From: Candidatus Amulumruptor caecigallinarius
Lineage (GTDB): Bacteria > Bacteroidota > Bacteroidia > Bacteroidales > Muribaculaceae
DNA length: 34,783 bases
Reading direction: 5' to 3'
Assembly: GCA_023665575.1 (NCBI GenBank)
Contig: JAMPDQ010000018.1
Span: forward strand, 1 to 34,783
Shown: piece by piece, positions 1 through 34,783 of the stretch
How positions within the stretch are numbered: position 1 is the stretch's first letter
Layout: every line of letters starts with the position of its first letter
Made by a program: the position numbers and the translations under genes
The notes under the pieces: model-generated
Database searches by the model: none
What the model was told of the DNA's origin: nothing
Seen by the model: only the letters and a program-made list of their open reading frames with translations

Positions 1-20
1 TTCTTGGTCATTTTCAGCAT
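1..20 (-). CDS. Possible 5' end of a gene running off the left edge
   Basis: Only three to six codons are inside the window. On the minus strand an ATG lies at 9-11 (or at 18-20, in the same frame), followed by codons for Thr-Lys. A Bacteroidota-type -7 element lies just upstream at 38-45, which is why I think a real gene starts here. The product cannot be guessed. Confidence 0.25.
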
Positions 21-37
21 ATGTTGCCGTTAGACTG

Positions 38-45
38 CAAAGTTA
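38..45 (-). promoter_or_regulatory. Candidate -7 element (TAACTTTG) for the left-edge gene
   Basis: Read on the minus strand this is TAACTTTG, a perfect match to the Bacteroidota TAnnTTTG box, 18-27 bases before the candidate start codons. I see no good TTTG box at the usual 19-21 base spacing, so support is partial. Confidence 0.4.
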
Positions 46-163
46 CGAATTTTTATTGGATTTTTCGCTATCTTAGCAAAGGAAATTATCGACAAGCAAC
101 GAATCTCTTAGTTTTCGGATTTTGTTGGGCGTTAGATGCTAGATTGAGAATATTAGAACGAGA

Positions 164-207
164 CAAAAGCCCCCGACGATCGCTATCTTTATGAGACGGG
201 GTCTAAG
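164..207. repeat. Solo element-end repeat, copy A
   Basis: This stretch begins CAAAAGCC and ends GAGACGGGGTCTAAG. A closely similar stretch lies at 28721-28767 (CAAAAGCC...GAGACGGGGCCTAAG). The ends resemble, distantly, the ATGAAACAGACTCTTA ends of the palindromic element family found elsewhere in the window. It looks like a relic or a solo end of a related subfamily. Confidence 0.45.
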
Positions 208-210
208 ACA

Positions 211-241
211 GCGGGGTGCGATTTTTGGAATCGCACCCCGC
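211..241 (-). terminator. Hairpin downstream of dnaK
   Basis: A perfect 13-bp stem (211-223 with 229-241, GCGGGGTGCGATT) and a 5-base loop lie 33 bases after the dnaK stop. No T-run follows on the minus strand, so it may be a weak terminator or an mRNA 3'-end stabiliser rather than a classic intrinsic terminator. Confidence 0.55.
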
Positions 242-273
242 ATAATGGTTTTGTATATATTTTAGACAACTGA

Positions 274-2166
274 TTATTTCACTTCCTCGAAGTCTACATC
301 AGTCACGTCTTTTTCATTGTCTTGCGATGCCTGGCCGGCATTGGGCTGAGCACCGGCGCCGGCGGCATTCTGTGCATTGTAGATGTCTTGAGCCGCTGCC
401 TGGAATGCATCTGTCACTGCCTTTACTGCAGAATCAACATCCTCTACAAGCTGATTCTTGTGAACCTCTTTCAGACGATTGAGCGCTGTTTCCACATTTG
501 CTTTTTTGTCAGTCGGAATCTTGTCGCCAAGTTCGTTGAGCTGTTTTTCTGTCTGGAAGATTACTGAATCGGCATGGTTGAGTTTGTCAGCTCTCTCTTT
601 GGCTTTCTTATCGGCCTCTTCGTTAGCCTTGGCTTCATCACGCATGCGCTGAATCTCGCTGTCGCTGAGTCCGCTCGATGCTTCAATTCGAATCGACTGT
701 TCCTTGCCGGTGGCCTTGTCTTTCGCTGTGACATTCAGAATGCCGTTGGCATCCACCTCAAATGTCACCTCAATCTGCGGCACGCCTCTCGGAGCCGGAG
801 CTATACCGCCAAGATTGAATTCGCCAAGCAACTTGTCATCGGCTGCCATGGGGCGCTCGCCCTGAAGCACACGAATCGTAACCTCGGGCTGATTATCGGC
901 AGCTGTTGAGAATGTTTCGCTCTTGCGTGTCGGAATGGTGGTGTTGGCGTCAATAAGTTTGGTCATCACACCTCCCATGGTCTCAATGCCGATTGAAAGC
1001 GGCACAACATCAAGCAGAAGCACATCCTTTACATCTCCGCTGAGCACGCCGCCTTGGATGGCTGCTCCTATTGCCACTACTTCATCAGGGTTGACACCCT
1101 TGTTGGGCTCTTTTCCGAAGATTTCCTTTACCTTTTCCTGGATGGCCGGTATACGTGTTGACCCACCCACAAGAATCACCTCATCAATATCCGAAGCGCT
1201 GAGGCCTGCATCCTTGAGAGCCTGAACGCACGGAGCCTTCACTGCATCAATAAGTGACGATGCAAGCTGCTCGAATTTTGCGCGGGAAAGAGTCTTTACC
1301 AAGTGCTTCGGACCGCTTGCTGTAGCAGTGATGTAGGGTAGGTTGATTTCTGTAGAGGTAGAGCTTGAAAGTTCGATCTTTGCTTTCTCGGCGGCCTCTT
1401 TAAGACGCTGCATTGCCATTGGATCCTGACGGAGGTCAACACCCTCATCATTCTTGAATTCATCGGCGAGCCAATCGATAATGACATGGTCGAAATCATC
1501 ACCGCCAAGGTGTGTGTCGCCATTGGTCGACTTCACTTCAAACACACCATCGCCAAGTTCAAGAATAGAAATATCAAATGTTCCGCCGCCGAGGTCGAAC
1601 ACTGCAATCTTCTGTTCCTTGTTTGATTTGTCAAGTCCATATGCAAGGGCTGCTGCAGTAGGCTCGTTGATTATACGCATCACTTTCAATCCGGCAATCT
1701 CGCCGGCATCTTTTGTGGCCTGGCGTTGCGAGTCATCGAAATAGGCAGGCACAGTGATGATTGCCTCTGTGACAGGCTGTCCGAGATAATCCTCTGCTGT
1801 CTTCTTCATCTTTTGAAGAATCATGGCTGAAATCTCCTGTGGAGTGTAGTCTCTGCCATCGATGTCTACCTTAGGCATATCGTTCTGGCAAACCACTTTA
1901 TAGGGCACACGTTTGATCTCGTCTGTGACCTGATCGCACTTTTCTCCCATAAATCTTTTTATAGAATATATCGTTCGGGTCGGATTTGTGATGGCCTGAC
2001 GTTTTGCGGGATCTCCCACTTTTCTCTCACCGCCATCCACAAACGCAACCACTGAAGGAGTGGTGTTGCGGCCTTCGTTGTTAGGAATCACCACCGGATC
2101 CTTACCTTCAAGCACAGCGACGCAGGAATTGGTTGTTCCCAAGTCGATACCAATTATTTTTCCCAT
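274..2166 (-). CDS. dnaK: Molecular chaperone DnaK (Hsp70)
   Basis: This is an ATP-dependent cytosolic chaperone that binds unfolded hydrophobic segments and works with DnaJ and GrpE. The 630-residue length is normal for the family. The N-terminus [13 protein letters not shown] is the ATPase phosphate-1 loop; [10 protein letters not shown] is phosphate loop 2 and [11 protein letters not shown] the adenosine-binding region. The hydrophobic interdomain linker ([13 protein letters not shown]) follows at about residue 382, then the substrate-binding domain and the helical lid. The tail is acidic and ends [11 protein letters not shown], close to the conserved EEVD-like bacterial tail that contacts partners. 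Neither dnaJ nor grpE is next to it: the gene stands alone, divergent from the serine palmitoyltransferase gene. A nested palindrome lies about 170 bases upstream. Nothing is unusual in the protein. The identification is certain. Confidence 0.99.
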
Positions 2167-2440
2167 AATTTTAAATATTTTATAAGTTATATTTCATTAG
2201 TAATCCGGAGATGTTTTCATCTCTCGTTTATTTTATTAACAAATAACGTGTAAAATAGATTAATCCGGATTGTATACGAATGTCAAGTTGCTGGGATATA
2301 GTGTGATAATAATTCTAAATCTGTATGCATCGAATGTGACAATGTTGTGACAATAATGTCAAAACATTGTCATTTTACTGTATTGCGTGATTAGCCTCCA
2401 TTCTCCGAAACTGTTAGGCTCAGTTCCTCAAAAATTGTTA
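2167..2440. other. dnaK upstream region
   Basis: This A+T-rich 274-bp stretch should hold the dnaK promoter and leader. I see no clear TAnnTTTG box on the minus strand. The only strong signal is the nested palindrome at 2337-2372. The right end (2409-2440) carries a short sequence, TTAGGCTCAGTTCCTCAAAA, that resembles the small hairpin repeats near 5000, 5570 and 20640. Confidence 0.5.
2337..2372. promoter_or_regulatory. Nested 36-bp palindrome upstream of dnaK, possible operator
   Basis: Outer arms TGACAATGTT (2337-2346) and AACATTGTCA (2363-2372) pair perfectly and enclose an inner TGACA-ATAA-TGTCA (2348-2361). It is unlike the CIRCE element (TTAGCACTC-N9-GAGTGCTAA). Position and symmetry suggest a binding site for a dimeric regulator, but no factor can be named. 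Confidence 0.4.
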
Positions 2441-2589
2441 AGGCTCCGTTTCATAAAAAATTAACATCATGTGACGCATACACAGTAGATTTTGACTCTT
2501 TGAATCAGTCACATAGCTCGCTAAGCTCTCTAAGTTCTCTAAGCTCATGCATCCGACCCCTAATGTTAAATTTTTTATGAAACGAGGCC
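2441..2589. repeat. Palindromic MITE-like element, copy 1 (short form)
   Basis: The left end reads AGGCTCCGTTTCATAAAAAA and the right end is its near-perfect inverse (TTTTTTATGAAACGAGGCC). The next bases inside, ATTAACAT and ATGTTAAAT, continue the inverted repeat. The interior carries the family core GAATCAGTCACATAGC but its other half is diverged. TTA flanks both ends (2438-2440 and 2590-2592), consistent with a target duplication. There is no open reading frame, so it would be non-autonomous. Confidence 0.7.
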
Positions 2590-2642
2590 TTATTGTCGCT
2601 ATCCTTTCATATATTGGGCGGGAAATGTGTTGCTTAAATTTT

Positions 2643-2673
2643 TTTGAAAATCAGTTAAATTTGGTTAACTTTG
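2643..2673 (+). promoter_or_regulatory. Promoter of the serine palmitoyltransferase gene
   Basis: TTTG (2643-2646), a 19-base spacer and TAACTTTG (2666-2673) match the Bacteroidota -33/-7 consensus exactly. The leader to the start codon would be about 70 bases. Confidence 0.8.
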
Positions 2674-2694
2674 TAATCTGATTTGACGCGAATG

Positions 2695-2714
2695 CATTTG
2701 CGGCATCGCAAATG
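2695..2714 (+). other. Small leader hairpin before the serine palmitoyltransferase gene
   Basis: CATTTGCG-GCAT-CGCAAATG forms a perfect 8-bp stem with a 4-base loop, early in the predicted 5' leader. It could protect the transcript or affect translation; no known RNA family is recognised. Confidence 0.5.
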
Positions 2715-2746
2715 ATTGATTCTCAATTCGCATTTAACTAAATTAT

Positions 2747-3946
2747 ATGAAGCCCCTACAACAAAAATTATCGGCTTACGACGCTCCCCAAAAGGCTATG
2801 GCTGCCGGCGTCTATCCTTATTTTAGAGCTATATCGAGCGAACAAGACACCGAAGTGGTCATTAATGGCAAAAAAGTCCTCATGTTCGGCTCCAACAGCT
2901 ACATGGGCCTTACAAACCATCCAAAAGTGATTGAGGCTGCTGTTGAGGCTACAAAAAAATACGGCACCGGTCTGGCCGGTTCCCCTTTCCTTAATGGCAC
3001 TCTCACAATCCACAAGGAGTTGGAAGCTCGTCTTGCCGATTATGTCGGCAAGGAGGATGCCATGCTTTACAGCACCGGATTCGGAGTGAATCTCGGCGTT
3101 GTCTCAGTGCTGACCGGACGTGAGGATTATGTGATTCTCGATGAGCAGGATCATGCATCAATCATTGAAGGCCGACGTCTCTCTTTCTCCAACTATCTAA
3201 AATATCGCCACAACGATATGGAGTCGCTCGAGGCGCAGTTGAAGAAGTGTGATCCCGATAGGGTGAAGCTTATTGTCACGGACGGCGTCTTTTCAATGGA
3301 GGGTGATGTGGCAAACCTGCCTGAAATCATTCGCCTCGCCAAGCAATATAATGCTTCTGTGATGGTGGATGAGGCTCATGGACTCGGCGTGTTTGGCGAA
3401 GGGGGAAGAGGCACATGCTTCCATTTCGGAGTGCAGGATGATGTGGACCTTATTATGGGCACTTTCAGCAAGTCGCTCGCCTCGCTAGGAGGATTTGTTG
3501 CGGCCGACAAGGTTGTCACCAATTTCCTGCGTCATCATTCCCGCTCCTATATCTTCACAGCTTCTATCACTCCAGCATCTACAGCAGCCGTAAATGCCGC
3601 CCTCGATATCATTATCGCTGAGCCTGAGCGCCGCCGGAACTTGTGGGATCTCACTCATTATGCGCTCGACAATTTCCGCGCAATGGGATGTGAAATAGGC
3701 AACACTTCCACACCTATTATCCCGCTTTTCATACGCGATGATTACAAGACCTTCCATGTGGTGCGCGATCTCCTTGATGAAGGTGTGTTTGTAAATCCCG
3801 TGGTTACTCCCGCCGTGGCTCCACATGACACGCTTATCAGATATTCGCTGATGGCCACACACACAAAGGAGCAGGTGGCACGCTCGCTCGAGGCTATTGA
3901 GAAGGTGTTTAAAAAATATGATTTGCTCCATAAGGCTGCAAATTAG
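2747..3946 (+). CDS. spt: Serine palmitoyltransferase-type PLP enzyme (alpha-oxoamine synthase family)
   Basis: This enzyme condenses an amino acid with an acyl-CoA using pyridoxal phosphate. In Bacteroidales this 399-residue form is usually serine palmitoyltransferase, which joins L-serine and a fatty acyl-CoA to give 3-ketosphinganine, the first step of sphingolipid synthesis. Visible motifs are GTGLAGSPFLNG (residues 74-85), DHAS with the PLP-stacking histidine at about 136, VDEAHGLG (207-214, the Asp that holds the pyridine nitrogen) and GTFSKSLASLGG with Schiff-base Lys242. The start is fixed by a perfect promoter about 75 bases upstream. The family also includes 2-amino-3-ketobutyrate CoA ligase (Kbl) and 8-amino-7-oxononanoate synthase (BioF). 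Absence of a tdh or bio neighbour and the close N-terminal match to Bacteroides enzymes favour Spt, but Kbl is not formally excluded. Confidence 0.85.
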   Translation: MKPLQQKLSAYDAPQKAMAAGVYPYFRAISSEQDTEVVINGKKVLMFGSNSYMGLTNHPKVIEAAVEATKKYGTGLAGSPFLNGTLTIHKELEARLADYVGKEDAMLYSTGFGVNLGVVSVLTGREDYVILDEQDHASIIEGRRLSFSNYLKYRHNDMESLEAQLKKCDPDRVKLIVTDGVFSMEGDVANLPEIIRLAKQYNASVMVDEAHGLGVFGEGGRGTCFHFGVQDDVDLIMGTFSKSLASLGGFVAADKVVTNFLRHHSRSYIFTASITPASTAAVNAALDIIIAEPERRRNLWDLTHYALDNFRAMGCEIGNTSTPIIPLFIRDDYKTFHVVRDLLDEGVFVNPVVTPAVAPHDTLIRYSLMATHTKEQVARSLEAIEKVFKKYDLLHKAAN

Positions 3947-4139
3947 GAGCTCGGCTAATAACCCCGTAAACCAAAAATTATCTGCTTGCAAGCTTGTCAT
4001 CTCTTATATGTGGTGACTTGCTCATATGTAGTGACATATTCAAGTTGCCATGTTTAAGCAATATGGAAACTTGAAAGTTAAGTGGTAGGGAAGTCGGGCA
4101 GAGCAACCCTCGAAAATTTACAATGTGACTGAGCGCAAT

Positions 4140-4174
4140 AATCCGGCATTTCATCTTCAATATCCGGATTTTTT
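4140..4174 (+). terminator. Possible terminator of the PLP-enzyme transcript
   Basis: AATCCGG (4140-4146) pairs with CCGGATT (4164-4170), followed by TTTT. The 17-base loop is large and the position, about 195 bases after the stop, is distant, so this is a moderate call. Confidence 0.45.
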
Positions 4175-4296
4175 GCGACTTGCAATATATAAAAAGTCGA
4201 ATTGGCAAGCCTGTTTGGTTGATGTGTAATAAAACTTGATTTAATAAAGTTTGGAGATATAATAAAAGTGAGTTAAATTCGCATTGTTTTTTGAAC

Positions 4297-4317
4297 AACA
4301 CCCCACCGGGGGGTGTT
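4297..4317 (+). other. Leader hairpin before the pRiA4b-like gene
   Basis: AACACCCC (4297-4304) pairs with GGGGTGTT (4310-4317), with a 5-base loop, 41 bases before the start codon. It could be an attenuator-like or translation-affecting structure, or the end of the upstream transcript; only ATTTG follows, which is a poor T-run. Confidence 0.45.
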
Positions 4318-4358
4318 ATTTGTGAAGTTTCTTAGTAAAGTTTCTTACCCAATTTAAA

Positions 4359-4907
4359 ATGGTATATAGGTTTAAACTTGTCAGCGATGAGGTGAGCAAC
4401 TTCAGCCGCGAAATTGAAATTGATTCAGAGAATACCTTTCTCCAGTTGCGCAATGCCATTCTGGAATCTGTCAATTATACAAAAGACGAACTTGACTCTT
4501 TTTTCCTTTGCAACGAGGAGTGGCAACGCCAGGAGGAGATTACTCTTGAAGATATGGGCACATCGGCAAGCGACTGCGATGTGTGGCTAATGGAAAATAC
4601 CCCGATTCGTGAGCTTATAGAAGATGAAGGACAAAAGCTCGTGTTCGTGTTTGATTATCTCACCGACAGATCCTTCTTCATTGAGTTGAGGGAGATGATT
4701 CCCGGTAGGTCGCTTGTTGAGCCCGTGTGCACAATGAAGCGTGGCAAAGCTCCCGAACAGAGTGTCGATCTCGATGAATTTGACAAAAAAATCGATGCTT
4801 CAGCTGCTGCCGCCTCTATTGAGGATATCGATCTCGAAGCTTTCGACAACAGCACATTCGACGATGAGGAGCTGTCTGAAGGTTTCGACATTATGAATAT
4901 AAATTGA
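4359..4907 (+). CDS. Plasmid pRiA4b ORF-3-like family protein
   Basis: The product has 182 residues. The opening MVYRFKLVSDEV..F.REIEID, the segment LRNAILESVNYTKDELDSFF, the tract VWLMENTPIRELI and the segment LVFVFDYLTDRSFFIEL are the layout of the pRiA4b ORF-3 / IS1096-passenger-like family (Pfam PF07929), in its Bacteroidota form. The biochemical role of this family is not established. The last 50 residues are strongly acidic (DLDEFDKKID, EDIDLEAFD, DDEELSEGFD) and low in complexity, which suggests a flexible protein- or metal-binding tail. The gene is monocistronic, preceded by a structured leader and closed by a strong hairpin 20 bases after its stop. Despite the family name there is no sign of plasmid or IS origin here; it looks like a core chromosomal gene. 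Confidence 0.8.
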   Translation: MVYRFKLVSDEVSNFSREIEIDSENTFLQLRNAILESVNYTKDELDSFFLCNEEWQRQEEITLEDMGTSASDCDVWLMENTPIRELIEDEGQKLVFVFDYLTDRSFFIELREMIPGRSLVEPVCTMKRGKAPEQSVDLDEFDKKIDASAAAASIEDIDLEAFDNSTFDDEELSEGFDIMNIN

Positions 4908-4926
4908 CATAACGAAACGCAACCCG

Positions 4927-4967
4927 GCACAAGGCCCCATGAGTAATGCTCTCATGGGGCCTTGTGC
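4927..4967 (+). terminator. Strong hairpin after the pRiA4b-like gene
   Basis: A perfect 17-bp stem, GCACAAGGCCCCATGAG (4927-4943) with its inverse at 4951-4967, and a 7-base loop lie 20 bases after the stop codon. There is no T-run, so termination may need other factors, but the stem is very stable. Confidence 0.7.
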
Positions 4968-4997
4968 TGTGACGCACTTTAATGTAATGTTTGCTTA

Positions 4998-5049
4998 GAC
5001 TCAATTCCCCAAAAATTATTAAAGCAGAGGACGCAAATTTTTAGGGAAT
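4998..5049. repeat. Short hairpin repeat, copy near 5,000
   Basis: ATTCCCCAAAAATT (5004-5017) pairs with AATTTTTAGGGAAT (5036-5049) with a single mismatch. Similar sequence occurs at 20636-20680 (hairpin) and, as single arms, at about 2414-2440 and 5570-5600. It is a short dispersed intergenic repeat placed between the pRiA4b-like gene and the convergent hypothetical gene. Confidence 0.55.
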
Positions 5050-5055
5050 GGATCC

Positions 5056-5397
5056 TCAGGCTTTACCAAATATCTTATCCCAAAGCGAGGTCTTCTTTTC
5101 AGGACGCATGTGCACTGACACAGTGTCGCTCTTTTTGCTTAGAAAAAGAATGTGCGATTTGAAAACAATTGCCACATATTTGTCGAATTCAAGAATTCCG
5201 TAAATGCCACGTTTCAGAAATCGCTTGAATGGATTGAATTCCTCCTCATTGCCTATGATGATTTCATCGTCTGATTCCTCTATTTGATGAAATGGTCGTA
5301 GCATTTCAATGAAGTAGGGCACATTTAGTTCTTGAAGGTCGTGAGGCGGCTTTTTGTATTTGCTATAAATCTCTTGTATTACTTCCTCGGTTATCAT
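5056..5397 (-). CDS. Conserved hypothetical protein
   Basis: I do not recognise a named family. The protein is 113 residues from MITEEVIQEIY, has no signal peptide or membrane segment, and is soluble with an acidic middle (EESDDEIIIGNEEEF) and a basic C-terminus ending SLWDKIFGKA. I chose the ATG at 5395-5397 because the upstream 19 residues (from 5454) look like translated intergenic sequence; a longer form from 5454 is possible. The frame is intact with the codon use of its neighbours. A candidate -7 box lies at 5516-5523, so the transcript would carry a 110-base leader with the shorter form. It is convergent with the pRiA4b-like gene. Confidence 0.65.
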   Translation of the reverse strand: MITEEVIQEIYSKYKKPPHDLQELNVPYFIEMLRPFHQIEESDDEIIIGNEEEFNPFKRFLKRGIYGILEFDKYVAIVFKSHILFLSKKSDTVSVHMRPEKKTSLWDKIFGKA

Positions 5398-5515
5398 GTA
5401 TGCGGATTCTAAGTGCGATGCGTGAATGCGTGACACCGGGTGAATGCATTGCACACCGCTTTATTATATAACTCTTCAGCTCTCTGAATTGTTCTGTTAG
5501 AAGATAAATATGTTG

Positions 5516-5523
5516 CAAAAATA
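5516..5523 (-). promoter_or_regulatory. Candidate -7 element for the hypothetical gene
   Basis: On the minus strand this reads TATTTTTG, a match to TAnnTTTG. No TTTG box is seen at the expected upstream distance, so the call is tentative. Confidence 0.35.
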
Positions 5524-5602
5524 ATAAAATTAATATTAAAAACGGCGGAGTCATAAAAAAATTTGTTTAGGCTCCATTCCACAATAACTGACGGGGGAGC
5601 TT

Positions 5603-5652
5603 AAAAAAAACATGCGGCAAGAGCTTTTTAAGTCTCTCGCCGCATGTTTTTT
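5603..5652 (-). terminator. Bidirectional terminator closing the decarboxylase operon
   Basis: A 17-bp stem, 5607-5623 with 5634-5650 (AAAACATGCGGCAAGAG and its inverse, one G-T pair), is flanked by an A-run on the left and T-run on the right. Read on the minus strand it gives a stem followed by eight T residues, a classic intrinsic terminator. It lies about 180 bases beyond oadB, with the palindromic element copy 2 inserted between. Confidence 0.8.
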
Positions 5653-5670
5653 AGCATTGCCTGCTTCCTA

Positions 5671-5828
5671 GAGTCTGTTTCATAAAAAATTCAACATTAG
5701 GGGTTGCATGCTTGAAATGAGTTTAACTCTGCCAAATCAGAAACATAGCTGGATAAGTAATTGATTAAAAGAGTCAAACATGGCCATGCATGTAACCCCC
5801 AATGTTGAATTTTTTATAAGACAGACTC
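5671..5828. repeat. Palindromic MITE-like element, copy 2 (short form)
   Basis: The left end is GAGTCTGTTTCATAAAAAAT and the right end ATTTTTTATAAGACAGACTC. Just inside, TCAACATTAGGGGTTGCATG pairs with CATGTAACCCCCAATGTTGA. The core keeps the family inverted repeat (AATCAGAAACATAGC and its partner half, diverged), so the whole 158 bp can fold into one long hairpin. The right end abuts the stop codon of oadB (5829-5831, TAA on the minus strand); the left flank is CTA. Confidence 0.8.
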
Positions 5829-6998
5829 TTAGCCTAGAAAGCTTAGAAGCACACCGGCTGCTACTGCCGAGCCTATGACGCCCGCAACATTCGGACCCAT
5901 GGCATGCATGAGCAGATAGTTGGTGGGATCATATTCCAATCCAAGATTGTTGGATATGCGAGCCGCCATTGGCACCGCAGACACACCTGCGTTGCCGATA
6001 AGCGGATTAATCCTCTTGTTGGGCTTAAGCAAAAGATTGAATATCTTCACTGACAGCACTCCCGCACTTGAAGCTATGACGAATGCCACGAAACCCAGGC
6101 CAAAAATCAAGAGTGTGTCTATCGTGAGAAATTTGCTCGCCTGTGTGGAGGCGCCTACTGTCAGACCAAGAAGTATGGTGATGATATCGGTCATTGAATT
6201 GCTGGCTGTTTTGGCCAAGCGGGTGGTGACACCACTTTCCCGGAGAAGATTCCCAAAGAAAAGCATCCCAAGCAACGGAATGCCCGAAGGCACCACAAAG
6301 CAGGTGAGCAGAAGTCCTACAACAGGAAACACTATCTTCTCATTCTGGCTCACCACGCGTGCAGGTTTCATCTTGATAAGACGTTCCTCTTTGGTGGTGA
6401 ACAATCGCATGAGAGGCGGCTGAATAAGCGGAATTAGTGCCATGTAGGAATAAGCCGACACAGCAACTGCTCCCAGCAAGTCGGGATTCAGCTTGGATGT
6501 GGTGAAGATCGCAGTCGGGCCGTCTGCACCGCCGATAATTGCAACGCATCCGGCAGAAAGGGGATCGAATCCGCAAAGCAACGCCAGCATATAAGCACCG
6601 AATATGCCAAATTGAGCGCATGCTCCGATTATCATTAGTTTTGGATTGGCAAGCAAGGCCGAAAAATCGGTCATTGCCCCGATTCCCAAAAAGATGAGTG
6701 GGGGGTACCATCCGCGCTCCACACCATTATAAAGGATATTGAGCACTGAGCCCTCCTCATAGATTCCTATCTCCATGCCGGGTTGGAAAGGTATGTTGCC
6801 TATAAGCATACCGAAGCCTATGGGAACAAGCAGCAAGGGCTCAAAATTTTTCTTGATTGCCAGCCACACAAAAAATATGCCCACAGCCAGCATCACCAGG
6901 TTCTGCCATTCGCAATTGTAGAAACCGGTAAATTTCCAAAATGAGGCTATGGTCTCTGCCATGAAGCCTCCAAAAGAGTAGTCGCTTAATAATAACAT
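5829..6998 (-). CDS. oadB: Na+-translocating methylmalonyl-CoA decarboxylase, beta subunit
   Basis: This integral-membrane subunit removes CO2 from carboxybiotin and uses the free energy to export Na+. It is 389 residues long, normal for OadB/MmdB/GcdB, with about ten hydrophobic segments. The signature IIGGADGPTAIF (154-164) carries the ion-binding Asp159, and GNAGVSAVPMAARISN near the C-terminus is the second re-entrant signature. It is the last gene of the five-gene operon, 20 bases after the biotin carrier. The N-terminal 12 residues may be surplus: an internal Met at residue 13 could also serve as start. The stop codon lies exactly at the border of a palindromic repeat. The name oadB is used for the family; substrate specificity comes from the mmdA neighbour. 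Confidence 0.93.
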   Translation of the reverse strand: MLLLSDYSFGGFMAETIASFWKFTGFYNCEWQNLVMLAVGIFFVWLAIKKNFEPLLLVPIGFGMLIGNIPFQPGMEIGIYEEGSVLNILYNGVERGWYPPLIFLGIGAMTDFSALLANPKLMIIGACAQFGIFGAYMLALLCGFDPLSAGCVAIIGGADGPTAIFTTSKLNPDLLGAVAVSAYSYMALIPLIQPPLMRLFTTKEERLIKMKPARVVSQNEKIVFPVVGLLLTCFVVPSGIPLLGMLFFGNLLRESGVTTRLAKTASNSMTDIITILLGLTVGASTQASKFLTIDTLLIFGLGFVAFVIASSAGVLSVKIFNLLLKPNKRINPLIGNAGVSAVPMAARISNNLGLEYDPTNYLLMHAMGPNVAGVIGSAVAAGVLLSFLG

Positions 6999-7018
6999 GT
7001 CAGTTGGTTATCAGATTC

Positions 7019-7474
7019 TTATTCTATAATCATTATATCCGTGCCTTCAAGGATTGCATCGCCCACGGATACCAGAATCTGCTTAACCGTACCTCCTGTT
7101 GTTGTGCGGATATCATTTTCCATTTTCATGGCCTCAAGCACACCGACCTTGTCACCGGCGTTCACCTTGTCGCCGACTTTCACATCAATGCTCATCACTG
7201 TGCCCGGCAGAGGGCTCTTCACAGCTGATGCCGCTCCCGCCGGTGCTGCCGGCTTCACGGGTTTCTTTTCAGATGCAGATGCCGCTGCCGATTTGGCTGT
7301 GATTCCCGGATTGGTGTGTCCGCTCTGGCTCAACGCCGGCTTCTGGGGCGCCTTGCGGTCGAGTTCCACCTTGTAGGGCACACCATTCACCTCCACATGT
7401 GCCTCATTATCTACTATGTCGCCTACCGATACGGTAAACTTCATTCCGTTGATTTTGTATTTATATTCTTTCAT
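7019..7474 (-). CDS. Biotin carboxyl carrier protein of the decarboxylase (gamma/delta-type)
   Basis: This small carrier holds the biotin that shuttles the carboxyl group from the MmdA subunit to the membrane beta subunit. It has 151 residues: an N-terminal domain of about 40 residues (MKEYKYKINGMKFTVSVGDI), an Ala/Pro/Lys-rich flexible linker at about 41-85, and a biotinyl domain at about 86-151 with the motif EAMKMEN, in which Lys117 is the biotinylation site. The swinging-arm layout is standard. It lies 19 bases after the OadG-like gene and 20 bases before oadB, so translation is probably coordinated. A biotin protein ligase is not in the window. Confidence 0.93.
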   Translation of the reverse strand: MKEYKYKINGMKFTVSVGDIVDNEAHVEVNGVPYKVELDRKAPQKPALSQSGHTNPGITAKSAAASASEKKPVKPAAPAGAASAVKSPLPGTVMSIDVKVGDKVNAGDKVGVLEAMKMENDIRTTTGGTVKQILVSVGDAILEGTDIMIIE

Positions 7475-7493
7475 TGTTTCTTTGTTTCGTGAG

Positions 7494-8102
7494 TTATTTT
7501 AAATGACGGCGCGTGGTGCTTGCTGCTGTGTGCTCCGGAATCACGCGCATGTTGTAAATTTTTGAATTCCACGGTGAATACGCCTTGCGCATCCTGCGGA
7601 TAGTCAGAATTGTGTCCTCCATGTCGTGGCCCTGACCCATATGTTCAGCAAGAGCCATGCTGATGGCTGCAATCACTTCGCCCGAGTCAAGCTCGTCATG
7701 ATGGTCTTCTGCCTCATCGGCATTTACACCGTGTGCCTCACGCTTTTTGTTTTTCTGAACTTTCGATGAAATTTTGCCAAATCCAAGGAAGAGAATACTC
7801 AATATTATCAATGCTGCAAGCACAATGCACATCGCTATTATTGTGATTGCACCTCCAAATCTGTCGTTTTCTGCAGCATTCTTTGCCTTTTCCGCTTGAA
7901 TGGCCTTGCGCGTCATCTCGCTTTCCTGCACTGTGTTCACCTCGTCGCTCGGAGTCCAGTCGCCTTCTACATTGGTCTGGTCGCCTTGTTGTGACACCTC
8001 GGTATATTCTTGTGCCGGATTGCACGCCGCTGCCGCGGAAGTCGGAACTCCCGCAAGCAGGGCTATGCAAAGCGTCGCGCTCAAAATATGTTTTTTCACC
8101 AT
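7494..8102 (-). CDS. OadG-like membrane anchor subunit with signal peptide
   Basis: In this position Na+-decarboxylase operons encode the small OadG subunit that anchors the soluble subunits to OadB. The protein has 202 residues, longer than the 80-100 of classical OadG. It begins with a signal-peptide-like segment (MVKKHILSATLCIALLAGV..AAA), followed by an acidic extracytoplasmic stretch of about 60 residues and one membrane helix at about 86-112 (ITIIAMCIVLAALIILSILF). The cytoplasmic part is acidic and His-rich (EAEDHHDELDSGEVIAAISMAL), then basic (MRKAYSPWNSKIYNMRV). The DSGEVIAAISMAL segment is the part best conserved in Bacteroidota OadG-like proteins. It sits 21 bases after mmdA. The function is inferred mainly from operon position and topology. 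Confidence 0.8.
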   Translation of the reverse strand: MVKKHILSATLCIALLAGVPTSAAAACNPAQEYTEVSQQGDQTNVEGDWTPSDEVNTVQESEMTRKAIQAEKAKNAAENDRFGGAITIIAMCIVLAALIILSILFLGFGKISSKVQKNKKREAHGVNADEAEDHHDELDSGEVIAAISMALAEHMGQGHDMEDTILTIRRMRKAYSPWNSKIYNMRVIPEHTAASTTRRHLK

Positions 8103-8123
8103 TTTGAGTTGATATGTTTTTGT

Positions 8124-9677
8124 TTACAATGGAATGTTGCCATGTTTCTTGGCAGGGTTGGTCACCTTCTTGGTGGCCAGCATGTTCAATGCCTTAATCA
8201 CACGGAATCGTGTGTTGCGTGGCTCGATAACATCATCAATATAGCCATATTTGGCTGCCTGATATGGATTGGCAAATAGGTCGCGATATTCGTCTTCTTT
8301 CATCTTGATGAATTCAGCGGGGTTTTCAGCTGCCTTGGCCTCTTTTGCGTAAAGCACACCTACTGCACCTTCAGCTCCCATTACGGCAATCTCTGATGAA
8401 GGCCATGCGTAATTCATGTCGCCACGCAGCTGCTTGCAGCTCATCACAATGTGGCTGCCACCGTAGCTCTTGCGAAGTGTCACTGTAACCTTGGGCACAG
8501 TTGCCTCGCCATATGCATACAGCAGCTTGGCTCCATGAAGAATCACACCATTATATTCCTGGCCTGTGCCGGGAAGGAAGCCGGGCACATCCACTAATGT
8601 CACCAACGGAATGTTGAATGCATCGCAGAATCTCACAAAACGCGCTCCCTTGCGTGATGCGTTTGAATCGAGCACACCTGCAAGAATCTTTGGCTGATTG
8701 GCCACGATGCCCACTGCCTGTCCGTTGAAACGTGCAAAACCGATAATGATGTTCTTGGCGTAATCTTTCGACACTTCAAGAAACTCGCCGTTGTCAACAA
8801 TCGCACCAATCACTTCATACATGTCGTAGCTGCGCTTGGGATTGTCGGGGATGATGTCATTGAGCTTGTCTTCAAGACGGTCAATCGGATCCTTGCAATC
8901 AATCAGCGGGGTCTCCTCCAAATTGTTCTGAGGAATGTAGCTGATGAGCTTGCGGATAAGATTGATTGCATCTTCCTCACTGTCGGCTGCGAAATGTGTC
9001 ACGCCGCTTTTTGTAGCATGCACTGATGCTCCTCCCAGTGCTTCCTGGCTGACGTCTTCGCCGGTTACTGTCTTCACTACCGACGGGCCGGTGAGGAACA
9101 TGTAGGAGAGACCCTTGGTCATGATGGTGAAATCGGTGAGTGCGGGGCTATATACCGCTCCACCGGCACACGGACCCATGATGGCTGAAATCTGGGGAAT
9201 CACACCGGATGCCATGATGTTGCGCTGGAATATCTCGGCGTAGCCTGCAAGTGCGTTGATTCCCTCCTGGATGCGTGCACCGCCCGAGTCGTTGAGACCA
9301 ATCACAGGAGCTCCCATCTTCATCGCCATGTCCATCACTTTGCATATCTTCAGCGACATGGTCTCGCTGAGTGAACCGCCAAATACTGTGAAATCTTGTG
9401 CAAACACATACACAAGACGTCCGTCAATTGTGCCGAACCCGGTCACTACGCCATCTCCGAGGATGTGCTTCTTGTCTTGTCCGAAGTTTGTGCATCTGTG
9501 TGTCACAAACATGTCAAGTTCCTCAAAACTTCCCTCGTCAAGAAGCATATTGATCCTTTCGCGTGCAGTGTATTTCCCTCTTGCATGCTGCTTCTCGATT
9601 GCTTTCTCCCCTCCGCCAAGACGGGCTTCGCCGCGCTTCTCTATGAGCTGGCTGATTTTTTCTTCTTGTTTGCTCAT
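8124..9677 (-). CDS. mmdA: Methylmalonyl-CoA decarboxylase alpha subunit (carboxyltransferase)
   Basis: This cytoplasmic subunit transfers the carboxyl group of (S)-methylmalonyl-CoA to the biotin carrier, releasing propionyl-CoA. The 517 residues form the two crotonase-like halves of the acyl-CoA carboxylase beta family. Visible signatures are the oxyanion-hole glycines in GGARIQEG and [16 protein letters not shown], and in the second half [14 protein letters not shown] and [11 protein letters not shown]. Motifs alone cannot separate it from propionyl-CoA carboxylase beta (PccB). Co-transcription with a methylmalonyl-CoA epimerase and the Na+-pump beta subunit, and the lack of a biotin carboxylase gene, favour the decarboxylase. 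The gene follows mce by 30 bases. Confidence 0.93.
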
Positions 9678-9707
9678 GTCTTTATTTATGAGTGTTTTAT
9701 ACTCTTT

Positions 9708-10127
9708 TTATTTTGAAGGATCTTCACACAATTCTGTCAGCACTGCCTCTGTTGACTTCGGATGCAGGAAGGCTATCTGAAGACCATCGGCACCTTTGCG
9801 CGGCGCCTTGTCGATCACTTTCACACCTTTTGCCTGAACCTCTTCAAGTGCGTTGGCCACGCCGTCTTCAACTGCAAATGCCATGTGGTGCATGCCGCCT
9901 CTGCCGCCATTCTTCTCTATGAATTTCGCAATGGTGCTCTCCGGACATGTTGCTTCAAGAAGCTCTATCTTGGTGTCGCCTGCTTTAAAAAATGCTGTTG
10001 TCACTTTCTGATCTTCAACAACTTCCTTTTTATAGCATTTCAATCCGAGCACCTCTTCGTAATATTTGATTGCTTCTTCAAGATTGGGAACTGCTATTCC
10101 GATGTGTTCAATGTGTGAAATTTTCAT
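9708..10127 (-). CDS. mce: Methylmalonyl-CoA epimerase
   Basis: This enzyme interconverts (R)- and (S)-methylmalonyl-CoA, linking the B12-dependent mutase (which makes the R form) to the decarboxylase (which uses the S form). The 139-residue glyoxalase-fold protein has two beta-alpha-beta-beta-beta modules. The likely metal ligands are visible: His8 in ISHIEHIGIAV, Glu55 in KIELLEA, a His in GGMHHMAF (80-81) and Glu132 in the C-terminal LTELCED. It is the first gene of the operon, with a candidate -7 box about 110 bases upstream. Length and motifs are standard for the family. Confidence 0.95.
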   Translation of the reverse strand: MKISHIEHIGIAVPNLEEAIKYYEEVLGLKCYKKEVVEDQKVTTAFFKAGDTKIELLEATCPESTIAKFIEKNGGRGGMHHMAFAVEDGVANALEEVQAKGVKVIDKAPRKGADGLQIAFLHPKSTEAVLTELCEDPSK

Positions 10128-10236
10128 TTCTCTTAGTTTTAAAGGTTATTTATTGTTATGTCTTTTCCTGTCTCTATAGTTTTATTCCCGCAAAACGAAT
10201 TGAGAGTCTGATTCTCCTACTATACGGGTCTTTCTG

Positions 10237-10244
10237 CAAATTTA
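10237..10244 (-). promoter_or_regulatory. Candidate -7 element of the mce-mmdA-oadB operon
   Basis: On the minus strand this reads TAAATTTG, a perfect TAnnTTTG match. It would give a leader of about 105 bases before mce. The -33 position lacks a clear TTTG, so support is one-sided. The rest of the 10128-10486 gap shows no gene. Confidence 0.45.
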
Positions 10245-10424
10245 AGAAAATTTCCAATATACCCCATTATATTCCCTATTTATTTTTTGTGAAACTCACT
10301 CTGATATTCTATGTTGATTGTGACGCCGAATGCCGTGTGGGTGACAATAAGAGAGTGCTGACTGATATTCAACTTTATTCACTGTCATGCGTTATTTATT
10401 TTGAATTGCATCACAATTTCTAAT

Positions 10425-10453
10425 AAACCACATGTTCTAACAAACCACATGTT
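10425..10453 (+). repeat. Direct repeat AAACCACATGTT upstream of trxA
   Basis: The 12-base unit occurs at 10425-10436 and 10442-10453, with a 17-base period, 34 bases before the trxA start. A shorter related AACATGTAAA follows. It may be a tandem regulator site or a local duplication. Confidence 0.4.
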
Positions 10454-10486
10454 TTGCTTTTCCGAAACATGTAAACTCAAAGTATT

Positions 10487-10789
10487 ATGGAAAAATTTGA
10501 AGATTTGATTAAAACCGACAAGCCATTGCTTGTGGATTTCTTTGCTACCTGGTGCGGACCCTGCAAAATGATGCATCCTATTCTCGAAGATCTCGCAGCC
10601 AAAGTTGGCGACAAGGCACGAATTATTAAAATAGATATCGATAAGAATGAGCAACTCGCATCTATTTATAATGTCCGCTCCGTGCCTACTCTGATGATAT
10701 TCCGGGATGGCGAGCTCAAATGGCGCGCTTCGGGAGTGCACCAGTCTGACCAACTTGAAAGCGAACTCGAAAAATATTATGTTTCTTAG
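10487..10789 (+). CDS. trxA: Thioredoxin
   Basis: This is a small cytosolic dithiol-disulfide oxidoreductase, reduced by thioredoxin reductase. It has 100 residues with the active site WCGPCK (Cys23 and Cys26) and the cis-proline loop RSVPTL (Pro67). The overall pattern (LLVDFFATWCGPCKMMHPIL and IDKNEQLASIYNVRSVPTLMIF) is typical. There is no signal peptide, so the cytosol is the expected location. It is transcribed alone and ends in TAG. The last two bases of that stop form the first bases of a divergent palindromic repeat, and a clear intrinsic terminator follows at 10974. Confidence 0.95.
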   Translation: MEKFEDLIKTDKPLLVDFFATWCGPCKMMHPILEDLAAKVGDKARIIKIDIDKNEQLASIYNVRSVPTLMIFRDGELKWRASGVHQSDQLESELEKYYVS

Positions 10790-10945
10790 TCTCCATTTCA
10801 TAAAATTTCAAGGCTTGGGAGGCGCATCCCCTGGTTCTCTTTGTGTTTTGGTTCAGTTACATATACAGCTATGTTCACTCATCACTTCGCATAGTCAGCG
10901 ATCCCAAAACCTCCCTCGCTGTCTGAAATTTTATGAAACAGGACT
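10788..10945. repeat. Palindromic MITE-like element, copy 3 (divergent)
   Basis: Inverted ends are AGTCTCCATTTCATAAAATT on the left and AATTTTATGAAACAGGACT on the right. Inside, GGCTTGGGAGG.. pairs with ..CCTCCC, but the rest differs from other copies, so it is a divergent subfamily member. It starts inside the trxA stop codon and lies before the trxA terminator. Confidence 0.6.
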
Positions 10946-10973
10946 TGAAACAGACTGTTTACAATTCTTGTTG

Positions 10974-11006
10974 CAGCCCGGCTATATATTGTGGCCGGGC
11001 TGTTTT
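10974..11006 (+). terminator. Intrinsic terminator of trxA
   Basis: CAGCCCGGC (10974-10982) pairs perfectly with GCCGGGCTG (10994-11002), followed by TTTT. It lies about 185 bases after trxA, displaced by the element copy 3. Confidence 0.8.
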
Positions 11007-11185
11007 GTCGGATTGTTTCCCCTCAATGACGTGAAATATGATGCTTGAGAATCAAATCGTTAATAAAAAAATATAAAAATTTGAAATAATTCAAAACAAT
11101 TTGTGCATTCCGTGTGTTAAACATGTATCTAACTAATGTAGTGTTTGCCTTAACAACAAACCTTATATTGTAAAAACAACGCGAC
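11007..11185. other. Upstream region of the sigma factor gene
   Basis: This A+T-rich stretch has no gene. TAGTGTTTG at 11139-11147 resembles the -7 box but has one extra base between TA and TTTG. TTGAAATAATTCAA at 11081-11094 is a small palindrome. No firm promoter can be called. Confidence 0.35.
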
Positions 11186-11692
11186 ATGAAGACTAAAGGA
11201 ACATTCGAACAAAAGATTCTCGGACTGCAGAGCAACCTTTTCAACTTTGCCTATCAGCTCACAACAAACAGAGAGCAGGCTGAAGACCTCCTTCAGGATA
11301 CAACTCTCAAAGCGTTGTCAAACGAAGATAAATATGTTGATAATGTGAATTTCAAAGGATGGATTTTCACCATCATGAGAAATATCTTTATTAACAATTA
11401 TCGTCAGTCGGTGAGAAAGGCAACTGTTATCGACCAGACTGAAGACCTATATCATCTTAATGTATATCAGGATTCAGGAGCCTCAACCCCCGAAGGTGCG
11501 TTTGCTGTGAAGGAAATTAGTAAAGCTCTTAATTCTTTCTCCGATGATTATCGCATTCCTTTCAACATGTTTGTCGCAGGTTATAAATATAATGAAATCG
11601 CCGACAAGCTGAATCTCCCGCTCGGAACAATAAAGAGCCGAATTTTCTTTGCCCGCAAGAAGCTTCGCGAGCAATTGAAAGACTATAGATAA
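11186..11692 (+). CDS. ECF-type RNA polymerase sigma factor
   Basis: This is a sigma-70 family factor of 168 residues with regions 2 and 4 only, as in the ECF group. Region 2 spans about residues 12-80 (NLFNFAYQLTTNREQAEDLLQDTTLKAL, then FKGWIFTIMRNIFINNYR). Region 4 spans about 110-165, with the helix-turn-helix YNEIADKLNLPLGTIKSRIFFARKKL. No anti-sigma gene, FecR-like gene or transport operon follows, so this is an orphan sigma factor. In Bacteroidota such orphan factors often act in general stress or housekeeping control; its targets cannot be read from the sequence. A hairpin terminator follows at 11863. Confidence 0.92.
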   Translation: MKTKGTFEQKILGLQSNLFNFAYQLTTNREQAEDLLQDTTLKALSNEDKYVDNVNFKGWIFTIMRNIFINNYRQSVRKATVIDQTEDLYHLNVYQDSGASTPEGAFAVKEISKALNSFSDDYRIPFNMFVAGYKYNEIADKLNLPLGTIKSRIFFARKKLREQLKDYR

Positions 11693-11862
11693 ATTTGTTT
11701 CCGTACAACTTACAATATATCGTACAATCCGTTAACAGGTCATCATAATCAATTCCCTGTTGTTAAGAATATTAATTGAACATGATGTTTTAATGTTAAA
11801 TTTACGCAGCCTTTCGGTTTTTTATGTGGCTGCCAACGATAGATTTACTAATGTTTAGATAG

Positions 11863-11895
11863 AATGTGGAATTTACGTGATGTAAATTCCACATT
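11863..11895. terminator. Convergent terminator between the sigma factor gene and lutC
   Basis: A perfect 14-bp stem, AATGTGGAATTTAC (11863-11876) with its inverse at 11882-11895, and a 5-base loop directly abut the lutC stop codon. It can serve both converging genes. A second stem, GCAGCC/GGCTGC, lies at about 11807-11834. Confidence 0.7.
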
Positions 11896-12474
11896 TTAAT
11901 ATATCAAAGCTGTGAGCGAAAGTGGTCCCTGCGCACCGGTAATATGCACTGCTTCTATGTCGGCTGTGGCCGACGGCCCGGTGAAGAAGCTCCCATATCT
12001 TATCCCATCAAGGTCAATAGATGAATATGCCTCATGCATGCCGGCCACTATCTTTTTTCTGTCTATCAATATGTAAAGTTCACAGGCAAGCAATGCGCAA
12101 GCCGGCTCTATCAGCGATTCATCAGTCACCCAAAGCGAACCCATTTCGCCAACTCCCAGCAAGGCTTCTGTCACATTCAAATCTACAGCTGCCGCATTGT
12201 GAGGATCCCGCACTTCTTCCGCCGATATATTGCCGGGAATTTCCGCTATGCTTGAAAACACTCGCTTGTCACCACGTTTTCCCAATTCTTCACAAAGCCA
12301 AGCAAGAGCCTCTTCTCTGGTGGCAAATACCTCCGAACGGCCGTCGAACGATTGAAGGTGATATCTGAAATTCTCCACTGCATCACCCTCCCATCCATAT
12401 TCGGCAACTTCCGGCAACGGCACATCCCATCCCTTTACTGCCTGTTTCACACGATCCAATATCTCATTCTCCAT
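11896..12474 (-). CDS. lutC: Lactate utilization protein C (LutC/YkgG family)
   Basis: This is one of three subunits of the LutABC complex that oxidises L-lactate to pyruvate. The 192-residue protein belongs to the LutC/YkgG (DUF162) family. The family core is visible in the segment AAAVDLNVTEALLGVGEMGSLWV (about residues 93-115) and the C-terminal tract SFFTGPSATADIEAVHITGAQGP, which in this family binds an anion or nucleotide. It is the last gene of the epimerase-lutA-lutB-lutC operon. About 180 bases separate it from lutB because a truncated palindromic element lies between, which is unusual for this tight operon. Confidence 0.9.
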   Translation of the reverse strand: MENEILDRVKQAVKGWDVPLPEVAEYGWEGDAVENFRYHLQSFDGRSEVFATREEALAWLCEELGKRGDKRVFSSIAEIPGNISAEEVRDPHNAAAVDLNVTEALLGVGEMGSLWVTDESLIEPACALLACELYILIDRKKIVAGMHEAYSSIDLDGIRYGSFFTGPSATADIEAVHITGAQGPLSLTALIY

Positions 12475-12489
12475 ATTTGTCTGTCTTTT

Positions 12490-12640
12490 GAGTCTGTTTC
12501 ATAAAAAATTTAACATTAGGGGTCGCTTGCATGAGCCGGGTTTGGCTCCGAAGCAGGAGTGTAGTGGGATATGTGACTGATTCATAGGGATAAAATCGGC
12601 AGTGTATGCGAGGCCAATAGTAATTTAAATATAAACAGGC
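12490..12640. repeat. Palindromic MITE-like element, copy 4 (truncated)
   Basis: The left end GAGTCTGTTTCATAAAAAAT is perfect, followed by AACATTAGGGGTCG, the core (GTGACTGATTC) and the beginning of the long-form block (CCAATAGTAATTTAAATATA). The similarity stops at about 12640 and the right inverted end is missing, just before the lutB stop at 12654. It lies inside the lut operon. Confidence 0.75.
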
Positions 12641-12653
12641 ATGTTTGACCAAC

Positions 12654-14027
12654 TTATTTTTTCTCCACTGATTTGTAATATTGACGGAATGTCTGTTCCG
12701 GTGCCTCCGGATTTGAATGGTTGGATGCCCAGGGGTTAAGTTTGCTGTTGAGTATCCCACCCGGAATATTACGCAGTGCCCACAATCCCACTTTTTCCGC
12801 CATCGCAAAATTTGTGGAACTTCTCAGCACCATTGCGGCCACTCCCTCCTCAACGGAATGGCTTAAGGGCACATATTTCTTGCTTACCACAATTTCCCGC
12901 CAATGCAAAATAATGTCAGGAAGCGGCACTTTCACCGGACACACATTCCCGCACGAGCCGCAAAGTGTGCATGAGTAGGGGAGCTGTGCATATCTATATG
13001 TGTCATAACTTGGATTCAAAGCAATTCCTATTGGCCCCGAATATGTTGCGTCATAGCTGATTCCGGATGTGCGTCTATACACCGGACATGTGTTCATGCA
13101 TGCACCGCATCGCACACATTTCAACACCTCTCTTAAGTCAGGGTCTGCAAGCCTGTCGCTTCTCCCATTGTCAAGAATTACTATGTGCATCTCTTGCCCT
13201 TTGTGAGGCTTTTGATAGTGTGATGTGTATTGGGTAATGTCAAGTCCGAGCGCACTCCTTGACAACAATCGGATAAAAAGTGCAACATCGCGCACACGAG
13301 GCACTACCTTCTCTATTCCCATCGTGCATATGAACAGAGGAGGCACGTTGGCGCTGATATCAGCATTTCCTTCGTTAGTGCAAACAACAATACCCCCTGT
13401 TTCCGCAATCCCGAAATTCACCCCATTCATCCCGGCATCCGCTTTTACATAGTTTTTCCGCATGTCTTTGCGCATCACACTATTCAGGTAGCCGGGGTCA
13501 TCGTTGTCGGGGTCGGAGCCGAGTTTGTCTGCAAAGAGCCGGGCCACGTCACCCCGCAATTTGTGAATGGCCGGCATGACAATGTGCGATGGACGCTGAT
13601 GGTCGAGCTGTTGGATTCTCTCTCCAAGGTCTGCTTCATAAATGTTTATGCCATGTTCGGTCAGAAATTCACGCATGCCACACTCTTCCATGGCCATTGA
13701 TTTCCCCTTGGTGACCGTCTTAACCCCATGGCTCTTCATGAGGTCGTATATTATCCGGTTGTGCTCCGCAGCATCTTTTGCCCAGTGCACATGTATGCCG
13801 TTTTTAACAGCCTTCTCCGAAAATTCATTGAGATATTTATCAAGATTGGCAAGAGTGTGTCTCTTGATTTGCGATGCCTGTTCGCGCATTTCTTCCCAAT
13901 GAGGCACACGGGCTGCATTTTCATCGCGTCTCATTCGTGCTGCCCAAAGACATCGGTCATGGCTCACTCTGTGCGCATCATCTCTTATGAATTCGGCTCC
14001 CAATTTCACTTGATCCACCTGTTTCAT
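12654..14027 (-). CDS. lutB: Lactate utilization iron-sulfur protein B
   Basis: This is the iron-sulfur electron-transfer subunit of the LutABC lactate oxidase. The 457 residues include an N-terminal LUD domain (related to LutC) and a ferredoxin-like C-terminal half with two [4Fe-4S] motifs: CVRCGACMNTCP (Cys304, 307, 310, 314) and CTLCGSCGNVCP (Cys353, 356, 359, 363). A GETGGIVVCTNEGNA-like stretch (about 209-222) is the family signature in the N-terminal domain. The start codon overlaps the stop of lutA by the ATGA arrangement, so the two are translationally coupled. The gene is complete. Confidence 0.95.
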   Translation of the reverse strand: MKQVDQVKLGAEFIRDDAHRVSHDRCLWAARMRRDENAARVPHWEEMREQASQIKRHTLANLDKYLNEFSEKAVKNGIHVHWAKDAAEHNRIIYDLMKSHGVKTVTKGKSMAMEECGMREFLTEHGINIYEADLGERIQQLDHQRPSHIVMPAIHKLRGDVARLFADKLGSDPDNDDPGYLNSVMRKDMRKNYVKADAGMNGVNFGIAETGGIVVCTNEGNADISANVPPLFICTMGIEKVVPRVRDVALFIRLLSRSALGLDITQYTSHYQKPHKGQEMHIVILDNGRSDRLADPDLREVLKCVRCGACMNTCPVYRRTSGISYDATYSGPIGIALNPSYDTYRYAQLPYSCTLCGSCGNVCPVKVPLPDIILHWREIVVSKKYVPLSHSVEEGVAAMVLRSSTNFAMAEKVGLWALRNIPGGILNSKLNPWASNHSNPEAPEQTFRQYYKSVEKK

Positions 14028-14776
14028 ATTGCATCGCCGTTTAGTATTTCCGTGATATAATACATTTTTATGTCAAGTCCGAGTTTTCTCGCCACTCCGC
14101 TCTGATGAAGCAGACATGACATGTCTTCCGACACCACATAGTGAAAGTCGTTTCTTGCGTAATCATTCACTTTGTCGCGCCCTTGCTGTCCGGAGCAGCT
14201 TTGATCCCATATCGCATATGTGCCGCCAAACCCGCAACATTCATCTCGCCTTGTGGCATATCCTATCTCTATGCCATCTACAAGCCGAAGCAAATCCGCA
14301 CATTTATCGTAGGGATTGACCATCAGCTCTGTGGGACGCGCCATGTGAAGATAACGCAGTGAATGACACCCGTGATGCAGCGCAACACGATGGTAAAATT
14401 CCGGATGCCATGGCAATTCTTCAATTTTCAGCACATCGTGTAGAAATTCCACCGGATCATATACTATGGAGCGCATGTGCCTGACATCTTCAGTTTGCTC
14501 CACATCTATAAAATATGCCCGGAATTGGTCGGTGCATATTCCTGATGGCACTACTATATATTCACAATCTGTGCCGGAAATGTAGGGAGCTATTCCTTTC
14601 TCAATGGAGCATGCGCTTTTACGATAGCCCATGTCAAAGGCAGGCAGACCACAACAGGCTCCACGGTCGATATATTCCACTTCCATCCCGAGCTTCTTCA
14701 GTAAGTGGTATGTAGAAATGGCAGCTTTCGGTGCAATTGCATCGATATAGCATGGAATAAACAGTCCGACTTTCAT
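14024..14776 (-). CDS. lutA: Lactate utilization protein A (CCG-domain protein)
   Basis: This is the third Lut subunit, with two cysteine-rich CCG domains of the kind found in heterodisulfide reductase B and glycolate oxidase GlcF. The 250 residues show GACCGLPAFDMG (Cys41-Cys42) and DECCGFGGTYA (Cys180-Cys181), with additional conserved cysteines at 9, 81 and 137. The motifs likely hold Fe-S clusters near the lactate oxidation site. It follows the epimerase gene by 30 bases and overlaps lutB by four bases. No lactate permease (LutP) or LutR regulator lies in the window. Confidence 0.95.
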   Translation of the reverse strand: MKVGLFIPCYIDAIAPKAAISTYHLLKKLGMEVEYIDRGACCGLPAFDMGYRKSACSIEKGIAPYISGTDCEYIVVPSGICTDQFRAYFIDVEQTEDVRHMRSIVYDPVEFLHDVLKIEELPWHPEFYHRVALHHGCHSLRYLHMARPTELMVNPYDKCADLLRLVDGIEIGYATRRDECCGFGGTYAIWDQSCSGQQGRDKVNDYARNDFHYVVSEDMSCLLHQSGVARKLGLDIKMYYITEILNGDAI

Positions 14777-14806
14777 TGTGTGTTGATGAGTTGATGGGTT
14801 TAAATG

Positions 14807-16249
14807 TTAACAACCGGCTCTCTTGTTTGGTTGTAGCTGTGCCAGGAATTTGTTAAACATTGCTTCTTCGTCATATCTCCATGGAGGAGGAAGGCATTCA
14901 GGACACCAGTGACCTCCCAATAACACACTCCTCGGTGTGGCGCTGAAACGATGCCCTCGACCGCATCTCCACTGTAAAGGTGTGTCGAGGCTGCCTGCAT
15001 CCATCTCTGACGTTTCGCATTTTCCTCCGCGAAATGCTGCCGCATCGCGCATGTCTTTTATGCCAAGTTCCGACATCGGTTTGCTTTCGTCATATCCATG
15101 ATTGAGAATAATTGCTTTATCCAACGGCTCTGACAAATCAAAATCTTTCCATTCCGGAATGGCGCTGTAAGCCTCAAGACTACCGAAATAAGCAATGATT
15201 TTCTCGCTGTCGGCTTTTTTTATCCAATCAAGTGTGCCATAGCCAGGTGTGCTCGCTATTCTATGCATCACCATTTTAATGAGGCGGGCCGGTATAATCC
15301 CCGCTAACTTGAAATATGAAGGCACTTTTTTTGCCATATTTGCAAAATATTGATCAAAGGGCCTGTTCTCTCTGAAATGCAACAGGTTTTCAAGCCTGTC
15401 GGAATCGGAAAACCAAAAGCCGTGGAAATTCCCGGTGGCAAACCAATTTGGTTCGAAAATCTTATCTGCCGGTGGACATTTAATAGCTCGCAGCACTTTT
15501 GTCATGAATTTGTAGTTTGACATGCGGTATGACGGGCCGCTGCCAACATTATAGAAATTGCGCCATAAAGATTCAGGCACATTGTCTCCACAGATTTTTA
15601 GCATTAAACGTGCAGAGTCTTCTATGGTGGTCCATTCAAGCACACCCCGCAGCGGCACATGAAATGTGAACGGGTCCAGCCCTTTTGACAGTAGCGAGGG
15701 ATATAATATGCCCGACTGCCGCAATGACACCCATCTCTTGAGGCCGGATTCTGCAATTATGCGTTCCGCCAGAATTTTCGACAAGCCGTAGCTATCGAAT
15801 GCTGAAGCCATAACAGGATCACCGGTGCGACCCCAGTGAAATGGCTCATGCCTTCCTGATGTCTGGGCAATGCTGCCGATATATACAAGAGAAACATCGT
15901 CGCAATCAGCTCTCGTTTTGATTGCATTTACAATGTTTTCTGCCGCAGTGACATTCACCCGCATGGTTTGTTGCGGGTGATAATCGGCGGCCGGAGGCAC
16001 CATGCCTCCAATATGAAGCACCACATCCGCATGTCTCACACCAAGGCTTACACTCGTATAGTCGCACAAGTCTCCCCAAATCACATTCACGAAATCACGG
16101 TGGAGAATTTTCGCAAGCTTATGCCTGTTCTTTTTTGACGGGCGTGCCAGCACATATAGTTCATATTTGTTAAGCTCCGACAAAAATGCCTCCAGCGTGG
16201 CACTCCCCATCACACCGGTGGCTCCAGTAATAAAAATCCTTTTTCGCAT
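14807..16249 (-). CDS. NAD-dependent epimerase/dehydratase with C-terminal zinc ribbon
   Basis: The first about 300 residues form an extended short-chain dehydrogenase fold: the NAD-binding GATGVMG (9-15), the acidic WGDL (58-61), and a catalytic triad in which Ser126 and YGLSK (Tyr154, Lys158) are visible. The last about 75 residues differ: Cys411, C..GRGH (Cys429, His433) and CPEC (Cys449, Cys452) form a treble-clef-like zinc-ribbon pattern (WxCxxGHxF...CPxC), as in probable zinc-ribbon domains. The substrate is unknown. The gene heads the lut operon, so a role linked to lactate oxidation is possible but unproven. A perfect promoter ends only four bases before the ATG, so the transcript appears to be leaderless; no other Met precedes the nucleotide-binding motif. 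Confidence 0.85.
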   Translation of the reverse strand: MRKRIFITGATGVMGSATLEAFLSELNKYELYVLARPSKKNRHKLAKILHRDFVNVIWGDLCDYTSVSLGVRHADVVLHIGGMVPPAADYHPQQTMRVNVTAAENIVNAIKTRADCDDVSLVYIGSIAQTSGRHEPFHWGRTGDPVMASAFDSYGLSKILAERIIAESGLKRWVSLRQSGILYPSLLSKGLDPFTFHVPLRGVLEWTTIEDSARLMLKICGDNVPESLWRNFYNVGSGPSYRMSNYKFMTKVLRAIKCPPADKIFEPNWFATGNFHGFWFSDSDRLENLLHFRENRPFDQYFANMAKKVPSYFKLAGIIPARLIKMVMHRIASTPGYGTLDWIKKADSEKIIAYFGSLEAYSAIPEWKDFDLSEPLDKAIILNHGYDESKPMSELGIKDMRDAAAFRGGKCETSEMDAGSLDTPLQWRCGRGHRFSATPRSVLLGGHWCPECLPPPWRYDEEAMFNKFLAQLQPNKRAGC

Positions 16250-16253
16250 TGTG

Positions 16254-16285
16254 CAAATCTACATACCGATTATTATATACACAAA
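16254..16285 (-). promoter_or_regulatory. Promoter of the epimerase-lutABC operon (leaderless)
   Basis: On the minus strand TTTG (16282-16285), a 20-base spacer and TAGATTTG (16254-16261) match the consensus. Only CACA separates the box from the ATG, so transcription should begin at or next to the start codon. Confidence 0.75.
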
Positions 16286-16317
16286 TTTTTTCCGGATTTT
16301 GACCCCGTCTTCTAAAA

Positions 16318-16351
16318 TTTGTCAGAGTGTGTAAATTTTTAATTAAATTTG
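16318..16351 (+). promoter_or_regulatory. Promoter of the flavin reductase-NUDIX pair
   Basis: TTTG (16318-16321) and TAAATTTG (16344-16351) are separated by 22 bases, slightly above the usual 19-21. The -7 box is perfect and the leader would be about 50 bases. It is divergent from the lut operon promoter. Confidence 0.6.
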
Positions 16352-16404
16352 CCCCCGGATTTTGTTATTACATTGATAAACCTGTTATACTCATATACTC
16401 TTTT

Positions 16405-16974
16405 ATGAAAAGTTTCGAAAGCAAAGCATGGCTCTTGCCACAGCCGGTTCTCGTTATTGGCACTTATGATGAGCAAGGCGAGCCAAATGCAATGAATGCC
16501 GCTTGGGCAGGCCAGTGGGATATGAAGGAAATTATGATTTCAATGGGCAGACATGCCACCACCCGCAACATTGACGCAACAGGCGAATTCACTGTGGCGT
16601 TTGCTACTGCCGACACTATGATTGCCGCCGACTATGTGGGAATTGTCAGTGCGCAGCAACACCCTCATAAAATCAATGCAACAGGCTGGACTTGTGAAAA
16701 GGGTGAGAGTGTGTATGCTCCGGTGTTTATTGATTTCCCTATGACGCTGGAGTGCCGTCTTAAAAGAAAATTAGACGAATCTGATTCCGGTTATGTGATT
16801 GTGGCAGAAATTGTAAATATTCTGGTTGACGAAGCCTATATCGGCATTGATGGAAAGCCTGATGTGGAGCTTATGAAACTCATCACATTCGATCCGGTGA
16901 ACAATGCCTATCTCGGCATCGGGCCCAAGGTGGGGGATGCATTTAAAGTCGGAAAGGTGCTGATGCCTTCCTGA
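16405..16974 (+). CDS. Flavin reductase-like FMN-binding split-barrel protein
   Basis: This is a cytosolic FMN-binding protein of the flavoredoxin/flavin reductase-like family, 189 residues from MKSFESKAWLLPQPV. The family pattern is visible in PVLVIGTYDEQGEPNAMNAAWAG (about 14-36), ISMGRHATTRNIDATGEFTVAF and the segment ATGWTCEKG. The longer frame from 16327 is rejected as a start because the promoter box lies inside it. The substrate and electron partner are not evident; related proteins pass electrons between NAD(P)H, flavin and an acceptor. The NUDIX gene follows after 23 bases, so the two are probably co-transcribed. Confidence 0.88.
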   Translation: MKSFESKAWLLPQPVLVIGTYDEQGEPNAMNAAWAGQWDMKEIMISMGRHATTRNIDATGEFTVAFATADTMIAADYVGIVSAQQHPHKINATGWTCEKGESVYAPVFIDFPMTLECRLKRKLDESDSGYVIVAEIVNILVDEAYIGIDGKPDVELMKLITFDPVNNAYLGIGPKVGDAFKVGKVLMPS

Positions 16975-16997
16975 AGTTTCAAAATTCTTTGACTCTT

Positions 16998-17504
16998 ATG
17001 TCTCGTGTTTTTAAATTTTGTCCGGAGTGCGGATTTGAATTGAATCTGCGAGATCTTGGCGATGATAAGGATATACCATGGTGCGATCATTGTGGCCGCC
17101 CATGGTTTCCTATGTTCCCGGTTGCTGTTATTGCTTTGGTATATAATAATGAAAAGGAAGTGTTGCTTCTCCGTCAGAACTATATCTCCTCTCAATTTCA
17201 TAATCTTGTGTCGGGATATGTGAAGCCTGATGAAACTGCTGAATCATGCGTGGTTCGTGAAATTAAAGAGGAAACAGGCCTGGATGTAAAAAATGTTCAG
17301 CTCATATTCACTCATTGGTTCGAACGTAAACAAATGATGATGATTGGTTTCTTTGCAGAAGCGCAATCTAATAATTTCAAATTGTCTGTTGAGGTGGATG
17401 ATGCCACATGGGTGAATGCAAATGAAATGCTCTCTTTGCTGAGCAATCGTCCCGGTTCCACTTCGCGAATTCTTGCGGAAAATTTCTTGCAAAAGTTCAA
17501 ATGA
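16998..17504 (+). CDS. NUDIX hydrolase with N-terminal zinc ribbon (NudC-like)
   Basis: This hydrolase should cleave a nucleoside diphosphate linked to another group. The 168-residue protein begins with a zinc ribbon, CPEC (Cys8, Cys11) and CDHC (Cys29, Cys32), and carries a full Nudix box, GYVKPDETAESCVVREIKEETGLDV, from residue 73 (G-x5-E-x7-REUxEExGU). A zinc ribbon plus Nudix is the plan of NADH pyrophosphatase (NudC), but the SQPWPFPxS signature of NudC is not seen, so the substrate is open. I chose the ATG at 16998 rather than the TTG at 16989. It follows the flavin reductase by 23 bases; a link to flavin or NAD turnover is a reasonable inference. Confidence 0.88.
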   Translation: MSRVFKFCPECGFELNLRDLGDDKDIPWCDHCGRPWFPMFPVAVIALVYNNEKEVLLLRQNYISSQFHNLVSGYVKPDETAESCVVREIKEETGLDVKNVQLIFTHWFERKQMMMIGFFAEAQSNNFKLSVEVDDATWVNANEMLSLLSNRPGSTSRILAENFLQKFK

Positions 17505-17523
17505 ATTTGCAAATCTCATAAAA

Positions 17524-17547
17524 TTTGCTTTGCTTTGCTTTGCTTTG
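17524..17547 (+). repeat. Pentanucleotide tandem repeat (TTTGC)4-TTTG
   Basis: Four exact TTTGC units plus TTTG lie 36 bases before the start of the Omp28-like gene. Such repeats can change unit number by slippage. Each unit contains the TTTG half of the Bacteroidota promoter boxes, and TAAAATTTG at 17519-17527 resembles the -7 box with one extra base. Confidence 0.7.
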
Positions 17548-17583
17548 TTGGTGAAAACCTCGTTTCATTAAAAAATTTTTTAT

Positions 17584-19542
17584 ATGAAAAAGATTCTACT
17601 GTTTACTTATGCCGTTGCTGTGGCCGGTTTCGCCGCATCTTCGCAACTCGTGAAAGTTGAGCGCAATCTGGCTTCTGCCGGCAATACATTTGAGTGTATG
17701 AAAGCCCCCGCGAAATCATTGCCCTCGCGTGCACCGAGATCCGGTGAAGGCGAAATCTCCGGCATGGAATTCGGATATTGCGGCGATCCATACAGTGCAT
17801 ATTACCTCGGAGATGAATATCAGAAGCAAACAATTCATTTTGCTTTCGAATTCACTGCGGAAGATCAGAAACCATTCATCGGTTCAAAAATCAAATCTAT
17901 TCTTATAGGCACCGGATGCGGCCCCAACATGTCGGCTAATCAGGTCACCAGAGCTGTCGCTTTTATTAAGGATGACAAAATGGCTGTGCCCTCATTCAAA
18001 AAGGCCGGGACTCTGACAAGCGAGCCATTCGCATGGTCGCAAATCGATTTCGACAGCTCTTATGAAATTACCGGCGAAAAGCCTCTTTATATTGGCTATA
18101 TGTTCTCGGCTCCGGCTTCAACATGCTATTATATGCCGGTTGACGGCGACCCCGTGAGTCTGAACACTGCTATGGTGTCCGTGACTTCACGGCCTACCGT
18201 TGCTCCCGGTGGATGGAATAATTATGCAGAATCTTATGGCTCGATTCTCATTAAAGTGATTATTGAAGGAGAGAATCTCCCTCAGAATCTTGCCGAGTGC
18301 AGAGGCCTCGAAATAAATCCTTATTATCCTATAGGCAGCAAGATCACATATGTGGCTAATATTAAGAATATTGGTTCGAATGATATTAACAAAGTGGATA
18401 TCAACACTGTCACCACTGCCGGCGTGGACTATACAAGGTCAATCACTTTGGCAGAGCCTCTGAAGCCTTCTGAATCACGCAAAATAGAAGTGCTGAATGT
18501 GGCAAATCCTAAAGAAGGAATCTTCTCCATGACTTCAAAACCCGTCAAGGTTAATGGCATCGCTCTTGAAAATGCAAGATCAAGAAGTGCCGTAATTAAA
18601 TGTTATAAGGATGGCTATCCTCGCAATTATGTGTTGGAGGATGCCACCGGCACATGGTGCGGATGGTGTCCGGGCGCAATTGTGTTGCTAGATTACATGA
18701 AAAGCAAATATCCCGACCGTTGTATCCCGATTGCCGTGCATCAGGGCGATGAGATGCAAGTGCAGTCTTATATGCAGTTTATCAACGACTATGTGAGCGG
18801 ATTCCCTTGTGTGCTCGCAAACAGAATGTATGATTACACTCCCACCCGATCGCCGGAGGATTCATATAATTTTGGCAACCAAATCAATGAATTTTACACA
18901 TCTTTCCCATCATACGTGCATCTCGACCTTTCGGCTTCATGCAGCACTGATGATTCCAAAGTCAACATTGTGTCTGACACAAGATTCGTTTTTGACACAG
19001 ATGCGAAGCATCTTCTTTCGTTCGTGATTGTGGAAGACGGTTGGGGGCCTTACGATCAGCAAAATAATTTCTATACAAACCATATTCCAATGGCAGGATG
19101 GGAGAATAAGGAATCTCCTGTTTCAACTATATATGATGATGTGGCGCGCAGTATCAGGTCTTATCCCGGCCTTGATGTGCTCCCGGCTTCTATTGTAAAA
19201 GATCAGAATAATCGTTATGAACTTTCCATGCCAGTTGGCAATTCTGTAGTGAAAGGAAATACATTCCGCGTTATCGGGATGGTTATTGATAAGGAGACCG
19301 GTGAAATTGTGAATGCCGCGCAAGTAGATGTGAAGAAGAATAATGATGCGGCTGTTGAAGGCGTATACACCGATGATGCCAACCTGACCGTATCAGGAGG
19401 TTATGGCGAGATTATTGTAAACGGTGCCGAATGTGTAATGATATATACTCTTGACGGACGCAGTGTGGATAACAGGAATCTCGCGTCCGGCCTTTACGTA
19501 GTCGTTGCCGATGGAAAAGCTTTCAAGGTTATGGTGAAATAA
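17584..19542 (+). CDS. Omp28-like secreted protein with thioredoxin-type CxxC and C-terminal sorting-like domain
   Basis: The 652-residue protein starts with a signal peptide (MKKILLFTYAVAVAGFAAS). The first half is beta-rich and resembles a jelly-roll/CARDB-like adhesion region. From about 345 the pattern EDATGTWCGWCPGAIVLLDYM (Cys359, Cys362) and later HQGDEMQV..FVSGFPCV is that of Omp28-like outer-membrane proteins, which carry a thioredoxin-like fold. The final about 70 residues (IIVNGAECVMIYTLDGRSV, then NLASGLYVVVADGKAFKVMVK) look like a type IX secretion C-terminal domain. It is therefore probably exported to the cell surface; the function, perhaps redox-linked or adhesive, is inferred. 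A slippable repeat and an end-like relic of the palindromic element precede it; a strong terminator follows. Confidence 0.8.
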   Translation: MKKILLFTYAVAVAGFAASSQLVKVERNLASAGNTFECMKAPAKSLPSRAPRSGEGEISGMEFGYCGDPYSAYYLGDEYQKQTIHFAFEFTAEDQKPFIGSKIKSILIGTGCGPNMSANQVTRAVAFIKDDKMAVPSFKKAGTLTSEPFAWSQIDFDSSYEITGEKPLYIGYMFSAPASTCYYMPVDGDPVSLNTAMVSVTSRPTVAPGGWNNYAESYGSILIKVIIEGENLPQNLAECRGLEINPYYPIGSKITYVANIKNIGSNDINKVDINTVTTAGVDYTRSITLAEPLKPSESRKIEVLNVANPKEGIFSMTSKPVKVNGIALENARSRSAVIKCYKDGYPRNYVLEDATGTWCGWCPGAIVLLDYMKSKYPDRCIPIAVHQGDEMQVQSYMQFINDYVSGFPCVLANRMYDYTPTRSPEDSYNFGNQINEFYTSFPSYVHLDLSASCSTDDSKVNIVSDTRFVFDTDAKHLLSFVIVEDGWGPYDQQNNFYTNHIPMAGWENKESPVSTIYDDVARSIRSYPGLDVLPASIVKDQNNRYELSMPVGNSVVKGNTFRVIGMVIDKETGEIVNAAQVDVKKNNDAAVEGVYTDDANLTVSGGYGEIIVNGAECVMIYTLDGRSVDNRNLASGLYVVVADGKAFKVMVK

Positions 19543-19562
19543 AACTTTAACTTACATATGAC

Positions 19563-19607
19563 AACACTCCGGAAGTTTGCATCAAAACTTCCGGAGTGTT
19601 TGTTTTT
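19563..19607 (+). terminator. Strong intrinsic terminator after the Omp28-like gene
   Basis: A perfect 16-bp stem, AACACTCCGGAAGTTT (19563-19578) with its inverse at 19585-19600, a 6-base loop and TGTTTTTGTT make this a textbook terminator. Confidence 0.9.
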
Positions 19608-19637
19608 GTTCTCTTCTTCTCTTTTTCGTCGCTTTTA

Positions 19638-19670
19638 TTGTGAAATATGTGTAAAAAATGGTTATATTTG
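19638..19670 (+). promoter_or_regulatory. Promoter of the AraC regulator gene (near-leaderless)
   Basis: The -7 box TATATTTG (19663-19670) is perfect. The -33 position shows TTG (19638-19640) at 22 bases, which is weaker. Only five bases, CGTCT, separate the box from the ATG at 19676, so the transcript should have almost no leader. Confidence 0.6.
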
Positions 19671-19675
19671 CGTCT

Positions 19676-20542
19676 ATGCATACCGAATTAAATTATAACG
19701 ACATTAATTTGCCGCAGGACGTGTCAGCCATATTGGAGCAGGATTTCTGGATGCTCGAAAATATCGGGCCTGAAATGATAAATACTGTGACACAGCCTGT
19801 GAAATTCTCAGCCACAACCTGGATTATAGTGACTGCAGGAAGTTGCCGGGCCGATATTAACCTTGTGACTCACGAAGTCAAGGCTCCGGCTCTGGTAACT
19901 GTGAAAAACACCCAGATCCTGCAGCCACACGACATAAGTCCTGATTTTAATGCCTCGGTGCTGGTGATGTCGAGAAAGTTCAGTGACAATTTATATCTGT
20001 TCATGAAGGAAACAGATATAAATGCAATGGCCATGCGGCATGCCGTAGTGGCGATCCCTGAAGAGTTGCTCCCTAAATTCAACGAATTTCTCTCTTCACT
20101 TGGCGAAATAGTGTCTGACATTTCAAATCCTTATGTGTCGCTTGCCCTGTTATACAGGGTGCTCGGCTTTATATATAAGGATGCTTATAAATGTTATGAG
20201 CCTTATCATGACGAAGTGTTGTCGAAACAGGGGCGTATGTCCGACCGTTTCCTCAGGCTTGTGCAGGAAAATTTCAAGAGTGAGCGCTTTCTCGATTTTT
20301 ATGCTTCCAAAATGGAAATCACTCCAAAGCATCTGTCGCGTACAATAAAGAAGCAAACCGGATTCACTGCTGTGGAATGGATTGAAAGGTATGTGATTCT
20401 TGAAGCAAAGGTGCTGTTAAAATCATCAAATCTCAACATACAGCAAATTGCTGATGAGCTGAATTTCCCCTCGCAATCGTTTTTTGGAAAATATTTCAAG
20501 AAGCTAACCGGAATGTCGCCTAAAGAATTCCGCAACAGCTGA
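19676..20542 (+). CDS. AraC-family transcriptional regulator
   Basis: This is a DNA-binding regulator of 288 residues from MHTELNYNDINLP. The N-terminal about 170 residues are a cupin-like sensing domain. The C-terminal about 100 residues contain two helix-turn-helix units of the AraC type (FLDFYASKMEITPKHLSRTIKKQTG and LNIQQIADELNFPSQSFFGKYFKKLTG), followed by the conserved MSPKEFR. The ligand is unknown. I chose the ATG at 19676 rather than 19658, because the latter would lie within the promoter box. The target may be a neighbour such as the Omp28-like gene, but this cannot be read from the sequence. Confidence 0.9.
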   Translation: MHTELNYNDINLPQDVSAILEQDFWMLENIGPEMINTVTQPVKFSATTWIIVTAGSCRADINLVTHEVKAPALVTVKNTQILQPHDISPDFNASVLVMSRKFSDNLYLFMKETDINAMAMRHAVVAIPEELLPKFNEFLSSLGEIVSDISNPYVSLALLYRVLGFIYKDAYKCYEPYHDEVLSKQGRMSDRFLRLVQENFKSERFLDFYASKMEITPKHLSRTIKKQTGFTAVEWIERYVILEAKVLLKSSNLNIQQIADELNFPSQSFFGKYFKKLTGMSPKEFRNS

Positions 20543-20635
20543 ATGTGAATACTCCTCCGCAAGTGTAATTCTTGCGAAAAATCAGTCAGCATGCACGCCT
20601 CATTCATCGCTGACCTTATAACCCCCATAAACTAT

Positions 20636-20680
20636 AAGGCCCCATTCCCCAAAAATTGCAAAGTAGGGGAATGAAGCCTA
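20636..20680. repeat. Short hairpin repeat, copy near 20,650
   Basis: AGGCCCCATTCCCC (20637-20650) pairs with GGGGAATGAAGCCT (20666-20679) with two mismatches. It shares the sequence CCATTCCCCAAAAATT with the repeat at 4998-5049 and lies in the convergent gap between the AraC gene and lon. Confidence 0.55.
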
Positions 20681-20708
20681 ATTGAATCCGTCGGAAGGCG
20701 GATACAAT
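20681..20708 (-). terminator. Probable terminator of lon
   Basis: ATTGAATCCG (20681-20690) pairs with CGGATACAAT (20699-20708), with one A-A mismatch and an 8-base loop, just after the lon stop. No T-run follows, so strength is uncertain. Confidence 0.45.
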
Positions 20709-20712
20709 TATA

Positions 20713-23124
20713 TTATATTAGCGCATAATTTAACACTTCATCTGCGCGGGTGACATATTTGAATGACATCCCATCCAAATATTCAGCCTTGATTTTTTCT
20801 ATATCCTTACGATTTTTCTCGCAAAGAAGCACTTCCGTGATGCCGGCATTTTTAGCTGCCAGAATCTTCTCCTTTATTCCTCCCACCGGAAGCACCTTGC
20901 CTCGCAGGGTTATCTCTCCTGTCATGGCCAGGCGCTCTTTTACAAGGCGCCCTGTAAATGTGGAGGCCAATGAGGTCAGTATTGTCACACCTGCCGAGGG
21001 CCCGTCTTTCGGCACTGCTCCCTCCGGCACATGGACATGCTCGGAATATTCTGAGAACATCTCGGGGTTTATGCCGATTGTCTCTGCGTTGGCTTTCAAA
21101 TATTGAAGAGCTATTATTGCCGATTCTTTCATAACATCTCCAAGGTTGCCCGTTAATGTGAGTTTGGAATCTTTGGATTTTGCAATTGATGATTCTATCT
21201 GAAGAATCTCTCCGCCAACCGGTGTCCATGCAAGTCCGGTCACTATCCCGGGAGTGTCGTTTCCCTCGTAGCAGTCGGGAAATATTTCCCGAGCGCCGAG
21301 ATATTCCTGCACAATATCCTTGCTGATTGTGGCAGGAAATTCCTTGCCCGAGGCCTTTAACCGCGCCTGTTTGCGGAGCACAGAGCTGATTTTCTTTTCA
21401 AGTTTTCTCACTCCGCTTTCGCGTGTGTATGAACTTATTATCTCCATTATGGCTTCGTCGGTAAAGCTCATTTCGTCTTCTGCAAATCCATGCTCTTTGA
21501 GAGCTTTGGGAATAAGATGTCGCTTCGCAATCTCAATTTTCTCTTTTTCCACATAGCCGTCTATGCATATCAGTTCCATTCTGTCGAGCAGGGGAGGTGC
21601 TACCGGGTCGAGCGAATTTGCTGTTGCTATGAACAGCACTTTTGAAAGATCGAAGTCGTGGTCGACAAAGTTGTCGTGAAATTTACAATTTTGTTCAGGA
21701 TCCAATGCCTCGAGCAGGGCAGTGGCGGGATCTCCTTTGTAGTCGGCACCGATTTTGTCAATCTCATCGAGCACCATCACCGGATTGGATGTGCCACATT
21801 TCTCCAGAGCTGCAATTATTCTCCCCGGCATTGCCCCCAGATATGTGCGTCGGTGTCCTCTGATTTCGGATTCGTCATGAACACCACCAAGCGCTACTCT
21901 CACATATTTGCGGCCGAGAGCCTCTGCTATAGAGCGCCCCAGTGATGTCTTGCCTACTCCCGGAGGACCGTAAAGACACAATATGGGTGCCTTCATGTCT
22001 TTCCTGAGTTTTAGCACTGCCATCTGCTCCACAATGCGCTCTTTTACTTTATCAAGCCCATAATGCTCGCGGTTGAGCGTGTTTTCCACATCTTCCATTG
22101 AGAAGTCTGTTTCATCGAAAATCCCCCAGGGAAGGCTGAGAAATGTGTCAACATAGCTGTATTGCATGGCATAGTCGGGCGAATTGGGGTTGAAGCGCGA
22201 GAGTTTTCTCATTTCTTTCTCAAATGCCTTGCGTGTCTCTTCATTCCATTTCATGTCTTTGCCACGCGCATAAAGCTCGTTGAGCTCGCTGTCTTCACCC
22301 TCGCCAAGTTCATTCTGAATCTGGCGCAACTGGGTGCGCAGAAAATCTTCGCGCTGTCTGTTGGCAATTTCGCCCATGGTTTTCTTGTGAATGTCGGAAT
22401 TGATTGAAAGTTTGTGTATCTCGTCATCAAGCATCGTCGTGAAATCTGCCACCTTTTGAGCGATTGTTTCATCCTCAAGCACTTTGTGCTTATCATCTGT
22501 GGTGAGTGGAGAGTTCTGTATCATAAAATAGAACTCTTCTATCGATTCGTAGGGATAGCTGCGGAGATTTTCAAGCAACTGTTCGCGATGGGAGTCTATG
22601 ATGAATTGTATGGCTTGATTATAAAGCGATTTCATGCGGGAATAATACGCTTCGGACTCTTCCGATTTCTCCATTCTGATTGGATAAAGCAATTCCACAT
22701 CTCCCCTCATGTATGGAATCCTTCTTCCGAGTTTCACAACCATTCCTTGATGGCTAAGCTGAAAACCGACATTGAGCGAGCCGTCTTCTAGGGCAGTAAT
22801 CTCGCTGACATATCCGATTGCTCCCTGGCAGCCACTCACATCTTCACCTTTTGCAAGGCTGAAATCTGCAGGCAGCATGTCGCTTGCCAAAAATAGCATC
22901 ACAGGCTCTTTCGATGCGTAGGCTTTCTGCAATGAGGTGATGATATTCGGGTGTGACACATTTGTGCCCACTCTCAGATAGGGCATAAACACATCATCCT
23001 GCATAGGAAGCAACAGTATGTTTTTTAAAATTTCACCATATTCATATGGTTGATCGTCTGAATAATATATGGATCCCCCGAGCGTGGGTTCATTTTTTGT
23101 CGGATTGTTGCTGTTTTTTGACAT
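20713..23124 (-). CDS. lon: ATP-dependent protease Lon (LonA)
   Basis: Lon is a cytosolic ATP-driven serine protease that degrades damaged and regulatory proteins. The 803 residues follow the LonA plan. The substrate-binding N-domain (about 30-230) and a coiled-coil linker (about 230-330) come first. The AAA+ module follows with Walker [10 protein letters not shown] (386-394) and Walker [10 protein letters not shown]. The protease domain has Ser710 in PKDGPSAG and Lys753 in [11 protein letters not shown], 43 residues apart as in E. coli Lon. Everything needed for activity is present. It is transcribed alone, divergently from trmN6, from promoters that abut. Confidence 0.98.
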
Positions 23125-23140
23125 TTTTTATAGGTCTGAT

Positions 23141-23172
23141 TTTGCAATGCGGTTGCAAAATTAATAAATTTG
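23141..23172 (+). promoter_or_regulatory. Promoter of trmN6
   Basis: TTTG (23141-23144), a 20-base spacer and TAAATTTG (23165-23172) match the consensus fully. The -33 box lies in the leader region of lon. The leader of trmN6 would be about 38 bases. Confidence 0.75.
23156..23163 (-). promoter_or_regulatory. Candidate -7 element of lon
   Basis: On the minus strand this reads TAATTTTG, a perfect TAnnTTTG match 31 bases before the lon ATG. No TTTG is found at the matching upstream distance. It lies one base from the -7 box of trmN6 on the other strand. Confidence 0.55.
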
Positions 23173-23214
23173 TAGTAGATAAGGAAATGATTATGACTGC
23201 GCATTTTGAAAATT

Positions 23215-23937
23215 ATGATTGATAGGGGATATTTCAGATTCAAGAAGTTCAATTGCCGTCATTTGTCAAGCTCAATGAAAGTAGGTGTAGACGCGGTGCT
23301 TTTGGCATCGTGGGCGGATATCAGGCAATGTCGGAAGGTGCTTGATGTCGGTACCGGCTGTGGAGTTATTGCTCTCATTTGCGCTCAGCGTTGCCCGGAT
23401 GTTCATGTTGATGCCATTGATGTGCATATTCCTTCTGTTGGGGAGGCTCAATTGAATTTTAATAATTCGCCGTGGGGCGGACGGCTTGATGCATTTGTTG
23501 CAGATTTCAATTCATTTTCCGGGTCCGGTTATGATTTGATTATCTCGAATCCCCCCTTTTTCAACTCGGGAATAATAAATCCGTCCGGTGAGAGAATGAT
23601 TGCGCGTCATCAGGATTCGCTTTCTCCTACATCTCTCCTTTCCGGCGGGAAGCGTTTGCTGAATCCGGGCGGCTCAATCGCAATGATTTTTCCGGCCGAC
23701 CAATTGGATACAGTTGTTGATGAGGCTGGAGGCCATGGCTTTTTTCTCGGCAGATACATGAAAATCAGGGGAAATCCAAATGCAAAAGTGAAGAGGGTTT
23801 TAACTCAGTTTTATGCCGGTGAGGACGCTGAATTAATCGATGAAGGTGAGACTCAGATACTGGAGATAATGGATAATGAAGGCAACTATACCCCCGGATA
23901 TGTTGCGCTCGGAAAGGATCTGTACCTTAAATTTTAG
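23215..23937 (+). CDS. trmN6: tRNA1(Val) (adenine(37)-N6)-methyltransferase
   Basis: This enzyme methylates N6 of A37 in tRNA1(Val) with S-adenosylmethionine. The 240-residue protein opens with FRFKKFNCRHLSSSMKVGVDAVLLASW, the family signature. The SAM-binding motif is VLDVGTGCGVIAL (42-54) and the catalytic motif NPPF (112-115). I chose the ATG at 23215; the frame extends to a TTG at 23206. The stop codon TAG is completed by the first base of palindromic element copy 5: removing the element and one TTA restores a TAA stop in the same place, so the protein is unchanged by the insertion. It is divergent from lon. Confidence 0.93.
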   Translation: MIDRGYFRFKKFNCRHLSSSMKVGVDAVLLASWADIRQCRKVLDVGTGCGVIALICAQRCPDVHVDAIDVHIPSVGEAQLNFNNSPWGGRLDAFVADFNSFSGSGYDLIISNPPFFNSGIINPSGERMIARHQDSLSPTSLLSGGKRLLNPGGSIAMIFPADQLDTVVDEAGGHGFFLGRYMKIRGNPNAKVKRVLTQFYAGEDAELIDEGETQILEIMDNEGNYTPGYVALGKDLYLKF

Positions 23938-24132
23938 AATCTGTTTCATAAAAAATTTAACATTAGGAGTCGCATGCATAAGCCGAATTTGATTATGCAG
24001 AATCAGGAGTATACTGAGCTATATGACTGATTCAAAGAGTCGCCGTTCGTAACCTAAGGTTGCTCCCTCTGAGATTGAAAAATTATCTCATAAATAAGCC
24101 GACCTAATGTTGAATTTTTATGAAACAGACTC
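23937..24132. repeat. Palindromic MITE-like element, copy 5 (intermediate form)
   Basis: The ends GAATCTGTTTCATAAAAAAT and TTTTTATGAAACAGACTC are inverted repeats. The core GAATCAGGAGTATACTGAG.. and ..GACTGATTC is present. The right half has part of the long-form block (CCCTCTGAGATTGAAAAATT), so it looks like a long form with an internal deletion. TTA lies on both sides (23934-23936 and 24133-24135). Confidence 0.8.
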
Positions 24133-24233
24133 TTAAACTGAAGGTGGCGTTTTTTAACACACAACCTTTAAACTGAATAAGTTGTTTATAGTCTAATATA
24201 TAAAAGCCACAATTTGCGATAATATATTTATAT

Positions 24234-25418
24234 ATGATGAATAAAAGAATTTTTATTGCGCTCGCCGTCGTAACTTTGTCAACACCGTTTGTCAAAGCTC
24301 AGGATGAATTCGATGATATATATTACAATCCCAATTCCAAGAAGGAGAAAACAGAAATAAGAGATAAGAAGGATAAGAAAAGAACTAATTATATAGCTGA
24401 TTTCAGCGAAATGGATGTTGACGACTATAACAAGCGAGGATTCTATTATGAAACCCCTATCGACACCATAGGCTCTGCCGCTGAAACCGGCGAGGATTTT
24501 GTGTATACGCAGCAGATTCAGAAGTATTACAACCCAACAATCATTCTTGACAACTCCGATATTCTGGAGGATGTGCTCGATAATTCCTACGGCAATGTGG
24601 AAATAGTGATTGATAATGGTAATGTAGCTTTCGCTCCGATATATGCAGGAGGATATAATTGGTGTTATCGCCCGTCGTGGACTTGGAATTATGCCTTCGG
24701 TCCGGTGGGAATCAGTTGGTATTGGGGGCCAACTTGGTATTGGAATTATGCCCCGGCATGGGCCTACTATCCGGTGTGGACGTGGGGACCCGGATATTAT
24801 CCTCCGGTTCGTCCCGGGTTCTATCCCCCTTATCGCCCACACAGACCATATTATGCATCCGGTCGCCCGGGTGCGCATCGTCCGGTGTCTCCGGCTCCGG
24901 GATGGTCTAACAATACCCGCCCGGGCTATAACTATGGCAACTCTTCCAGGCCTTCAAGTTCCCATTCAGGCGGCTATACACGCCCCGGTGGTGTGGTGCG
25001 CCCCGGTGGTAACCGCCCCGGTGGCAATGTTCGCCCCGGTGGCAGCAGATCTGTCGTGAATAGGAGAGTTAATACAACAGGAGCCAATGTTTCAAACGCC
25101 GGCATACAAAACAATCATGCTGCTGCTGTCAGCAATGGTGGTGGAACCAATCCCGGCGGATATAATCCTAATGTAAGAAGAAACACAACATCCACAAGGA
25201 GATCAACCGAACTTAAAAATATTAACGTTAACAATAATGTGAATGCCTCGCATAACAGAGAAAGTGTAAATAACCGCTCCACAACCACCAACCGCAGCAG
25301 CTATAACACCGGCAATCGCTCCACAACCAACCGCGGTGGAGGCTCTTTCGGCGGTTCTCGTGGCGGCGGCGGTTCTCGTGGCGGCGGCGGTTCTCGTGGC
25401 GGCGGCCATAGAAGATAA
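24234..25418 (+). CDS. Secreted low-complexity protein, Trp/Tyr-rich then Gly/Arg/Asn-rich
   Basis: I recognise no named family. The protein is 394 residues with a signal peptide (MMNKRIFIALAVVTLSTPFVKAQ), so it is exported; the second Met is an equally good start. Residues about 24-60 are rich in charged Lys/Asp/Glu. Residues about 140-205 are packed with Trp, Tyr and Pro (YRPSWTWNYAFGP, WYWGPTWYWNYAPAW). The remainder is Arg/Pro/Gly and Asn/Ser/Thr rich, with repeats such as RPGG and a C-terminal GGSRGG triplicate. There is one Cys only. The composition suggests a surface or periplasmic structural or binding protein, with the basic tail perhaps contacting RNA, DNA or polysaccharide; this is guesswork. 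No exact promoter box is visible; a palindromic element ends about 100 bases upstream. Confidence 0.75.
   Translation: MMNKRIFIALAVVTLSTPFVKAQDEFDDIYYNPNSKKEKTEIRDKKDKKRTNYIADFSEMDVDDYNKRGFYYETPIDTIGSAAETGEDFVYTQQIQKYYNPTIILDNSDILEDVLDNSYGNVEIVIDNGNVAFAPIYAGGYNWCYRPSWTWNYAFGPVGISWYWGPTWYWNYAPAWAYYPVWTWGPGYYPPVRPGFYPPYRPHRPYYASGRPGAHRPVSPAPGWSNNTRPGYNYGNSSRPSSSHSGGYTRPGGVVRPGGNRPGGNVRPGGSRSVVNRRVNTTGANVSNAGIQNNHAAAVSNGGGTNPGGYNPNVRRNTTSTRRSTELKNINVNNNVNASHNRESVNNRSTTTNRSSYNTGNRSTTNRGGGSFGGSRGGGGSRGGGGSRGGGHRR
25353..25406 (+). repeat. 18-bp tandem repeat, three copies, in the secreted protein gene
   Basis: The unit GGTTCTCGTGGCGGCGGC occurs three times with an exact 18-base period and encodes GSRGGG units at the protein C-terminus. 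The near-identity at DNA level suggests recent expansion by slippage. Confidence 0.8.
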
Positions 25419-25489
25419 AAATTTTTAATTATATTTGTGGGGGGAATACATCCCCTCATTTTTATTTATAAATAGATTTATTTTTCTTA

Positions 25490-25800
25490 GAGTCTGTTTC
25501 ATAAGAAACTGAACATTAGGAGCGGCTTATTTTTGAGATAATTTATTCAATCTCAGAGGGAGCAACCTCCAACCTCCAACCTCCTTTCTTTTCGCAAGTT
25601 GCAAACTTGCGAAAGTTGAATAAATAAATTAATAATAAATCATATGTCTGTTTTAAATTTAAATTTTTATTGGCCTCTCATGCATGGCTGATTTTGACTT
25701 TTTGAATCAGTCACATTGCCCGCTATGTTTCTGATTCTTAAGAGTCAAACCCTACTCATGCATGCGACTTCTAATGTTAAATTTTTTATGAAACAGACTC
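25490..25800. repeat. Palindromic MITE-like element, copy 6 (long form, inverted)
   Basis: This 311-bp copy has the same sequence plan as copy 7 (33791-34098) but in reverse orientation. Ends are GAGTCTGTTTCATAAGAAAC and AAATTTTTTATGAAACAGACTC. It has TTA on both sides (25487-25489 and 25801-25803), the core palindrome at about 25691-25748, and a second hairpin TTCGCAAGTT-GCA-AACTTGCGAA at 25597-25619. Its right end stops 17 bases before the start codon of the beta-barrel protein. Confidence 0.85.
25701..25731 (+). promoter_or_regulatory. Promoter-like sequence inside element copy 6
   Basis: TTTG (25701-25704), a 19-base spacer and TATGTTTC (25724-25731) match the consensus except for the last base. 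It points at the beta-barrel gene, whose start is 86 bases further. It is formed by the core palindrome of the element, so the match may be fortuitous. Confidence 0.3.
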
Positions 25801-25817
25801 TTAGCTACTTATACAGT

Positions 25818-27524
25818 ATGAAAAAATTCCACTTAACTTTATGTGTGTGCATGTCGATTCCTCTTTGCGCCATGTCACAAAGTGCAACTGATGCTTACAG
25901 GTTGTCACAAAATGATTTGAGAGGAACTGCCAGATTCATGTCTATGGCCGGTGCGTTTGGAGCACTCGGCGGCGACTTGTCTTGTTTGTCGCAGAATCCG
26001 GGTGGTATAGGAATTTACCGCAGCAATGAGGTCGGTATCACGGCAGGCCTTGATTTTATGAGCAATGAGGCAGAATCGCGCGGCATATCTTCTACTACAA
26101 ACCAGACTGTATTCAATCTGAATAATTTGGGAGGTGTGTTCACCCTAAGGATGCCCTCAGCCATGTTCCCAAACATCAATATAGGCTTCTCATATAATAA
26201 AGTGGCCTCGTTTGCACGGCGTTACAATGGCGGTATCCCACGCCTTAACACCTCTCTCAGTAATTATATTGCAGGAATCGCCAACACATGGGATCTTACT
26301 GAAGCTGATGTGAAGAGCACCGGCAATTTCGACCCTTATAATCCTCCCTCCGGGTTTCGCGGCGCTCCATGGATCACTATCCTCGGATATGACTCTTATC
26401 TGATAAATCCGGAAGGCCCCGTTGAAGACCCGCACTGGTATGGCCAATTCGGCAACGGCACCTCCGGCAACGGAAATTTCAACGTTGAGGAAAAAGGTTA
26501 TGTTGATGAATATAATATCGCTATCGGTGGAAATATCAATAACATCGTTTTCTGGGGATTGGATTTCGGCATCACATCTATTGATTATCGTATCGGCACT
26601 GTGTGGGGAGAGGAGCTGACAGATGCTTATGTATACAACCCCGATGCAAAACGCGTGCAGACAATGGATGCCCGCTGGAGTCTCAGCAATGACTATAAAG
26701 TGTCGGGAACAGGATATAATTTCAAAATGGGTGTGATTGTGAAGCCGGTGCAGGAGCTTCGCATCGGACTCGCTTTCCATACTCCCACCTATTATTCTCT
26801 TACTGAAAATTTCTATAATGAATATGTGGATTTCAATTATCCTTTCCCCAACGGCTCTGACTATGCCGTAACCAATGATGGATATCCTGCAGCAAACAAT
26901 ATAGATTTCCAAACTCCCTGGAGGGTGATTGCAAGCGTGGCGGGTGTGATTGGCTCAAAATTCATCATATCTGCCGACTATGAATGGCAAGGATATAAGA
27001 ATATGAAATATGCAAACTGGACCCCTGATGATTATTACTGGGATCCATGGTGGGATTATGACTATCCATGGTATTATGGCACTCCTTCAAGGGCCGGATC
27101 AGCGGCCGATTCTTACGATAGGGATCCGATTGGCTTCACCAATAGGAAAATAAAGGAAATATATCGCGACAGCCACACTTTCCGCATTGGCGCTGAATAC
27201 AGAGTGCTCCCGGGTTTTAGCGCCCGTATCGGCTATAGCTACACCACTTCTCCCATTTCAGCATCAGCCAAGGATAACCTTGTTGATATCCCCGGTGCTG
27301 GAACAATGTCTGACTACCGTCTTGACAATGAAACCCATCACATCACTGCTGGCCTGGGATATAAATATCGCGGATTTTATGCCGATTTTGCATATGTTTA
27401 TAAATATCAAGGTTCGGAATATTATCCCTTCAGTCCTGACCCCGACAATGAAATGTCAGTGGCAAATTCGAAGCTCAAGCTTAACACAAATCAGATTGTG
27501 CTCTCATTAGGCTATAAATTCTGA
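25818..27524 (+). CDS. Outer-membrane beta-barrel protein (OMPP1/FadL-like transport family)
   Basis: The 568-residue product has a signal peptide (MKKFHLTLCVCMSIPLCAMSQ), then DAYRLSQNDLRGTARFMSMAGAFGALGGDLSCLSQNPGGIGIYRSNEVGIT, the N-terminal plug pattern of OMPP1/FadL-like proteins in Bacteroidota. The rest is alternating amphipathic beta-strand sequence ending in an aromatic residue (LSLGYKF), as for barrels recognised by the BAM complex. A periplasmic or surface loop at about 425-450 is very rich in Trp, Tyr and Asp. The ligand is unknown; FadL relatives pass hydrophobic molecules. The longer frame from 25716 is not real: its extra residues come from palindromic element copy 6. Confidence 0.85.
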   Translation: MKKFHLTLCVCMSIPLCAMSQSATDAYRLSQNDLRGTARFMSMAGAFGALGGDLSCLSQNPGGIGIYRSNEVGITAGLDFMSNEAESRGISSTTNQTVFNLNNLGGVFTLRMPSAMFPNINIGFSYNKVASFARRYNGGIPRLNTSLSNYIAGIANTWDLTEADVKSTGNFDPYNPPSGFRGAPWITILGYDSYLINPEGPVEDPHWYGQFGNGTSGNGNFNVEEKGYVDEYNIAIGGNINNIVFWGLDFGITSIDYRIGTVWGEELTDAYVYNPDAKRVQTMDARWSLSNDYKVSGTGYNFKMGVIVKPVQELRIGLAFHTPTYYSLTENFYNEYVDFNYPFPNGSDYAVTNDGYPAANNIDFQTPWRVIASVAGVIGSKFIISADYEWQGYKNMKYANWTPDDYYWDPWWDYDYPWYYGTPSRAGSAADSYDRDPIGFTNRKIKEIYRDSHTFRIGAEYRVLPGFSARIGYSYTTSPISASAKDNLVDIPGAGTMSDYRLDNETHHITAGLGYKYRGFYADFAYVYKYQGSEYYPFSPDPDNEMSVANSKLKLNTNQIVLSLGYKF

Positions 27525-27574
27525 GCCGTCACCCGGCGATTATATAAAATGTAGCCTATAGGCTCCATAAACCA

Positions 27575-27616
27575 ACATATAAATAATGCAGCCAATCGGC
27601 TGCATTATTTATATGT
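27575..27616. terminator. Convergent bidirectional terminator
   Basis: A perfect 19-bp stem, 27575-27593 with 27598-27616 (ACATATAAATAATGCAGCC and its inverse), with a 4-base loop. It closes the barrel gene and includes the stop codon (27609-27611) of the converging DUF2156 gene. AGCCTATAGGCT at 27553-27564 is a further perfect 12-bp palindrome. Confidence 0.85.
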
Positions 27617-28544
27617 TTCTCACCCTTTTCCCCACAAAGAGAATCGGATGATATGACATCTTGCTCTCTCGCAAACTTTCATCTCCCATATCCTCCTCCC
27701 GGTTAAGATATCTTATTTCCGGATGAAGCGACATCGCGTGATTGCACATCCCGGATGCCAATGCCTGATATATGCCGCGATATTCAATGTTTCCCTTCTC
27801 TACGTGACAGAAAAATGTGTCGCCTGTAAATTCACCGAATGAATAGCCTGCAATCATATTGTCAATCTCCACCATTACACCTGTGAATGGAAAACAATTC
27901 CAGTTTTTAAGCACATCCATTGTGGCCTCACATTCATATTCCAATAATTTATTCCCGGGATGCATCGTATCAAAAGCAAGTGTGAAAGCAATCAGTCTCG
28001 GAATGTCACTTTCTTGAATACTCCTCATCACATGTTTCGGATAATGAGTGTTGAAATAATTGAGATGATTTCTCTTTTTCTCCATCTTCCGTCCTGAAAA
28101 ATGCCGGAATTTTTCTGCCTCATAGAGATATTCCTTCCAATCATTGATAAGAGGAGAATCAGGAGTGCTTTCCGGCTCACTGTCAGGAGAAAATTCCTCA
28201 GGATAAATAATCATTCCCTCAACGTTGCTACATCTGCAATATCCGCTGATGAGTGCCTCGCTTTCATTCATCGACAATTCCCCAATCGGTTTGTAAAAAA
28301 TAACAGTGCGTGAGTCGGGCACAGCTCCCTTTATAAAGAGTGTGTCGCGAAAAATGCAATATTCATAATGAAAATAATCTGCCCACATCACAGTGCCTCC
28401 GACTGAAAAATCACACGAGCGCGATGGATATTGAGAAAAGAATCTTATGAGCAACGGAATATCCTTAATCCCGAGACTCTTGAAGTTTAGCACACCAACA
28501 GGAGTAGTTAATATAGTGTTACAATGTTTCATAGATACATACAT
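27609..28544 (-). CDS. DUF2156 protein (phosphatidylglycerol lysyltransferase C-terminal-like)
   Basis: The 311-residue soluble protein matches the DUF2156 / LPG_synthase_C family, which has two GNAT-like halves and, in MprF and relatives, transfers an aminoacyl group from tRNA to a lipid. Visible pattern elements are the N-terminal IPLLIRFFSQYPSRSCDFSVGGTVMWADYFHYEYC and the C-terminal VMVEIDNMIAGYSFGEF.., FFCHVEKGNIEYRGIYQALASGM and the segment YLNREEDMGDESLRESKMSYHP. It lacks the membrane domain of MprF, as Bacteroidota members commonly do, so the acceptor is unknown. A start four codons later (MKHCNTIL, 28532) is possible. The last codons and the stop lie within the convergent terminator stem. 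Confidence 0.88.
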   Translation of the reverse strand: MYVSMKHCNTILTTPVGVLNFKSLGIKDIPLLIRFFSQYPSRSCDFSVGGTVMWADYFHYEYCIFRDTLFIKGAVPDSRTVIFYKPIGELSMNESEALISGYCRCSNVEGMIIYPEEFSPDSEPESTPDSPLINDWKEYLYEAEKFRHFSGRKMEKKRNHLNYFNTHYPKHVMRSIQESDIPRLIAFTLAFDTMHPGNKLLEYECEATMDVLKNWNCFPFTGVMVEIDNMIAGYSFGEFTGDTFFCHVEKGNIEYRGIYQALASGMCNHAMSLHPEIRYLNREEDMGDESLRESKMSYHPILFVGKRVRNI

Positions 28545-28720
28545 GCAGTAATTATGCCCCCATGTCTTGATAATTTTATGTAACGGGGTTTGATTCCCGG
28601 TTATACTTTATAAACTTTAAAGTGAATAAAAAAGTTCAACACATGGTGTGTCTCAATCAATCGCGATGGGGGAGCACTACCGCCCTGATTCACGCCTATG
28701 GAATTTGTAACATCACTCGC
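28545..28720. other. Intergenic region upstream of the DUF2156 gene
   Basis: I see no gene here. ACTTTAAAGT at about 28615-28624 is a perfect palindrome, and GGGGTTTGATTCCC at about 28586-28599 resembles a tRNA T-arm but no cloverleaf can be built. No exact TAnnTTTG box was found for the minus-strand gene. Confidence 0.4.
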
Positions 28721-28767
28721 CAAAAGCCGACCCCATAGCCGCTATTTCTTTTGAGACGGGGCCTAAG
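28721..28767. repeat. Solo element-end repeat, copy B
   Basis: CAAAAGCC...CGCTATTTCTTTTGAGACGGGGCCTAAG is the partner of the stretch at 164-207. Both sit just beyond the 3' end of a minus-strand transcription unit (dnaK there, the ribosomal cluster here). Confidence 0.45.
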
Positions 28768-28773
28768 TATTCA

Positions 28774-28807
28774 AAAAAATCCGGTGAAATTTTTCACCGG
28801 ATTTTTT
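28774..28807. terminator. Bidirectional terminator of the ribosomal cluster
   Basis: A perfect 16-bp stem, AAAAAATCCGGTGAAA (28774-28789) with its inverse at 28792-28807, with A-run and T-run arms, works in both directions. It lies about 155 bases after DUF4295. The region 28808-28962 between shows no gene. Confidence 0.8.
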
Positions 28808-28962
28808 AATTTATCTGTAAATAAGCAGCTTCGAATAATAAATGAATAGATTAAATCAAATTGTTTTTGAATAGGTTTTGATACAGAATGTAGAGGTAGG
28901 CATGCATATGCCTCTGAATCACAAAGCAAATGCATTATTTATCGAGCTGCTTGGTTGGTTGC

Positions 28963-29112
28963 TTATTTAAGCGCGTCTTTCACTGCATCGTTGGGCACCA
29001 TTTCTTCTCTGAAAACATAAGCGCCTGTCTTGGGAGATTTCTCCATTACGATGATTTTGCTATATGTACGGCCTTCACCCTTCTGGATTGAAGCCACGGT
29101 TTTCTTTGCCAT
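28963..29112 (-). CDS. DUF4295 family protein
   Basis: This short gene encodes 49 residues starting MAKKTVASIQKGEGRTYSKI and ending VPNDAVKDALK, the Bacteroidota DUF4295 family. It is invariably found after rpmG and rpmB in this phylum and is probably ribosome-associated; its exact role is not established. The start is 10 bases after the rpmG stop. The protein is basic at the N-terminus, as small ribosomal proteins are. Confidence 0.9.
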   Translation of the reverse strand: MAKKTVASIQKGEGRTYSKIIVMEKSPKTGAYVFREEMVPNDAVKDALK

Positions 29113-29122
29113 TTTTCAGTGC

Positions 29123-29311
29123 TTATTTGATTTCTTTGTGAACTGTTACTTTCTTCAGGATCGGATTATATTTCTTGAGTTCCAGACGTCCCGGAGTGTT
29201 TTTGCGGTTCTTGGTAGTGATGTATCTTGACATACCGGGCATTCCGCTTGCCTTATGTTCTGTGCATTCGAGAATCACTTGAACGCGATTGCCTTTTGCT
29301 TTCTTTGCCAT
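29123..29311 (-). CDS. rpmG: 50S ribosomal protein L33
   Basis: This is a small large-subunit ribosomal protein of 62 residues. The family pattern is clear: [18 protein letters not shown], then [22 protein letters not shown] and a terminal TVHKEIK. It has a single Cys rather than the four zinc-binding cysteines of some L33 forms, so this is the zinc-independent (C-minus) type. It lies 13 bases after rpmB and 10 bases before DUF4295. Confidence 0.97.
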
Positions 29312-29324
29312 AACTTAATAGGAA

Positions 29325-29588
29325 TTATAAGGAGAGAATTTTAATATCCTTGAAATCGAGATTTCCCTCAGCCTCTGCTTTCTTTAACGCTGCGTTGAGA
29401 CCGATTTTATTGATTGTGCGGAGTGCGCGTGCTGATATGCGAAGCTGAATCCACATATCCTCTTCAACCCAATAGAATTTTTTTGTATGCAAGTTTACTT
29501 CAAACTTGCGCTTGGTGCGACGCTTTGAGTGTGATACATTATTGCCCACCTGCGCCTTTTTGCCTGTGATCTGACAAACTTTTGACAT
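29325..29588 (-). CDS. rpmB: 50S ribosomal protein L28
   Basis: This large-subunit ribosomal protein has 87 residues and starts [20 protein letters not shown], followed by the conserved [20 protein letters not shown] and [15 protein letters not shown]. It is the first gene of the rpmB-rpmG-DUF4295 cluster. The promoter at 29708-29739 leaves an unusually long leader of about 115 bases with a possible hairpin (29655-29679, TCGCTAAA with TTT-C-AGCGA), which might bind a ribosomal protein for feedback control. Confidence 0.97.
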
Positions 29589-29707
29589 GGCTGTTGTTAA
29601 TTTTCTTTTTAAAAATTTGCTTCAGTTTCTGACGCCATCTCAGTTCTCATATCATCGCTAAACGCATCATTTTCAGCGACTTTTAAGGATGTGTCACAAA
29701 ACATTTG

Positions 29708-29739
29708 CAAAATTACGATTTTTTTGCCAATTATACAAA
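29708..29739 (-). promoter_or_regulatory. Promoter of the rpmB-rpmG-DUF4295 cluster
   Basis: On the minus strand TTTG (29736-29739), a 20-base spacer and TAATTTTG (29708-29715) match the consensus exactly. The stretch 29740-29894 between this and the helicase promoter shows no gene. Confidence 0.8.
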
Positions 29740-29894
29740 CTTTCTCATCGTTTCTTTTCGCTTTTTTACGATTTTATTCATTCCCTTGCAGGCAAAATCC
29801 ACCTCTTTTGCTATTTTTACCTGTCGAGCCTCCTTTTCGAAGCACCTTTTCGAGACTTTATCGATGAGCCAGCTTCTGATTTTGTTTGAGGTTA

Positions 29895-29926
29895 TTTGGA
29901 GGTCTTCCTATAATCTATTAATTTTG
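29895..29926 (+). promoter_or_regulatory. Promoter of the DEAD-box helicase gene
   Basis: TTTG (29895-29898), a 20-base spacer and TAATTTTG (29919-29926) match the consensus exactly. The leader is about 85 bases, in the range seen for cold-responsive helicase genes, but no cold-box is recognised. Confidence 0.8.
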
Positions 29927-30016
29927 TGGTTGTGAAGCAAAGTTCCATAGAGCCGAGACACACATGCAGACTCTTGTCCGTTTATCCCCACTCCAAAATA
30001 TAGATTGCTTTTATAA

Positions 30017-31426
30017 ATGAGATTCGATGAAATTCTGACCAACGACGACGTGCTCGATGGTCTTTGGGATATGCATTTCGATGAGTGCACACCTGTGCAG
30101 GAACACACTATCCCCGCCGTTATGCAGAACCGCGACATCTTGGCGTGTGCCCAGACCGGCACCGGAAAAACCGCTGCTTATCTCCTTCCGGTGATTAATA
30201 AACTGGCCGATGGCGGATATCCCGATGATGCAGTAAATTGCATCGTTATGGCTCCTACCCGAGAACTCGCCCAGCAAATTGACCGACAATTGCAGGGATT
30301 CGCATATTTCATGCCTGTAAGCAGCATCGCTGTATATGGCGGCACTGACGGTTTCACTTATGAACAACAGCGCAAAAGCCTTAAGCTGGGCACTGATATC
30401 GTTATAGCCACGCCCGGCAGGCTGCTTGCTCACCTCAGCATGGGATATGTCGACCTCTCAAAGGTGTCGTTTTTTATCCTCGATGAGGCCGACAGAATGC
30501 TCGATATGGGCTTTTATGATGACATCATGCAGATATTTTCGCATCTCCCGAAAAATGTGCAAATCCTTATGTTTTCAGCCACTATGCCTGCTAACATCCG
30601 CAAAATGGCCGATAAAATACTTAAGAATCCCGTAGAAATTAAGCTCGCTGTGTCAAAACCGGCAGAAAAAATAGAACAATCCGCTTATATTTGTCATGAA
30701 ACACAGAAAATAAACCTGCTCAAGCATATTTTCAATGCCACTCCTCCTAAAAGAGTAATTATTTTCTCTTCTTCCAAGCTTAAAGTAAAAAATCTCTCTC
30801 GCGAACTCCGTAAAATGAAACTTCACCTGGGAGAGATGCATTCTGACCTTAATCAGCTGGAGCGGGATAATGTGATGCTTGATTTTAAATCCGGAAAAAT
30901 CAATGTGGTGGTTGCCACTGATATAATTTCGCGCGGAATAGATATCGATGACATTGAAATGGTGGTGAATTTCGATGTTCCGCGCGACCCGGAAGATTAT
31001 GTGCACCGCATCGGCAGAACTGCGCGCGCAAACCGCAACGGACGGGCGGTGACGTTCGTGGCCGAAGATGATTTTTCTCGTCTTGCCCGCATAGAGCGTC
31101 TCCTCGAAAAGGAAGTGCCGAAGGCTGATGTGCCCGCAGAGTTGGGTGAAGCTCCCCTTTATTATGCCAAAAGAAAACCTTGTGGCCGCAAAAAGCGTAA
31201 TAATACAAGTGGGAAACTTCTGCACCACAATAAACCATCTCTGAATGCAAATGAGTCTATGCAGTCGGATAAACCAGCAAAAAACGGTCGCAATGGAAAT
31301 CAGGAAAGAAACACGGGCAAATGGAAAAACCGGTCAAGAAAAAGAAATAGTAATCACGAAGATAACCGAAAATCAACCGAAAACCAACGGCAAAGAGATA
31401 GTCAGCTGCCCGGAAAACACAATTGA
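30017..31426 (+). CDS. DEAD-box ATP-dependent RNA helicase
   Basis: This enzyme unwinds RNA duplexes, probably in ribosome assembly or mRNA turnover. The 469 residues show all core motifs: Q motif (CTPVQEHTIPAV), Walker A AQTGTGKT (45-52), PTRELAQQ (80-87), ATPGR (131-135), DEAD (156-159), SAT (187-189), VATDIISRGIDI and HRIGRTAR (330-337). The last about 90 residues are a basic, Asn/Lys/Arg-rich tail (KPCGRKKRNNTSGK.., NGRNGNQERNTGKWKNRSRKRNS) as in RhlE-type helicases, likely an unstructured RNA-binding extension. That tail overlaps the first codons of the downstream UDG-like gene in another frame. Confidence 0.96.
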   Translation: MRFDEILTNDDVLDGLWDMHFDECTPVQEHTIPAVMQNRDILACAQTGTGKTAAYLLPVINKLADGGYPDDAVNCIVMAPTRELAQQIDRQLQGFAYFMPVSSIAVYGGTDGFTYEQQRKSLKLGTDIVIATPGRLLAHLSMGYVDLSKVSFFILDEADRMLDMGFYDDIMQIFSHLPKNVQILMFSATMPANIRKMADKILKNPVEIKLAVSKPAEKIEQSAYICHETQKINLLKHIFNATPPKRVIIFSSSKLKVKNLSRELRKMKLHLGEMHSDLNQLERDNVMLDFKSGKINVVVATDIISRGIDIDDIEMVVNFDVPRDPEDYVHRIGRTARANRNGRAVTFVAEDDFSRLARIERLLEKEVPKADVPAELGEAPLYYAKRKPCGRKKRNNTSGKLLHHNKPSLNANESMQSDKPAKNGRNGNQERNTGKWKNRSRKRNSNHEDNRKSTENQRQRDSQLPGKHN

Positions 31427-31991
31427 AACACATCCCTGGCCTCCATTTATACCTGATGGTGCGAAGGTGATGATTATGGGCACGTTTCCACCGGGAAGAC
31501 ACAGATGGAGCATGGATTTCTATTATCCCAATCGAACCAACGACTTTTGGTATGCAATGGGATTGATATTCTTCAACAATCGCTATGAATTCCTTCGCGA
31601 TGACCAAAAGTCTTTCAATGTAGATTCGATTATAAGCTTTCTAAATAATAAGAAAATAGCGCTTAATGATACAGCCGGAAAAGTGTGTCGCCTTAAAGGA
31701 AATGCTTCTGATAAATTTCTGCAAATTATAGAGCCTGCGCCTATTTTTGACCTGCTCGAGAGGATGCCCTCTTGCGTGGCTCTCGCCACCACCGGTGAAA
31801 AGGCTGCCGGAATAATCGCCCAACTCACTAACACCAAGATTCCTAAAATCGGATGCAGTGTGAAATTCGAAATTGGCTCGCGAGTGATTGAGATATGGCG
31901 TATGCCCTCTACAAGCCGTGCGTATCCTTTGGCTCTTGATAAAAAAGCCGGATTTTATGCAGAAATGTTCAGAAGCATCGGCATATTATAA
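31293..31991 (+). CDS. Uracil-DNA glycosylase superfamily protein
   Basis: The product belongs to the UDG fold superfamily (PF03167) of DNA-repair glycosylases. The N-terminal motif MGTFPPGRHRWSMDFYYPNRTNDFW is the family motif-A region, and MPSTSRAYPLALDKKAGFY near the C-terminus is the motif-B region. Activity on uracil cannot be asserted, since the strict GQDPYH motif of classical UDG is absent. With the ATG at 31293 the product has 232 residues but its first about 45 overlap the helicase tail. The conserved part begins at ETHPWPPFIP, and an ATT codon (31421-31423) overlaps the helicase stop TGA (31424-31426), so an ATT start with tight coupling is possible. The stop overlaps the converging EamA gene. 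Confidence 0.8.
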   Translation: MEIRKETRANGKTGQEKEIVITKITENQPKTNGKEIVSCPENTIETHPWPPFIPDGAKVMIMGTFPPGRHRWSMDFYYPNRTNDFWYAMGLIFFNNRYEFLRDDQKSFNVDSIISFLNNKKIALNDTAGKVCRLKGNASDKFLQIIEPAPIFDLLERMPSCVALATTGEKAAGIIAQLTNTKIPKIGCSVKFEIGSRVIEIWRMPSTSRAYPLALDKKAGFYAEMFRSIGIL

Positions 31992-32921
31992 TTTGCGACG
32001 CATAGGTCCATCGGGAAATTTATCAGAATATACAAGTCCCCCTATAATCAGCACGCAACCAACGTAGCCCAGCATATAGATGTTTTCGCCAAGAAAGAAG
32101 TAGGCGGTTATCATCGTGACCAATGGCTGCAAATATAAATAATTGTTGGTGCTCACCGGCCCAAGAATTCTCATCACTTCATTCCATATAAGATATGCCA
32201 TAAGCGAACACATCACCACAAGAAACACAAAGTTCATCAGGTAATGAATGTTCTGAAAATCCATCAATATATTAAAATGACTCGGATTCTTGTCCATGAT
32301 AAGCAATGGAATCGCAGTCAGCACGCCATAAAAGAACAGCTTACGTGTCACAAAAAATCCACTGTAGAGCGGCAATATTCTCTTGATAGCCACCGTATAT
32401 ACTGCCCATGATAATGCCGCCGCTATCGCCAGCAAATCGCCCGCAGGCTTTATCTCCAGACTGTCACCATGACTGAATATTATGCATCCCGCCCCGATAA
32501 ATGCCACTAATGAACCTGTCACTATGCCGGCCTTGAGCTTTTGTTTGTAAAGCGCCGCAACAAGCAAGGTGGTGAAAATAGGGGAGAGCGATGCCAAAAG
32601 TGACACATTTCCCGTGGTGGTGAGTGTCAAAGCATAATTCTCTGTGATAAAATAGAGCGAACCCGAGCATATGCCGCACAACGCAAGTGTCATCTCATCA
32701 CGCCATGACTTGGATAAAATGTTCTTGAATGTGAACATCAGCAACAATAAGTAAGCTGCGGAAAACCTGTACACAAACATTTCGATGGGAGTGAACCCTC
32801 CATCGTTCATTAAAATCTTTGTGCTTAGAAAAGATGAGCCCCATGCCGCCACCGTGACGAAGGCGCCGATATGTGCAAGTATTTTGGTTGTGTTCTTGCG
32901 AGATGAAATTCCGAAATTCAT
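31986..32921 (-). CDS. EamA/DMT-family transporter
   Basis: This is an inner-membrane transporter of the drug/metabolite family, 311 residues with about ten hydrophobic segments and two EamA repeats. The first covers about residues 10-145 (VTVAAWGSSFLSTKILMNDGGFTPIEMFVYRF) and the second about 155-300 (LAIAAALSWAVYTVAIKR.. and VFLVVMCSLMAYLIWNEVMRILGPV). Such proteins export amino acids, purines or toxic compounds; the substrate cannot be told. It has its own strong promoter and converges on the UDG-like gene with a 6-base overlap: TTATAA at 31986-31991 encodes Leu-stop on both strands, with no terminator hairpin between. Confidence 0.9.
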   Translation of the reverse strand: MNFGISSRKNTTKILAHIGAFVTVAAWGSSFLSTKILMNDGGFTPIEMFVYRFSAAYLLLLMFTFKNILSKSWRDEMTLALCGICSGSLYFITENYALTLTTTGNVSLLASLSPIFTTLLVAALYKQKLKAGIVTGSLVAFIGAGCIIFSHGDSLEIKPAGDLLAIAAALSWAVYTVAIKRILPLYSGFFVTRKLFFYGVLTAIPLLIMDKNPSHFNILMDFQNIHYLMNFVFLVVMCSLMAYLIWNEVMRILGPVSTNNYLYLQPLVTMITAYFFLGENIYMLGYVGCVLIIGGLVYSDKFPDGPMRRKL

Positions 32922-32973
32922 GGTAGTTAGATTCTATGTATCCTCCTTCATCCATCCTTGGAATGCTTTCCCA

Positions 32974-33004
32974 CAAAATTAAAAAAAAATCTCATTATCG
33001 CAAA
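32974..33004 (-). promoter_or_regulatory. Promoter of the EamA transporter gene
   Basis: On the minus strand TTTG (33001-33004), a 19-base spacer and TAATTTTG (32974-32981) match the consensus exactly. The leader is about 50 bases. The -33 box abuts the terminator of the upstream gene. Confidence 0.8.
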
Positions 33005-33011
33005 AAATGAA

Positions 33012-33047
33012 AAATGCAGCTACCTCTTTTAAGAAGTAGCCACATTT
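33012..33047 (-). terminator. Terminator of the Cys-rich protein gene
   Basis: GCTACCTCTT (33019-33028) pairs with AAGAAGTAGC (33031-33040), with one mismatch, and AAATG/CATTT extend the stem. On the minus strand the stem is followed by TTTTTCATTTTTT, an intrinsic terminator 37 bases after the stop. Confidence 0.75.
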
Positions 33048-33083
33048 GAAATTGCTTTACTGATTGTTACTTATGATTGTTAC

Positions 33084-33761
33084 TTATTTCTTTTTTGATG
33101 CTTTAAGATTCGCGTCAGGCTTGTTTGCGCATGCTGAAGCATCCTTGCATTTACGATCTATCTTGGCTTTCCCATGCTTGCCGGATCTGTCTTTCTTAAA
33201 ATCGGATTTGCCTGATTTCATTCCATGTTTACCCCCGATTTTCGACCCTGAATTATTTACATAGTTGTTCTCAAGAAACTGAATGTACTGATCTGAGGTG
33301 AGAATCTCGCGAAGTCCCTTCAGATAATTCGTTTTCAATTCTTTAATCCCTTTTTTGAATTTGAAAGTGGTGTCTTTGTTTTCACGGGCTGTCCCGGCTT
33401 TCTGCATGAACTCTGTTTTTGCCTTGCGGTTTTCACTGCCAAGAGTCTTTATCTTCGATTTTTGATCCTCTGAGAGATTAAGATTGGCAAACGGATTGGA
33501 TTTGCACGATTTATCTTTACGGTTTGCCTTATGTTTGGGTGTGGTAGTGCAATCCTTTACACACGGTTCATCGCAATTCTGCTGAGGAGCCACGCATACG
33601 TTGCATTGCGGGTTGCACTGATAATCGGCGGGACATGTGCATGGATTGCACAATTCATTCGAGCACGTCGCTTCGTTGTTGTTGACAGCGGATTTATTCT
33701 GTGCAAAACTTGCCAAAGGGGTTATGGCACAAAAAAGTGCGATACTAATAAATTTCTTCAT
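33084..33761 (-). CDS. Cys-rich periplasmic protein with Spy/CpxP-like segment
   Basis: The 225-residue product, from MKKFISIALFCAITPLASFAQ, has a signal peptide, so it is exported. Residues about 32-72 contain ten cysteines in short spacings (CNPCTC, CNPQCNVC, CDEPCVKDC), a pattern that could bind metal or form a disulfide knot. Residues about 88-165 show two LTxxQ-like motifs (LNLSEDQKSKIKTL and ILTSDQYIQFLENN) with a helical linker, like Spy/CpxP periplasmic chaperones. The C-terminal 55 residues are Lys/Gly/His-rich and strongly basic. I chose the inner Met at 33759-33761 because the longer frame from 33803 begins within a palindromic element. The combination is not one I can name; a metal- or envelope-stress role is inference. 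Confidence 0.75.
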   Translation of the reverse strand: MKKFISIALFCAITPLASFAQNKSAVNNNEATCSNELCNPCTCPADYQCNPQCNVCVAPQQNCDEPCVKDCTTTPKHKANRKDKSCKSNPFANLNLSEDQKSKIKTLGSENRKAKTEFMQKAGTARENKDTTFKFKKGIKELKTNYLKGLREILTSDQYIQFLENNYVNNSGSKIGGKHGMKSGKSDFKKDRSGKHGKAKIDRKCKDASACANKPDANLKASKKK

Positions 33762-33790
33762 TTTATTTAAGTGTTTTGTATTATGTTTTT

Positions 33791-34098
33791 GAGTCTGTAT
33801 CATAAAAAATCAACATCAGGGGTCGAATGCATGAGGGGTTTAGCCCTGCAGAATCAGGAATATGGCGGGCTATGTGACTGTTTCAAAAAGTAAACCCCGG
33901 CCATGCGTGCAAGGTCAATAGTAATTTAAATATAAAACAGACATATGATTTATTGTTAATTTATTTATTCAACTCTGACAAGTTTGCAACTTGTGAAAAG
34001 CGGAGAGGGTAGAAGTTGGAAGTTGCTTCCTCTGAGATTGAATAAATTATCTTAAAAATAAGCCGCCTCTAATGTTGAATTTTTTATGAAACAGACTC
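33791..34098. repeat. Palindromic MITE-like element, copy 7 (long form)
   Basis: This 308-bp copy is the other complete long form. Ends are GAGTCTGTATCATAAAAAAT and ATTTTTTATGAAACAGACTC. It contains the core palindrome (GGGGTTTAGCCCTGCAGAAT.. with ..TCAAAAAGTAAACCCC), the A+T-rich block CCAATAGTAATTTAAATATA, a second hairpin with ACAAGTT-TGC-AACTTGT, and TTGAATAAATT pairing with AATTTATTTATTCAA. The right flank is TTA, the left TTT. It sits 30 bases upstream of the Cys-rich gene, in its promoter region. Confidence 0.85.
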
Positions 34099-34101
34099 TT
34101 A

Positions 34102-34341
34102 ATTTTCAAGATTTAAATTTGATTATATTTATCAAAATTGTGCTTGCATAATGCAAGTGTTTGCTCTCTACTTTCACTTGTTTGATATAAATAACAAGCC
34201 AACGTTTAATTCCGCCCACTCAAATTAACAGTATTTAACTTATTCTCCGGTTTCAGACCTCGTTTCAAAAAAGTGCGACTTTAAAAACAACGCGTGCAAC
34301 AATAAAATCACGACCCTATGCGTTATATTAATAACTATCGC
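34102..34341. other. Upstream region of the tmRNA gene
   Basis: No protein gene is seen. TAAATTTG at 34124-34131 is a perfect -7 box on the plus strand but lies about 210 bases before tmRNA without a -33 partner. CTTGTT..AACAAG (34177-34198) is a small inverted repeat, and CCTCGTTTCAAAAAAGTG at about 34258-34275 resembles an element end. The real ssrA promoter cannot be placed with confidence. Confidence 0.4.
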
Positions 34342-34742
34342 GGGGCTGACTGGCTTTGACAGCGTGAAGAAGCGGTAAGTAAGCATGCAGAGTTTTGGTG
34401 CTCAAACTCTATAATCGCAAGAGCATCAACCTATAATTGGCGAAAATAATAATTACGCTCTCGCTGCGTAACCTGAAGTATAGTAGGGTTCCTTTATTCG
34501 CCTCAAAGTGAGGCGAACGAGACATCACTCCATTGCCCGGTTCCGAGACGTTTGGACAAAGTGGTGCTAAGAAATTCGGAAATAGGGGAGAGCATGTTCC
34601 GGGCTTTCTTCGAAATTTAGGAGCTAAGATGCAGGTTGGCCGTCGTGAGCTTGTCTGCATACGAAAACCAACTCACAGACTAAGCATGTAGAAAGCCTAC
34701 TGATTCCGCGTTTGGACGAGGGTTCAATCCCCTCCAGCTCCA
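34342..34742 (+). ncRNA. ssrA: Transfer-messenger RNA (tmRNA)
   Basis: tmRNA rescues stalled ribosomes and adds a degradation tag. The 5' end GGGGCTGACTGGCTTTGACA is the family opening; GGGGCTG (34342-34348) pairs with CAGCTCC (34735-34741) to form the acceptor stem, and the T-arm reads GAGGGTTCAATCCCCTC. The reading frame for the tag at 34439-34471 encodes GENNNYALAA followed by TAA, close to the GENNYALAA type of Bacteroides. The 3' CCA is not encoded and must be added. The one-piece order (5' tRNA half, tag, pseudoknot-rich body, 3' tRNA half) is kept over 401 bases. The identification is certain; the ends are accurate to a base or two. Confidence 0.97.
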
Positions 34743-34751
34743 CTTGTTAAA

Positions 34752-34768
34752 AGTCCGGAAACCGGACT
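34752..34768 (+). terminator. Hairpin after tmRNA
   Basis: AGTCCGG-AAA-CCGGACT forms a perfect 7-bp stem 10 bases after the mature 3' end. No T-run follows before the window ends, so it is a processing or termination candidate. Confidence 0.45.
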
Positions 34769-34783
34769 ACAAAAGACAAACCT

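Follow-up and report, generated by a model that had tools for sequence, protein, structure and literature searches.

Palindromic repeats in a Candidatus Amulumruptor genome are very probably MITEs of apparent IS5-family descent that carry a conserved hairpin domain

Introduction

What are the palindromic repeats that recur seven times in 34,783 bp of the genome of Candidatus Amulumruptor caecigallinarius (contig JAMPDQ010000018.1), the whole stretch analysed here and hereafter called the window? The original prediction took them for one family of gene-less elements with common inverted ends and three size classes, behaving like MITEs while also resembling structural intergenic repeats. Our analysis indicates that the seven repeats are very probably MITEs, internal-deletion derivatives apparently of IS5-family insertion sequences, and that they carry a conserved hairpin domain.

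Results

Seven related copies in the window

Comparison within the window supports common ancestry across all seven stretches, with two recognisable ends in six of them. Two are one-hairpin copies, unstranded in our list. The 149-bp copy at 2441..2589 has variant ends (AGGCTCCGTTTCATAAAAAA) and a partial match to the structural model of the hairpin (2485-2534, minus strand, E 0.011), and its flanks read TTA/TTA with a start at 2441 and TAA/TTA with a start at 2442, the version scored in the flank count. The 158-bp copy at 5671..5828 (flanks CTA/TTA, model domain 5705-5797) is placed between the stop codon of an oadB-like gene (5829-6998, minus strand) and a terminator-like hairpin. The ends of this copy and of those at 23937-24132, 25490-25800 and 33791-34098 are at most a few bases off GAGTCTGTTTCATAAAAAA.

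Two-hairpin copies are found at 25490..25800 (311 bp, plus strand, flanks TTA/TTA, model matches 25524-25641 on the plus and 25676-25766 on the minus strand) and, in the opposite orientation, at 33791..34098 (308 bp, minus strand, flanks TTT/TTA, matches 33822-33912 plus and 33947-34064 minus). The left-type hairpin of the former is interrupted by a CAACCTCC / CGCAAGTTGCAAACTTGCG repeat, with an identical interruption in the latter, and we read both as two-hairpin copies in which an unrelated repeat has interrupted one hairpin; elements with an interrupted left domain were found at several sites. The 196-bp copy at 23937..24132 (minus strand, flanks TTA/TTA), whose model matches overlap on opposite strands (23971-24061 plus, 24015-24100 minus), is read as the product of a deletion that fused a right-type with a left-type hairpin half.

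The last two copies, also unstranded, are damaged. The one at 12490..12640 keeps a left end and a right-type hairpin domain (12524-12611), and its right side breaks off within the usual connecting sequence between the halves. The one at 10788..10945, at the stop codon of a thioredoxin-like gene (10487-10789, plus strand), is badly diverged and was missed by the structural model at E<=0.1 in the window scan. The predicted relatedness of the copies is thus upheld, and the predicted sharing of both inverted ends fails for the copy at 12490..12640. That the copies are gene-less is borne out, as PF01609, PF13586 and the protein of a sister-species element (L166) found no transposase match in the window.

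Copy number, size classes and target site

The pattern CTGTTTCATAAAAAATT, allowing two mismatches, occurs 100+98 times in the 1.886-Mb genome, and its reversed version 0 times; a 21-mer tip with up to three mismatches gave 99+103 occurrences against 0 for the control. The structural model found at least 124 hairpin domains in the same genome. Roughly 200 ends and at least 124 domains point to around 100 elements or more but not to several hundred, so that the genome-wide scan excludes a family confined to these copies and confirms the high copy number that had been forecast, at a lower level than the “hundreds” first proposed.

A survey of 379,761 bases, about 20% of the genome and with the window among them, gave 39 adjacent facing end pairs, eight of them 148-169 bp long, 11 of 308-363 bp and four of 507-516 bp; the remaining 16 have other lengths between 63 and 644 bp. 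The three predicted size classes are therefore real, yet they are not cleanly separated. We read the form of about 340 bp as the full-length MITE and that of 150-160 bp as a one-hairpin form. Of 160 tip segments sorted (two of the 162 were too short), 50 fitted neither hairpin class and count as solo tips in a search that itself selects for tips. One tip pair 1519 bp apart (C53:51829-53347), considered as a single element, proved to be two elements flanking a kbl-like gene.

The 3-bp flanks are identical in 16 of the 39 pairs and differ in 23 (shuffle mean 10.9, p 0.03); where TTA or TAA stands on both sides (n=20), 16 pairs are identical and four are not. These counts give moderate support to 3-bp TTA/TAA target duplications accompanying the MITEs. 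A 3-bp TNA target is typical of one IS5 subgroup, and the MITE target in the flank count is TWA. Neither tip nor domain was found in the syntenic oadB spacer of six other species, and the best counterpart of the oadB region shares 77% identity over 1.65 kb, too distant for a formal empty site to be read.

Related insertion sequences and deletion intermediates

The repeats are short, numerous, lack a transposase gene and end in terminal inverted repeats, as MITEs do. Sister species carry full-length elements of matching anatomy, L166 (1291 bp), L170 (1269 bp) and L156 (1203 bp), whose transposases exceed the cut-off of the IS5-family model NF033580 and in each of which the structural model finds two inward-facing hairpin domains. 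Terminal inverted repeats are likewise present in the relatives' elements, and two intermediates (L182 and L186) retain both domains together with a transposase remnant.

In the window's own genome, the L166 protein matched fragments only. Decayed transposase fragments lie at C6:557-873 and C33:65414-65639 and adjoin ends GGCCCCGTTTC[AG]TAAAAAA; their segments share 65-84% identity with the transposase of L163. The C33 remnant (L171) showed no match to the structural model. PF13586 found no gene in this genome at E<=0.001, and the single PF01609 gene was rejected as a parent, since the ends of its element, TACATGACAAAAATT, are unrelated. An intact insertion sequence with the exact MITE tip was not found, and the exact tip was absent from the viral contigs scanned. 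Layout, domain and a related tip connect the MITEs with elements of sister species. Since decayed pieces are all that was found of such a transposase in the window's genome (94% complete), the family has probably ceased to move in it.

A conserved fold inside each end

The palindrome corresponds to a hairpin domain of about 95 nt just inside each end of about 33 bp. All 74 matches were entered in the pairing count, 70 of them distinct; over these 70, which are related, so that paired changes are not independent events, 93.0% of core cells are paired with 195 two-sided changes, against 65.0% and 68.5 in shuffled sets, and two-sided changes occur at nine of the ten core pairs. In 14 chosen rows all 112 of 112 cells are paired and two-sided changes number 31 (11.8 shuffled), with two of five measures no higher than in the shuffles. 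A tandem G.A is conserved within the fold (5′ G in 65 and A in 63 of the 70 rows, 3′ G in 63 and A in 64).

For the comparison of strands, three L101 rows repeating L185 were left out, as were five weak matches on the complement strand whose positions had been counted before, and the remaining 66 of 74 matches became 49 after the removal of near-duplicates and N-containing sequences. The fold was better on the motif strand, which the model itself picks, than on the complement in all 49, with 99 G·U pairs against 34 (more in 35 domains, fewer in five, equal in nine). A single-stranded fold, either RNA or ssDNA, seems to be under selection, and in two-hairpin elements the selected strand looks to be the one read inward from each end.

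Within the window's genome just 21 of 162 ends retain the strict core motif; the distance from the tip inward to the start of the core is 64-70 nt in 20 of these 21 and 99 nt in the other, which contains a second tip. The left domains of the copies in this genome show no bias of G.U over A.C, the within-genome counts (47/48 for left and 51/62 for right domains) being uninformative. Together, the absent bias and the few strict motifs agree with a prediction of neutral decay.

The domain occurs in at least 81 of 101 genomes of the genus, with 42 candidates scored per genome; among the matches listed under strict filters, none came from 20 of the 101 genomes of the genus, nor from 191 of the 198 of the order. 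Of 73 genomes, a single one has the MITE tip in common occurrence. In Rfam, the window yielded only tmRNA at the gathering threshold, and 501 bases and eight loci searched at an E-value threshold gave only sub-threshold, chance-like matches. The end strings were not found in the open-access literature searched, which, with the lack of a credible Rfam match, agrees with the initial statement that no described family has this sequence.

Discussion

The MITE-like reading is sustained by the 3-bp TTA/TAA duplications, the IS5-family elements of like layout in sister genomes and the intermediates with transposase fragments. The comparison with structural intergenic repeats was half right: the self-complementarity reflects a conserved folded domain, one that is also present in the parent insertion sequences. 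That the repeats are instead host structures, REP/BIME-like or mRNA-stabilising palindromes retained by the host, appears very unlikely. The strong hairpins would suit them, as would the copy at a gene 3′ end beside a terminator-like hairpin and the overlap of stop codons by 14 of 136 ends (E<=0.001, at least 330 bases outside), compared with 148 of 7186 noncoding TWA positions. However, insertion at a TAA/TTA target, with a stop re-created by the duplication, also leads to this last bias, and host repeats do not predict defined inverted ends, 3-bp target copies, a transposase-bearing parent or deletion intermediates. Scarcely better placed, and in our judgement improbable, are plain DNA palindromes whose folded strands have no function and whose pairing is maintained by hairpin-templated repair or copying. 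Such self-correction also produces paired changes, and the outer-stem pairs are indeed mostly Watson-Crick; yet it should yield perfect palindromes, whereas the G.A/G.A mismatch is conserved, and both the G·U excess and the better fold on the motif strand oppose it, within the limits of related rows and a model that picks that strand.

What the hairpin does is a question on which we hold graded views. The role we judge most likely, at somewhat less than even confidence, is that of an RNA shield against read-through transcription, and close behind it we rank a folded cis signal for transposition. If the domain were a cis-acting DNA signal (an extruded hairpin or a cruciform) that the transposase binds or strand processing needs, this would explain why two-hairpin elements have it in the same polarity at either end, why its core keeps a near-fixed spacing from the tip, why one-hairpin MITEs exist and why it is retained in gene-less MITEs, where no message needs protection. 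This is a serious candidate that still falls short of an even chance: among the 26 loci searched, most of those of IS5 type lack the domain, which is thus not required by all such transposases, RNA is the easier reading of the G·U excess, and copies with an interrupted left domain lie at several sites. A Bacteroides fragilis plasmid locus with an IS5 transposase (37% identical) was also considered, and has no domain.

Under the MITE reading, a parent would consist of a 3-bp target copy, a terminal inverted repeat of about 33 bp, a left hairpin, a transposase gene of 263-273 codons from stop to stop, a right hairpin, the second inverted repeat and the second target copy. Loss of the gene would give the two-hairpin form of about 340 bp, and further loss of one hairpin the form of about 155 bp, both presumably moved by transposase acting in trans. 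In the parent, the domain may fold as RNA in transcripts entering from a flanking gene and so shield the transposase message. More tentatively, both ends of a group of DDE-type insertion sequences could encode a dedicated domain of structured RNA, or of folded ssDNA, with an apical hairpin and tandem G.A. It would be a working part of the element's life cycle, bound by the transposase or sensing read-through, and would have spread through the genus and other Bacteroidales families under many tip sequences.

REP and BIME sequences are palindromes of 20-40 bp tied to a Y1-type transposase. They are likewise palindromic and multicopy (compare PMC3733652), and the present elements differ in being longer, with inverted ends, a target duplication and an IS5-type parent. 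Nearer relatives may be sought in the IS5 family itself: besides the NF033580 scores of the parent transposases, the terminal inverted repeat of ISPg4 of Porphyromonas gingivalis, GAGACTGTTGCA, resembles GAGTCTGTTTCA (PMC4596501), ISPg4 being compared by this repeat alone. The MITEs of P. gingivalis (MITEPgRS/MITE464, BrickBuilt), also of the Bacteroidales, have IS5-family-like ends and no transposase, but they hold tandem repeats of 41 or 23 nt, according to PMC4596501, where ours hold one conserved hairpin domain or two. In Cardinium, MITECca01 is another IS-derived MITE, with 169 copies in one genome, although its parent is IS982; the passages of PMC9769881 that describe it mention no hairpin domain, and the term “secondary structure” occurs 0 times in the text of that paper. 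Structured noncoding parts occur as well in IS110/IS1111 elements, as bridge RNA or seekRNA (PMC11208160 and PMC11187229), whereas the present elements have an IS5/DDE-type transposase and a 3-bp target, and no guide sequence was seen in them.

What is new in these repeats is the palindrome as a hairpin domain, a covarying fold without an Rfam family. The usual description of a MITE is a pair of inverted ends enclosing filler; here that filler is a conserved covarying fold, which the parent shares with its derivatives in most of the species sampled from one Bacteroidales genus. MITEs with this domain would explain many of the noncoding repeats in these genomes, and the fold offers a sharp way to ask if simple DDE insertion sequences make use of structured RNA or of folded DNA.

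Copy number and anatomy

The seven repeats of the window (2441-2589, 5671-5828, 10788-10945, 12490-12640, 23937-24132, 25490-25800 and 33791-34098) are real and related, as originally predicted, except that two are not complete clean copies: that at 12490-12640 has a single end, and that at 10788-10945 is badly diverged. Searches with PF01609, PF13586 and the protein of L166 (an insertion sequence described below) gave no transposase match anywhere in the window. When the whole genome (G000; 1,886,071 bases in 56 contigs, 94% complete) was scanned for the further copies that had been anticipated, the 17-base tip occurred 198 times with up to two mismatches and the 21-base tip 202 times with up to three, the reversed control giving 0 in each case. 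Among 119 other genomes, 31 matched the 21-base tip, 30 of them once or twice each, which is about the level of the reversed control (0 or 1 per genome); G027, of the same genus, has 12 matches, nine of which are GAGTCCATTTCATAAAAAATT or one base off.

Full-length copies of ~340 bp carry two hairpin domains, one of a left and one of a right type, each beginning directly inside the ~33-bp inverted repeat. Short copies have one hairpin each, the 196-bp copy is a fusion of left and right halves, and in both long window copies an unrelated repeat breaks up the left hairpin. This interruption is found at the same place in C55:720-1016 and C6:17830-18070, and in a longer form in C14:26866-27400, so this chimera has either spread or formed more than once. 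An unrelated noncoding repeat, made of an AACCTC run and the palindrome CGCAAGTTTGCAACTTGCG, lies at window positions 25593-25611 and 33977-33995 and at C22:130116-132246; repeats of this type occupy 27 places in 379,761 bases, 18 of them within 250 bases of a tip, and several contigs start or stop in them or in the elements. Tandem tip pairs 23 bp apart, with TTA or TCA between (C44:20443/20466, C33:29977/30000 and C2:33050/33073), are perhaps excision footprints or the result of repeated insertion.

Target sites

About 20% of G000 was sampled; this gave 162 ends, and 39 pairs of neighbouring ends that face each other. The three bases outside 114 close ends were T (99), A or T (103) and A (100). 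Identical 3-bp flanks occurred in 16 of the 39 pairs (shuffle mean 10.9, p 0.03), and pairs with TTA or TAA on both sides agreed in 16 cases and differed in 4. Among 136 testable ends, the two ends of one element being scored separately, 14 overlap the stop of an open frame at least 100 codons long, compared with 148 of 7186 noncoding TWA positions, both orientations counted; a TAA target, once duplicated at insertion, leaves the stop codon whole. Three window copies, at 10788, 5828 and 23937, each lie at the stop codon of the adjoining open frame. The copy at 5671 has the stop codon of the oadB-like gene on one side and a terminator-like hairpin on the other. Six other species have a syntenic oadB spacer, in which no tip matched with fewer than 7 mismatches in 21 and no hairpin domain was found. 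The last repeat is followed, after some 240 bp, by a tmRNA gene (Rfam RF00023; 34342-34745).

Probable parent insertion sequences

A PF13586 search of 101 genomes of the genus found 21 places spread over 14 genomes. In three insertion sequences, L166 (1291 bp), L170 (1269 bp) and L156 (1203 bp), the inverted ends are long and the hairpins are those of the repeats; all three encode proteins that score above the IS5-family cut-off of NF033580. When 26 loci were searched for the hairpin domain (E<=0.01), it was present at both ends of L156, L166, L170 and L176, the last apparently a named copy of L170 from an uncultured Bacteroidales RUG14134 record (L175 comes from an uncultured Porphyromonadaceae MAG record); at one end in L163, whose contig stops short of the other end, and in L172, a G000 remnant; and beyond the IS ends in L165. 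The remaining 19 of the 26, including the second G000 remnant L171, had no domain at this threshold. Both domains and a transposase fragment are kept in L182 (670 bp) and L186 (644 bp).

The search of G000 for this transposase type found only broken remnants; of three transposases compared, that of L163 was the closest to them, with 65-84% identity depending on the segment. The C6 remnant starts with GGCCCCGTTTCATAAAAAA and has GTTTCATAAAAAA in common with the MITE tip, and L163 starts with GGCCCCGTCTCATAAAAAAT. That the repeats are MITEs with IS5-type parents is well supported. An intact-looking DDE_Tnp_1 element, which we take to be IS4-like, fills the first ~1.25 kb of C42, with ends TACATGACAAAAATT, near a MITE end at C42:1513. 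A second MITE family, with tips GGCTCCATTCCCCAAAAAAT, is present at window positions 4998-5055, 5570-5589 and 20638-20657; these tips occur 92 times in G000 (43+49; reversed control 0), resemble the ends of L166 and L170, and accompany a hairpin of the same kind.

A conserved fold

Sixteen representative domains, including two by-eye consensuses and a truncated C44 variant that has only the core in common, fold alike, and the inward strand beats its complement in all 16. In 14 of them, picked for having the motif, all 112 cells of the eight-pair core are paired and two-sided changes number 31, versus 11.8 after shuffling; pairs with a two-sided change (6 versus 5.0) and pair types (11 versus 11.1) did not exceed the shuffles. 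The covariance model R1, built from the motif-bearing representatives, gave 74 matches in 42 loci, including five weak ones on the complement of places already matched. In 70 distinct rows, pairing reached 93.0% of cells versus 65.0% shuffled, with 195 two-sided changes versus 68.5, in nine of ten pairs; as these rows are related and their alignment was fitted to the model, the comparison with shuffles cannot be read as a probability, and it is the effect size and the slide control (at most 44.5% pairing with partners moved 1-3 columns) that carry the point.

The motif strand was the more stable in 49 of 49 domains (66 before repeats were removed). Outside the core, where R1 holds just two pairs, these 49 have 99 G.U on the motif strand versus 34 on the complement, with more in 35 domains, fewer in 5 and equal numbers in 9. 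In nearly every row a tandem G.A adjoins the apical stem. Among the old copies of G000, taken alone, the G.U bias is absent from the left domain and weak in the right one, which fits what neutral decay predicts; the strict motif is kept by 21 of 162 ends (shuffled 0.2, complement 3). The covariation, the G.U excess and the conserved mismatch support selection of the hairpin as a folded single strand.

At E<=0.001, R1 matched in at least 81 of the 101 genus genomes and in none of the candidates of the other 20, with up to 42 candidates scored per genome, a cap that the matches reached in several. G000 alone has at least 124 matches (150 of 616 candidates scored). Across 198 genomes of the order, with 21 candidates scored in each, seven had matches: G000, G239 of the same family (at least 19), G091 (at least 7), G278 (at least 3) and G266 (at least 2), and G181 and G208 with one weak match each. 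The tips vary widely from species to species. Rfam held no credible match to the window or to 501 bases plus eight loci, and we found nothing in the open-access literature recognisable as a description of these features.

Possible roles of the hairpin

The role of the hairpin is a matter of inference. In every facing domain pair (20 pairs) the inward strand is the motif strand (L196 has two adjoining domains on the same strand). Both ends of a two-hairpin element turn their better-folding strand toward anything entering from outside. This arrangement fits an RNA of read-through transcripts, and read-through transcription is an old theme for insertion sequences. The hairpin could instead be a cis signal for transposition, a reading that we regard as nearly as likely, and that accords better with its being kept in MITEs that have no gene. 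That it has no function, or does something else, seems unlikely. Our slight and tentative preference is for a hairpin that may act as RNA in read-through transcripts, its better strand facing inward from both ends of the element.
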